Part shown: in pieces, positions 1 to 64,000 of the stretch
Numbering within the stretch: position 1 is the stretch's first letter
Layout of the letters: each line of letters begins with the position of its first letter
Origin: Asparagopsis taxiformis
Lineage: Eukaryota; Rhodophyta; Florideophyceae; Bonnemaisoniales; Bonnemaisoniaceae
Assembly (NCBI GenBank): GCA_030407315.1
Contig: JALQPE010002243.1
Coordinates: 35,107 to 99,106 of the forward strand
Length of the DNA: 64,000 bases
Reading direction: 5' to 3'
The notes under the pieces: model-generated
Told to the model about the DNA's origin: nothing
Seen by the model: the letters and a program-made list of their open reading frames with translations, nothing else
The model's database searches: none
Translations under genes and position numbers: made by a program

Positions 1-1580
1 TCCACTTCAAATCCAAGGGAAGTAAGACAGAACAGCTGTTCCTCAGTGATCCTATTCTGTAACTGCAGTGGACTTGGTAGATCAACAAAATTAGATTTTG
101 CCCAATCTTCTCGAAGTTGTTCGTACATGATTCGTTCCTCTGCAACATGTTGCTCAATGATCATCATCCCCCCGCCATATTCAACTAGAATATAGGTCTG
201 AAGCACTTGGCCGACAATGCGGAGATCCAGCAATGTTGGAAGTAAACCAGAAGATTCATTATGTGTCTGGTCTCGATCTTGGAGATTGCGTGATTCGAAT
301 AGTTTGTGGAGAATGGCTGTACTCGATGAACTTCCAGGATGGTTAGAGCTTGGCAGAGACCTTATGGACAAACCCCTCAATAAATCTCGAACTAACTCCA
401 ACACAGCACTTTTGACTTGCGATTCTTTCTGAGAGTCAATAAAGCGAGCCGCATTCTTGGATGGGGAAATATTCCAGTCAATTATACTGGGATCAACGCA
501 AATATTCACAACAGCAACAGGATATCGTCCTCTTTTCACATCAATATTTTGCACAATCGCAGTGTCCAACGTCTCCATCGAGGTGGCTCTACCATTAATG
601 GCAGTTATAATCCATGACTTTGAAGAGGTGGTCACAGCAGATGGAATGCCGATGACTGCACTAACAGAACCTACAGAGGGAACAGACGTCGATCCAAGAC
701 GAAAATCCGATGGAGAAGCATTGAACTGTTTGACTAACGTTCGGCATTGCGCTCGCAGCTTGTCTCCCTTTGTGGTAGTACTGCGCCAAATTAGACGACC
801 ATGACGTGTAAACTGAATTGAGACGTGCGGATAGCAAAGAGCTGTGCGTTGCAACCAAGATCTACACGTTTGAATTTCCAAGGCGATTCCCTTGCCATCG
901 AGTCGCCATGGTAATCCTTTTGCACATACAATCGTCCCAAGGGACATGGGCTCAGGAAGAACAGAGTCTATTCTCGCAGTGCCTTCGCTCGAGTAATTGA
1001 CGCTGGTTCCATACAGCGAATCTTTTGTGCGTGATGAAATTTGTAGTTGTTCGCAATTCATAGTGATGGCCCAGAGACCCTGACCGCGGAAGCCTAGGGT
1101 GCGAACGCCAGCATGCAGCTGTTGAAGCGAGTTAAGCTTACTAGTAGCATTACACTTTGCGACATCAAGAAGGCCGTCACGGAGAGAAATTCCATGCCCA
1201 TTGTCAGTGACTGTGATTGATTTCGCGTCAAAATTGAGATCGATTGTGAGTTTTGTGGCAGCGGCATCGATTGCATTTTCAAACAGTTCAATGACAATGG
1301 ATCGGTATCCGGTCACAATTTGACCGGAAGCTATGCGCTGGACAACTTCGAACGGAAGTATAGAGACTGGGCGCGGAGAAAGGGCAGAGTTGTCAGCAGT
1401 TCCACTCGGTTGGCCAGTAGGGGGCACCGCTGGTATGTCAGAATGATACAATGCGGATGCGAAAGCTCTACGCGAAAGATTGAAACTTTGGGTACAGTAC
1501 TGCGGTTTGGTGCCGAAACGTAAGTGCGGGTTGTGCCGAAAGAGAGATACTCGGCAAGAAATCCATGCGAATGACTGCAT
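1..1580 (-). CDS. mutL: MutL-family DNA mismatch repair protein, cyanobacterial type, C-terminus cut by window edge
   Basis: An open frame of 526 codons runs from the ATG at 1580 to the window edge. An in-frame stop lies 30 nt upstream of that ATG, which supports this start. GHKL ATPase motifs are visible: ELFENAIDAA (about residues 98-107), DNGHG (126-130) and GFRGQGL (163-169). They are followed by NGR (329-331) and DWNISPSK (368-375, the DxNxxPxK motif). Near the edge, EQHVAEERIMYE (476-487) matches the DQHAxxExxxxE endonuclease motif with D changed to E, as I recall for cyanobacterial MutL. The first 85 residues are rich in Arg and Ser and poor in acidic residues, like an organelle transit peptide (inference). 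MutL couples mismatch recognition by MutS to strand removal. The canonical GFRGEAL glutamate is Gln here. MLH1 or MLH3 is less likely because of the QVLQTYILVE...EQH block. The remaining C-terminal dimerisation domain lies outside the window. Confidence 0.88.
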   Translation of the reverse strand, partial: MQSFAWISCRVSLFRHNPHLRFGTKPQYCTQSFNLSRRAFASALYHSDIPAVPPTGQPSGTADNSALSPRPVSILPFEVVQRIASGQIVTGYRSIVIELFENAIDAAATKLTIDLNFDAKSITVTDNGHGISLRDGLLDVAKCNATSKLNSLQQLHAGVRTLGFRGQGLWAITMNCEQLQISSRTKDSLYGTSVNYSSEGTARIDSVLPEPMSLGTIVCAKGLPWRLDGKGIALEIQTCRSWLQRTALCYPHVSIQFTRHGRLIWRSTTTKGDKLRAQCRTLVKQFNASPSDFRLGSTSVPSVGSVSAVIGIPSAVTTSSKSWIITAINGRATSMETLDTAIVQNIDVKRGRYPVAVVNICVDPSIIDWNISPSKNAARFIDSQKESQVKSAVLELVRDLLRGLSIRSLPSSNHPGSSSSTAILHKLFESRNLQDRDQTHNESSGLLPTLLDLRIVGQVLQTYILVEYGGGMMIIEQHVAEERIMYEQLREDWAKSNFVDLPSPLQLQNRITEEQLFCLTSLGFEV

Positions 1581-1994
1581 AAGTAATGAGTTGCAGCAGC
1601 ACGAGAGGTATCATACGTATCACCACGAGTGATGCGTCATGAATACGTCCGACAGATCGCATACGTCTGGTGCGTCGAAACAACTTAGTCATGGTGACGC
1701 CGACGTAGGCGTCGGACAGAGAAACTGCAGTCATACGATCAAACGACGCTTTATTATTTTGGCAGGTCAGTCAATCACTCGGGTCTGTGCTTACAGTGCA
1801 ACACCATGCAAACAGCCACACAACGCCAACAAACCATCAGCTGTACATCGATCAAGTCACGATGATCAGGGTAGATCAAAGATAGAAGACCGTTCCGCTG
1901 TCCCGATTCAACTTAAACATTATAATCCGAGTTGTTACTACCTCCTTTATAGCTGGTGGCAGTTTTTGTAAACGTTTAGTGAAATACATATGTA
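1581..1994. other. Compact intergenic region between two minus-strand genes
   Basis: These 414 bp hold the 3' flank of the bZIP-like gene and the upstream region of the MutL gene. A small inverted repeat (GACGCC...GGCGTC) lies near 1700. I see no further coding signal, no clear TATA box and no repeat. Confidence 0.5.
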
Positions 1995-4133
1995 TTAAAA
2001 GAAGGAATCAATGGCTTGTTCATGGTACTTCTCCATGAAGCGGAGACGGAGAGTCTGGTTCTCTGAAATTAAGCTTCCTTGCTTATGCTCTAACTGCGGT
2101 AGATACGTGTTCTTCAAATAAGCCAATTCAGATTTTGTGGCCTCAATTTTTCGACGGCGTTTCTCGTTGCTCCTTTGCGCTGATATCCGATTTCTAATAA
2201 CGATTTCGCTTTTCGTTGGAGCTGGCAGTGTTTTCTTGAATGTGTGATTGCTTGTAGCGCCCTCGAGTCCTAGTCTTGGAACTGATCTTGCTTCTTGTAG
2301 TGCAGTTGATGCTGCGAATGAAACTAACGGCGGAGTAAAGGTACTGGCGTTTGCCGCCACTGAGCGTCTATTGTCGGCTGCGCTAGTAGCATGTGATGCT
2401 ACCGCTGCCTCTATTGATTCTACAGCTTCCAAAGATACCTCTGCCCCAGTATGGAATGTAGCCTGCCCATTCGTTACTGCCAGCTGCGGTTGCACTGGAA
2501 TCATCAAAGAATTGGCAATGTCAGTTGGCAGCCCTGACGATAATCCTACACTTTCTGCCGTTATTTCCCTATGATGTTGTGCCTCATCCACCAGCACATT
2601 CGTTTCCAGATGCTGAGTACTTGTATTAAACCCTGTTGCCGCCGCCGATGTGCTCGTTCGTGGCGGCACAGACTGTGAAGTAGGTTCACGCACATATTCA
2701 TAATTTGAACCGCTACCTTTTCGCCCAAACTGCACACCTTGTCTTGAAAAGGATGATAAATCTGCTCTTCTCATGGCAGTAGAGGTAGCCGCGCCCTGTT
2801 CTCTCGCCTGGGCAGTGGGCACATGCGAGGCGACACGGTCCGCCATTACAAGATTGACATCTTCTAGATTTGCAGCAGAACCGCTACCACTCGCATTTTG
2901 GGTCCCAAGTGGGTTGCTCACATGACTGTACATCTGTGCAAATTGCGCCCGTAAATCTGTATTTTCGTTGCTCATGATTCCAAGATGCAACAGCTGAGGG
3001 CCATTGCATAGAGGGATATGATCGGAAAGGGCCCAGTTTCCAACTGCAAGGGACGGAGGTTCGTTGCCGTCGGCACACATACCAACCGCGAGCTTGGATG
3101 GTATGACGACCGACTCGTACACACCGAAAGCACCAAGGGCATAGAAGCAACTGTCAGATAGATTGATATCATTGGATGGGTCGGTACTGGTGTGAAAATT
3201 AGAGACGCCCTCATCATAATGACGACCGAGACCTGCTTGCTGTACGGTCTGGAATAGCTTGTGAAAGGAAAGAGTTCGTGAGTGTACCATACACTGAGCG
3301 GGAACTCGACCGGTTGATTCTTGCCATGAGAAGGAAACCATTGCATAGTCTTTGATAAACATGTCGGAAGCTAGAACACATGTTCTGCTAATACAGACGG
3401 AGATGAAAGCGTTGGCAGCTGGGGGACCACGGACCTTTGAAATTTTGAAGAGTTCTTTGCGGGAGCTGCAGAAGATGTATTTTCCGGTGCGAACCATGTT
3501 CTTGGCGGACTGGTCGGAAGTAGCTTCGATGAAATAACCGACTACGGCGGAATCTTTGCGTTGGACTGGTAGCAAAATGGTCGAGGTATTTTGGAGGGAA
3601 GTTTTGGCGTCGGTGGATGCACAACCTCTGTTGCCACATAGCTGAATTGATTTGAAACCGCGTGCGAGAGAGAGATCAAGTCTGGAAGCATCGGAGTGAG
3701 AGGGGTAGGCAGTCAAGACCCATTGAAAAATCCAATCGCATAGGAAGTGGTTATTTCTGAGAATGGCGAGGAAATCGGAATAGTTTTGGGCCAAGACGGC
3801 GGTGTCGTGGGGAGAAAGAGTGAAGGGGGGTCGTTGTTGATGCTGGGACTGGGGATATGGGGGTGGAGGCTGGGAGGGATGGTGGGGAAGGGTGGCGGAC
3901 GGAAGGTGATGCATAGATGGTGGTGGCATCTGGGATAAGGCGGGTTGTGACACATCTGTGTGCGCCGACGAACTGAAGGGTTGAGGGCCCGACGGGCCTG
4001 GGTGAGAGAGGACGGTGTTGGTGCTGGGTCGCGTCGGGGGGAAGGATGGTTGTGGAGAGTGGGTGGCAGCTGTGGGCAGTGGAGGTGGATCTGGAAAATT
4101 GGATGAGGAAGGGAAGAGCGGTTCAAGTAACAT
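1995..4133 (-). CDS. bZIP-like transcription factor, 712 aa, intronless
   Basis: A single ATG-to-TAA frame. Residues 1-110 are very rich in Pro, Ser and His. Residues about 110-390 form a Cys-containing region I do not recognise, and the middle is Ser/Thr/Ala-rich and probably disordered. The C-terminus is a basic region (about 642-662, NRISAQRSNEKRRRK) followed by leucines at heptad spacing (YL, QL, SL, TL; about 677-698), i.e. a bZIP that would dimerise and bind DNA in the nucleus. Two oddities stand out. The Arg of the N-x7-R signature is replaced by Asn (about residue 656), and a Pro sits inside the zipper between the first two heptad leucines. The family assignment rests on the last 75 residues only, and target genes cannot be inferred. 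It is transcribed in the same direction as the MutL gene. Confidence 0.72.
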   Translation of the reverse strand: MLLEPLFPSSSNFPDPPPLPTAATHSPQPSFPPTRPSTNTVLSHPGPSGPQPFSSSAHTDVSQPALSQMPPPSMHHLPSATLPHHPSQPPPPYPQSQHQQRPPFTLSPHDTAVLAQNYSDFLAILRNNHFLCDWIFQWVLTAYPSHSDASRLDLSLARGFKSIQLCGNRGCASTDAKTSLQNTSTILLPVQRKDSAVVGYFIEATSDQSAKNMVRTGKYIFCSSRKELFKISKVRGPPAANAFISVCISRTCVLASDMFIKDYAMVSFSWQESTGRVPAQCMVHSRTLSFHKLFQTVQQAGLGRHYDEGVSNFHTSTDPSNDINLSDSCFYALGAFGVYESVVIPSKLAVGMCADGNEPPSLAVGNWALSDHIPLCNGPQLLHLGIMSNENTDLRAQFAQMYSHVSNPLGTQNASGSGSAANLEDVNLVMADRVASHVPTAQAREQGAATSTAMRRADLSSFSRQGVQFGRKGSGSNYEYVREPTSQSVPPRTSTSAAATGFNTSTQHLETNVLVDEAQHHREITAESVGLSSGLPTDIANSLMIPVQPQLAVTNGQATFHTGAEVSLEAVESIEAAVASHATSAADNRRSVAANASTFTPPLVSFAASTALQEARSVPRLGLEGATSNHTFKKTLPAPTKSEIVIRNRISAQRSNEKRRRKIEATKSELAYLKNTYLPQLEHKQGSLISENQTLRLRFMEKYHEQAIDSFF

Positions 4134-5821
4134 ACTCGCTGGCTGGAGAAAGCACGGTGGGGGCAGCTATTGAAGGTATGAGTTGCTCATGAGATCAAAT
4201 ATGGCTTTTTACGCTAAATATATGGAGGTCCACTTGTACATTATACTGTAACGTATGATAATGGCACGTGCACGGCTGCAGCCGCATCTAGTTGCCTCCA
4301 GAGCTTGTCACGTACAGTACGCGGCGTGACGAGACCCGTAAACAACAGCTTGTCACCGTGATCATCCCTAATTTACAGGCGAATGAGCTGTCGGGTATGA
4401 TACGTGCTGTGTAATTCCAATGCCAAAATTTTTCAACTTTTTCGCTATTTTTAGACTGCAACTCCTCACCAAAGTTCATCGGCCATGCCGCCGCGCCGCC
4501 TCCAAATCAATAGAAACAAACCCTCCTGCACGTGACCCGACGCGCCCGCCCAAACCACTCAGCTCGTCTTCCTTCAAGATACAAGAATCGGAATATAGGC
4601 CGGAGAAACAATTGGTTTTTATTTCCCTTATGACGGTTACGCCCATTGGAATCAACTCTCAGTCGTTTATCGCTTGCGCGACTAGACTTGTTAAGCTCGC
4701 ACTACAAACTGCATCAATCAAAACAATGTTGACTATGCATATCTGTCATCATACCTTACGAAAAATATACTCTCTGTGCAGCTCAATTCCATTGCCGGGG
4801 GACGGTAAACTCTCTAATGCCCTTCATACATTATATACTTCGATGATTCTTTCCCTTATTTCAACCATCCATATCTTACTGTTCCAAATCCAACACTTAC
4901 GTTGCAGCCAAACGTACCCGCACCACTCATTGCGCGGTCCAAGTACCCTATCCTTGTTACCATCACTCGATGGAACGACTACCACTCTTCGAGTGTATAC
5001 GAGAAGGATGTACTCGCAATGCAGTTATTCTTCATTTTGGCTGCAATTACTCTTTTCTCCAATTTAGCATCGATTCACGGTGTGCATTTAATGATAACGT
5101 TCATCAAGATAGGCCTACCTCAATTAACTTGTTCCCTATTGTCCAATTAATCTCGACATTCGAAAGGTCAAGCAGGGGCACAACTTCTGTTGTTTCGGTG
5201 CCAACACAAACTGTCGACACTGATGGACACGCCACGTCTGAACCAGTGAAAAAAATTATCATATTCAATTACTCGGAGACTTACCCATGCAATCCTCAGT
5301 AGGAAATTTCGAAACAACTGCCAGTCTTGCCATAATGTAGTGATCATTTCCCGAATAAACATACTGATTTCTACAAGACGTCGATTTTTGTCAAAATACA
5401 GATTTGTATACTAAAAAAGTCCGACACAGATAACGAACGACATGATAAATCTTGTTTTTTTTATTGAAAATAGTAGAAAATGGTCTTAGGAATGTAGATA
5501 GCGTAGCTGGAACAAGTCCAAATCGTCTGGGACAAAGTGCAATACAGTGCGCGACACTTCTATAAATCACCCCACGTTTTGAGAATGCTCCCCCAAAACG
5601 AACAGCAACGCGCATTTCGACTGAGTCCTATGAATAAGCATAACAAAGTCATTACGAGGCACGTTACATTCCTCCAAAAAGAGCCGTTCAAGCAAGTTCA
5701 TCGGGACGTTAGTTTAATCCCCGTGCGACATTTCTATAAATCAGGTCCAAAAAACGGTCATCATTCAAGAATGAACGAATCATTTGGAATGAAACTTCGA
5801 GGATAGATAAATAGAGGTCGG
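4134..5821. other. Intergenic region, no supported gene
   Basis: AT-richer DNA upstream of the bZIP-like gene. Short open frames exist on the plus strand (4420-5067, 4902-5150 and 4970-5302), but they overlap in different frames and show no recognisable domain. A short phrase around CACTTCTATAAATCA recurs near 5550 and 5726. It could be the flank of the decayed transposon that follows. Confidence 0.4.
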
Positions 5822-6108
5822 TTGGTAAGACTCAATATCCAAACAGCGTGTATTTTCGATTTCAAAATACCCCGAGGTGTGGTTCTCACAGAGAAAGAGA
5901 AGGGTGAGATACTTGGAATGTGGCGGTGTGGGAAGTCGAAATCTTTCATTGGAAAAGTGCTGGGACAATCTAGGGGTGTAGTAGCAAGCTTTTTAAAGGA
6001 TAAAGAGGGGTAAGGAATGATAAAGAGGCGCCCAAAACCGAATAAATGTCGAAAAGGACAATGATGTAGGTTTTGCGGCAAGCATTATTAGGAAAAAACA
6101 AATCCAAC
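5822..6108 (+). pseudogene. Decayed Tc1/mariner-type transposase, N-terminal helix-turn-helix fragment
   Basis: The reading frame 5822-6013 contains a stretch from about 5868 (RGVVLTEKEKGEILGMW...) that fits the N-terminal HTH of Tc1/mariner transposases: G-x-LT-x-x-E, I-x2-M, a Gly-Lys-Ser-like turn, I-x3-LG-x-SR-x-VV and FLKD. A TAA at 6011 sits where the family usually has a Tyr after FL-x-D-x-E-G. The same frame then continues with GMIKRRPKPNK, the typical basic linker, before further stops. No DDE catalytic domain is visible, so this is a dead fragment. Such a protein would have bound transposon inverted repeats. The assignment comes from the motif pattern alone. Confidence 0.55.
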
Positions 6109-6311
6109 TCGCTCAAAAAAGTCTTCAAACTTCCTGTAGTGAAATGGCACTTGGCGAGCGCTTACAGCTAGGTGTTTCACCTCCAATTTTGGGCACTTTA
6201 ACCAATTCTTTTATTTCGAAACTATTTTGAACTATCTATTCTAACAGTAATGCAATCACTGAACATGTGACACCAGTGATACACTGAATTGTACACCACA
6301 CCTAACAGTTT
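6109..6311. other. Non-coding flank of the decayed transposon
   Basis: AT-rich sequence with many stops in all frames. I see no gene or repeat here. Confidence 0.4.
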
Positions 6312-6344
6312 ACACTGTATTTACAGTGTGCCAGCGCCGCTGGC
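6312..6344. repeat. Two adjacent hairpins
   Basis: ACACTGTA (6312-6319) and TACAGTGT (6322-6329) form an 8-bp stem with a 2-nt loop. Immediately after, GCCAGCG and CGCTGGC (6330-6344) form a 7-bp GC-rich stem around a single C. A related inverted repeat, CAGTGT-TT-ACACTG, occurs at about 7732-7745. Confidence 0.6.
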
Positions 6345-7236
6345 GCACCCCTCACTTAGGGTTTTTCGACCACCCCACTGTATCAGTATTTAGCCTAACC
6401 ATTGGGCACCAACCACAAGGAAATTTAGGGCTACAAGCCACATGTAATTTATTATTTAACTAGAGGCGAACCGCCATGTACTTTGATTGTAAAAGCCAGC
6501 CGGAAGCTCGGTGTCCAATCTACACCCAGGGTGCGTTTTGCCTACTGATTCAGTGTGCTTCCCCTTGGCAATGGTGCTTGGCACTCTTCCGGTGTCCCTT
6601 TTCGCTGATTCAGCTTCTCAATGTCGGGACGCTGTATCATTATTGCCCCTACCACGCGTCACCGGTGGTGCGCGTGCCCCTCAATCAGGTGTCTTCGGCC
6701 GCCTGGTGCCCATCCGGAGGTATGGTTGCGAGCCACTCCCAACTTGCGTTTTGCAGTCTCATTGCAGCCTACTTCGACTTTGGCTATAGTGTCTGGCCTG
6801 CTTGTGGGACCCATTCCCCGCTGTATCAGCTTTCTGTCCTGGCCGTCGTGCTGGTTCAGCAACCCCCCGCCGACCAATCGGAATTGGTTATTGATGTGCT
6901 CCCAACTATCTTTTTGCAGTCTCATGGAAGCCTGATTCGTCTTTGGCTATAGCGCGGACCGCACCGACCCTGGTCACCCTCTGATTCATCCTTTGAATGG
7001 TTATTCTGCTGGATAAGCTTCCCTTTCCCCGATAACACACGTCACCGGTGGTGCGCGTGCCCTTCAATCAGGTATCTTCGGGTGCCTGGTGCCCGGCTCT
7101 TGAGCCACTGCTCCTCTCCTGCTGTACCAGCGTATCGCTGTATGCATCGCTGTACCAGCACCCGCCCTATTATATAGGGATCCCCTTTCTTCTTCCCTTT
7201 TTGCTTCTTATACAAGGCACTCATCCCTGTTGTGCC
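6345..7236. repeat. Degenerate direct repeats, no gene
   Basis: A block of about 60 bp beginning CACGCGTCACCGGTGGTGCG (6654-6713) recurs at 7036-7094 with a few changes. Shorter phrases around TTTTGCAGTCTCAT and CTTTGGCTATAG recur at about 6750 and 6910. This looks like an old tandem duplication or repeat-derived DNA. Open frames here (for example 6476-6952) follow the repeats and have no recognisable product. Confidence 0.55.
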
Positions 7237-7447
7237 TTGTCATACCGCCTGGCGGTCCTCTCAATCTGAGCCGTGTCGCTTCCCTATTGGGTACCTACTT
7301 AAGGGATGTGCCAATCACAAGGCACCAGCCAACTGGGCGTGTTTCCTCCCATTGGGACTAGCACAAGGCTGTAAATACCCTACTCGGGCCTATCGGCCCC
7401 GGCCAAGACCCCACAGGGGACAAATTTCTAACTTAAGCTGATCAGCT
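7237..7447 (+). repeat. Diverged fragment of an element A-type LTR
   Basis: It aligns with the first 210 bp or so of the element A LTR (CATACCGCCTGGCGGTCCTC..., then the GGGACAAATT...CTGATCAGC part), with many substitutions. It stops abruptly inside the GCTGATCAGC palindrome. This is an older, truncated relative of A, not part of A itself. Confidence 0.75.
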
Positions 7448-7513
7448 GTGTAGGACCAGCAGGGATGGCGATCCCTAAGGGAGTTCTAGAATTGCTAGCC
7501 AGGGCGAGGTTGT
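7448..7513 (-). repeat. LTR-end fragment of element C type, inverted
   Basis: About 65 bp match the reverse complement of the last part of the element C LTR (GTAGGACCAGC...GGCGATC-like...AGTTCTAGAATTG...CAGGGCGAGG). Beyond that the similarity ends. It is a truncated LTR end in the opposite orientation to C. Confidence 0.6.
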
Positions 7514-7756
7514 AGTATACGTGGCAATTCCGAAATTGCAAATATTTACGATTTCCGCGGAATTCGAATTTCGGCGGACACGACCGGCGACAGCAATGCA
7601 CGAACATTGCTGGCGCATGCGCGCGCGCAACCATCACACGTGTGCAACGAACGTACTGGCAACGGCCAACGGACCAACGGGTCCCTACGTGCGACCCACA
7701 AGGTCCTTTCCCATTCGGGGACGTTACGAGCAGTGTTTACACTGTAAAGCGATGCC
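7514..7756 (+). repeat. Probable left part of the element B 5' LTR
   Basis: Element A interrupts a continuous sequence here (TSD ATCGT). The sequence resumes at 20224 as the end of the element B 5' LTR, so these bases should be the upstream part of that LTR. They do not match the first 220 bp of the B 3' LTR seen at 63781-64000. They may therefore come from a later part of the LTR, with the start lost at about 7513. No gene is present. Confidence 0.4.
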
Positions 7757-7761
7757 ATCGT
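7757..7761 (+). repeat. Target-site duplication of element A, left copy
   Basis: ATCGT immediately precedes the 5' LTR. The same five bases follow the 3' LTR. Confidence 0.9.
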
Positions 7762-8444
7762 TGTCGTACCGCCTGGCGGTCCTCGCTGATCGAGCCGTGT
7801 CGCTTCCCTATTGGGTACCCACTTACGGGATGTGCCAATCAGAAGGCACCAGCCAACTGGCGTGTTTCCTATACTTAGGACCAGCTATGGCTGACAAATA
7901 ACCCCACCCGGGCCTATCGGCCCCGGCCAAGACCCCACAAGGGGCAAATTTTAACTTAGGCTGATCAGCCATACATTACAATGTAAGCCTATTGGCAATG
8001 ACCTCGCGGGTAGGCGAGCGCCAGTAATTGGGTTCTGATTGGTCACTAACTGGATATTTATTCCTAACCACTAACCCTAGCTTACAGTAGACTTAGTATA
8101 AAACGGCCACTGGAATAGCCAGTAGGCACGGTTTCTAGAGTAACGTAAACTCAAGTGGAATTACGACCCACAGGAACAGTGTTCGCATACCTATTGTTCA
8201 ACCCCTCTCCGGGAAAACCTTAGGGTTAGCCAACAGCTCGACGGATTACGTCATCTTGCTCCATTAATACGCATCTCGCGTGAGCGCTATAATCGCACAA
8301 CCCCCTCCGGGTAGCGATCCCTTCTCTCTCACGAGACTACCCGCCGGGTACCTATAAGGTTCATCTGCTCTACCACTTCCTCTACCGAGGCTCGGGACAC
8401 CTGTCGGGTGGTTTGCCGCTCTAGCGGATTTTCTACCTGCTACA
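7762..8444 (+). repeat. Element A 5' LTR
   Basis: 683 bp, starting TGTCGTACC and ending CTGCTACA. It is the same as 19536-20218 as far as I can compare. It contains a TATA box at 8097-8103. Confidence 0.95.
8097..8103 (+). promoter_or_regulatory. TATA box of element A LTR
   Basis: TATAAAA within GTATAAAACGG, about 350 bp before the LTR end. It would place the transcript start (R region) near 8130. Its counterpart in element D is at 46696-46702 on the minus strand. Confidence 0.6.
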
Positions 8445-8445
8445 T

Positions 8446-8463
8446 TGGTCTCTCGACCTAGAA
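8446..8463 (+). promoter_or_regulatory. Primer-binding site of element A
   Basis: TGGTCTCTCGACCTAGAA, one base after the 5' LTR. The same 18 bases occur at the equivalent place in B, C and D. The complement ends in CCA and would be the 3' end of a tRNA with C1-G72 and A73, features of eukaryotic tRNA-Tyr (inference). Confidence 0.85.
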
Positions 8464-8521
8464 CCTTGTACCCTCTGGTAAGTCTCTTTGAGAGAAATTT
8501 TCCTTCACAATCATCTTCACG

Positions 8522-10447
8522 ATGCCTCGTAACCCTACAGCGGGACCCTCTAGTGAGGACATAGCGCCTGCCAGCGACTTATCCGATTCGGATCTGATCG
8601 CCGAAGAAGGCGTGGTGATTAACACCCTGCAAGACCGAGCCGACCGAATCTTCAACGAACGGTTGGAAGAGTTCAAGGCTGAATTCAGCTCCGTCGTCGA
8701 GAAGACTGTTCAAGACCGCAGGGCGGAAATCGTAGACGCTACGGTCGAAACCGTCATGGAACTGGTCGAGCCAAAGCTGATGGCCGCCAGCCGAGAAGCC
8801 ACCCAAGATCGGGACGCCGAGTTCCTAGTGGAAACCTGGAATCAGGTCAAAGCCGAATTCGCTAAGCGCGTGTCCCTTTTGGAAACTCGTCTGGAGGAGC
8901 TTTCGATTCACGGCTTTAGTGCCAGTCCATTAGGACAACAGGAGTTTCCTGCTCGCCGCAGCCGACCGGCTGACTTCCCTGACCCTACATCCGGTAGGGA
9001 GGAAGAAGAAGATCCCCGATTGGATCAAGTCGCGGAAGCAACACGACACCTGTCGGACCGTGTCGACGCCCTCGCCGAATCACTATCCCAAACAGGGAAT
9101 ATCTCTCGCACGAGACAGCACACTCGTGCCACCGGATCTATACCGGAAAATCCCTCGTGGGATGATGAAGAAGGACCTCTTGAGGAAGGCTTAGTGCCTT
9201 TGAAGGCCCGCGAACCCGCGTTCGACCTAGTGGTCTCCTATCGGTACTACCGACTCAAGAACAAGTCTCTAACGACTGATACCCCAATGGGTAAATCAAG
9301 AAGCTTGTATAAGCTAACGGAGAAGATCCGTAATTTCAACGCGTCATTCACGCCGTTCGATGGTACGGAACCCATCGATATCCTCCGGTTCCTCGCGGAA
9401 TTTCAAGATGCATGTGATTCATGCGGAGTCTCGGAGGGAGAAGCTACCAAGTTACTCAAGTATTTCCTGGAAGGAGAACCTCAACGGTTTATCGCCGCTG
9501 AGGCGCGAAAGCGCAAGCTTCTCAACCATCTGCATCAGCAGATCACTTGGCCTCAAGCCGTTAACGCCCTTCTGGCCCGCTACGCAACGGACAATGTCCT
9601 AGCGGACGCATATGACGCAGTAACGCGTATACGGCAAGGGCCGGATGAAGATGAAGCTGCATACGCAGACAGACTGCAGGACGCTGCTCTCCTGTGTGCG
9701 AACGTCTTCTCGGAAAGAGACTTGGTCAACTACTACCTCAAGGGCCTACGCCCAGAGGTTAAACACACCGTCAAGGTGACTATAGGCCGCAGTGGCGGAG
9801 AAGATTTCCTTGCTGTCCGTAACCTTGCTAAAGGACTCGGGGACTCTTTACGAGCATCGCTGCCCGCGAAACCTAAGGCCTACCCTACTCGGGAAATCGC
9901 GGATCGTAAACGCAAAGCGTTGCTCGCTACCGTACCCGGAGAACCGGCTGTGATACCGCGGACCCCGCCGCCGACCTTACCTTCCCCTACCGGGAATCCA
10001 ATGGGCGCGCCAATGCAGGCCCCTACCCTAACGGGAGAACATCTTAAACTCGCTGAGAGTATGATCCCCGAAGGGGCTGTTACTTGGAGATGCTCTGGCT
10101 GTCGCCAACCAGGGCATGTGTTGTACACTTGCCCTTACCTACCACCCTCAGTGGGAATTTACTTCGCCTTTGCGAACTACGCTTACCAGCAAGAACCGGA
10201 GCAGGTTATGCGCCGCCAACAGCGCCAGTCCAATCGGTTCAACCGAAAAAGGGATTACCCTAAAGCCGTGCTCCAACGGTCAAACCCTCCAACACGCATG
10301 GTTGCGTTCGCCGATGACGAAAATCATCCCAAATTGGGCCCTCTGAGGCGAGACGTTTTAGAACGTAACGGATCTTCCGTAACGGCTCAAGACGTTGCCG
10401 ACGCCCTAGACACTACCGACGACTCCGACACGTCGTCGGAAAACTAA
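8522..10447 (+). CDS. gag: Element A Gag polyprotein
   Basis: 641 codons, intact. ATG 8522 is the first ATG after the PBS. The N-terminal half has charged, coiled-coil-like segments. The middle carries the retrotransposon Gag region (about 260-440: LLKYFLEGE, SERDLVNYYLKGLRP). A CCHC knuckle, CSGCRQPGHVLYTC, lies at about 524-537. Gag would assemble the cytoplasmic virus-like particle and package the RNA. The TAA follows directly after the slippery heptamer at 10438-10444, and pol continues in the -1 frame. The product is clearly homologous to the Gag of element D. Confidence 0.92.
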   Translation: MPRNPTAGPSSEDIAPASDLSDSDLIAEEGVVINTLQDRADRIFNERLEEFKAEFSSVVEKTVQDRRAEIVDATVETVMELVEPKLMAASREATQDRDAEFLVETWNQVKAEFAKRVSLLETRLEELSIHGFSASPLGQQEFPARRSRPADFPDPTSGREEEEDPRLDQVAEATRHLSDRVDALAESLSQTGNISRTRQHTRATGSIPENPSWDDEEGPLEEGLVPLKAREPAFDLVVSYRYYRLKNKSLTTDTPMGKSRSLYKLTEKIRNFNASFTPFDGTEPIDILRFLAEFQDACDSCGVSEGEATKLLKYFLEGEPQRFIAAEARKRKLLNHLHQQITWPQAVNALLARYATDNVLADAYDAVTRIRQGPDEDEAAYADRLQDAALLCANVFSERDLVNYYLKGLRPEVKHTVKVTIGRSGGEDFLAVRNLAKGLGDSLRASLPAKPKAYPTREIADRKRKALLATVPGEPAVIPRTPPPTLPSPTGNPMGAPMQAPTLTGEHLKLAESMIPEGAVTWRCSGCRQPGHVLYTCPYLPPSVGIYFAFANYAYQQEPEQVMRRQQRQSNRFNRKRDYPKAVLQRSNPPTRMVAFADDENHPKLGPLRRDVLERNGSSVTAQDVADALDTTDDSDTSSEN

Positions 10448-10477
10448 TGACGGGGAGTGAGGTGTCGCACTCCCGTC
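10438..10477 (+). promoter_or_regulatory. Candidate -1 frameshift signal, element A gag/pol
   Basis: The heptamer GGAAAAC (10438-10444) is in phase as G-GAA-AAC, followed by TAAT and then a stem. GACGGGGAGTG (10449-10459) pairs with CACTCCCGTC (10468-10477), with one bulged G and an 8-nt loop. A slip to GGA-AAA opens the pol frame. A pol-frame ATG overlaps the gag stop (TAATG), so reinitiation is an alternative in this copy only. Confidence 0.75.
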
Positions 10478-13035
10478 AGGAGGTGGAGCGATTACGCTAC
10501 TCGGTGGACATCTCACCACAACCACCTCCGCAGGAAAAGGCTGCAACTCCCTCTAGGGACCAAAGTCTTTCCCAGACACCAACCCACTCGGGTTCCCCCA
10601 CTGGGACTCGAACACCTAGGCCGAAAGCCTCATGCCTGCTTAAGGCCGCCCATTACGTAGTAATGGGTTCCATCGGACTCGATCCGTCAATTCTCACGCC
10701 CATGCGTATGGTGATGGACACCGGGTCCGGACCATCGGTCATCCATGAAAGGAGCTTACCCCAAAATTGGGAACAATTCCAAGTCCCTACGGGGAAGGTT
10801 CCGCAACTAGCCGATGCTAACGGCAATCCTCTTCGGATAAAAGGCAAGATAATACTGTCCTTACAGTTAGGCCACAAGTCCTTTGAGGAAGAATTCTTCG
10901 TCGCGCCTAAGTTGGCCGTACCCCTCATTTTGGGAACTGGGGCAATGAATACCCACGTAGACGCAATTAGGTGCCGGGCCCAACGAATTGATATTCACGA
11001 CGGCGGGTCGATAGCTATCCTAGTGATGTCGCCTACGCGTAAAACATCCCCTACCCTTTCGTGCTACGTGGATGCCTCGCGACCCTCTAATGGGATTAAC
11101 TTAGACCGCCAACCTCATGGCATTCGATTGTCACAAAGTGTGAATGTTCCTCCGCGGAGTCAAGTAACAACTACTGTTGTATGCGCCGGTGGCGGCTTGA
11201 GTATACTCTCTCCGAGAGATCGGATTCTTCACCGACATCGTGTCTCTATCCCGAATGGGGTTGCGGAAGTCATCCCGCGACAGGAATTCCTGACTATATT
11301 AACTAACTTGGGTACATCCGACAAGTACCTCCCTAAAGGGACAATTATAGGCCATGCCCTTCGGGCACCCGAACGGCCAATGCGCCCCATGGCTCTCAGC
11401 CGTTCTACCCCTTCCTCCCAAGAGGCCTCCACGATGGTGACTACTCTCCACCGGGAGCAAAAGGCCGAGGCCACCCAACCACCAAGCTGGAAGCAAGAAG
11501 TCTCTCTGGACCACCTTGGTCAAATCCCGTTGAGGGAACGCATCCTTAGCATGCTATCTCGACACGAGTCTATGTGGGATGGATCCCTAGGGGACATCCG
11601 CGCTACGGAACACCGAATCGACATAGTCGAAGGGAGCAAGCCTAGACGGCAACAACCCTACCGGATGGGACCCGCTCGCAGAGAGATTGCCCGTAAGGAA
11701 ATAACCAGCATGCTGGAAAAGGGAGTGATCGAACCGTCGACCTCCGAATGGGCTAGCCCAGTGGTTCTTGTCCCGAAGAAGGATGGTAAATTACGCTTTT
11801 GCGTCGACTATAGGGGTCTTAACGACATCACTGTCAATGATGTGTACCCCCTTCCACGAATGGATGATTGCATTGACTCCCTCGGAGATGCTCAAATATT
11901 CACCACATTGGATTGTAATTCTGGCTATTGGCAGATTCCTGTTGCACAGGACGACCGTGACAAAACGGCATTCACCTCCCACTTGGGGACATATCGCTTC
12001 AAGCGTTTGCCTTTTGGCTTAAAGAATGCTCCGGCAACGTTTCAGCGTGCCATCGACATTATTCTTAGCAGCGTTCGCTGGCAGACCTGTCTGATTTACT
12101 TAGACGATGTGATCGTATTCTCTCGGGACGAGGCCGAACATCTCCACCATGTGGACCAAGTACTCTCCCTCCTACGGGAAGCAGGTGTCACCCTGAAGTT
12201 GACAAAGTGTCATTTCTTCGAAAAGAAGGTTGATTACCTGGGACATGTCGTGATGCCAGGAAAGCTAGCTGTTGCACAGAACGCCACTTCGGCTATCGCT
12301 GACGCGATCTTTCCGCAAACGCCTACGCAAATGCGATCCTTCCTCGGAAGCTGTGGCGTCTTTCGACGATTCATCAAAGGGTATGCCGCAATTGCGCACC
12401 CCTTGAACGAAATGCTGACCAAAGACAGCCTCCCTAAATTCGGGAAAGAACCTCCTACCGAGGACCAACGCCGCGCGTTCAACGCTCTCAAAGAGGTCAT
12501 GACCAAGCCGCCGATACTGGCTCTACCCAAGTTGGGTCAACCCTACACCGTAGACACGGACGCGTCCGCATACCAAATAGGATGCGCTCTGCTTCAGCAG
12601 CAAGGGGAAGAGAACGACCTCAAGCCAATTGGCTATTGGTCGCGGACCTTGACTAAACCTGAAAGAGGTTACTCCCCTACGGAGCGTGAATGTCTAGCCG
12701 TCGTATGGGCTGTCACTATCCTACGTCCATACTTGGAGCAAACAAAGTTTGTAGTCCGGACGGACCATAACGCGCTACGTTGGCTCATGAATATCAATGA
12801 CCCTTCAGGGAGACTATGCCGCTGGCGCCTCCGACTTGCGGAATTTGACTATCAAATAGTCTACCGACCCGGTCGGGTTCACCAACTACCAGACGCCTTT
12901 CGCGTGTTGAGACTAACGGCGAGACGCCCGTCACTATTGACGATGAAATACCAACTCTGTTGGCCACGCACGCACCGCAAGGTGAAACATCCGTTGATGA
13001 CGACACAGATGTCTGGTTCTACGACCTTTCTCTAG
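10447..13035 (+). pseudogene. pol: Element A pol, first part: protease, reverse transcriptase, RNase H
   Basis: The -1 frame relative to gag. The aspartic protease has MVMDTGSG (about residues 93-100). RT shows FCVDYR, LDCNSGYWQIPV, FGLKNAPATFQR and the catalytic YLDD. RNase H shows DTDASAYQIGCAL, TERECLAVVWA and TDHNALRW. The frame is lost near 12898, just after LPDA, where one base appears deleted relative to element D. The true frame runs for about 180 nt in frame 0 and shifts again near the six-C run at 13062-13067. The domains are otherwise complete with catalytic residues present. Both shifts are single-base, so sequencing error cannot be excluded. Confidence 0.88.
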
Positions 13036-13082
13036 CAAGAGCTCAAGCAAATGGAACTTCACCCCCCAGGGTACCCCCGTCT

Positions 13083-15460
13083 TAACGACTCATCCGCAAA
13101 CGGAAAACTACTGCCCGATAACTCTCCAAGAGTGGCTCGAAGAGCAACGAACAGACGACTTCTGTCAACAGGCCCTGGCCTCGCAGAAGTCTGACTCTCT
13201 CTTCTTCGAAGATGAAGACGGTGTCCTTTGTAGGATGTCCAGACTGGATGGGTCATCCCAAATCGTAGTACCTAAAGCCTTACGGCAACGTCTATTGACG
13301 ATGTGCCACCACGGCATATTGGCAGGACATCCTGGTCAGAACCGCATGTACGACACGATGCGCCTATCGTACTATTGGCCTGCAATGGCTGCGGATATAA
13401 CCGGAACGGTTGAACGCTGTTCAGCGTGTGCGAGAAACCGATTACGGTTGCGCAAACATGCGAGTACCCTCCAGCTGTTCCCAGCTACCACACCATTGGA
13501 TGACGTTGCAATTGACCTCCTCGGTCCTCTACCTCGTACCAAGAAAGGTAACGTGCACCTACTGGTGATTTCGTGTCGCTTTACCAAGCTAACCCAGGTG
13601 GTTCCGCTGCGAAGCATTACGGCTTACCATGTGGCAGTAGCCTTTTGTACACATTGGGTGTTTAAGTATGGTCCTCCACGGACATTACTATCCGATAACG
13701 GTCCGCAATTTGCGTCGAAGTTCTTCCAGGCTGTCTGCCTCCAGTTAGGAACGAAGAACGTCTTCACGACGGCTTACCATCCCCAGACAAATGGGCAAGT
13801 CGAACGGTATAACCGTACTCTATTGAGCATGCTACGTAATTACGTCAATGATAACCAGGACGACTGGGATGTCTACGCATCAGCGTTAACCTATGCGTAC
13901 AACACGCACGTGCATCGCACAACGGGAACTACACCCTTCGACCTCATACTAAGCCGACCTCCACCGCCATATGCGACACACCATTCGGTGAAAAGGAGGG
14001 CAACGCCAGACGCGTTCACGAAGCAAGACTTCTTACGCCGTATTACGGATACCATTGATATGGCAGGTAAACGCCTTCACAGCGCGCAAGCACGCTACAA
14101 GCGTAACTTCGACCGGTCAATCCGGAAGTCTAAACGACTCATCACTACCGATGATTACGTTTATCTGGATAATCCAGAAGTCCGTGAACGGAACAAGCTA
14201 ACTCCAATAGCTCAAGGTCCCTATAGGGTTATCCGTGCCGGACGGCGAACGGTTTACATCGACCGCGATGGTATCACCGAAAAGGTTAGTCTCGATAGAG
14301 TTGCACTCGCTCCGCGACCAACCGAGGAACCAACCTTACCACCTCGGCTACATGCCGCTAACGCACAAGCGTCACCATCAGGTGCAGATGCCCTCGCGCC
14401 AAATACACAATCACGCCAACCGACGGGCGACGGCCAACAATACGCGCCAAACGAATCACTTCCGCAAACTCCTAATCAGGAATACCCCTTCAGGGATCAA
14501 CCATCGTCTCCACGACAACCTACAATTAGGATAACACCTGAAGGTAGTGGTTTGGGACAAACCACCCTTCAGGAGGGGGCCCCCGACGCTGTGCGCGTAA
14601 GCAAAAATTTCGCAACACCCTCTCGGGATGAACCTTGTAGTCTTTCACCTTTTGGTAACTCACCCACAATTGGGAACGACGCACACGACCCAAGTCGTTC
14701 ACCCACACAGCCGGTAACTACCAACCGCAATCGCACACAATTGCGAAGAAGTCAACAAAGACGCCACGACAACTCTGCCAATGCAGACCAAGACCAATAC
14801 GTCAACCCTGACAGGGCTCTCCCGTCGCACAAGCGAGCAACTCGCCGAAGTATGGCAGGCACCGACGCCACAGACTCAGCCCCAAGGCATTTGACCAACG
14901 CAAACGCGACCAGGCGACGCTCAATCAAAGCACGCATACAAACGCCGACTTCCCCTCAACGGGACGCGAACCCTCCATCGGGAGCCGAACTTCGCATAGC
15001 GAACCAAGCAAGTCAAGCACCCGCCCATTTGGCAAAACCCAAACCGGGTCGACACACTCGCTCAAGTGCGAAGAAGATAGCCACGGCAAACCCCGTAAGG
15101 TCTTTGGAAGCCACCCCCAATGGGGAACAAGAGAAAGCGCCACAGGGCACGCAGCCGAACTCGGAACGAGTAGCTCTCCCTGAAGGGACGAAGGAAACCC
15201 CAGAGGGAAGTAGCGACGCCGAACGCGCAACCTCAGAGGAGGAATATCCCATCGATGATCTCCTAGATTACGTCACTGACGACGACGGGGAACAATGGTT
15301 CCTGGTGAAGTGGTATGGCTACCGAAAGCCGACATGGACGCAACGCGCGAACGTCCCCCCTGAATGGGCATCAAGGTACTTCCGTCGAAGACAACACCGC
15401 GAAGGTGACCGGCAACCACGCCGAGCGCGCACGCGCAAACCCAAGAGAGGGAAGAAGTAG
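13083..15460 (+). pseudogene. pol: Element A pol, second part: integrase and chromodomain
   Basis: This is the downstream portion of the frameshifted pol. The open frame with a recognisable start of homology begins near 13121 (LQEWLEEQRTDDFC). The integrase has the HHCC zinc region (HHGILAGH...CSACARN) and the DDE triad: D in VAIDLLGP, D in LLSDNGPQF, E in NGQVERYNR. A GPY/F-like module (GPYRVIRAG) follows, then about 290 residues of low-complexity linker and a C-terminal chromodomain (DDLLDYVTDDDGEQWFLVKW, WYGYRKPTW). The chromodomain would steer integration to particular chromatin. It ends at TAG 15458-15460, convergent with the antisense ORF. Confidence 0.9.
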
Positions 15461-15768
15461 AGTAACCCCACAGGGATAAGAACCTAACAAGGTACCCACT
15501 GGGTGGAGCTACCAAACCTCGGAGGGTCAAGCCAAAAAGGGCGCACTTTATCACCGCCAACCGGAGCCACTGTGGAAATTTAGATTTCAGGAAATGAAAA
15601 AAATTGACCAAAAAAGGGTTTCAACAAACAAATCCGCACGTCAGCGTGATGATGCATCTTTAATGTACCTCAGAGGTGCCTCAGGACTACCTGATGAACA
15701 ATGGCGCAACGCAAAAGCGTGTTCAAACTACCGTTAGAGGTTATTCTCCCAAAGGCAATTGCCAGTCC
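15461..15768. other. Convergent spacer between pol and antisense ORF of element A
   Basis: 308 bp between the two stop codons. No open frame or repeat is seen. It must hold the 3' end of any antisense transcript. Confidence 0.5.
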
Positions 15769-18700
15769 TTAGCGACGATAATGGCTAGAAGGCCGAGGCC
15801 GATGAGAGGCAGACGGTGCCGTAGGGGCAGGAGCGCGTACATTCGTCGAAGGACGAGGATGGCGGGGTGCAACCCTTGTGAAGGTAGGATTACGACGCAA
15901 ACCGCGTTGCGGAACTGCACTAGAACCCCGACGACGGGCAGGCACAGGGCCATGCGAAGACGCAACCGCAGAGGCGGATAACCCAACTGCTGGGATGGAC
16001 GCGGGAGGCGGAGAAACATCTGGCGACTCAGGCGACCCTAACCGGGCATCAAGACGCGCAAGTAAAGGATTACTAGCATCCGCAGCACCCACGGGGGAAT
16101 GAAGACGAGTACGCACGTTGCGTTCGGGAAGACCCTCATCGGGAGACCTAGCGCGACGACGCGAGTAACCAGGCTGAACGGCCTCCTCGCCACCCTCTTC
16201 GGGAATAACTGCTTGCTGCAGTAGACGCCTAGCGTCCTCCAACTCACCTTCTAATTCCCCAACCCGGGTTCGCAATTCTGCTGCCTCCAGGCGTGCGGCC
16301 TCAACCTCCCTATCCGCTGTGCGGCGACGCTCTCGGGCGATGTTACGCTGTTCGCGTCCTTGCTTATAGCGAGCAGCTAACGTAATGCACGACAATGCGA
16401 GTCCATCCAACGCGGATCTTACGATGTAACGCCCATTGGCAGAGGCAAAAATGGAAGCCACCGTACCATCCCCGAGATCATCGGCCAACCGCCGCACATG
16501 CGGAATCGATAGCAATTCGCGACTCGACAATTCCCCACGTAGGATATCAACAGCAGGAGGCTGACGCGTGACTACATCATCACCGTTCACGGATGGCTCA
16601 GAGCCTTGGTCGGATGTCAGAAGCGCCTCCATGGCGGGACCCACTTGGGATGAAGGGGCAGCTGTAGGCTGAGGGGTTGGCGCGGTAGGCGCGACGGTCA
16701 TCGGGACCTGACTTTCGTACAAGTCATCAGCACCACTGGGTGGTAAGGAAGCAACAGGAGCGAAGCTCCGTCCTGCGTAAGGCGAACGCCCAGCTGGGCC
16801 TCCCGCCTCGGCGGCCGTCCACCACGGACGCGGCACAAATGCCTCGCCAACAGGCTGATATTTGTAAGAGTCGGGGTGACCGTCGGAATACCTGTCAGGC
16901 TCCACGCCGTAATACCCATCTTCGGTGAACTCACCATCTCTGCGATAAGGCGGCAGCTCTGCGACTGTACCATCTCGATGGTTTAACACGTTAATACGTA
17001 ACGCCCTCACCGGCAAGTCAACAGTCCTGTAGATAACCACCTTCTCCGGTGCCACTCCCGTGATGTTGGTACTGACCAATTCCTGCGGATAATCATCACC
17101 CCCAAGGGCCACCTTCAGCAACCGACGCACTACCGAACCAGGTAACTCCCGACTATAGGGGACCACGTCCGACACCGGAACCTTCGGGATATCGTACCAA
17201 GTACTGCTCACCCTATTGAGGAGTTCCTCCGCCATCACCGGCACAAAGCCCCGCGTCTCGGCGGTACGAGCCAACTCGATCCCTATAAGGATATCCCTCT
17301 CCAACTCGAGGTACGATCGGAACCTGTCCATTCGCCATTCGGGCGCGTCGCGAAGAGCGGAATTGTGGAAATACACCAGCGACGGAGGGTCGGCAACGGG
17401 CAAACACATCGGTGGAGATGACTTGCCTTCCCAAGTGGGATCATCCCATAGCGGGTCCAAAGCTTCCCTAGCTACCTTCATGGGTCTAGTGACCGGCTCA
17501 GCAGAGCTACCATGACGGTGCGCGAACACGCGATAATCATTCGCCGTCACCTGACGTCCCATCCTTCGGGAAGTAACCCTAGCGTGCAAACGCATATGAT
17601 GCTCGTAGCTACCCGTATCGGGACGTGGAGGGTACGCAAACCAGCGTGACCGAACCATCGGTAGATCCGCTACGGAGCCTTGGTACGATCCTTCCTGGAA
17701 CAAGCGACGATTCATACGTTCGACGTACAGCGCATCTCCGGGATGGAGCAGGAAAGTCCTGTCGCTGCATAGCGTATGGGGGACACGGAAGTGACGCATA
17801 GGGCGACTCGAGGGGAGACGGGCATACGCCGACCAACATTCGTTTTGAACCTGATGGTTTTGACCCCGGAGGGAGCTCATGAGAAGCATATCGCGACGTA
17901 ACTCGCTTCTCGGGCGATCCGTAAAGTCCCTACGAGGGAGTCGCGCAAACGGGTAGTGTTCCCAAGGAGCGGCGAGCTCACGCCTGAAAGGCAAGGCTTG
18001 CGAATCGAATACCACCAGTTCATCAGCATTGGCTGGGTAAAATTCTCCCATGGAGCGCCAATTGGCAGTCGGCTTAGGTGCCCGAGGGGGAGTGTCGTGT
18101 GACGGAACAGCTGGTGCTGGAGCAGACGCAACCGCGTAAGGGTCAACCAAGGCGGTGCCCGACGGTCTTACGCCTACAGAGGCATCGGCGGCAGCCGCAC
18201 CAGACCCACTTCGGGTAACTCTGCCAGTAGAGGCATATGGGTCTATGACCTTCTCGACAGGTTGAGCATTAGCCTTTTCGGCTGCAGCCTTCTCGGCTTC
18301 TGCTCGAGCAGCCTCGCGGCGCAATTCTTCTTCCCTACGCTTTCGAGCGTCCGCCAGTATCTGTTGGTTGCGGCGGCCATAGTCCTCATAGGGATTCGCT
18401 GAAGCGTCATGACCAGAAGAGGTACGAGCCGCCGGGGCGGAAGGACGAGAAGTAATCGGACGCGAACTTGGCGAAGGCCTGACGTTCGGCTGCCTTGTTG
18501 GCCTGGGCGTAGCGCCTCCCTCGGCGACGACTTCTATCACCTCCTCGGTGTCGGCCGGCATGGCTCCCCTTGGGGACGGGCCGGCGGCCTTCGATGACTC
18601 ACCTTCGCGTGACGGCGGATTAACCGATGACGGTTTGACACTTGCCACTGGGGTGGAAGGCTTCGGGGAAGCAGGCGATTCAGCCGGAACAGAGTCGCGC

Positions 18701-19035
18701 TCTTGTGCGCTTGCCCTGGTAGGGGGGACCGTCTCTTCGGAACGCGCTTGCGCACTCACAACCTTGCCAGCAGGCGACGCTGGATCAGCGGTGCCTTTGA
18801 CGGCAGTCGAACGCGTTCGCGTTTGCGATTGAGCCGCGGTGGCTGACGGCACGCGTGGCGCTGAAGTCGACGAAGACTTAGCCGGTGTAGGCGGAACCCC
18901 GGTGCGGGAGGAGGAAGCCTGGTGGCGCGTCGTGGGACGGCGAACGCTGGAGCGTGTGGTAGGACGGTTGGGCGAACCCATATTGTCTCCTTCCTCTTCA
19001 GAGGATTCGAATTGAATCGGAGCACGAGGGGTCAT
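15769..19035 (-). CDS. Element A antisense ORF: large protein with conserved central domain and coiled coil
   Basis: 1088 codons from the ATG at 19035; the frame extends to 19140 without another ATG. The ATG at 18981 aligns best with the D protein (both reach RRPTTRHQAS within about 20 residues), so it may be the true start. The first 300 residues or so are rich in Pro, Ser, Ala and Arg. The central part (about 18060-16850) is strongly conserved with D: GEFYP, PFARLP, RPMRHFRVPHTL, DRTFLLHPGDALYVERM and SRWFAYPPRPDTG. A charged coiled coil lies at about 16390-16216, followed by a basic Ser/Pro tail. I recognise no known family. Antisense ORFs in this position are known from plant Tat-lineage elements, but homology to those is not claimed. 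The frame is unbroken although pol is not. Confidence 0.82.
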   Translation of the reverse strand: MTPRAPIQFESSEEEGDNMGSPNRPTTRSSVRRPTTRHQASSSRTGVPPTPAKSSSTSAPRVPSATAAQSQTRTRSTAVKGTADPASPAGKVVSAQARSEETVPPTRASAQERDSVPAESPASPKPSTPVASVKPSSVNPPSREGESSKAAGPSPRGAMPADTEEVIEVVAEGGATPRPTRQPNVRPSPSSRPITSRPSAPAARTSSGHDASANPYEDYGRRNQQILADARKRREEELRREAARAEAEKAAAEKANAQPVEKVIDPYASTGRVTRSGSGAAAADASVGVRPSGTALVDPYAVASAPAPAVPSHDTPPRAPKPTANWRSMGEFYPANADELVVFDSQALPFRRELAAPWEHYPFARLPRRDFTDRPRSELRRDMLLMSSLRGQNHQVQNECWSAYARLPSSRPMRHFRVPHTLCSDRTFLLHPGDALYVERMNRRLFQEGSYQGSVADLPMVRSRWFAYPPRPDTGSYEHHMRLHARVTSRRMGRQVTANDYRVFAHRHGSSAEPVTRPMKVAREALDPLWDDPTWEGKSSPPMCLPVADPPSLVYFHNSALRDAPEWRMDRFRSYLELERDILIGIELARTAETRGFVPVMAEELLNRVSSTWYDIPKVPVSDVVPYSRELPGSVVRRLLKVALGGDDYPQELVSTNITGVAPEKVVIYRTVDLPVRALRINVLNHRDGTVAELPPYRRDGEFTEDGYYGVEPDRYSDGHPDSYKYQPVGEAFVPRPWWTAAEAGGPAGRSPYAGRSFAPVASLPPSGADDLYESQVPMTVAPTAPTPQPTAAPSSQVGPAMEALLTSDQGSEPSVNGDDVVTRQPPAVDILRGELSSRELLSIPHVRRLADDLGDGTVASIFASANGRYIVRSALDGLALSCITLAARYKQGREQRNIARERRRTADREVEAARLEAAELRTRVGELEGELEDARRLLQQAVIPEEGGEEAVQPGYSRRRARSPDEGLPERNVRTRLHSPVGAADASNPLLARLDARLGSPESPDVSPPPASIPAVGLSASAVASSHGPVPARRRGSSAVPQRGLRRNPTFTRVAPRHPRPSTNVRAPAPTAPSASHRPRPSSHYRR

Positions 19036-19523
19036 CCTAAAAGCCAGTAGAGGCGATGACGGACGTTGATAAAAACCCTGAAGCGGGACGAACAAGTGGC
19101 CTATTGGCTTAAGTCTCCGGGAGGGAGCTGCGCTATTCAACCCAGGAAGGGGGATCGCGAGGCAATGGGCCGAAACGACGAATGCAAGCCTCGAATTGGC
19201 ACCGCTCGTGCGATCACGTGGCTAATTATTTAGCAGATGGACGCAAAAAACCTTTGAGGGATAATGGAAAGGACGCGAATGCGTGGACGCAGTTGGACAC
19301 CGAAGGGGTGAATACGCTGTGTTGCGTTAGGGCGATGATGGACCTGAAACAGGTATTGATTCCAATAGGAAACGGTCGGGCGGAACTCGGGAAGAGTCGG
19401 ATGGACAACACATTTAGTGTGCACGCGCCGCGCGCGGGAAAATTTTGAATTGCACAATGCAACGGCCACAGCCAAAAATTGTAATTTTATTTGATCAAAT
19501 TTTGTCGGGACGACAAATCTCTC
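19036..19523. other. Region between antisense ORF start and PPT of element A
   Basis: It should contain the antisense promoter and leader. No convincing TATA box is visible on the minus strand. A palindrome TTGTCG-GGA-CGACAA (19502-19516) lies 7 nt before the PPT and is shared with element D. Confidence 0.5.
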
Positions 19524-19532
19524 AGGAGGGGG
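19524..19532 (+). promoter_or_regulatory. Polypurine tract of element A
   Basis: AGGAGGGGG followed by CCG and then the 3' LTR. It is the expected plus-strand primer site, and element D has the same tract. Confidence 0.8.
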
Positions 19533-19535
19533 CCG

Positions 19536-20218
19536 TGTCGTACCGCCTGGCGGTCCTCGCTGATCGAGCCGTGTCGCTTCCCTATTGGGTACCCACTTAC
19601 GGGATGTGCCAATCAGAAGGCACCAGCCAACTGGCGTGTTTCCTATACTTAGGACCAGCTATGGCTGACAAATAACCCCACCCGGGCCTATCGGCCCCGG
19701 CCAAGACCCCACAAGGGGCAAATTTTAACTTAGGCTGATCAGCCATACATTACAATGTAAGCCTATTGGCAATGACCTCGCGGGTAGGCGAGCGCCAGTA
19801 ATTGGGTTCTGATTGGTCACTAACTGGATATTTATTCCTAACCACTAACCCTAGCTTACAGTAGACTTAGTATAAAACGGCCACTGGAATAGCCAGTAGG
19901 CACGGTTTCTAGAGTAACGTAAACTCAAGTGGAATTACGACCCACAGGAACAGTGTTCGCATACCTATTGTTCAACCCCTCTCCGGGAAAACCTTAGGGT
20001 TAGCCAACAGCTCGACGGATTACGTCATCTTGCTCCATTAATACGCATCTCGCGTGAGCGCTATAATCGCACAACCCCCTCCGGGTAGCGATCCCTTCTC
20101 TCTCACGAGACTACCCGCCGGGTACCTATAAGGTTCATCTGCTCTACCACTTCCTCTACCGAGGCTCGGGACACCTGTCGGGTGGTTTGCCGCTCTAGCG
20201 GATTTTCTACCTGCTACA
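19536..20218 (+). repeat. Element A 3' LTR
   Basis: 683 bp, same sequence as 7762-8444, followed by the TSD ATCGT. Confidence 0.95.
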
Positions 20219-20223
20219 ATCGT
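20219..20223 (+). repeat. Target-site duplication of element A, right copy
   Basis: ATCGT, matching 7757-7761. Confidence 0.9.
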
Positions 20224-20634
20224 GGCTATATAGGTATTGGCATCGTGCCGGGAGGGAAAGGGGACAATTATCGAACGAGCAACGGCTCTAGTCTACGACT
20301 GACTTCTACGTTACGTATTACGTTTTCGCCTAACGAGGCTTCGTCTCCGTCGAGCTGCGTACTCCCTACCCATCGCCGCACGTGAGGCTGATTGCGTGTA
20401 GTGCCTCCGGGCTTGGTTGAGAGCGCCTCTGGTGACGTGCCACCTCGTCCGTTAACGTAATCCTCGCGTGGATTGTTGCGTCGTGACGCTCGTGTCTACT
20501 CGCTAACCTCTACCTTCTACCGTTCTACCAATACAGTCAAACACCAGCGGGTGGCACTGTTCGTTGTTTCGTTTCGTAAGGACAGCGTGTCCGTGGCTCG
20601 TACCAGCTACTTCTAGAACTAACGTCGTTCCACA
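20224..20634 (+). repeat. Element B 5' LTR, right part
   Basis: It ends CCACA one base before the PBS. It contains TATATA at 20227-20232, directly beside the insertion point of element A. The LTR start is not resolved. Confidence 0.65.
20227..20232 (+). promoter_or_regulatory. TATA-like box of element B LTR
   Basis: TATATA in GGCTATATAGG, 3 bp from the TSD of element A, about 400 bp before the LTR end. Confidence 0.4.
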
Positions 20635-20635
20635 C

Positions 20636-20653
20636 TGGTCTCTCGACCTAGAA
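20636..20653 (+). promoter_or_regulatory. Primer-binding site of element B
   Basis: The same 18 bases as in A, C and D. Confidence 0.85.
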
Positions 20654-20668
20654 GTTGCTACGAGCATA

Positions 20669-20737
20669 ATGACAACCAACGAGGTTGAGCTCTTTTACGC
20701 TACGAAAAAGCTACGTGCTACAGACTACGGTCTATGA
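20669..20737 (+). CDS. Short upstream ORF overlapping the gag start of element B
   Basis: 22 codons from the first ATG after the PBS. Its TGA overlaps the gag ATG as ATGA (20734-20737), in a different frame. It could modulate gag translation through termination-reinitiation. There is no sign of a conserved peptide. Confidence 0.3.
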   Translation: MTTNEVELFYATKKLRATDYGL

Positions 20738-23034
20738 ATTACGCTGTGTCGAATCCCAGCGCGTCGCCCAGGCAACCGTTGCCAACGTCAGCGGACGCCG
20801 AAGCCGACGTGGCCTTGTCAGCAGAAACGATCTTCGCGACCGATCGATCTATCCCGCCGGATATCGAGGCGATCGGCCAGCTACCACGTACGGTAAGCCC
20901 GTTTGAGTCCTTGAGTATGGACCCCGCAACGCGCGGTCAGCTCGAGCAAGGGAACGTGACTCCCACGGCACTACGTATAGTGTACGAAGACCTTCGAGGT
21001 CACATCGAAAGGGCGAGCGACGCGGCCGTCGACGAAGCCGTAAGGCAGAGACTCAGAGTCTCGGAGCGCGAGGCTGCTGCGTTACGTGAACGCTCAGCGA
21101 CCCTCGAACGGGAAAACGAAAACTTGCGAAACCGCCTCTCCGCCGTGGAGGGAAGACTCGGCTCTTTTGTCGTAGTATTTAACGAAATCGTCGCCGGACG
21201 CTCCGCTCCGCCGAGCGGAAGCGACCCGAGTTACGAACAAGGCTCGCGCGCCTATAACTCGCAATCCTCCCCGGCCGTTCCGGGAGGATACCTATCAACA
21301 CCCGGACCCACGACTCCAACGACGGTTGGAAGGGGGGCGACAGTGCAACGAGCCATCGCCAACCCCGACGAGACGCCACGAAGGCAATTACGTTTTAACG
21401 ATACGCCAGACCACGCGCGGTCGGCGGATGCAGCACGAGCTGCACAATTCGATACGAGAGCTCCCCCGCCACGTGAGACGTATATTCCGTGGCTGGGTAC
21501 GTTCGGCACGACGGACACGCGAGTCCACGAAAACGAACGTGCCGACGCGGTACGCTTACCAGGGAACGCCCTCGGACCCGTTTGCCACGCGTTGGCAGAG
21601 CACTCGACAATGCTCGACGCATTTGCGAACGTGGTGTCGTACCGCATGTACCGACTTAACGATGTACGTGAACATCTCTACGTGAACGAGAGTCAAAGCG
21701 TGCACAAGCTCAAACGTGAGCTGGAGGGACTTTTCCCTACGTTAAAGCCGTTCTCCGGTCGGAATCCGATTACGTTGCTCGGATTCCTCGCCCAAATACG
21801 TGATGGGTTCAGCACACTCGGAGTGTGCGAGGGTGTGGCAGTACGTGCGCTGCACTTCTTCTTCCTCGAAGGGGACGCCCGAAGGTTCTACGATTCCCAG
21901 TGTACGACTGGCGTGATCACGACTGATCCGACGAAGAGGTTCTCGTGGCCTCACGTGATCAACGCGTTCATTAAACGGTACCTGCAAGACGACGTGTTTA
22001 CGGACCGACTCCTCGTTCACCACTACGTGCGTGGTTTACTGCCCTCGACGCGGGCAGCAGTGACGGAACGACTCCGGTCACTTCCCGAACGAGAGAGGAA
22101 CGACCTCACCGTTGTGAGACGATTGGCGACGGCCGAAGGAACGACCTTCCGTGCACGTACCGGAGCTGTCGCGTCAGCTGCGAAGCCGAAAGTGCGGTTT
22201 CCGATGAAGCCTACGTTGGATATTTCCGACCACGAGTCGAGGAAGTTCGCGGACTACGATGAGTCTGCGTACTTACGTAATGAACGGGCTAGCGAGCCCA
22301 GTTACCACGATGGTAACCCGAACATCCCCGAGAGGGATGATGACGTCGTGTCGCTCGCTGCGGTTCACGTTGCCGAGAATTTAGAGGCGATACTCTTCAC
22401 GAATGGGCCGCCGCCCAACGATACGAAAACGGCAAACGAAAAGCCGGACGAGCTCGAAGCTCGATTGAACCGTCCATGCGAGGACGTGCCGAAGCTCACG
22501 AGCGAGCGGACGCAATTAGCGCATTCCGTAATCCCGAATGATTACTGGACGCTATCGTGTTGGTCATGCCGCGAAGATGGCCATTCGACGTTTACGTGTC
22601 CGCGTCTGACGCCAGATCAACGGATCTTTTTCGCGTACAAGTACTACCTCTTCCACGTGAAGAGCAACCCACGGCAGGCTGAGTACTTCCGCCAACGAAT
22701 GGCCAAACGAAACCAGGAACGACCTGGTGAGCGAGGGAACGTGAACCCGCGGAGGTATGGCATGCCGCCTACGATACTCCGAAACCCCAATCGTGACGGG
22801 GGAAGACCATTCGACCGGCGCCGCGGCGACTTTCGTAATGATCGACGTGATCCCCGCCCGTGGGCGAACGAACGAAATGGCCAGCGTAATGGCCGCAGCG
22901 GAGTCTACGTGACGACTCCTGCTGACGAAACACCACTCGAAGTGGGGACGAGTCACGATGACGAACGAGCTTCGTGGGCTCACGACGACGACGTGTCGAA
23001 CGGCCTCGCACCGGAAAACGACCAGGCGATGTAG
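20734..23034 (+). CDS. gag: Element B Gag polyprotein
   Basis: 766 codons, intact. A coiled coil lies at about residues 85-150 (RVSEREAAALRERSATLERE). A Gag core follows (VVSYRMYRLND, LHFFFLEGDARRFY, HYVRGLLPSTRAAV). A CCHC knuckle, CWSCREDGHSTFTC, is at about 609-622, then a basic Arg/Asn-rich tail. The start is the ATG at the ATGA overlap. The tail encodes the slippery heptamer at 23013-23019, and pol overlaps by 61 nt in the -1 frame. It is more diverged from A and D than they are from each other. Confidence 0.88.
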   Translation: MNYAVSNPSASPRQPLPTSADAEADVALSAETIFATDRSIPPDIEAIGQLPRTVSPFESLSMDPATRGQLEQGNVTPTALRIVYEDLRGHIERASDAAVDEAVRQRLRVSEREAAALRERSATLERENENLRNRLSAVEGRLGSFVVVFNEIVAGRSAPPSGSDPSYEQGSRAYNSQSSPAVPGGYLSTPGPTTPTTVGRGATVQRAIANPDETPRRQLRFNDTPDHARSADAARAAQFDTRAPPPRETYIPWLGTFGTTDTRVHENERADAVRLPGNALGPVCHALAEHSTMLDAFANVVSYRMYRLNDVREHLYVNESQSVHKLKRELEGLFPTLKPFSGRNPITLLGFLAQIRDGFSTLGVCEGVAVRALHFFFLEGDARRFYDSQCTTGVITTDPTKRFSWPHVINAFIKRYLQDDVFTDRLLVHHYVRGLLPSTRAAVTERLRSLPERERNDLTVVRRLATAEGTTFRARTGAVASAAKPKVRFPMKPTLDISDHESRKFADYDESAYLRNERASEPSYHDGNPNIPERDDDVVSLAAVHVAENLEAILFTNGPPPNDTKTANEKPDELEARLNRPCEDVPKLTSERTQLAHSVIPNDYWTLSCWSCREDGHSTFTCPRLTPDQRIFFAYKYYLFHVKSNPRQAEYFRQRMAKRNQERPGERGNVNPRRYGMPPTILRNPNRDGGRPFDRRRGDFRNDRRDPRPWANERNGQRNGRSGVYVTTPADETPLEVGTSHDDERASWAHDDDVSNGLAPENDQAM

Positions 23035-23058
23035 GTCACGAGCCACCCACATCGCCTG
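23013..23058 (+). promoter_or_regulatory. Candidate -1 frameshift signal, element B gag/pol
   Basis: G-GAA-AAC at 23013-23019, spacer GAC, then a perfect 10-bp stem: CAGGCGATGT (23023-23032) with ACATCGCCTG (23049-23058) and a 16-nt loop. The gag stop lies in the loop. No pol ATG exists near the junction, which favours frameshifting over reinitiation. Confidence 0.75.
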
Positions 23059-25429
23059 AACCCTTACGTGAAAGGGGGACGACCGACGTCGATGATTGGT
23101 CCTCCGCAGGCTCACCGACGAACGAGAGTTACGAAGAGCTCACGGCCGCGAAGGCCAACTCAAGTCAAACGATACCCGACGTGGGGAGAGACACGAAGTC
23201 CGACGGGACGAACGAACCTCACACGAAGAGGAAGTCTCGCAGACGATCGAGACGCGCTACCCGGAAGCACGACGCTTCCGAACGCGAGAAAGCCAAGCAC
23301 GCGGCTTATACGAAGTGTGTCGACGCAAAAGAAGCCATACGGGCTCATGCGGTGAAGCGACGAACCGCCAATGAAGACGTAGACCGTGCGCCGGTCAGGA
23401 CCGAACCGTTGGTTCTCGACGGGCATACGTGCCTACTTGCTTCGAAGCATTATATCGTGTCCGGAACGATAGGACTAGACCTCAACGTGATGAGGGCGAT
23501 TACCATCGCGATGGATACGTGCAGCGGCTACAACTTGATACGAACAAGTTTACTACCCTACGACTGGGTCGACCGCTGTCTACGTGACGAAGAGCTACCG
23601 AAGCTCGGAGACGCCAACGGGCGACGTTTGCCTATCGAAGGCGCCATCCTGCTTCGCGTCAGGCTGGGGAACTCGCTGTTACGCGTAAAATTTTTCGTAG
23701 CCAACACGCTGGCTGTTCCCGTCATAATGGGCACGTCGTTCATGTCGAAGCATGTCGATGCTATACGCTGTCGAGCGCAGACAATCGAGCTCCATCGAGG
23801 AGACACGATACCTATCATCGCGGAAGGTGATACGACGACTCCGTACGAGGAGGGGGAAGAGACGAATCCAAACGTGGAGCACCCGAAACGCCGCGAGCGT
23901 AACGCGGCCTCGAATAGGCCGAGCCGAACGTTCTCGGTTCGCTTGACGAAGTACACGCGTGTACCGGCGATGTCGCAACGGACCGTCAACGTGACGACGG
24001 ATGCGACCGGACTCGTGTTCCTCGAACCGAAAGCGTCGGTGCAATTCCGGCATGGGCTACGCATAGCCAACGGAGTGGTCGACGTAGGACCAAGAGAGAC
24101 GTTCTCTATCATCGTGTCGAACTTCACGAAGAAGGACCGCGAATTGCCGAAGGGCGCGACGATTGTGTACGCGGTACGCTCCCCGTTGAGAATCGTCCCA
24201 CTCAAGCGTGAGGGCGGCGAAGCCCTCGCGAAGGTTTTGAACCTACCGCTAGTCGACGCGACGACGCGGACAAATACGAACGGGTTGGGCGACGAAACGC
24301 CAGACCCGTTGGTCAACGAAAAGGGGAACGACCCCGCCACGAATTGGCAGTCGACAATCGATTTGTCGCACCTCGACGACGAGGATTTACGAAAGCGCAT
24401 ACACGAGATGCTAGGCACACATTCGTCAATGTGGACGAGTGGTCGCCTCGGCGAAATCAATGCTACGGAGCATCGAATCGAACTCGAACCGGGCACGCGG
24501 CCCATACGTTCAATGCCCTATCGACAGGGTCCGGCTCTACGTACGATAGCCGAGGAGCAAATCACGAAGATGCTCAACGAAGGGGTTATCGAACCCGCGT
24601 CCAGCGAATGGGCGTCACCAATCGTGTTGGTGCCGAAGAAGGACGGATCCTTACGTTTCTGTGTCGACTACAGGCGTTTGAACGCGAAAACGATCGCTGA
24701 TTCGTACCCGCTTCCTCGTATGGAAGATTGCCTCGATTCGCTTGGCGACGCCGCCATATTCACGACACTCGACTGTAACGAAGGTTACTGGCAAGTGCCC
24801 GTCTCCGCCGAGGACCGTGATAAGACAACGTTTACGTCTTTCATGGGAACGTATCGCTACGTGCGAATGCCCTTCGGGCTACGAAATGCCCCCGCTACGT
24901 TTCAGCGGACGTTGGACATAATCCTCTCCAGAGTACGTTGGCAATCGTGCCTGGTCTACTTAGACGACGTAATCGTCTTTTCGAAAGATCTCGAGTCTCA
25001 TCTGGGTCACGTCGACCAGGTACTTTCCCTGCTACTCGCAGCAGGAGTAACGTTGAAGCTCGCGAAGTGCTCGTTCTTTCAACCACGAGTTGACTACCTG
25101 GGGCACGTGATTACCCCAGGGAAGCTGCACGTCGCAGCACGGAACAAGGAAGCCTTTCGTACGGCTACGTTCCCGCGGGATAAGACGCAATGTCGATCGT
25201 TTTTGGGCGCGGCCAACGTTTACCGCCGTTTCGTAAAGGCGTATGCCGAGATCGCTCGGCCATTCAACACGATGTTGAAGAAGGACGCTTCCCCCGATTG
25301 GACGAATCCAACTGACGCGCAGACGAATGCGTTCGAAACGTTGAAGACAATACTGGTGTCGCCACCAGTACTGAACCTTCCGAAGGCGGGACGTCCGTTC
25401 ATGATCGATACCGACGCGTCGGCGTATCA

Positions 25430-25434
25430 GCTGG
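25430..25434 (+). repeat. Target-site duplication of element C, left copy
   Basis: GCTGG before the C 5' LTR, repeated at 61488-61492. Confidence 0.9.
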
Positions 25435-26221
25435 TGTGGTGCAATTTATGCCGCTAACGCGAACGCGGGTTGAAGCGATATCGACGAGTTGAGTCCGCGT
25501 GCATCCGCGCTGAGTTAGCTAGTAAGCGAGCGTACGCGTGGCGAACCGATTACGTGTCACGGTGCACCTGCGCGAACGCGTGCGATTGCGAACCCGGCGC
25601 CACGTGTAGCGATTTCTACGAATTTCCCTTTATTTCCCCTTTTTGGGTTTTTTATGACGAAAGTCTTTTTCCCAAATATTTCCCTTTTGCGAGCGAGCGG
25701 CCGCCGGCCGGCCACGGTAGGACAGCCTGTCCTTTAGTAGTTAGCTATTAATGGTCGTTCAGCTTCGCACCTTACCAATAAACAGCCAGCATCTTCGCAG
25801 CTACGAGTTAAGCGTTTAGCGAATCGCGAGGACCGATTGCGTTGAAACGTTGCGTGCGGGTTGCTCACGATCGCTGACGGTCGCGTGCGCGCTGCGCATC
25901 AACCGATCGTCGAACCGCGTCGCACCGCGATAGCGCGCGTTGCGTCGCACGCCACTAGGCCAGGGATTTACGACCCCTGTGTGGATCGCGTTGTGCTCGA
26001 GTTTACTCGGTGATCTCACCCTGAGATCACGGCTTGCGCCGGCCCGCGAATCCCGTGTTGCGATCGTTCCCTACGCGTTCCGCCGTTGTACCACCCGTTC
26101 GCCAGCGCGACCGAGCGACGCGCGAACGCAAGTTCAACCAGCGCGTTACGGTTCTTCCTCGCCCTGACACGGCTGCAATTCTAGAACTCCCTTAGCGATC
26201 GCCATCCCAGCTGGTCCTACA
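25435..26221 (+). repeat. Element C 5' LTR
   Basis: 787 bp, starting TGTGGTGCAATT and ending GGTCCTACA. It is near-identical to 60702-61487. No clear TATA box is seen. Confidence 0.93.
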
Positions 26222-26223
26222 AC

Positions 26224-26241
26224 TGGTCTCTCGACCTAGAA
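26224..26241 (+). promoter_or_regulatory. Primer-binding site of element C
   Basis: The same 18-nt PBS, two bases after the LTR end. Confidence 0.85.
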
Positions 26242-26797
26242 TTGCGCGAACCGACGTGCGAACTCAGCGAAGCACAGAAACTCCGCTTGGGGAAAACACG
26301 GGACGCCAAACCTATCGCTTACTCTAATTCTTCCTTTATCCGTTCGTCGTGCGCGACAGCGAGGGCGATTGACGCGTGCGCGCGTATCGCTATCCCGGAA
26401 GTGGTGCTATAGCCTCTCTGGTTTGTATAACTACCCTATCTCTACTACGACGGTTCGCAGCGCGGAACGACGCGATCGAAGACGCAGCGCGTGCGCGCGC
26501 TAGTTCGCAACCCTAACGCGGGTTCGGTGGTGCCGAAAATACTGGGTTCGCGGACGATCGAGACCCGTCTTTGCGCGTTCCGAGCGAGGAAGAAGCCCTC
26601 CTGCGAGCGAACTCGTCCCCTCACCCTTACTACGCGCGCCCGATACGCAGACAATTTTCGGGAAGCGCTTCCCTTTTTACTTGCCAATTTTTCGACGCGC
26701 CGACGCGAGATTTTGACGCGCGCCGAATTCCCCTTTCTCCTTCCCCATCATCCCTTTTTCCCTTTTCCCTATGCGATGATCGAACGCAACCGCGCCG
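26242..26797 (+). other. Untranslated leader of element C
   Basis: About 556 bp between PBS and gag. Open frames here have no recognisable product. It probably contains packaging signals (inference). Confidence 0.45.
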
Positions 26798-28770
26798 ATG
26801 GATCCATCCGCACCCGAGCGATCGAACGCGCCGACCGAACCGCCGCCAGTCGCGTCGCAAACGCACGCAGTCGACGCGCTGGTCGCTTCACATCCCTGAC
26901 CCTACCGCTTCTCCGTGGCCGCCGTTACCGACGCAAGCGCTCGCGAGCATCGACGACGACGCGCAAACGTCCGACGATGGCGCCGCAACGAAGCGCGAGG
27001 CCGAGTTCCGCGTTTCAGACGTGCACGCTACGCCGTCCGCAACGCTTCCGAGCTTGGTTCGACAAGTAGTGGACGACCCTACGTTCCAATGCATGCTCCA
27101 GGCAGAAGTCCGAGCGGCTGTGGACCGCGCCATCAAGGGCCAATCACGTGGATTGACGGCTCAGATGAGGGCGCAAGTCCACAACCTAATCGTCACTACG
27201 ATGGACTCCCGCGAGGAGCACAATATATATTGAACGCGCGAACGTCGCTGCGCGCGAAAACCGAACGCGAACCGCAAAGCGCGCGACCCCTACGAACTAC
27301 GCGCGCGACGCGGACCCCGAAGGATGGCTGGAACTGGCGCGCCAGGACCTGTCATTCGACGACCATCCGCGTTCGGATAGCGACGATGGACCCGCACATC
27401 CCGGGCTGGTAGAGATCCAGCCGTTGAACGAGCTGTTCACGCGCGCGCTTTCGTATCGCACTTATCGCTTGCGTAATACGGACCGCGCGTTTAACCGAGC
27501 AATTGCGAGCGAATTGGCTAACACCGCGAAAATGGTGCGCCATTCGATGCAAGGAGAGAATTTCACGGGCGCTGACGGAATCGCCGTGCTATCGTTCCTG
27601 AAGTATTTCAAGAGCGCATGCGACGACACCGGCGTATCCGAAGGCGCAGCGTTGCCGATTCTCAAGTATTTCCTGGCCGACGAGGCACGCGACACGTTCC
27701 AAACGTACGTGGGACGAACGTTCCGAGGAGCCCGCGCGGGCGTCGACTCGATTACGTGCTACGCGGAAGCCGTTCAGTGGCTCCTGCTAACCTATGCGCG
27801 CGAAGGCGACGTCGCGCAAGCGTATCGTGACGTGGCGCAACAAACGCAAGACCCGAAGGAAACCGAAACGCAATTCGCTACGAGACTACGACGCCGCGCG
27901 CTGCGCTGCGGCGATGCATTTAGCGAGCGAACGCTTGTTTCTATCTTCGTTGACGGTCTACAACCCTATGCGCAACACCTCGTACGGGACGCGCTGTCTC
28001 GCGATCCGCGTCGATACACCTTTCGAGAGCTAGTCTCCATGGCGCAGAGCCACGGGGACACGCACCGAGCGATGACGCCGACGACGAGCGCGCGACCGCT
28101 ATTGCGGCGAACTCCTGTGCTCTACGTGGAAGAGGACGAGACACCGACGCTGCAGGCACTGACCGTGGGGCATACCCCGCCATCGGGCTTCTCATCGCCA
28201 AACGTCTCAACATCCGCCGCGACGCCGCACGCTCCGCGCGAACGGAAGTTCTCGACCCCGAGCCCCATGCGAAGTCCAACCTCGCTTGGCACACCTTCGT
28301 CGAATTATCGCACGCCACGCTCTCGCGACGCATCGCCCGCCGACCGCTCGCGACGCTTTGCGCATAACGACGACCGAGAACGCGAACGCGCGGGACCGTA
28401 CACGGCGCACATACCGCGCGCCACTTACCCACCGCCTATCGTGAGACAGACGGCACCGGCCGACACGTCTCGCACAGCGGCGTTCCGCTGTCTGATATGC
28501 CGGAAGTTTGGGCATCCTATGGTAAGCTGCCCGCTGCTCTCATCCGAGCAACAGGCCGCAATTCGCGAGATGCATAGCCACGCGCGTCTGACGCCCGAAG
28601 AGCTGAACCTGCAGCGTAACGTTCAGGTTTTCGAAGTTTCCGCGGACGATGACGCACGCGAGCGCGAAAGCGCACGCACGCGCGAGGACGACGCGCACGA
28701 CGGCGAGCAGCTCACGCCCCACTCGGTTCGCTTCGCAGAAGACCCGGGAAACGCCTACGAGGAGTCGTAG
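26798..28770 (+). pseudogene. gag: Element C Gag polyprotein, frameshifted
   Basis: A likely start is ATG 26798 (MDPSAPERSN). That frame stops at 26899. Gag-like sequence continues in the +1 frame (ALASIDDDAQTSDDG, then a segment rich in Val, Asp and Arg) to TGA 27231. The main Gag core is in a third frame from about 27232 (WLELARQDLSFDD, LSYRTYRLRNTD, ILKYFLADEARDTF). A CCHC knuckle, CLICRKFGHPMVSC, lies near 28492-28533. The second shift falls at an ATATATAT tract (about 27224-27231), a likely slippage site. The frame ends at TAG 28768-28770 after the slippery heptamer. The product is homologous to Gag of A, B and D. Confidence 0.75.
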
Positions 28771-28788
28771 CGGGTGGGCCGACTCCTC
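28746..28788 (+). promoter_or_regulatory. Candidate -1 frameshift signal, element C gag/pol
   Basis: The canonical heptamer G-GGA-AAC (28746-28752), a 6-nt spacer, then a perfect 9-bp stem: GAGGAGTCG (28759-28767) with CGACTCCTC (28780-28788) and a 12-nt loop containing the gag stop. The -1 frame is open from here into pol. Confidence 0.8.
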
Positions 28789-31700
28789 TCCACTCAACGG
28801 ACACGCGACGCGCGATGACGCAACCGCCGCGCGAAAGACCGCCTCCGTTACCACCCGAAACAGTGGTCCTGTTTCAGACCCCTACCGCGAACTACAAACT
28901 CGAGACCCGCGTCGGGTATAATCAACGCACGGCCACCGCGGTGACCGCCGTGCTTGATACTGGCGCGGGCCCGAGCCTCATTCGCGAGAACGTTTTAGGC
29001 GCTGATTGGAAGCGCCACGCTACGCCGCCGACGCTGCGCTGCGCGATTATCGACGCGAACGGACGACGACTCGCACCGAACGCGTCGTTGCGACTTAGCG
29101 TTCTTCTAGGTGCCCGCGCGCACCTTCAAACTTTCCTGGTGATGCCGCGCTTATCCGTCCCTTGCATTCTGGGAGCAGACTTCATCGACCGAGTGGTTCG
29201 GATGATCTATACTGGGCCGCAGCGCGCGTTGCGAACCCGCTATGGAGACCACGTCCCGATGCTCCCACGCACGCCGACGAAACCGCGCCGCGCACCGACT
29301 CCCAAGACTACCCGACCGACAGAATTCGCACCAATCCGCGTTGCGCGCCGCACGTCGATTCCGCCGCACGCGATGCAAGCTATCGAAGTCACCACGGGCG
29401 CTGACGGACGCTGCATTACGATACCCGCGACCGACCTCTACGGACAGAAGTTGCTTCGTCTAGCCAATGGTGAAACGCAGGTTAAAAGGAACGTGCCCTT
29501 CAGTGTGCATGTGCACAACGCCGGCACCCGCCTACAGGTATTGCCCAAAGGCATGAAGGTGGGCGCCGCAGTGCCCAACCCCGTAGGTTGCCTACAAGTG
29601 GCGCAAGAAGCACCGACTCCGCAAGACCGACCGCCCGACGATGCGACGCCATGCAACGCGACGAACCCGCCGGACCCGCGCGAAACCGACGGGATTGCGA
29701 ACGCGACGCCGCATTGGGAAGACCTCTTACGCGCGACGCTACGCGATGAGCGAGTAGACGACGACCTACACGCGCGAATTATCGAGATGCTGCGAAAGCA
29801 CGAGCGGATGTGGAATGGCACGCTTGGAGCCATCCACGCGACAGAACACCGCATCGAACTGGTTCCGGGGGCGACCCCCGTCAACCAACCGCCGTACCGC
29901 GCCGGACACGCGTCGCGCGAAATTATCCGTACGCAAGTGGATAAGATGCTCCGCGCTGGAGTGATCGAACCTGCTACATCGGAGTGGGCGAGCCCGGTCG
30001 TAGTTGTGCCTAAGAAGGGCGGGACTTCCCGCTTCTGCATCGACTACCGCCGCTTAAACGCCGCCACCGTCAAGGACGCGTATCCGATTCCGCGCATGGA
30101 CGATTGCGTCGATTCGCTCGGTAACGCGACGGTTTTCACTACGCTGGACTGCAACTCGGGATACTGGCAGATCCCAGTGGCGCACGCCGACCGCGACAAG
30201 ACTACGTTTACGTCGCATGTTGGTACGTATCGCTTCCGCCGTATGCCCTTTGGACTGTCGAACGCGCCCGCGACGTTTCAGCGCGCGCTCGATATCTTGC
30301 TCGCGAACGTGAAATGGCAGCACTGCCTTGTCTACCTGGATGACGTAATAATCTTCTCCGCCGACGTAAATGCGCACGTGCATCACGTCGACGAGATACT
30401 GGGAATCCTCGGACGCGCTGGCGTTTCGCTTAAATTTGCGAAGACCGAGTTCTTCAGGCGCTCGGTGGACTATCTGGGACATACTATTTCGCCGGGGAAG
30501 CTATCCGTACCGACGACGAAATGCGACGCGCTGCGCGATGCGACGTAGCCGACGACGAAGACGCAGCTGCGCAGCTTTCTGGGAACTTGCAACGTATACC
30601 GCCGATTCGTTGAAAAATTCGCGTTCGTAGCCGCACCGCTTACGCAGCTGTTGAAGAAGGACCAAGGAGATAACCTACCCGCGCCGACGCCAGAGCAAAC
30701 GCGCGCGTTCGAATCATTGCGACGAGCGATGCTATCTCCGCCTATTCTTCGCCTACCGCGCGAGGGACACCCATACGTGCTCGATACCGACGCGTCGCAA
30801 GGACAAATCGGATGCGCATTATTACAGCTAGACGTAGACGAAGACACATTACATCCAGTCGGATACTGGTCGCGCACGCTTAACGACGCGGAGCGAAATT
30901 ATTCGACGACGGAACGCGAATGCCTCGCGGTGGTATGGGCAGTGTTACTACTACGCGCGTATCTAGAAGGACGAAAGTTCACGGTTCGCACGGAACACAA
31001 TTCGCTGCGCTGGATTCTAAACATGACCTCTGCGGAAGGACGACTCGCGCGCTGGCGATTGCGACTCGCCGAGTTCGAGTTCGACGTCGAATATAAAAAG
31101 GGTAAACGCCATGTTATCGCCGACGCGCTCTCGCGAATGGCCACGCGAAGCGGCGACGAGACGGAAATACCGGACGAGATACCCTGCTTCGACGCCGCGA
31201 ACATCGTTGAACCGCACGCGGACGCTTATGCGCGAACCGATACCGCGCTACTATGCGACTACGCAGAATACTACCCGAGTTTGGACTGCCTACTGGCAAC
31301 TCGGTCGTGCATCGAACCGCCCGTGTCCACTGACGAGTGGATTCGCGAGCAAGCGACGGACGAATTCTGCCAAAACGCGAAACGCGATGTCGAAACCGCG
31401 CCGCAGTCGCGCTTTCACCTGTCCCCCGATGGGATACTTATGAGGACCGCGCCGCTCGACGACGCCACGCAGATAGTCGTGCCCGAAGCGATTAAGGGGC
31501 GCATTTTGCGAGCTAACCATTATGCGGTAACTGCAGGACATCCGGGCGCGCGCCGCATGTATGACGCAATCCGACGCGCGTACTACTGGCCGATGATGAG
31601 CGTATACGTCTACACTACGGTGAGACAGTGCGACGCGTGCGCACGTAACCGCGTTACGAAATATCGCCACCATACGAACGCCCTGAAGCTATTCCCCGCG

Positions 31701-33051
31701 ACGCGCCCGCTCGAAGACGTCGCTATCGATATCCTTGGGCCGCTGCCCGAGACTCCGCGCCAACGCCGCTTCGTACTCGTAATCGCAGACCGCTATAGCA
31801 AACTCTGCCGACTCATCGCGCTCGGACGCGTATCCGCGCTCGCTGTTGCGAAGGCATTTTGCCGAGATTGGGTTTTCGTCTACGGACCGCCGCGCACGCT
31901 ACTTTCGGACAATGGGCCGCAATTCCGCTCGAAGCTGTTTCAGGAGACTTGCGCGCTGATGGGTACGCGAAACATATTCACAACGACGTACCATCCGCAA
32001 TCGAACGGACAAGTCGAGCGCATGAACCGCACCATCCATCGTTGCGACGCTGCGTCATTATGTAGATGAAGAGCGCAGAGATTGGGACGAGCATCTAGAC
32101 GCGCTAGCGTACGCTTACAACCGCGCGATACACCGCTCGACGAATACGTCGCCGTTCGAACTTACGCTCACGCGCTACCCCGTATCGCTGGGAACGGAAC
32201 AAGTGGACACGATTCGCAGCACGCCGTTTCTCCGTATGGAATTTCTAGCGCGATTATCGGACGCCTACGCGCGCGCAGCAAACGCGCTGAAGAAGGCGCA
32301 AGCGCGGTATAAACAGGATTTCGACCGCGGCGTACGCGCAGTGAACAAGGAAATCAAGGTGGGTGACCAAGTATACTTGGATACCCGCGCGGGAGCGACG
32401 ACTCAAGCACAGTGAGACGAAGGAGCGCGTGCGTCGAAATTGGACTACCCCGTCTCCGGCCCTTTCCCTGTAATAGGCTGTCGCGGCCATACCTACGAAA
32501 TCGTAATAGATGGCGTGCCCGAGCTCGTTAGTTCCGACCGCATCCGTGTCGCACCGCGTATTGCGACGCCCGCGTCGACCCCGCTAGACGACGAGGAAGA
32601 TGCTACCGCAACGGAAGCCACTAACGACGCTACGCAGCGCAGCGAACGCGACCTCGAAGCTTCGCGCAAAGTTAGCCCAGAGTCTGGGTACGGAACGCGC
32701 GAATTTATGATTGAAAAACTCATGGCCGAAGGCATTGACGATGCTGGGGAAGCCGTTTTCCGAGTGCGCTGGAAAGGATATTCGCCGCGCGATGATACCT
32801 GGGAACCCGTGGGCTCACTACCCGCACCTATTGTCGCACGTTTTCGCAGGGACCTAAAGCGAACTGCTTCGAACGCCGCCGGACGCGACACCGAGCCCGG
32901 CCGCGCTACGTCACGCAACCGCCGGGGACCCCTGCCGAAGAGGCGCACTCCGGAAGCGACAAGCGTCACCAAACCGCGCCGGACGCCACCCAGTCGCTCA
33001 AGTTCGCGGCTAGCGGACAAGAGGACGCGCCACCGCCCGCCACGCGACTGA
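28749..33051 (+). pseudogene. pol: Element C pol: protease, RT, RNase H, integrase, chromodomain, with three lesions
   Basis: The protease has VLDTGAGPSL. RT has FCIDYRRLN, LDCNSGYWQIPV and YLDD. RNase H has DTDASQGQIGCALL and TEHNSLRW. The integrase has the HHCC region, D in VAIDILGPL, D in LLSDNGPQF and E in NGQVERMNR. The chromodomain lies at about 32690-32860 (FRVRWKGYSPRDDTWEP). Lesions are an in-frame TAG at 30546-30548 between RT and RNase H, a 1-nt shift near 32040 in the integrase, and an in-frame TGA at 32413-32415. The first ATG is 28815, well after the frame opens. The coding sequence is notably GC-rich. Confidence 0.88.
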
Positions 33052-34869
33052 CGTGCAGAACCGCCGAGTCGAGAGCGGCATACGAACCAAGGAGGGCACC
33101 TGCATGGCTCACGGAGAAAACGGGCCAGGACCACGAGGCACGCTCCGACGCGCATGCGAAAAAGAGCGCCGACCTATCATCCTCGCCGTCAACTTCGTGT
33201 GCCCGCGGCGCCCAGCATTCTCGAACCGGTTCAGTCGATAACGCGCACGCCGACCGAGAACGTCAGCCGCGACGTCAGACGAAGTTTCACCGCGCCCTGC
33301 GCAATTGACGTTCTACAGCTGAATGACTTGGAACGGTCGCCGCACGTAATGGAGCGACGCCGCTCGCGAGCCGCTTACGCACCCGTCCGACAGGCCGCAC
33401 ATGATTCGTCGTTTGCGCGTTGCGTTACTACTCGCGTCAGCTATCCGCACGGAGGTAATCCACACTGGGCTAGGCTAACTGGGAGTTGAACGTTTGCGCG
33501 AGCATACAAACGAACGTTTTGTACTGCTGGTGCTAACACGCGTCGCGCAAAACGCCGTCGATGCGTGGGAATCGAGCCCACTCGCTTACGCCCTAGACGC
33601 CGCCCGCTGACCACCTGTGCGAGGTTCGGAAACCGCTGCGCAAGTCGCGCCAAGACCGCCAGGAGACACCACGTATCACTCCTCGCCTGCGCTTCGACCG
33701 CTCTTCGTTCGCCACGCAACTACTCGTCGCTCACGCTATGCAACCCTCAATAACCGCCTACCGCCACGCAGAGGTCGCGCTATTTCACGTACTGAGAGTC
33801 TCGCCCACGTATGTCGGCGCACAACCTGGAAAATGCGTGCAAGCCCGGCACCGATTAACTCTCTGACTGACTCTAGGAGATGTGCGATGCGCTGGAACCA
33901 GCGATGGGTTTCACGCGAAAATAGGGGAGCGGCTCCGAAATTGGGTGCGCAGTCTGGCCCGGCGGAATAGCAATTTGACCGTCCCGAAAAAATTGTCCCA
34001 CGAGAAAATTGTTGGCGAAGGGGCACCTGGATTGCGCCGCCGCCACACTGACCCCCACGCCGTGACAAGCCGTCCCTCGCTGCCGTCATTTGATTGGAAG
34101 ACAACACGCGCAGACTCCAGCGAGCACCTCGAACTCGGTGGAAAGACGCAGTCACCTGGACGTACGCCGGTCTCCACCGAGAATATAGTGGCATTCACGC
34201 GCGCATCTCCCCCTCAGCAAAAGCGCGGAGAATGAGGCCTAGTCTACAAAAAGAAAGAGGCGACCCACGAGGGAACCCACGAATAAGGCCCTTTCGTCCC
34301 GCTCTAGCCATGGAACAGCGGATGCGGTAGTGAGACACGAACGTAGGTAGCAAGCGAGGCGACGCGAAGGCGAAAAACGAAGGCGCGTAGCAACGAACCG
34401 ATGACGCGACCGCGAGCGAACGCGCGATGGAATTAACCAGCGGCGACGAGAACCACGCGCGACGAACCGACGAAGCGAACGCATTACGACGATCGCGCTC
34501 CGGCGGACCGGCCGCCCCAACTCACCCCGTTAACCCCCCTCTCAAGCCCCACAACACACGCAACCCAACGCATGCTGGAAATATCGGCACGTGTTGATGG
34601 CCGACTTCGTCCGGTTGTCCCCCGAACGGCGACGTGGACAACGGGCACATACGGCTTTGAGCCACGACACGCGCGCCCTTACCAAAGGCACACCGACGCT
34701 TGCGTGCCTCATGATCTGGCACGCCGAGTACCGGCCGGCCCCCAGCGTCACACTACAGCGCGTGTACCAAGTGGAGGAACCAAGAGGCGGGACGGGCGAC
34801 ACGTAGATACCAACAAGACGAGTTTATTGCAAGGAGAATGTAATGCGTGTTAACGGGATGGAGCAAGAA
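33052..34869. other. Unexplained 1.8-kb spacer in element C
   Basis: It lies between the pol stop and the end of the antisense ORF; the same interval is only about 0.3 kb in A and D. No long frame, LTR or inverted repeat is recognised. Short open frames overlap on both strands. Confidence 0.45.
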
Positions 34870-34933
34870 TCAGGACGGAGGTGCGCGTGTGTCATCGTCT
34901 CGACGCGTGTGACAGCTTGACGAACTACCCGCC
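34870..34933 (-). pseudogene. Element C antisense ORF, last segment
   Basis: The final 20 codons or so (AGSSSSCHTRR...) and the stop at 34870-34872. They join in frame to 47021 when element D and one TSD copy are removed. Confidence 0.65.
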
Positions 34934-34938
34934 GTATT
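34934..34938 (+). repeat. Target-site duplication of element D, left copy
   Basis: GTATT, repeated at 47021-47025. Confidence 0.9.
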
Positions 34939-35597
34939 TGTAGTAGGTAGAAAATCCGCAAAGCGGCAAAACCACCCTACAGGTGTCCCGAGTTTCGGTA
35001 GCGTGGTAGAGCAAGCGAATCTTGCGTCAACCGCCAATGGTGAGTATACCACGAATGGTCTTCCGGTAATGCCGGGTGAAGGTTGGGGGTGCTCACGCAC
35101 GGAGTGCGTATTGATGGAGCAGAAAGACGTAACCCGTCGAGCTGTATAGCTAAAGCTAATTCGTCCTAGAAGGATAGAAAAGAGCGATGCAAACACTGTT
35201 CAGTGGAGTCGTAAATTCCACGTGAGTTTACGTTACCTCTAAAGGTTAAGCACTCTGGCTAATCCAGAGGCATTTTATACTAAACTAAGTTACTGTAAAC
35301 AGTTAGGGTAGGTAGACAGTTAGGAATAAATATCCTTATGTGCACCAATCAGATCCCTGATTATGGCGACTGCGGGAGCCCGCGAGATCACCGACTGTTA
35401 GTGTTACAGTGTAAAGTTAGCTGAGTCAGCTTAGTTAAAATTTGCCCCTTGTGGGGTCTTTAGTTGTCCCAATGGGTCCCTCTCCCTCACTGGTCTGAGG
35501 TACAGCGAGGCTGTTTCCATTGGTTATTCCCGAACCGGGGTCGTCCAATAGGATGTCGACACGACCCCACCAGGGCAGACCACTCCGTGGTATGACA
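34939..35597 (-). repeat. Element D 3' LTR
   Basis: 659 bp, TG...CA ends. It differs from the other LTR by two C/T changes near 35560. Confidence 0.93.
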
Positions 35598-35600
35598 TCG

Positions 35601-35609
35601 CCCCCTCCT
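35601..35609 (-). promoter_or_regulatory. Polypurine tract of element D
   Basis: On the minus strand AGGAGGGGG followed by CGA and the LTR, matching element A. A palindrome TTGTCG-TCC-CGACAA lies at 35617-35631, 7 nt away. Confidence 0.8.
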
Positions 35610-36085
35610 AAGCCAATTGTCGTCCCGACAATTAAAATTCCAAAAATCCGTTGATTTTAAATTCCCAAATAATTTCCACCGCCGTGGCCGGCCAGCCGGG
35701 TAAAAATTTTGCGCGCCAAAAATTGGCTGTTATATTTACCCGTGCACACGGTTCCACCCCGAGCCTCGCTCATCCATCTGACTCACGACCCTTCGGGTTT
35801 CTTCATCCTCTTCACCAGCACTGCCGTGTTTTCCAGCCCGCCGTTCCGGATTGCGAAGCGATCGCCTACCTGGCGATTTGAATTCCGTACCTTTCGGTAG
35901 CTTGCTTGCGTGATACGCGACCTTTCTTGCGTTAAGGGTAACACCCGCTTTGCGTATTTTAGGTGTCCCTTCGGGTTTCAAGAAAAAGGCTCACGCCTGC
36001 TGCGACCGTACGGCTTGTCCGTTGATTTCTTCTTTGGCGATCACTAACTCCAGTGGAGTGTATATAAGGGCGGAAGATCATCAGC
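35610..36085 (+). other. Promoter and leader region of element D antisense ORF
   Basis: Non-coding DNA between the PPT and the antisense ORF. It contains the shared palindrome near the PPT and a TATA box close to the ORF start. Confidence 0.5.
36061..36068 (+). promoter_or_regulatory. TATA box upstream of element D antisense ORF
   Basis: TATATAAG, 25 nt before the ATG at 36086. Transcription about 25-30 nt downstream would start near 36090. That would make the in-frame ATG at 36119 the likely initiator, and it is the position that aligns with the element A protein. Confidence 0.55.
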
Positions 36086-39000
36086 ATGGCTGCACACGGT
36101 AACAGCCCACAAGGCAACATGCCTCCTCGTTCAACCCGGGCGTCTTCTCGCCGACCAACAACACGCCACCAGGCGTCGCGCGCGAATGCGACTCCGGCTA
36201 CGCCGTCAACAAACCCTTCGGCATCTGCCGCTGCAGCCCCTGCTTCTTCTGCGCAGCCGCCGGCTACCGGTTCTCAAGTCCCGCCCTCTTCAGGGAATGT
36301 TCAAGCACAGGCTCCGTCGCCGTCATCCACTCGCCGTTCCACGGAACCCTCGCCGAAGGGGACGCCTCTCAAGGCCAAGTCAAGTCATCCGGCTGCGCCG
36401 TCGAAGGCAATTGCTTCTGCCAGTGACCCTCGCCCGGAGGTAGAAGAAGTGGAAGTCCCACGGAACACTCCGCGTTCGCCGCCAATCGACAAGCAGGGTT
36501 CTCCCCGTTCGCCTCGCCAGACGCCGGAACCGGAAGAGATTGTTGTTGATGCCCCTGCTGCTTCGCAGCCTGTTCCGACCCCCGCGACTGCCGTCGCTCC
36601 TGCCACCACAGGTCGTACCATCGTTCCCCGACCCTCGGAGTATCCGGATCCATATGCGCGGAAGCCCGCTACGGCTGGGCCGGTCGCGTCCAGGAATCCT
36701 TACGAAGACTTGTACAGCCGTAATCGGCAATTTGTTCTTGATGCTCGTAATCGCCAAGCGACCGAAGAAGTTAACCGCGGGGCTGTGGCCAGCAATTCAA
36801 CGCTAGCGGCGTATGCTTATGGTGGAAGCGGGACGGCACAGCCGCAAGATACAAGCTTGGGTAGAGGTCCTCTTGTGGATCCATATCAATCTTCCGTTCC
36901 CGTGGGGAGTTCGGCGGCACCGACTTACTCTTCCCCAAAAAGGGTACCGGCTCCTTCCGCCGACTGGCGTCGCGAGGGCGAATTTTATCCTTCGAATGTT
37001 TCGGAACTCATGGTCTTTGACTCACACGAGTTGCCTTTTGCAAGGTATTTGCGAGCTCCTTGGGAGTATTATCCCTTCGCCCGTCTACCCCTCCGGGAGT
37101 TCGTGAACGAGAACCACACCGACTTGCGTCGAGATCTTCGTCTGATGGTAGGCGTCAAACGCCGTAATCCCCATGCGCTGCCAAACAGCTGGTCAGCTTA
37201 CGCTCAACTTCCTTCTTGTCGGCCGATGCGGCATTTTCGTGTTCCTCACACTTTGCAGTGTGACCGCACTTTTCTTCTTCACCCAGGCGATGCCTTGTAT
37301 GTTGAGCGGATGACCCGTCGGCTGTTCGAGCCTCATTCGAACCAGGGAAGTATTCCGGATTTACCTATCACTAGGTCAAGGTGGTTTGCGTATCCACCCC
37401 GCCCGGATACCGGAATGTTGGAATGTTATATGCGTGTACACGCTCGATATCTGACTCGGTCCACAAGCTTGCAAGTGTCGTCACTTGACTACCGAGTGTT
37501 CGGTTATCGCGCGAACCGCAACATCAATAACCGGACGGCGAACTTGGCTGTGCCGACAGCGGAGTTGAACGCGACACTTGAAGATTCCCGCTGGGAAGGC
37601 GAGAACTCGCCGCCCTTATGCTTGCCTATTGGGGATACACCAGCGATGCTGTACTTCCACAGTGTGGTCGAAGCCGATCCCCGTCCTTGGGTGAAGTCTC
37701 GGTTCCTGGACTACGTCCTTCTGGAGCGTGAACTCCTTATTGGGTTGGAGATGGCGCGTCTCGTGGAGACGAGGGGATTCATTCCGGTATTAACCAAGCA
37801 CTTGGCTGCGTCGGCCGCCACTACCTGGAAGGCTTTCCATGAGGTACCGTTATCACCGGTTGTACCGAGGACGCGTAGCGTGGATGCGAAGGTCATTGTC
37901 GACCTCCTCGAGGCTTCCTACAAGACCACCGAAGGTATCGAGGAGATTTCTTGTGCGATTGAAGGCGTGTCGCCGGAGAAGATCATTCCGTACTCGCATC
38001 CGAGTCTCCCGTTCAAGCCGGCTAAGCTGACAGCGTATTCTACCCGAGACGGGGTGGTGGTGGAGACGCCTCCCTTCCGTCGCGATGGCGAGTTCGCCGA
38101 TGACGGTTATTACGCGGAAGAGCCTGCAAGTTACTCCGACGGAGATTTGGAGGATTACTTATACAAGCCCGAACGGGAGATGCATGTACCACGCCCTGGG
38201 CGTTCTACTCCGGCTGGATATCGACACGCTGATCCCGGCTTCTCGCCTCACCCGACGGTGCCAGTCGCGCCCGCTCCTTACGAACCTGGGGTTCCACAAT
38301 CAAGTGTTCATCCGCCAGTCCCGCGGGGCTTGGCACACCCTACCCGTCAGGGCTCTTCGTCTCCTTCGGAAGCTCCGTTTCTGTCGCCCGATCGTCGATC
38401 GGGTCAGTCCGTGGATCGTGACGGCCAGGCCGGTCGTTCTACCGCTCCTGCGGATGTACTTGGGTCCCTTTTAACTTCAGCGGAGCTGTTCTCGGTTACG
38501 AAGGTGCGTGAATTGGCGGAGACTCTTGGTGATGGCCAACTTTCGTCGGTATTTCCTCCGCGGGTTAGCGGTTACCCCGTTCGTGGAGCGTTGAATACCT
38601 TGGCAATGACGTGTATCACGTTGGGTACCCGGTACAAGGCTAGTCGCGAGCGACGAGATGCTGCCGAAACGCGCTATCGTGCAGAACGTGCGGGTCGCCG
38701 CTTAGCGGAAGAGAAGAACTCTCGATGGGAGCAAGATGCAGCTGCGAGGCAGAAGGTGTTTGACGAACTGCAGACACGAGTCCAGGAATTGGAAGAGGAG
38801 TTGCGCTTGGCGCGGCGTCGTATACCGCATGAGCGAGGAAGGGATACACCTAGCGCCCTGGGAACCCCAGCCAGTCTTCAACCTCAAGGAGGGACTTCCG
38901 GACGTCGCCGGGATAGGTCACCCTCTGGTCGAGATGATGGTCGAAATGTTCGCGCTAGGCGCTCCATGCCAGTTGATGTTGATACGCCGCTGCTACAGCT

Positions 39001-39274
39001 TGTTGATACGCCTGACCCGCCCAGGGCGGATTCACCTTCGGTGTCCGACGATGTGGATATTCCATCTCCGATGGCACCGGTTCCCTCAGCTCCAGCTGCG
39101 TCTCGACATCGCCCTCCGGCTCGGTTGCCTACTTCCCATAGGGATTCTGGCCGTGTGCGTCCTCGTGACACTCGCCGGTCCACGGCTCAGCATCCGACCA
39201 ACCGGTCCTTGAGGCCATCCCCATCCTATCCTTCGCATCAGCGTCCTCGTCCTTCCGACAACTTCCGTCGTTAA
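36086..39274 (+). CDS. Element D antisense ORF: large protein with conserved central domain and coiled coil
   Basis: 1062 codons, intact; ATG 36119 is a possible alternative start. It has the same layout as the element A protein: a Pro/Ser/Ala-rich N-terminus with SRRPTTRHQAS, and a central domain at about 36960-38200 (REGEFYPSNVSEL, PFARLPLREF, RPMRHFRVPHTL, DRTFLLHPGDALYVERM, RSRWFAYPPRPDTG, DGEFADDGYY). A charged coiled coil follows at about 38630-38830 and then a Ser/Pro/Arg tail. The frame runs opposite to gag and pol of the same element. I do not recognise a known family. The coiled coil and low-complexity arms suggest a structural or nucleic-acid-associated protein (inference). Confidence 0.85.
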   Translation: MAAHGNSPQGNMPPRSTRASSRRPTTRHQASRANATPATPSTNPSASAAAAPASSAQPPATGSQVPPSSGNVQAQAPSPSSTRRSTEPSPKGTPLKAKSSHPAAPSKAIASASDPRPEVEEVEVPRNTPRSPPIDKQGSPRSPRQTPEPEEIVVDAPAASQPVPTPATAVAPATTGRTIVPRPSEYPDPYARKPATAGPVASRNPYEDLYSRNRQFVLDARNRQATEEVNRGAVASNSTLAAYAYGGSGTAQPQDTSLGRGPLVDPYQSSVPVGSSAAPTYSSPKRVPAPSADWRREGEFYPSNVSELMVFDSHELPFARYLRAPWEYYPFARLPLREFVNENHTDLRRDLRLMVGVKRRNPHALPNSWSAYAQLPSCRPMRHFRVPHTLQCDRTFLLHPGDALYVERMTRRLFEPHSNQGSIPDLPITRSRWFAYPPRPDTGMLECYMRVHARYLTRSTSLQVSSLDYRVFGYRANRNINNRTANLAVPTAELNATLEDSRWEGENSPPLCLPIGDTPAMLYFHSVVEADPRPWVKSRFLDYVLLERELLIGLEMARLVETRGFIPVLTKHLAASAATTWKAFHEVPLSPVVPRTRSVDAKVIVDLLEASYKTTEGIEEISCAIEGVSPEKIIPYSHPSLPFKPAKLTAYSTRDGVVVETPPFRRDGEFADDGYYAEEPASYSDGDLEDYLYKPEREMHVPRPGRSTPAGYRHADPGFSPHPTVPVAPAPYEPGVPQSSVHPPVPRGLAHPTRQGSSSPSEAPFLSPDRRSGQSVDRDGQAGRSTAPADVLGSLLTSAELFSVTKVRELAETLGDGQLSSVFPPRVSGYPVRGALNTLAMTCITLGTRYKASRERRDAAETRYRAERAGRRLAEEKNSRWEQDAAARQKVFDELQTRVQELEEELRLARRRIPHERGRDTPSALGTPASLQPQGGTSGRRRDRSPSGRDDGRNVRARRSMPVDVDTPLLQLVDTPDPPRADSPSVSDDVDIPSPMAPVPSAPAASRHRPPARLPTSHRDSGRVRPRDTRRSTAQHPTNRSLRPSPSYPSHQRPRPSDNFRR

Positions 39275-39606
39275 CGTCTTCCTTCCCTAACCGGGTTATC
39301 TTCTTATACGCATTTGCGTCTTGTCTTCAGGTTAGATCGTTCATCCATGCGCCGTGTGCGGCTTGATCATGTTTACCATTAAAAGGTTGGAATGTTTTTG
39401 TTTTTGTGGAATTTTTCTTTGGCCAGTTGGCTTCATACTTCTACCGAGTCCGGTGTTTGGTGTTTGGCCAACCCACCGGGTGCTTCTCGTGGTACCTTAC
39501 CACCTCCTCTTCGTGCTCCCCCGCAGTGACGCTGCAACCACTAGCCGTTCTACTTGACGCTTCTGCGTACAATCAGCCTAGCTGTGGGGCAACCCTATAT
39601 TTTCAC
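39275..39606. other. Convergent spacer between antisense ORF and pol of element D
   Basis: 332 bp between the two stop codons, T-rich on the plus strand. No gene is seen. Confidence 0.5.
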
Positions 39607-42600
39607 TTATCGGCGCTTCTTAGCCGTTCGTCTTTTAGACGTTTTCTTAGCCGCTTGGCGGTTCCGCTTACGGAAGTATCGGGAGATTTGTTCGTCAGGC
39701 ACGTTGTGCCGTTGCGTCCACGTGGGGTCACGGTATCCGTACCACCTTACGAGGAACCACTCCTCATTATCGTCGTCGACGACATGGTCGATCAAGTCGT
39801 CTATGGCGAATTCCTGTTCTTCAGGTGGTTCCAGGTTCTGGGAGATAGCTCCCTGTTCTGGTAGAACATCTTGGCTCGACGAGCGTCGTCTTCTTCCGGT
39901 GTTAGCCGTGTCACCCGCAGGGGTAAGCGGCTCAGCCGAAGTGGCTTCTTGGGATATTTCCATGCCGTGTGGTCGGCTTCTTCTGGTTTGTCGTCGAGAG
40001 CGACTATTCTTCTTCGGGCTTGTTCCGGTTGGTGCCGTCTGGGTTGATCGGCGTAGCCGGGAGAACGTCTTGTTGGCGTCTTGGGAAGCAGGTTCCTGCC
40101 TTGTGTCAAGAGTTTCATCTTCGGGGAGGTCAAGTTGAGTGGACATCGGCTGTGAAGCAGCATTATCCTGACGATGAATATCGGCCTGGGCCCCCTCCTC
40201 AAAACGGTTCGTCCGGACCGATACTCGGTGTATTGGTTACGGAATCGCCTTCAACCGCGGAGCGGGATGACAAAGGCTTGGTTACAGAGTGGCCTGGCTG
40301 CAATCCGGCTGGAAGCGTTTCGCGCGGCGGGCTTGATGTATCACGACGTAGTCGCTCTTCCGCCATACTCGGCATCCTGTTGGCGGTTTGATCGTCGGTT
40401 CCCACCGCAGGTACGGATGCTCCGTTAGAAGTTAACCGTGAGTGCGGTGTTTCCTGTTCAGGTTGTGGCGCATACGTCACGCGGTCGTGGCTAACTTGTT
40501 CGACAAGTCCATCCCGTTCTATGTGAACGGTTCGCCTACCGGCTTTCGCGACCTTAAAAGGTCCTTGCGCTAGTGGCGTCAACTTGTTTCGTTCCCATAC
40601 TTCGGGTTTGTCAAGGTAGACGTAGTCACCTTCCTGAAGGAGTCGCTTGGTCTTCCGGATTCTCCGGTCAAAGTCCGTTTATAACGAGCTTTCGTGGCGT
40701 GTAGCCTTTGACCGGCCTTCTCAATTGCTTGAGCAATCCGTTGCAGGAAGTCCTGTTTCAAGAAAGCGTCCGGTTTTTGCCGTGTTCTTGTCGAGTGATG
40801 AAGGGAATAAGGGGGTGGTGGTCTACTTAGGATAAGGTCAAAGGGTGTCGTCCCTGTCGTGCGATGCACGTGCGTATTGTACGCGTACGTCAACGCTGGT
40901 GCGTACACGTCCCAGTCATTCTGGTTTTCGTTTACGTAGTTGCGTAACATGTTCAACAACGTACGGTTATACCGTTCCACCTGACCGTTGGTCTGTGGGT
41001 GGTAGGTCGTTGTGAACAAGTTCTTTGTTCCAAGTTGCAGGCAAACAGCCTGGAAAAGTTTGGAAGCAAACTGAGGTCCGTTATCGGAGAGCAACGTCCT
41101 AGGGGGACCGTACTTGAAAACCCAGTGGGTGCAAAAGGCGACAGCCACATGGTAGGCAGTGATACTGCGTAATGGTACAACCTGTGTAAGCTTCGTGAAG
41201 CGACAGGTAATTACTAAAAGGTGAAGGTTACCCTTCTTTGTTTTAGGCAGAGGGCCTAGTAAGTCTATAGAGACTTCTTCCAGCGGTGCTGAAGCTGGGA
41301 ACAGTTTCAAGGTATTAGCGTGTCTACGCAACTTGAGTCGGTTCCTGGCGCAAGCCTGACAACGTTCAACCGTAGCGGTGATATCCGCGGCCATGGCCGG
41401 CCAGTAGTACGAGAGACGCATGGTCTCATACATACGGTTTTGTCCGGGGTGACCCGCGAGTACATCGTGATGACACATCTTCAACAGGCGGGGCCTGAGT
41501 GTTCTTGGTACAACCACTTGGTGGGAATTGTCAAGGGTGGATTTACGTCGCAAGACACCTTGTCATCTTCGAAGAAGACAGTGTCAGACTTCTGACTTGT
41601 CAATACTTGTTGACAAAAGTCATCAGAGCGTTGCTCCTCGATCCACTCGTTGAGTGTGATTGGTTCGGAACCTTCTGTCTGAGGATGTGTCGTCATGACA
41701 GCTTGGTTTTCCTCCATCAGGGGGGTGTCAGCGGGAGTTCGCCCGATGAGTACATCAAAGAACCACGGGTTCATCTCTTCGGTAACAGGTATTTCCTGGT
41801 GAAGGTCATACGCGAAGAGCGTGGGTATTTCGTCATCCACTGGATGGGGGTCTGCCCCTTCCGTTTCGACACGCGATAACGCGTCTGGTACCTGATGAAC
41901 CCTGCCAGGACGATAGACTATGGTGTAGTCAAACTCCGACAGACGGAGTCGCCAACGACACAGGCGCCCTGACGGGTCTGTGATATTCATCAACCAACGC
42001 AACGCGTTATGATCGGACCTCACCACGAACTTCGTTTGTTCAAGGTACGGCCTAAGGGTAGTAACTGCCCATACTACGGCGAGACACTCGCGCTCCGTCG
42101 GAGAATATCCCCGTTCAGGTTTGGTCAAGGTCCGCGACCAATATCCTACAGGACGATAGTCGTCGTCATCCTGCTGTTGCAACAGCGCACACCCTATCTG
42201 ATACGCAGAGGCGTCTGTATCTACGATGTAGGGTTTACCCACCCTGGGCAAAGCCAGTATCGGTGGTTGCACCAGAGATTCTTTAAGTTTATCGAACGCG
42301 TGGCGTTGTTCCGCCGTTGGAGGACTTGAACCGAAGCTCGGTAGTTTGTCTTTGGTCAACATCGCGTTGAGGGGGTGGGAGATATCCGCGTACCCTTTGA
42401 CGAAACGGCGGAAAACACCGCAGCTCCCCAGGAAGGAACGCATTTGCGTGGGGGTGGTTGGAAAAGTTGCTTTCGCGATAGCATCCGTCGCAGTTTGGGC
42501 GACCGCCAGCTTACCTGGCATAACAACATGTCCGAGGTAGTCTACCTTTGATTCGAAGAAGTGGCACTTGGCCAGCTTGAGGGTTACCCCTGCAGTCTTC

Positions 42601-44315
42601 AACAGTGTGAGTACCTGATCCACTTGGTGGAGGTGGTCTTCCTCACTACGTGAGAAGACGATGACGTCGTCGAGATAGATAAGACATGTTTGCCAGCGTA
42701 CGCTGCTTAGGATAATGTCAATCGCTCGTTGGAACGTGGCTGGTGCATTCTTCAGCCCGAAGGGCAGTCGTTTAAACCGATACGTTCCAAGATGTGACGT
42801 GAAAGCCGTCTTATCCCGATCCTCGGAGGCAACGGGTATTTGCCAATAGCCTGAGTTGCAATCAAGCGTGGTGAACACGCGTGCATCTCCTAAGGAGTCT
42901 ATGCAATCGTCCATACGGGGTAACGGATAAGCATCCGAGATGGTGATGTCGTTGAGACGTCGGTAGTCAACGCAGAAGCGTAATTTACCATCCTTCTTGG
43001 GTACCAGGACCACTGGGCTAGCCCACTCGGAGTTCGAGGGTTCGATGACTCCTTTCTCTAGCATGGAGATGATCTCCTTACTTGCTAGCTCCCTTCTCAA
43101 GGGTCCCATTCGGTATGGTTGTTGTCGACGTGGTCGGCTTCCTTCGATTATATCAATCCGATGCTCGGTTGCTTTAATGTCTCCAGGAGACCCGTCCCAC
43201 ATGGACTCATGTTGCGATAGCATCGCAATAATTTTCTCCTTCAACTGTGGTTGTTGAAGGTGTTCCAAGGATACATCCTCCCGCCATTGCGGATTCTCTT
43301 TCTCCTTGGTTCCCGTCATCGGGTTGGTTAGACTGATGATACGGTTTGAGCCGGAAAAGGATAACTCACTAGGGAGCTTTTGATCGGCTGGGCCGGGTGC
43401 TCGACGGGCAATACCGACAACCGTCCCCTTCGGGAGGTATCTTTCGGTCGAACCAAAATTGGTGAGAATGACAGTGAAGACTGTACGAGGAATGATTTCA
43501 GCAATGCCGTTCGGCATTGAGATCCGCTGTCGGTGGAATAGTTTTTCCTTGGCCTCAAGGAGGCTTAGTCCGCCCCCAGCACAGACAACCGATGCGGTTA
43601 ATTGACTCATGGGGGGAATTGTGATTTCTCTTGCTAGCCGGATCCGGTTTGACTGGTGGTCCAGATCAGTACCCTGCGAAGGGTTTGGTTCATGTACATA
43701 GCAAGAAGAAGAGTTGTTCAATTTACTCACGTTTTGCATCAGCAGGATGGCGATCGATCCACCATCGTGTACATCAATGCGCTGAGCGCGGCATCGAATT
43801 GCATCTACATGTGAGTTCATGATACTTGTTCCCAGGATAACTGGTACTGCCAGCTTAGGTGCTACAAAGAATTCTGCGTCCAGAACCTTACGTCCTAGCT
43901 GTATTAGCAGCTTGATTCTTCCTGTTATCCTGAGAGGATTACCATTGGCGTCTGCCAGTTGAGGAATGTTCCCGGTTTGCGCGGCATAGGTCTTCCATCC
44001 TTTGGGTAAGGTTGATTCTTGGACGACAGAAGGGCCTGAACCTGTGTCCATAACCATACGCATAGGCGTTAGAAGTGTCTCGGATATTCCGATGGAACCT
44101 AAAACCACGTAGTGGGCTGCCTTCAAAAGACATGCAGCCTTTGGCTGAGAGGGGAGGGGATAAGGGATATCCCCTGTTGGTGTCTGGGTAGTACGGTTCA
44201 ACCGCGTTGGTATCTCCGTTCCACCCTGTGGAGGTGTGGATGGTGAGATGTCCACCTTACAGCGAAGCTGTTCGACCTCCTGGCGGGAGCGCGACACCTC
44301 ACTCCCCCCGGTTAG
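39607..44315 (-). pseudogene. pol: Element D pol: protease, RT, RNase H, integrase, chromodomain, frameshifted
   Basis: The -1 frame relative to gag, open from the slippery site without any ATG nearby. Protease MVMDTGSG, RT YLDD and RNase H DTDASAYQIGCAL and SDHNALRW are in one frame to about 41481. The integrase HHCC region and DDE residues (VSIDLLGP, LLSDNGPQF, NGQVERYNR) are in the frame 41553-40579. The GPF module is in 40582-40199. The chromodomain (DDLIDHVVDDDNEEWFLVRW) is in 40146-39607. Apparent single-base shifts lie near 41560, 40680 and 40150-40200. Protein identity to element A is high throughout, so all domains are present but not in one frame. Confidence 0.88.
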
Positions 44316-44321
44316 TTTTCC
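44282..44321 (-). promoter_or_regulatory. Candidate -1 frameshift signal, element D gag/pol
   Basis: G-GAA-AAC reads from 44321 to 44315 on the minus strand. Then TAACC and a stem: GGGGGGAGTG (44309-44300) with CGCTCCCGCC (44291-44282), one G-G mismatch and one G-U pair, and the same 8-nt loop as element A. The T-A pair of A becomes G-U here, so the fold is kept. Confidence 0.7.
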
Positions 44322-44373
44322 GACGAAGTGTCGGATGTTTCATCTGAAGATGCTAGGGCATCAACTGCGGTTT

Positions 44374-46245
44374 CTACCGAAGAGACGAACCTATACTCCG
44401 TTGAAGTCCGGAAACCGGATTGGCTTGGTCAGCGACGGGGTCGTCCTCGGCAAACGCGACCATGCGTGGAAACGGTTTCTGCCGTTGGATAATCGTCTTT
44501 GCAGGGACCTGCTTCTTCTTGAACTTGTCAAATTGCCGTTGCTGTCGGCGCATGACTTGTTCCGGTTCTTGCTGGTATGCATAGTTTGCGAAAGCGAAAT
44601 ACATTCCTACGGAACGGGAGAGATACGGGCATGTGTACAGCACGTGACCGGGTTGCCGGCATCCGGAGCAACGCCAATTGACCGCACCCTTCGGGATCAT
44701 GGACTCGGCAAGATTCACATGATCTTCGGTGAGGGGTGGTACTTCCATCGGCGGTGCCTCCGCGTTCGGACCCACAGTCAGTGGTTGTAACGTCTGCGAC
44801 GTAGTTGCTTCTCTCCTCATTCCGAGGTCTTCTCTAGCCATGGTGGCTAGTAACGCTTTGCGTTTCCGTTCGGCGAGTTCCCTACTAGGGTACATCTTGG
44901 GCTTAGCCGTGTCGGCTGTGGTGGCTCTTAGGGAATCCCCGAGTCCTTTTGCCAGATTGCGCACAGCAAGGAAATCTTCGCCGTCTCGGCCAACGGTGAC
45001 CTTCACGGTGTCTTTTACCCCCGGGCGTAGCCCTTTGAGGTAGTAGTTTACCAAGTCTCTTTCAGAGAAAACATTAGCACACAACAGTGCGGCCTCTTGC
45101 AGTCTGTCGGCGTATTCTGCCTCATCTTCGTGAGGTTCTTGTTTAATACGCGTGACCGCGTCGTAGGCGTCAGCCAAAACTGTATCCGTTGCATAACGAG
45201 AAAGTAAAGCATGGACGGCCTGTGGCCACGTTATCTGCTGGGGCAGTTGATTTAGCAACTTCCTTTTCCGAGATTCGGACGCGATGAATCGTTGCGCATC
45301 TCCTTCAAGGAAATAACGTAGCAACTTTGTTGCTATTCCTTCTGATACTCCGCAGGAGTCACAAGCATCTTGGTACTCGGCGAGGAATCGAAGTATATCG
45401 ATGGGTTGCGTTCCATCGAACGGCGTCAAGGACGCATTGAAGTTCCGAATCTTTTCCGTTATCTTGTAGAGACTTCTACTCTTTCCGTTCGGAGCTTCTG
45501 TCGATGACGACTTGTCTTGTAACCGGTAATACCGGTAGGATACTACACGATCGAACGCGGGTTCGCGGGCTCTTAAAGGAGTTAAGCCTGGTTCCAAGGG
45601 TCCTTCTTCTGTTTCGAATGGATTCGAAGGTGTATCACCAAACTCAAAGACTGGGTCACCCATATTGGGATTTCGAATTGGTACCGGACGGGCGAGAGAC
45701 TCGCTGAGTAAGTCCACTCGATCTGATAAACATCTGGTGACGTCCACGACCTTGTCGAGCTTCTCGGCTTCCACAGCTACGCTTTTCTCGGCAGTGCCGT
45801 CTTGTTGGTTCCAAAGCCCTTGGTGCTGATGATCGCCGGAAGAAGAGCTAGCGTAGCTTCTCCTTTGTAGGTCAGTGACCTTCTTCTCCAGCCGGATAAC
45901 CCGTTGTAGAAAATCCACACGGATATACTTCCACGTTCCCGAAAAGACTTCTACTTCTTTCTCATCTACCACTTCGTGGCAAATGGCTTTCAGCTTGGGT
46001 GCAAGCAAATCAATCGTGTTATCCACGAGAGTTGAGACGAGATCGCCGTGTCGGTCATCGAGGGTGTCCTCAACAGCTTGGCTGATCTCATCACGCATCT
46101 CTTTCAATTTATCATTGAGAATCTTGTCTGCATACTCCTGCATAAGTCGGTAGACTCCTTCCTCAGTGACGAATTCTTGGTTTGAACCTCCCCCGATGGG
46201 GTCTGACTCGGAGTCAGAATGTTCCGGAGACTTGTCCGATGGCAT
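44374..46245 (-). CDS. gag: Element D Gag polyprotein
   Basis: ATG at 46245. Gag core motifs match A (VVSYRYYRLQDK, LLRYFLEGDAQRF, SERDLVNYYLKGLRP), and a CCHC knuckle, CSGCRQPGHVLYTC, is present. A 1-nt shift near the end produces a stop at 44374-44376. In the shifted frame the tail continues to DTSSEN and TAA, exactly as in A, so the last 25 residues or so are detached. That detached frame leads into the slippery site at 44321. Confidence 0.85.
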   Translation of the reverse strand: MPSDKSPEHSDSESDPIGGGSNQEFVTEEGVYRLMQEYADKILNDKLKEMRDEISQAVEDTLDDRHGDLVSTLVDNTIDLLAPKLKAICHEVVDEKEVEVFSGTWKYIRVDFLQRVIRLEKKVTDLQRRSYASSSSGDHQHQGLWNQQDGTAEKSVAVEAEKLDKVVDVTRCLSDRVDLLSESLARPVPIRNPNMGDPVFEFGDTPSNPFETEEGPLEPGLTPLRAREPAFDRVVSYRYYRLQDKSSSTEAPNGKSRSLYKITEKIRNFNASLTPFDGTQPIDILRFLAEYQDACDSCGVSEGIATKLLRYFLEGDAQRFIASESRKRKLLNQLPQQITWPQAVHALLSRYATDTVLADAYDAVTRIKQEPHEDEAEYADRLQEAALLCANVFSERDLVNYYLKGLRPGVKDTVKVTVGRDGEDFLAVRNLAKGLGDSLRATTADTAKPKMYPSRELAERKRKALLATMAREDLGMRREATTSQTLQPLTVGPNAEAPPMEVPPLTEDHVNLAESMIPKGAVNWRCSGCRQPGHVLYTCPYLSRSVGMYFAFANYAYQQEPEQVMRRQQRQFDKFKKKQVPAKTIIQRQKPFPRMVAFAEDDPVADQANPVSGLQRSIGSSLR

Positions 46246-46342
46246 CACTTCTCCTCTTGTTCAATGAGCTCACGTCTAACGACGAGTTTACTCTTCTTGA
46301 GTGGTTTCGGTGTGTCGCCGGTCGGCTGGGATGTCGGTAAGA

Positions 46343-46360
46343 TTCTAGGTCGAGAGACCA
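46343..46360 (-). promoter_or_regulatory. Primer-binding site of element D
   Basis: The reverse complement of the shared 18-nt PBS, one base from the 5' LTR. Confidence 0.85.
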
Positions 46361-46361
46361 A

Positions 46362-47020
46362 TGTAGTAGGTAGAAAATCCGCAAAGCGGCAAAACCACCC
46401 TACAGGTGTCCCGAGTTTCGGTAGCGTGGTAGAGCAAGCGAATCTTGCGTCAACCGCCAATGGTGAGTATACCACGAATGGTCTTCCGGTAATGCCGGGT
46501 GAAGGTTGGGGGTGCTCACGCACGGAGTGCGTATTGATGGAGCAGAAAGACGTAACCCGTCGAGCTGTATAGCTAAAGCTAATTCGTCCTAGAAGGATAG
46601 AAAAGAGCGATGCAAACACTGTTCAGTGGAGTCGTAAATTCCACGTGAGTTTACGTTACCTCTAAAGGTTAAGCACTCTGGCTAATCCAGAGGCATTTTA
46701 TACTAAACTAAGTTACTGTAAACAGTTAGGGTAGGTAGACAGTTAGGAATAAATATCCTTATGTGCACCAATCAGATCCCTGATTATGGCGACTGCGGGA
46801 GCCCGCGAGATCACCGACTGTTAGTGTTACAGTGTAAAGTTAGCTGAGTCAGCTTAGTTAAAATTTGCCCCTTGTGGGGTCTTTAGTTGTCCCAATGGGT
46901 CCCTCTCCCTCACTGGTCTGAGGTACAGCGAGGCTGTTTCCATTGGTTATTCCCGAACCGGGGTCGTCCAATAGGATGTCGACACGACCCTATCAGGGCA
47001 GACCACTCCGTGGTATGACA
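46362..47020 (-). repeat. Element D 5' LTR
   Basis: 659 bp, with TATAAAA on the minus strand at 46702-46696. Confidence 0.93.
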
Positions 47021-47025
47021 GTATT
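47021..47025 (+). repeat. Target-site duplication of element D, right copy
   Basis: GTATT, matching 34934-34938. Confidence 0.9.
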
Positions 47026-47409
47026 GCGCGAACGAGCACGGCTCGAAGCCGTATCTGCCTGGTGACCGCGTCGCCGTTCGGGATTCAACACCCGAACGAC
47101 GCGCCCATCATGTACGCCAATCCGAAGTAGAGGAATACTTTTGCGACCCGTCGAAGCCGCAGCCGCGCGCGAACGCGTCATGGGCCGTGCGCCGCCGCGT
47201 CCTGAGCCAACGCTCCCCGCAGCGCCACGTACCGCTTCTGCGCGCAACTCGCTCACGGACTGCGTCTCGCCAGCTGACTCTTTCTCGCCCACGGACCCAG
47301 TCGGGGACCGCTGCAGGAAGCCAACGACATCGTTCAACGCCGAACCCAACCGGTGCGCGCGTTCGATAATGTCTTGAACCTTGAGCACGGTATCCCTTTC
47401 TCGCGCGCG
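47021..47409 (-). pseudogene. Element C antisense ORF, middle segment
   Basis: The frame runs RARERDTVLKVQDIIERAHRL and on through a Ser/Arg/Gly-rich stretch to RSRNT. There it is cut by element D and resumes at 34933. On the other side it joins in frame to 58151 when the 10.7-kb insertion is removed. It is the start of the basic C-terminal tail after the coiled coil. Confidence 0.65.
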
Positions 47410-47534
47410 ATCGTCTGTGTTTTCGGAAGTGGACGCGGACGTCCAGTCTCTCTAGTACGGGTCCTAGTCGGCCCCGAGATTTACTAAAACAAATGAACGT
47501 CCGCGTCCAAAAAAATAAAAAAATTTTGGATGCG

Positions 47535-47663
47535 GACGTCCACTTTCTCTAGTACATATGGCGGAATCCTAGGGCCCGACATCCACTTTCTCTAGTACAT
47601 ATGGCGGAATACTAGGACCCGACATCCACTTTCTCTAGTACGTTTGGCGGAATACTAGGACCC
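47535..47663 (+). repeat. 43-bp tandem repeat, three copies
   Basis: Units starting GACGTCCACTTTCTCTAGTA at 47535 and GACATCCACTTTCTCTAGTA at 47578 and 47621, with a partial fourth at 47664. Spacing is exactly 43 bp. Confidence 0.85.
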
Positions 47664-47699
47664 GACATCCAGTATACAATATATCAGCGAAAACCGGGA

Positions 47700-49600
47700 G
47701 GGAAGAAATTGCAGCGGATGGTAAATTCAGGGCCCATATCGGACCGTATTTTATTCTCTCATTTACGAAACTGCTGGTATACAATACGTCTCTCTAGAAT
47801 AGGAAATAAATACCCGGTTAGAATAGGAAATACGTATCCAGCCAGAATACAAAATACCTGTCAGCATATCGTCGATCACCCATCTCCCTCACTATCCCGT
47901 TCTCCCTACCATCCGAACGCCATGCACCACCATTCGCACATACTTCAAGAACCCTCACGACCTTGATTACAAAAAATCCGCTTCTTCCCAATACCATCCC
48001 CGCTTTCCTCGACACCACCCCAGCCCATTAAATCATCAAGACATCAAACACGAACATGGTCAGCAAAATCTTACACCACTTGAAACCCACTCTCACTTCT
48101 ATCGTATGCCCGAAAAGATACACATACCAGAAACACCTCACAGCTTCATTCCCCATCTTCCTAGATCCCTTCTTCACTCTCCTTCAGTCCTGCATCACAT
48201 ACAAAACATCAACCTCAACAGTCAGATTCAAAAGCGACGCTTACCACGACAGATATCCTAGAAACTCCCTTACTTACTTCTCATCCATCCTACACACAAT
48301 ACAAACCATGATCCAAAAACCTTGCAATGAATAATCAAAGTCAGCAGTCCATATCTTTGCAAAACACATCCTGGCGCTCAATGAAACTTACCTTCCGTCA
48401 TCACCATTCCTGCATCACCTACACAAAATCGAAATCAACAACAACAGTCGGACTCAAAACCCACATGTCCCTCTCAGCATACTCTCAAAACTTCCGCACT
48501 TTCCTTCGCTGGGCACAATACACACCATGACTGGATAAGCTTCCAATGAATAAATATCGCATCAACTGCAATAGTCAGATTCGAAACAAACACTTCCCTC
48601 GATGCATACCCTCAGAACTCACTTACCCTCGTTTCATTCTACACACAATACAGACCAAAAGTCGAAAATCTCACTGCCAACAAATGAAGTCAACATTCCA
48701 CATCTTCGCACAACCGGACTGGGCGCTCAATACAACTTACCTTCCGTCATCACCATTCCTGCATCACCTACAAAAAATCGAAATCAACAACAACAACAGT
48801 CGGACTGAAAACCCATGCTTCCCTCGCTGCATACCCTCAGAACTCACTTACCCTCGTTGTATCCTGCACACAATAGAAACCATAAGTCAAAAATTGTACA
48901 AAAAAATGTAGTCAGCATTCCATATCTTCGCGCAACTTAACTAGGTGCTCAATGTAACTTACCTTCCGTCATCACCATTCCAGAATCACCTACACAAAAT
49001 CAACATCAACCACAGCAGTCAGACTCAAAACCCACATTCCACTCACTGCACCCCTTAAATGCTCGCCTACCTCCCTTCCACCCTTCAGCAAATATGCACC
49101 ATGACTCACTAAGCTCGCAATAAATAAATATTGCATAAAAGACGACAGTCAAGTTCAAAACAAACACTTCCCTCGATTCATACCCTCAGAACGCACTTAA
49201 CCTCTTCATCTCGTTGCATCATGCACACAATACAACCAATAAGTCACAAATCGTGCAACGAACAAATGTAGTTAGCATTCCATTTCATCGCGAAACCCGT
49301 CTTTAAGCTCAATGAAACTTACCTTACTTCATCACTATTCCTGCACCACCTATACAACATCAAAATGAACCAGAACAGTCAGACTAAAAACCAATGCATC
49401 CCTTATTGCACACCCGCGAGACTCACTTACTTACCTGCCTCCCATCGTTCACAACATGCAAACCATGACTCACGAAGCTTCTAATGAATCAATATCGCAT
49501 CAACGACAACAGTACGACTCAAAACACACGCTTTCCTCGCTGCATACTCTCCAAACTGGCATACTCACCGTCGTTCTATCCTCTACACCAAACAAAGGAA
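47700..49600 (+). repeat. Degenerate A/C-rich, G-poor tandem repeat array
   Basis: Phrases such as AACTTACCTTCCGTCATCAC followed by a CATCACCTACACAAAATC-like stretch recur near 48385, 48735, 48960 and 49318. They alternate with GAATAAATATCGCATCAAC-like and ACACTTCCCTCGATGCATAC-like phrases near 48550, 49130 and 49480. Unit length is variable (about 225-360 bp). The plus strand is strikingly poor in G. Open frames here follow the repeats. Confidence 0.65.
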
Positions 49601-50233
49601 ACACGGCCAAAGAACCTCAGTCAGTGACGGCGGAGAAGTGTAACCTGCGGCCTCGACTGGACAGCTTTCAACGTCAGCTTGAGTCCTGCTGTGCATACTC
49701 CATGTCATCGCCGGTATTGAGATTAGTAATGGCCCAAGCCATGGTCTCTGAACTCCCGAATGATGAGATCCGGATCGAGAACATCGAAATGGTATAATCA
49801 TATATATCACAATCCATTTGCTTCCCTTAAATGATCCCTGTAATATCCACTGTAAAGCACAAACTTATTCCATGAAGTTCGCAATTAATATAATTTTATT
49901 ATTTTAAATGAATTAATTGAAAATCCATCTCCTACGGCGGTCATTCGTCCTTCCATGCACACGTTCCCAGAAAAATGTGTGACCTAGCAGTAGGTGATGA
50001 CTGATCGCTCAGGTACATTCCACCATTGGGCTGCCAGAAGTGAGCACAAAACTGATACCCACAAAACCACGAGAACATTACAAACGAGGTCTCGAACGCA
50101 CATTTAGAATACAATATAAATACTATACAAAAAACTCTACTCACTATCTCAGACGTTGCGGCTCACAAGTGCCGTAGTCCCAATTTTCCGTAACGCCTTT
50201 CCTGATGCGTAAAAGTAAAAAACACGTCAAAAC
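49601..50233. other. Unassigned sequence between the A/C-rich array and the long inverted-repeat element
   Basis: A short plus frame ends at 49797 (about 60 residues after the repeat-derived part). I recognise no product. The rest is AT-rich and without clear structure. Confidence 0.35.
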
Positions 50234-50299
50234 GTATATCAGAAATGAGTGCGAGAGTTTCCTGCACGGGAGATGATGGGCCACCAAGTTAACTTTTTA

Positions 50300-50990
50300 G
50301 AAATTTTAGAATTTCTGGGCTGGCCAGCAATGCAATTGAGCCGGACATCCACCAGACATCAATTTTGGATTGTTCGTGTGCTACTCACATCTACGCATTA
50401 CAGCAACCACGCAGGCGGGCCCACTGCTCATACGAAGTGCACGTAGTATGTGCAGCATGATGGGTGAGTAGTGTTTGTCGTGAGAAAGTGGGGTGGGAGT
50501 ATGCCGAAACAAGGACCAAAACTTCGCCCTGGCGTATTGAGCCTGAGCCTGGAATTGACCCTTCGTGAGATGTGGCTTTGCTTACAGTTGGTGCTTACAG
50601 AAGCCAGCGATGGCCCCGCTCGGGGCGTCGGCTGGCTTCTTTTGGGGCCGTTGTGGCCAGATTAGACACCCTGATTTGAATTTTGAGCCATTCTCAAAAA
50701 CATGCACATGTGAACATGTTTTTGAGATGGGGTGTGCCGTACGGCACTTTCGACCGCCCAAATCGATATAATTTTGCAATTTTTTTTCTGACTGAAGTTT
50801 TAGAATTTCTGGGCTGGCCAGCAATGCAATTGCGCAGGTCATTCACCGGACGTCCATTTCCATTTCAGATCTACTGGTTGCACTAGGCCTGAAAGTGTTT
50901 CTGGATAGGGCCGAATAACGACCTGGGCAGCACGCACTGCGTAAGATGATCTGTGTGATGCAGACTGCAAGGATTGCTATGGTGATTCTG
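50300..50990 (+). repeat. Left long inverted arm
   Basis: Pairs with 55420-56109. The phrase AATTTCTGGGCTGGCCAGCA occurs twice in the arm, near 50310 and 50805, so the arm itself is an internal duplication. Confidence 0.85.
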
Positions 50991-52429
50991 GCTGGGGAAT
51001 GTGGTAAGCTTGATTGTTGCGTGGCTTTGTATCTCCTTGCCTGCCATTTTGCTTGGATATTTATACGAGCGATCAAACCGAAGACGCCGACTCGCCACAA
51101 CTACCAACTCTCCTAGCTTCGAGTCAGCGCCATCTAATTGCAACTTGTGACACTCAAGACGAATACGTTGTGCTGATCTCTGCAATGAAAATTGAGTTAG
51201 TGCTGCAGTTCTTTTGGTCGATGCCAATATGCAGGGATACTGTTTACACCATTTGGGAGTCAAGAAGTTCTCGGATTGCAAATCAAATCAGAGCATGGTA
51301 GACTATCTGACTGTTCTCTCTTCCCTTCACCACATCTGCATCCGGAGGTGAGCTAAGCTGAGCTGGAGGGAACCCGGCCGCTGCCCCCTGTCATTCTCAT
51401 AAAAATCTTTAATGCAATACTATTCGTGTTTGGTAATGTAAGTGCTAATGAAAATGTATACAAGTCTGGAATAAACGTTGCAGTGGTTTGTTGTAGCTAT
51501 CGATACTTGCTAAAAATCTGTAGCTTTTTCTTCTCGCATGGACAAGTTGCAGTAGGGGGGTTACAAAACGTATTGTTTCATATTTAGCACCGTGGCTCCG
51601 AGCTCCAGGCCGCATACGACCGCCTTCAATTCAGATTACCTGGTGCTGCGCATCGGGGTTTGACAGGTGTCGGAACAAGACAAATCCTACCGCTTTGTGT
51701 TTGTTTGATTTCTGCCACAAACGAGAGGCAATCAGGGTCTGTGTTCACATAGAGAAGGATTTAATATATGCGCTCATTGCCGTCGCAGAAATTTTTAACA
51801 ATGGCCAGTACGTCACTCTCGGCCGCCGCCGGGTACGGTCGGACTGAAAGATCGGGGAGATGTGTGGAGAGCGGTTTTTGGATAGAGACTCACGTTGCGA
51901 TGGATGGAAGGTGATGATTTCATGCTGAAGCGATGGGAGATGGATGGATATGGTTGAATGAAATCTTGTATTCCGAAGGAGGCCTTTTCTAGAGGAAGAG
52001 GCATTATATTCTCACAAAGCATGTAGATACTGGTTTCCAGTTTGGTATGCTATTGTAGCTCAATTCGCAGCTTATCTACACGTACGTATGGAGAGAGAAC
52101 CGAGTGTGCGTGGCACAAGTCCAACGGTGAAACAACGCAGTATGAAACTACCACAGATAAGGCGGCGTACAAAAGCCTCGACTCAAGGCAGCTCTCAGGC
52201 TTTCGTGAGCACCGACGTCGTTCCATCAAGATGTTGCGGAAAAGTCTGTTGGTCTAACTTGGTACGACCGTTGGACAGTTTTGCTCCTCAAGCAATAAGC
52301 GAATAGGTTAATCAATGATTGCGCGTGCCGTCGGTACGGTCTTGTAAGGTTGGCTCAACCAATAACATCGAACGTTGAGTTATCCACCCTCCGCCGTGTC
52401 GCGTCGTAAATTTGCACAGAAAATTTATT
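50991..52429. other. Unassigned interior of the long-arm element, left part
   Basis: Only short overlapping frames and no recognised domain. No further repeat is seen. Confidence 0.3.
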
Positions 52430-53389
52430 TCAAATCTTTGCTCCAATTATCAGCTCAAATACGGCATTGATCTCCAGCTTCAATCTGGACGGAAACGCCG
52501 ATCGCTCGATGTCTGTCTCAGACAAACCGCCGTCAAACGCCATGCGGAAAGTTTCATCACTTCCCGTTGCGACTGAATCTGCAAACGCCACACAACAATT
52601 TGCCCTTTCCGCGTCCGGAAAGAACGCTGAGTACATGTGGTCAGGTTCCTGATCGACTGGATTGATGGAGCTTGCTCTGTAGGAGAGCAGGACAGGCGGT
52701 TTGTTATGCCTGGACAATTTCCATACCGATCTCCCTTCTTTAGTGCAGAATTAAGAGTCTAGAAATTGACCTGCATCGGCTGCTGTATCACATCTGTGCT
52801 AAGGATTGATGAGACCCGTACCGCTGAGAAATTGCAGCTCTGGTAACGTGGGATGATGTGCTGAACACGCTGAACTCTGATCCATAACGGGACTGCTTCA
52901 TAGGCATAGTACGGAATGTATTGAGACAGCCCAAGCGAATTCAGGAGGGAGCACCAGGGCAGTGCGCGGTGACTCGGCAGATACCAGTGGTGAGTGGTCG
53001 AAATGGGGCTACACACGAGTTTGTCAATGAACAGTCTAGTTTAGTTTGGAAATGTGTCGGATGGATGGTATGTTGCAAACGTCGACAGATTTGAGGAAGC
53101 GATAGAAGCAATCTGCACCGTTTAGTTGCATCAAGGCTTTAGTGGCCATTGCTAGAGAACGTTCTCCAATGCCCTTATTGCAGGATAGGCAGAAAACCCG
53201 GCCGGCTTCAAGATTGAAGAATTCATTGCGCAGATTGAATGAATGCAATTTACGGAGAATGCAGAAGTATACTATGGTATCGTTTTGCAGGGTGACGTAG
53301 GGGAAACATGTTGGGCTTGTTGGAAATGCTGAGGGCGATGATGAGATCCAGTCGTTTCCGTCGTAGATGGCGGTGCTTATTTTCTGCAC
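52430..53389 (-). pseudogene. Possible eroded gene in three frames, unknown product
   Basis: Three consecutive minus-strand frames (53389-53036, 53016-52759, 52717-52430) succeed each other with small gaps. Each looks moderately protein-like (for example CFYRFLKSVDVC; PWCSLLNSLGLSQYIPYYAY; FPDAERANCCVAFADSV). They could be exons or one frameshifted gene carried by the element. I recognise no family. Confidence 0.25.
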
Positions 53390-55419
53390 GGCTAGCTTGT
53401 CTGCTGGGCGACTGGGCGGTATTGGCGTACGATGAAGCGGGACTGGTGGTGTTTAAATGACATTTGTTGTTTGAAGATGGATGTATGTGTTCGACTAAAA
53501 TGTAGTAAGAGGATGAAATTGTTTATGTTTGATGGGCGTCGCATGTTGGGGGACTTTATGTCGTGTGGGGCAATAATATCTCAGGTATTTGAAGCAGACA
53601 GCAATCGCTTGAGCGCATATGCGTTTCTACTTCACTGAAGACAGCTGTCTGAACAAATTTGTTCTTGAGACATCGCTCTGCTCTGCTCCGCAATTTGTTC
53701 ACAGATTTTTGTACAACAGAGACTGTGTGAAAAGAGAGTGAGACTTTCGTGTGTGTTAGCAATGAAGAAAGAGTGCCCTGTTAGTACTGTTGATTGATCC
53801 TTGAAAGGCAGAAATGATTTTCGACACTGGAAACGCATCACGACTCCCTCCTCCACCATCTATACGCGCGATCATTGCGCAAAGTTCTGGAAGAAAGCTG
53901 CACTCAACGCTACACCTCTTCCAACATGGTTGAGGTCGAAATGGGATATCTCATATGTTCAATATCCACACGCACACGAGCAAGGGCCTATATCTAGCGG
54001 TTAATTTTTGATAATTTGTGGCTATGAAAGAGATATCTTTGTTCGAGCATGACTGTATCATTCGCGTGAAAACCTAGGTACATCGATGCGAACTAGTGAG
54101 TGGGTGAGCAAGCGAACGAATAGTGAATTGGAAGCATACATCATTTTGCGAGGTTTACGATCAATGAAAACAACCTGAAACTGAATTAAATTAGTCTAGT
54201 TCATTCAATCTATGCTTTCACGCTCTACATACGTAGTCAATCCGTGCGCGCTATGCACTGCGACAGAGGCAAGTTTTCCATTTTCTGTGGCATGATCGGG
54301 CAGACACTTGCGACTGGCACGTCATTAAAGTCTGTGCACATGGCTTCGTGGAATCGATGGCGGTCGATCGACTGCGCACGCGCTTTCGATCTCACCAACA
54401 CCGACCGCCAACGAGTAAGTTTAACGCGTCCGCGAAGTGATGGAAGAAGAAGTGACGCCTCCTGTGGCAGGATTCTATAGAATCGTCTATAGACGATCAG
54501 GATCCCGCCGTAAATGGCTATTCAGAATCTCGCATCCAGTGCCTGAAGAACCCATCAGCAATATGTTAGTGTCTTGGGAACGAATGTTGAAAGCTTTCAG
54601 GCGAGGTTCTGGACTTGCGGTACGGCAAATCTCCGGTCGTGCTGCTCGACAAAGTTCGGGCCTCACTATCCAGCAAGGTTCTGGTCACTGGCCGAGTGGC
54701 ACTCGGCTAGAACAGGTTCAGGTATCTCTGTTCATGCTAGTTTGAGCACAAATGACTGCGAGCGTATGGATAGAAACGAATTAGGAATTGTGGGTACTTC
54801 CGGACAGATATCTGGATGGTATGGAAGTGGCTACTGTCGCAGACCATCTGAGTGGTTAGTGGCACACCTTCAGATCTGTAACTTGGGTGTTCTGTCAGAA
54901 GACTTTGGTCGAGTAGGATCCGCTGGCAGTGTTGGGGCCAGGTGGATCGGGTGCCTCTATGATCCATACAGACTCCTTAGCATCGGTTATCGAGTATTCC
55001 TGTAGCAGCACTGCGGTTTCATTCAAATATGTACCGTCGTATGGAAACAACCTCTACAATCGCCTTCGCTACCATCTTCAAAACCACGTTCTGTTTCTCC
55101 TTGTACTTCACACTTTTCCAATTCGTCACTCCCTCACTATTGTCGATTCCAGTCAGGCTTCTCATTAGCTGCAGCGCCTTGAATACATCTCTTATTTGAT
55201 ACTCGGTTTCCTGCACCATTCGCTGCACCCTCCGTATAAACAGGCAATGTCCATTTTCATTGTCTATGCTAAACCGCGGATTTGTATCTCAGCACTCATC
55301 TAGCTTCTGCCGATAGAAAACAGTAATGATAATCATTCCACACTTCCCATTCATACGGAATCACTCCAGAAAAACATCAACTCCTTCATTGTCCACTTCC
55401 TAGCCGTAAGTTCTGGTGA
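53390..55419. other. Unassigned interior of the long-arm element, right part
   Basis: Overlapping plus frames at 54437-54745 and 54574-55005 have no recognisable domain. They run over a stretch where GTTCTGG/AGTTCGGG-like phrases recur. Confidence 0.3.
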
Positions 55420-56109
55420 CAGAATCACCATAGCAATCCTTGCAGTCTGCATCACACAGATCATCTTACGCAGTGCGTGCTGCCCAGGTCGTTATTCGGC
55501 CCTATCCAGAAACACTTTCAGGCCTAGTGCAACCAGTAGATCTGAAATGGAAATGGACGTCCGGTGAATGACCTGCGCAATTGCATTGCTGGCCAGCCCA
55601 GAAATTCTAAAACTTCAGTCAGAAAAAAATTGCAAAATTATATCGATTTGGGCGGTCGAAAGTGCCGTACGGCACACCCCATCTCAAAAACATGTTCACA
55701 TGTGCATGTTTTTGAGAATGGCTCAAAATTCAAATCAGGGTGTCTAATCTGGCCACAACGGCCCCAAAAGAAGCCAGCCGACGCCCCGAGCGGGGCCATC
55801 GCTGGCTTCTGTAAGCACCAACTGTAAGCAAAGCCACATCTCACGAAGGGTCAATTCCAGGCTCAGGCTCAATACGCCAGGGCGAAGTTTTGGTCCTTGT
55901 TTCGGCATACTCCCACCCCACTTTCTCACGACAAACACTACTCACCCATCATGCTGCACATACTACGTGCACTTCGTATGAGCAGTGGGCCCGCCTGCGT
56001 GGTTGCTGTAATGCGTAGATGTGAGTAGCACACGAACAACCCAAAATTGATGTCTGGTGGATGTCCGGCTCAATTGCATTGCTGGCCAGCCCAGAAATTC
56101 TAAAATTTC
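55420..56109 (-). repeat. Right long inverted arm
   Basis: The near-exact reverse complement of 50300-50990. Confidence 0.85.
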
Positions 56110-56520
56110 GGGCAGAAAAAATTGTGAAAAATCATCGATTTTGGCGGTCGAAAGTGCCGTACGGCACACCCCCATCTCAAAAACATGTTCACATGTGCAT
56201 GTTTTTGAGAATAGCCCAAATTTTAATTGAAATCAAGGTATCTAATTTGGCCACAACGGTCCCAGAAACCGGCCGCCGCCCCGAGCGGGGTCATCGCTGG
56301 CTTCTGTAAGCACCAACTGTAAGCCAAAATCGCGTCTTACGAAGGGTCGATTCCAGGCTGAATACGTCAGGGACTCGTCTTGGTCCTTCTTTCATCATGG
56401 TCCCGCCCCACTCTCTCACGACGAACACTACTGGACGTCTGCTGGATGTCCAGCTCGATTGCATTGCTGGCCAGCCCAGAAATTCTAAAATTTCCGAAAA
56501 ATCAATTTGGTGGCCCACCA
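56110..56520 (-). repeat. Additional diverged copy of the arm repeat
   Basis: It repeats the CGGTCGAAAGTGCCGTACGG palindrome region, the CAAAAACATGTTCACATG hairpin and the GCTGGCCAGCCCAGAAATTC block of the right arm with many substitutions. Confidence 0.7.
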
Positions 56521-56819
56521 TCTCCTGTGCCGAAAATTCCCGCAGTCACTTCTGATATACTATATCGTAGTAGTAGTAGTAGTCTAGACGTGTTTCGCAC
56601 TTGTACGCATCAGGGAAGGCTGCACGGAAGGTTGAGACTACGCTACTTGTGTACCGCGTCGTCTGAAATAGCGAGTAGTGTTTGTTGTATAGTTGTGGAG
56701 TATGCGTCTAGTGGTTTGTAAAGCTTGCAGAACGGGATAGGGATGTGGGTGGCCCTATTTTATGAATACATGAGTACCAATATTCAGGGTTAACAAAGCG
56801 GAAAGGCATAGGCTCATAC

Positions 56820-57510
56820 ATGTTTGAGATTGCATAGTGGAGAAAATATTTACATCGAAATTTACATGGAGCAGATGGAGGTTTTAAGGATGAGGTATGA
56901 GAGGAAGAAAATTCTTCTGTGGTATGAGGATGTGTTCTGTGGGGGGATGGAATCTTGGGATGGTACAGGGGGAGGTGGAAATGTACGGAGTGCGGGTTTA
57001 GATTGGAGTGTGATTCGGAGAGGAGTGCCGACGAGCATATTATGGGGATTGGGGAGACGCTGCGGGGTGTTGGGGTAGTGAGGGCGGAGGAGGTGTTTAG
57101 GTGGGACCGTAGGAGGGTGCGGTTGAAGGCGCCGAGAGGAGGGGTTTTTAGGAAAGTGAGGAGAAAGAGGGGGAGGGGGTGGCGTCTGTTCTGGCTGTGG
57201 TGAGTGGGGATGTGATGGAGAAGAAGGGGGTTATTGTATTTGAGGAGGGAGGGGAGTGGGAGGATGGGTGCGAAGTGGGGGGTTGATATGTGGTTCAGAG
57301 CGGGGAGGTTTCTGGGGAGATGGCGGGGGAGCGGGAGCGTCGGCCGGTGGTGGTGGTGTATACGGTATCGAAGATGCGGATGTCGTGGGGGCATGGAGCA
57401 GCTGAGGGAGGGAGGGGTGGAGCAGGTCGGGTACGGGATGGGGAGTGAGAGGTTTTCGAAGAGTAAGCTGCAGGGGAAGTTTGTGGAGAGGGCGAAGGAG
57501 AGGGGTTGAA
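56820..57510 (+). pseudogene. Possible eroded ORF with a zinc-finger-like motif
   Basis: A G-rich plus strand. One frame (56955-57203) contains WKCTECGFRLECDSERSADEH, a CxxC...C...H arrangement. Another frame further on contains RPVVVVYTVSKMRMSWGHG. The two are not in one frame. The long minus-strand frame opposite (57568-56708) is Pro/His/Ser-rich and looks like an antisense artefact. The function is unknown. Confidence 0.2.
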
Positions 57511-57596
57511 GGTAGAGGAGAGAGGGTATTGAAGAACAATATGTTTCAAAGGTGATGGGGAAGACCATGGTCGAGGAGATAGGGGGTGTTTTGCCC

Positions 57597-58114
57597 TATT
57601 CTGAGGTAGTATGAGGACTGGTTATACGAAATCTGTACGGTAGAGCAGAAAAGTAGGTATGGAATGGAGGTGTGCAACGTGGAAGCGGGGATAGGTAGCT
57701 GAAAATGCGTGCTAGAGTGGTATTGGGGGTGTTTGAGGTACAGTACGGGGGAGGTGAGCACCAACAGGAAGGGGGTGTGAGCGAGAGGATGAAAAAATTA
57801 AAGACGAAATTGGTGTCGACCGACAAGGAAAAATAGAGTGGTCGCCGTGATGGATGCGGACATCCAAGTCGAGCACGGCGGCAGAAATTTCTGGGGTCGA
57901 AATTTTTGAATTTCTGAACCGGCGCCCGTCCTAGGTGGACATAGACATGGCGGAAGTCCATCCCGAGGGGACATCCGTGGTACTAGAAACAATGGATGTC
58001 GCCCTAGTAATACTAGACGTACTAGACCGCATGGACGTCCGGTTCTAGGCGGACATCCAAAAATACTGGAGAACATGGACGTCCGCCTAGTAATACTAGG
58101 TGTACTAGAGGTTG
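57597..58114. repeat. Right subterminal region of the 10.7-kb insertion
   Basis: Repeated CTAGTAATACTAG and GGACGTCC/GGACATCC units near 57860-58110 mirror those at the left end (47446-47700). No gene is seen. Confidence 0.5.
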
Positions 58115-58150
58115 TGGACGTCCGCGTCCATTTCCGAGAACACAGACGAT

Positions 58151-60518
58151 ATTCGTCGCACACCGTAGCGATACGAGCTGACGACCGCCCCTTTCTGCTT
58201 CCAGATTGGCTTCGACTTCGACGAGCGCACTCTGCGCCGTCTGCTGAGCAGTCACCGCAGCGTCACAGCGAGCTCGAAGATTCGCTAGCGCCGCCCGATC
58301 ACCCTCAGCCTCCTTCCTGTACGCCGCTGCACGACCTTGCAACTTCCCGATGTCTTCGTGCATACGCTCAATACGCGCAGCGTCTTCTTCGACCTTGCGT
58401 TTTAGCGCGGCTTCGCGCTCCTCCGATTCCGCCAACGTCTTCCGAGTCTCGCGCAGGACCGACACGGCTTCGTCACGTGCCTCAGACGCATCATCGCGCG
58501 CCTTGATTGCCTCGTCGAGCGCTCTGGTGGCCGCGCTAAGACGCCCCAAGGCCTCGTCCCGAGCTTGCGCGACCGACGTCACACGCGACAACGCTTCATC
58601 TCGGCCCTGCTTGGCCGAAGAAAGTTGAGTTTGTAGCCCGTCTGCCGCCGACGAACCAGCGACTACACCAGCGTCGTCACCAGCCACCGCCGTGGGCGCT
58701 TCTGCACCCTCGCCAACAACCGCCGAACCCGATGCCGCGCCGCTAGCCGTCGCCGCACTTGCACCCGCTTCGCCAGGCATGTTGGTGGCGCCTTGACCCT
58801 GAGTGGCTTTCTTCAGTTCTTGTAACTCGTTGTACACCTTCACGTACTCCGCCCGCAGCGCCGCGTCCAAATGCGCAACGTCGATAGGAGCCCGTGGTGC
58901 TTCGGAGAACAACGAGTAACGCCCATCGCGGAACCGCCGGCGCTCAACGGCCAACAACGCGGCCATCCCAAGGTACTGCGCATATTCCCGCGAATTCGTT
59001 GCGCGCATCACATGCAACTCGTTAGAAGACAACGCCGACAAGACAGCATCCACGGTAACGACGTCGCCCGCTTCTAGATGCGCGAACGCGCTACGTGAAG
59101 GGTTGCGCGGCGACTTCAATAGCAAGTGAAGGATCTCCGTATGCCTGTGAACTCCGAGCGCGCCATGCGCCCAATCCACGACGCCGCGTTCCGCGCTCCA
59201 CGGTAGCCACTGGCCACCCTCATTGAAGTCCACGCCGGGAGCCACGTCGAAGACAGGCGTCTCGTCCCATGGACACGCGCGATGCTCCGACAAGAGACTT
59301 TCTAAATGCGCGACTGAATAGGTGCCGTCACGAACGACCGCCGCAGCGCCGACGCTCTCGATACCGGCGATGAGCCGGTCGCTCAAGCGAACGAAACGAC
59401 GCTCGACGAACGCGAGATGAAGCCAGGCGCAGGCCACCATCACGACCCATTCGCTAAGCGCCACGGCCCAGAAGTAGGAACGCGTCTCGACCGGAACATC
59501 AAGACCAAGAAGGACAGATGGTGCATAATGGAAGACGCACGGTAGTGGAACGGACAGCGATTCGGGAGCGTCAGGCCAGTCGCGCGGGTCGTAGCGCGGA
59601 AAAAAGGAACTCACGCGATCTTCTGGGAACTCGCGAAATTCGACGTCGCGATGCGTAACGAAGTAACCGGTCGTGCGACGCAAGCGCAATTCACGACGCG
59701 CCTCGGAGCGCATCCCCGCGTCGAAAAACCAAGGCTCACTAACTTCTCCCTCCCGTCCAACATCATTCCAGGGGACGCCGCCGTTCAACAAGAAACCGGC
59801 ACTAGGCGCCGCCGCCCAGGGGTCAAGATGCGCGAACTCGTCGCGACGCATTGTGCGAAGACGCGCCAAGTGACGCACCAACCGCTCATCCCGCCGCGTC
59901 CTCCAGGAAGTAAGTGTCACAAGGAAGGTTCGAAGGTACAGCCAAGTCGCACCACGCCGCCTCGCGTCGCGCATCCCATACGGCTTGCGCGTTCTTGTGG
60001 CCAGGTAGCACCGCGTAGCGGTTGACATCGGCGATACGCGTCCATAGGAAACGCCGCGGAAAGTATTGGACGCGACTCAATTCGGACCAAGTTGGCATCG
60101 CGCGCGGCAGGAACCGGAACGCAGAAGGGTCGTCGTAACGCGCACGCGGAGCGGACGGGGGACGGCGCTGCGCGGCCGAAGGAAGCGACACGGAAGAAGG
60201 AGCAGGTACGGAACGAAGAGGCACGCCAACGTTGGCACGACTCCCAGCCGCGGGTGTAGCGGTTACGTCCACCGTCGCAACAACGCCCGATGACGCACCG
60301 ACATTATCCGCGTTATGCGCACTCGACGACGCGGCAACCGGCGCGCTGGTAGACGACGCTTGAGCCATTGACAGATAAAATGGGCTCTCGGGGCTCATAG
60401 GAGATGGCGAAGCGGGACGCGGAGTCGCCAATGGCGAACGTATCGGCGTTGCAGCTTCTTCGCCGGAAGGGACGCTGGCGCGCAGCCAGCTGGGGAGAGT
60501 ATCACCGTCGTGCGCCAT
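58151..60518 (-). pseudogene. Element C antisense ORF, first and largest segment
   Basis: Start at ATG 60518 (MAHDGDTLPSW); the frame extends to 60554 without another ATG. The N-terminus is Ala/Ser/Pro-rich. The central part corresponds to that of A and D but is diverged (FRFLPRAMPTWSEL, VPSNLPCDTYFLEDA, PWFFDAGMRSEARREL, LSVPLPCVFHYAPSVLLG). A long heptad-rich coiled coil runs about 58640-58200. A 1-nt shift occurs near 59890. With the segments at 47409-47021 and 34933-34870 the total is about 2820 nt, or about 940 codons. The minus-strand leader (60519-60660) is a strong pyrimidine tract. Confidence 0.72.
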
Positions 60519-60693
60519 GGCGAGAGCGACCGCGTGCGACAACGAGCGAAGCAACGAATGCGAGTGACCGAGGAGAGAAGAAGGATAAAAAGAGAGAGAG
60601 AGGATCGACAGGAGAAGAGTGGACAGAGAGACAGAAAAGGGGAAAGGATACGCAGGAAGAGATGACGCGCGGGGACGCGCTGTGATGTTAGTC

Positions 60694-60701
60694 GGGGGGA
60701 G
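60694..60701 (+). promoter_or_regulatory. Polypurine tract of element C
   Basis: GGGGGGAG directly before the 3' LTR. A hairpin GCGCG-GGGA-CGCGC lies at 60667-60680. Confidence 0.7.
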
Positions 60702-61487
60702 TGTGGTGCAATTTATGCCGCTAACGCGAACGCGGGTTGAAGCGATATCGACGAGTTGAGTCCGCGTGCATCCGCGCTGAGTTAGCTAGTAAGCGAGCGT
60801 ACGCGTGGCGAACCGATTACGTGTCCGGTGCACCTGCGCGAACGCGTGCGATTGCGAACCCGGCGCCACGTGTAGCGATTTCTACGAATTTCCCTTTATT
60901 TCCCCTTTTTGGGTTTTTTATGACGAAAGTCTTTTTCCCAAATATTTCCCTTTTGCGAGCGAGCGGCCGCCGGCCGGCCACGGTAGGACAGCCTGTCCTT
61001 TAGTAGTTAGCTATTAATGGTCGTTCAGCTTCGCACCTTACCAATAAACAGCCAGCATCTTCGCAGCTACGAGTTAAGCGTTTAGCGAATCGCGAGGACC
61101 GATTGCGTTGAAACGTTGCGTGCGGGTTGCTCACGATCGCTGACGTTCGCGTGCGCGCTGCGCATCAACCGATCGTCGAACCGCGTCGCACCGCGATAGC
61201 GCGCGTTGCGTCGCACGCCACTAGGCCAGGGATTTACGACCCCTGTGTGGATCGCGTTGTGCTCGAGTTTACTCGGCGATCTCACCCTGAGATCACGGCT
61301 TGCGCCGGCCCGCGAATCCCGTGTTGCGATCGTTCCCTACGCGTTCCGCCGTTGTACCACCCGTTCGCCAGCGCGACCGAGCGACGCGCGAACGCAAGTT
61401 CAACCAGCGCGTTACGGTTCTTCCTCGCCCTGACACGGCTGCAATTCTAGAACTCCCTTAGCGATCTCCATCCCGGCTGGTCCTACA
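60702..61487 (+). repeat. Element C 3' LTR
   Basis: 786 bp. It differs from the 5' LTR by four substitutions and one single-base deletion by eye. Confidence 0.93.
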
Positions 61488-61492
61488 GCTGG
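61488..61492 (+). repeat. Target-site duplication of element C, right copy
   Basis: GCTGG, matching 25430-25434. Confidence 0.9.
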
Positions 61493-63624
61493 GAGCTACG
61501 TTGCTCCAGTAGCAGAACGAAAATAAGCCCAATGAATGGGTACCGATTGGGTACTGGTCGAAGACCCTTAACGAAACCGAACGCGGTTACTCGGCGACCA
61601 AGCGCGAGTGCTACTCCGTCGTTTGGGCGATAAAGTCGCTCCGACCCTACGTAGAGGGGTCAGCGGTTTTCCGTACGTACGGACCACGAAGCCTTGCGTT
61701 GGCTGATGACGTTGACGGACGCGTCCGGACGACTACTACGATGGAGGCTACGCGTTGCCGAATTCGATTTCGAGGTTACGTACAGGCCTGGGCGCGTGCA
61801 CCAGGTACCTGACGCTTTATCACGTGTGATATCTACGTATGACGACGGTCGACCCGTCGACGATGACGTACCATCGTAAGGGGACGCGGTCCTCGTGACG
61901 ACTCGCAGTCGGCGACAACCCACACGAAATGGGCAAGGACAGACAACGTCCACACGTAAAAAGGCAACTAATTCCAGGGGTCACGACGACCCGTTGAACG
62001 AGATTCGTGACGAACGAACACCAGCCACGACGGCTGGCCACGATGAACTCGAGTTCAATCACGACGCGTCGCTTGACGACGTTCTTGACGAGGAACCGGA
62101 TTTCCTCGACGAACAGCGCGCTGCTGAAGACGATTCGGCACGCGTGCCACCAGCTGACGTTCAGTTTCCCATTACGAGGGACGAGCTTATCGAAGCTCAA
62201 CGCGAGGACGCGTTCTGTCAAACGATACTGACACGACAGTCCGAGACGCAGGACGCTGCATTCTTCGAAGGCCACGATGGCTTACTCCGACGCCGGAACC
62301 CTCACGTCGAGGAACTTACACAAATCGTTGTGCCGGCTTCGCTACGGCCGCGGCTGCTGGAGCTAACGCACCACCACGTCCTCGCTGGACATCCCGGACA
62401 AACGCGTATGTACTATACCCTACGGAGGACGTACTACTGGCCCGCGATGGCCGCCGACATCCACGCAACGGTACGAAACTGCGTCGGATGTGCGAAGAAC
62501 CGCGTGAAGCTTCGCAAAACGGACGAACCCGTTACGTTTATTTCCGGCCACGGAGCCGCTGCGAGACTATGTATCGACATACTAGGTCCGCTGACGAAGA
62601 CCCCGCGTGGTAACTGATTTATTCTCGTTATAACGGACCGCTTTACGAAGCTAACCAGAGTCGTACCTCTACGAAATATCGATTCCGCCAACGTGGCGAG
62701 CGCGTTCGTCAACGCGTGGGTCTTCTCGTACGGACCCCCACGGACGCTCATAAGCGACAACGGAAAGCAGTTCGCTGCTAAGTTTCTTCCAGCACGTTTG
62801 CAACGAGATTGGCGTAACGAACGTCTTTACGTCGACGTACCACCCCCAAACGAACGGGCAGGTGGAGCGTTACAACAAGGACGATCCTGGCCATGCTTTG
62901 TAATTACGTGAACGAAAACCAGAACGACTGGGATCGATACGCATCGGCGTTAACGTTTGCGTACAACACGCATGTGCATTCGAGCACGGGCACGACGCCC
63001 TTCGACTTGATTCTCACGAATCCACCGCCACCGTTGGCGCTACACACGTCGGTAACGAACCGCGAACTACCTGACGGGGGAGGGCGAGCCACTTACGTGC
63101 GTGAGCTCGCCACAACGATGGATAACGCGTATCGAACGCTGAAGGCCGCGCAGGCACGTTATAAACGAAATTTCGACAAGCGAGTCCGTGTCTCGAACCG
63201 TAACATCCGCGCGGGGGAATACGTATTCATCGACCCGACGGACGGGACTACGAAGGGCACGAAGCTCGGCAACCACGCGTTGGGACCGTTCCGCGTACTA
63301 CGTAACGACGTACGAACGTTCGTCATCCAACGAGGAGACGTAGTTGAACGTGTCAACTCGGACCGCGTTGCGTACGCGCCTACGCCTGCGAACGCACCCC
63401 CGCCGGAGCCATACGATGCCACCGAGGCAGACCTCGACAAGAACCGCGACGGTCCGGCGTATGTAGTAGACGACCTACTCAACCATCGCGTAAACGACGA
63501 CGGTACCCTAGACTTCCTCATGAAGTGGGTCGGGTATCGTAACCCTACGTGGGAGCCCCGCCGGAACGTATCTGAAGAGAGCGTCTCTCGATACTTCGCA
63601 CGCGTGCGACGAGCAACAACGTGA
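61493..63624 (+). pseudogene. pol: Element B pol, second part: RNase H remainder, integrase, chromodomain
   Basis: It continues the frame broken at 25434. RNase H motifs (YWSKTLNETERGYS) are followed by TAG 61510-61512 (just before them), a 1-nt shift near 61670 and TAA 61877-61879. The integrase has the HHCC region (HHHVLAGH, CVGCAKN) and D in LCIDILGPL. TGA 62615-62617 stands where A and D have an Arg-like position (consistent with CGA to TGA). Further shifts lie near 62786 and 62882, around NGQVERYN. The chromodomain (DDLLNHRVNDDGTLDFLMKW, VGYRNPTWEP) is intact and ends at TGA 63622-63624. Five lesions show long decay. Confidence 0.85.
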
Positions 63625-63780
63625 AAGGCCACGACGGCCTCCGCAAACGCACACGAGCGTTGAGTTCAGCGAACGCGTACGCGACGTTGCACGTTGCAAC
63701 AAACGAAGGCGACGAGCCGCACGAACGAGAAGCGAAGGCATAACGAGTGGCCGGGACGTCCACCCTTGCGTTGGGGGGCG
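63625..63780 (+). other. Element B pol-to-LTR spacer with polypurine tract
   Basis: About 155 bp with no antisense ORF. GGGGGG at 63773-63778 followed by CG is the likely PPT. Confidence 0.55.
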
Positions 63781-64000
63781 TGATGCGTGCTAGAGCCGTC
63801 GCTCTTTTCTTTTTTCGACACACCATACGTTGGTAGAGGCACGAGCGCCAACGAAAATTTGGACGAGTCACGCGCGGACGATTCACACGATGTGAAGAGC
63901 CACGACTGGCTCCGACAGTGTTGTCCGTCCTCCCCACAGGCATCGATGACAACATCACGGGCCAGGACGGATATCACGTCAGATTTTTCGCGCGAAAATT
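63781..64000 (+). repeat. Element B 3' LTR, first part (cut by window edge)
   Basis: It begins TGATGCGTGC directly after the PPT. Its identity as an LTR is inferred from position, because the matching start of the 5' LTR is not found in the window. Confidence 0.5.

Follow-up and report, generated by a model that had tools for sequence, protein, structure and literature searches.

The 64,000-nucleotide stretch of Asparagopsis taxiformis DNA analyzed here (the window) carries LTR retrotransposons, and for three of them (A, D and C) the first-pass annotation had reported a long ORF that runs antisense to gag-pol and is situated between pol and the 3′ LTR. Are these ORFs genes that selection maintains, and if so, what could their product do for the element?

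A and D are recent Ty3/Gypsy elements bounded by LTRs and target site duplications (TSDs), with the domain order protease, reverse transcriptase (RT), RNase H and integrase. A lies on the forward strand, with identical 5′ and 3′ LTRs (7762..8444 and 19536..20218) and the TSD ATCGT; its gag (8522..10447, PF03732) is followed by an ORF with protease-RT-RNase H domain matches (10447..13035) and by the integrase (13235..15460). D lies on the reverse strand, with 99.7% identical 5′ (46362..47020) and 3′ (34939..35597) LTRs and the TSD GTATT; here gag occupies 44374..46248, protease-RT-RNase H 41481..44297 and the integrase core 40579..41553, and a separate ORF (39607..40146) carries the C-terminal end of the integrase with a chromodomain. 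The Chromo matches at the integrase C-terminus were above the curated cut-off in elements B (E 6.7e-7) and C (E 2.5e-7), and below it in D (E 3.4e-4) and, more weakly, in A (E 0.022). The RT domains of A and D are 89% identical, and those of C and A 69%. The internal region is bordered by a primer binding site and by a G-rich polypurine tract (identified visually), neither of which falls within the antisense ORF. In both elements pol and the integrase occupy ORFs that are out of frame with each other, and the D integrase is split over two ORFs; beyond the antisense ORF, therefore, damage to these copies is likely.

The antisense ORF of A runs on the reverse strand from an ATG at 19035 to a stop at 15769 (15769..19035, 1088 amino acids), and that of D on the forward strand (36086..39274, 1062 amino acids). 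Both are open and sit in the interval that separates the 3′ LTR from the integrase/chromodomain ORF, antisense to gag-pol, as had been annotated. When the pol-3′ LTR region of A was simulated 300 times with an order-1 Markov model, the longest stop-free run was 316 codons, and a chance ORF of 1088 amino acids was thereby excluded. The A protein comprises a Pro/Ser/Ala-rich N-terminus (residues 1 to about 322), a core (323-739), a linker, a helical region and predicted coiled coil (about 830-942) and an Arg-rich tail. Sequence comparison firmly supports the homology of the A and D proteins (BLASTP E 0.0, 40% identity, 668 bits; 44% identity across 1013 aligned codons), and the three central-domain motifs quoted in the annotation are present in both.

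Selection acts on this protein. Between A and D the third codon positions differ most (0.46, 0.35 and 0.65 differences at first, second and third positions), and dN/dS was 0.27 by NG86 and 0.106 by maximum likelihood, far below the value near 1 that had been named as the outcome arguing against function. The dS is saturated, so that the ratio itself is rough; the rejection of w = 1 under the codon model (2ΔlnL 276.9) is not affected. The protein-level alignment holds 30 indel events, which are in frame by construction, and both ORFs remain open through them. Outside the ORF, identity between A and D was 49% in the leader, 48% in the spacer between the antisense ORF and pol, and 66% in the LTRs. 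The similarity is not the shadow of a conserved sense-strand feature, because each of the sense frames opposite the antisense ORFs contains 26-44 stops; together with the third-position pattern, this excludes that explanation, which the first-pass annotation had also raised.

Element C (forward strand; LTRs 25434..26226 and 60701..61492, 99.2% identical; TSD GCTGG at the element edges; chromodomain-bearing integrase end at 32440..33051) carries its antisense ORF on the reverse strand in pieces. Piece 1 (59892..60518), with the N-terminus and the start of the core, is 95.7% identical to the database relative P0006. Piece 2 (58163..59890), with the core and coiled coil, is in a different frame. 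Piece 3 (47017..47409, its lower end being approximate) is 60% identical to P0007, and its last bases reach the LTR of D; piece 4 (34870..34938), compared with P0007 by eye, is the C-terminal tail severed by D. The pieces are separated by the frame change, by a ~10.7-kb insertion and by element D itself, and database relatives match them, two reading through the site of the frameshift. By these alignments the pieces belong to a single ORF, about 940 codons long, that has been split: the annotated length stands (the pieces total about 937 codons), and the pieces number four rather than three. A codon-usage score separated the frames weakly. The coding frame scored best in A and D, but in C piece 2 it reached 0.061 versus 0.088 for one opposite-strand frame, and in piece 1 it was likewise not the best, hence the score was not relied on.

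The C protein is probably homologous to that of A and D, so that the annotated homology, firm for A and D, extends to the third family at this lower strength. It is unlikely, in our estimate, that the C protein is unrelated and that antisense genes of like plan were gained twice. That reading draws on the lack of any significant match between C and A/D by hmmsearch, BLASTP or hhalign, and on single-sequence shuffle tests that were mostly not significant. The weak hhalign matches fall at collinear places, however, and in a custom profile-profile test, which followed the negative or borderline single-sequence tests, the observed score was reached by no more than 11 of 300 shuffles, whichever kind was used, in 8 of the 10 settings; the other two scored no better than shuffles. 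In a control run, one setting gave the test a z of 4.6, against -1.9 to 1.2 for 10 controls, the controls being single sequences and the test a three-sequence profile; by count, the integrase of A used as a control equalled the test in one setting of that run (3 of 100 shuffles).

The annotation had not recognized the protein, and indeed the A and D products gave no match in Pfam, PHROGs or PDB sequences. Protein searches with whole A or its core, each scoring ~8000 candidates, returned a single relative, P0001, which is of the D type (7 differences in 682 amino acids); an equivalent search with C (~8000 candidates scored) returned P0005, P0006 and P0007. Between C and P0005 the core blocks are 82-92% identical and the linker and coiled coil 40-55%. 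Scans of IMG/VR found no relatives. Among genome contigs, one scan gave no relative and another gave one RT relative, a related element on a Moorena MAG contig (L001, RT 64%). Since this contig, which may be incomplete, showed no antisense ORF longer than 133 amino acids in the 2 kb after the pol ORF, the antisense gene may not be general in this lineage. Predicted structures of the A/D core plus coiled coil and of the C core had mean pLDDT values of 35.7 and 31.5, respectively, the modelled C piece including some residues upstream of the true-frame start. Model confidence was high for the coiled coil alone, with block pLDDT values of 75-94 across the final ~52 residues. Because no domain or fold was recognized, any molecular activity is a guess.

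Antisense additional ORFs are known from plant elements (aORF-3R; Grande gene23, RIRE2 and Retand ORF4), a class described in PMC7264820, according to which Grande encodes a nuclear protein from a gene with a promoter of its own. In PMC7264820 and PMC11963269 the role of these plant ORFs is presented as not established; some match Smc-type entries (PMC11963269, Table 1), which we take to reflect their coiled coil. The ORFs of A and D share the marks of this structural class, being long, antisense to gag-pol, placed between pol and the 3′ LTR and conserved between copies. The elements are also of similar size: LTR, internal region and pol-3′ LTR region measure 683, 11,091 and 4,075 nt in A and 659, 10,764 and 4,009 nt in D, and the mean values given for Retand clusters are 635, 10,364 and 4,616 nt (PMC11963269). 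The protein family and the lineage appear to differ. PF04195 (Transposase 28, TRP28) was not listed for A, D, two C pieces, P0001 or P0005-P0007 in Pfam-A searches at E up to 10, where the HMMER filters discard most matches above about 0.1; and, judged from the chromodomain matches, the present elements contrast with Retand, a non-chromovirus (PMC11963269). Thus, of the parallel that the first-pass annotation drew to antisense ORFs in plant Tat-lineage elements, position and general plan hold, whereas lineage and protein family do not. Outside plants, Boty of Botrytis cinerea, by its description in PMC7264820, also has an antisense ORF between pol and the 3′ LTR. The sense env-like ORFs of Ty3/Gypsy elements occupy the same position on the opposite strand; no strong transmembrane segment was found here (best 19-residue hydropathy 1.37 in A, 1.05 in D and 1.7-1.8 in P0005 and P0006), and strand and hydropathy exclude an env-like protein.

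We consider it reasonably probable that the ORF is a conserved antisense accessory gene of chromodomain-bearing Ty3/Gypsy elements whose product is a trans-acting nuclear regulator of the element; its transcription, nuclear location and regulatory role are what we infer. Transcription of the ORF would most likely start at a dedicated antisense promoter, located in the 3′ LTR or in the ~490-500-nt leader, and give a product of ~940-1090 amino acids in which a Pro/Ser-rich N-terminus of low complexity is followed by a single conserved core, a coiled coil and an Arg-rich tail. The coiled coil could mediate self-association, and the tail would suit nuclear entry or nucleic-acid binding. In the nucleus the protein might act in trans on promoter activity, on protection from silencing or on handling of the pre-integration complex. 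An analogy is offered by HBZ/APH of deltaretroviruses, nuclear regulators with a bZIP coiled coil that are encoded on the antisense strand and expressed from the 3′ LTR (PMC10186651); it is an analogy only, HBZ being a 31-kDa bZIP protein and the present products having about 940-1090 amino acids and, in A, D and two C pieces, no bZIP match (Pfam-A, E up to 10).

The coiled coil, Arg-rich composition and length would also fit an assembly or RNA-binding protein that works in the particle or in replication, as an extra structural component, a nucleic-acid chaperone or a factor for nuclear import of the pre-integration complex. We regard this as unlikely, as antisense coding implies a transcript separate from that of Gag-Pol, and neither A nor D has a gag-like Pfam match. 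Far less probable, and strongly disfavoured, is an incidental ORF on a functional antisense transcript acting as dsRNA or by transcriptional interference. Antisense RNAs regulate Ty1 (PMC12786077) and have been suggested for plant elements (PMC7264820), but here selection acts at the protein level in A and D, in C-type proteins the core has been preserved and the linker and coiled coil have drifted, and the flanks of the A and D ORFs have diverged. Recent capture of a transduced host gene, or of a nested foreign element, also seems very improbable: the ORF occupies the same position in A, in D and in the more distant C, and the pol-3′ LTR regions of A and D are nearly equal in length (4075 versus 4009 nt), even if ~8000 candidates per protein search and the short contigs of the relatives leave room for a host source. 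If C is homologous, the capture predates the split of the three families.

The arrangement is thus familiar from plant and fungal elements, and the A/D family, by sequence, seems distinct from plant TRP28. We tentatively propose, without giving it even odds, that in chromodomain-bearing Ty3/Gypsy elements outside Retand an ancient antisense regulatory gene, with no sequence relationship to TRP28, arose or persisted and converged on the same plan, with a Pro/Ser-rich region, core, coiled coil, basic tail and ~4-kb pol-3′ LTR region. If so, antisense nuclear accessory proteins would be a recurrent solution among LTR retroelements. A second, sequence-distinct family under clear protein-level selection in another Ty3/Gypsy lineage indicates that the antisense arrangement itself is valuable to the element, and the A/D family supplies a conserved core domain open to expression and testing.

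Possible promoter and end signals of the antisense ORF are hints only. On the antisense strand of LTR plus leader, CCAAT occurs 6 times in A and 5 times in D (1.4 expected in each), counts that are not independent since the elements are related, and 0 times in C. In D only, a candidate TATA box (TATATAAGG) lies 25 nt before the ATG, so close that the true start may differ from the listed ATG. An ATTAAA motif is found 105 nt past the stop in A and 104 nt past it in D.

Two of the Ty3/Gypsy retrotransposons in the window, A (+ strand) and D (- strand), carry an antisense accessory ORF (aORF) that is open throughout, at 19035-15769 (- strand, 1088 aa) in A and 36086-39274 (+ strand, 1062 aa) in D. 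It starts 500 nt (A) or 488 nt (D) from the 3′ LTR and ends 308 nt or 332 nt, respectively, from the integrase ORF. When the A pol-3′ LTR region was simulated 300 times with a Markov model, the longest stop-free run was 316 codons or fewer. That the similarity of the two ORFs is only the shadow of a conserved sense-strand feature is countered by stops in every sense frame across them (26, 37 and 44 per frame in A; 26, 35 and 30 in D).

The A and D proteins share 44% identity over 1013 aligned codons, with differences of 0.46, 0.35 and 0.65 at the first, second and third codon positions. The first-pass annotation had read this conservation as a sign of function, and a dN/dS near 1 is indeed ruled out for this pair: with dS saturated, NG86 gave a ratio of 0.27 (dN 0.58, dS 2.16), and a codon likelihood fit gave 0.106, with a value of 1 rejected (2ΔlnL 276.9). 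By region, 2ΔlnL was 51.1 for the N-terminus, 186.1 for the core, 17.2 for the linker plus coiled coil and 38.6 for the tail, but the regional ratios are unusable as numbers because synonymous change is saturated. Between A and D, conservation is higher in gag (59%), pol (71.5%) and integrase (82%), which makes the aORF the fastest-evolving gene among the four. Noncoding identity is 49% in the leader, 48% in the aORF-pol spacer and 66% in the LTRs.

The Pro/Ser-rich N-terminus, central domain and C-terminal coiled coil claimed earlier are all present: a Pro/Ser/Ala-rich N-terminus is followed by the core, a linker, the predicted coiled coil and an Arg-rich tail. AlphaFold confidence is confined to the coiled coil. 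Pfam, searched at E values up to 10, gave nothing for the A and D proteins; for the C piece and the database relatives it gave only matches that were weak, below cut-off and mostly of coiled-coil type (e.g., CENP-H, 0.014). PHROGs gave no match for A, D or P0005 (a relative of the C protein), nor did PDB sequences for A, P0005 or the A/D profile. The protein family is without match in the libraries searched here. The kind of gene is already known, and the plant precedent named earlier is borne out by the literature: PMC7264820 and PMC11963269 describe antisense aORFs in plant Retand elements, Boty and elsewhere.

The database relatives of element C (+ strand) show that it, too, formerly carried a gene of this kind. 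P0006 (ena, 432 aa) is 96% identical to piece 1 of the C aORF (59892-60518) and 98% to piece 2 (58163-59890); P0005 (jgi, 815 aa) is, like P0006, continuous across the C frame-change site; and P0007 (jgi, 480 aa) aligns with the pieces from the C-terminal end (47017-47409 and 34870-34938). From these relatives it follows that the C aORF was disrupted by a frameshift, a ~10.7-kb insertion and D. Identity between C and P0005 is 82-92% per 60-residue block in the core and 40-55% in the linker and coiled coil. The insertion (47410-58162) has 49-nt inverted terminal repeats (47410-47458 and 58102-58150, 88%); no long transposase-like ORF was seen in it, and a Pfam scan covering 56708-57568 gave no match. 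Further inverted repeats are nested inside it (50300-50990 and 55420-56109, 99.7%), and it also contains a tandem array around 48207-49568.

Homology of the aORF across three families, as first proposed, stands for A and D, but for C it is only probable. Standard tools detected none between C and A/D, and single-sequence shuffle tests were mostly non-significant (best, 38/1000), with P0005 borderline (14/1000 shuffles, 25/1000 block permutations). When the core profiles of A/D and C/P0005/P0006 were aligned to each other, no more than 11 of the 300 shuffles of each kind equalled the score in 8 of the 10 settings; two BLOSUM62 settings were non-significant (79 and 115 of 300; 295 and 295 of 300). 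Against 10 unrelated proteins, one setting gave z 4.6 (0/100) versus -1.9 to 1.2, and another z 2.45 (3/100) versus up to 1.8, with one control likewise at 3/100; here each control entered as a single sequence and the tested core as a three-sequence profile. Taken together, the C protein is probably homologous to that of A and D.

The most economical model is that an antisense promoter would drive aORF expression, and that the product would oligomerise, be nuclear and act in trans as an accessory protein. A like model is suggested for plant aORF-3Rs (PMC7264820, PMC11963269), and one is reported for deltaretroviral HBZ (PMC10186651). Promoter signals that may support antisense expression are thin: CCAAT is over-represented on the antisense strand of A and D but not of C, a candidate TATA box occurs in D only, and ATTAAA lies at +105/+104 (A/D).

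The window is made up of nested Ty3/Gypsy elements. A (+ strand) has LTRs at 7762-8444 and 19536-20218 with 100% identity between them and TSD ATCGT; D (LTRs 34939-35597 and 46362-47020; - strand; 99.7%, TSD GTATT) sits inside C (LTRs 25434-26226 and 60701-61492; + strand; 99.2%, TSD GCTGG), and C, in turn, is inserted into pol of element B, the fourth in the window. RNase H of B ends abruptly at the C 5′ LTR and its integrase pieces lie beyond the C 3′ LTR (61895-63624). Element B comprises 20734-25457, with gag and RT cut by the C insertion, and this distal segment, with integrase and chromodomain; an aORF of B, if any, is expected mostly past the window end. Chromodomain matches occur at the integrase end in all four elements, above the curated cut-off in B and C and below it in A and D. 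The primer-binding site after the 5′ LTR is identical in A, C and D. Near the polypurine tract, both A (19495-19535) and D (35598-35640) have the inverted repeat TTGTCG-TCC-CGACAA.

A Moorena MAG contig (L001, 7951 bases) carries a Ty3/Gypsy gag-pol whose RT is 64% identical to that of A, with no antisense ORF >133 aa after pol; its presence in a cyanobacterial MAG is probably eukaryotic contamination. The window also has two probable host genes, both on the - strand: a MutL-type mismatch repair protein (3-1580), open for 526 codons without intron, and a 712-aa ORF (1995-4133) with a weak bZIP match.
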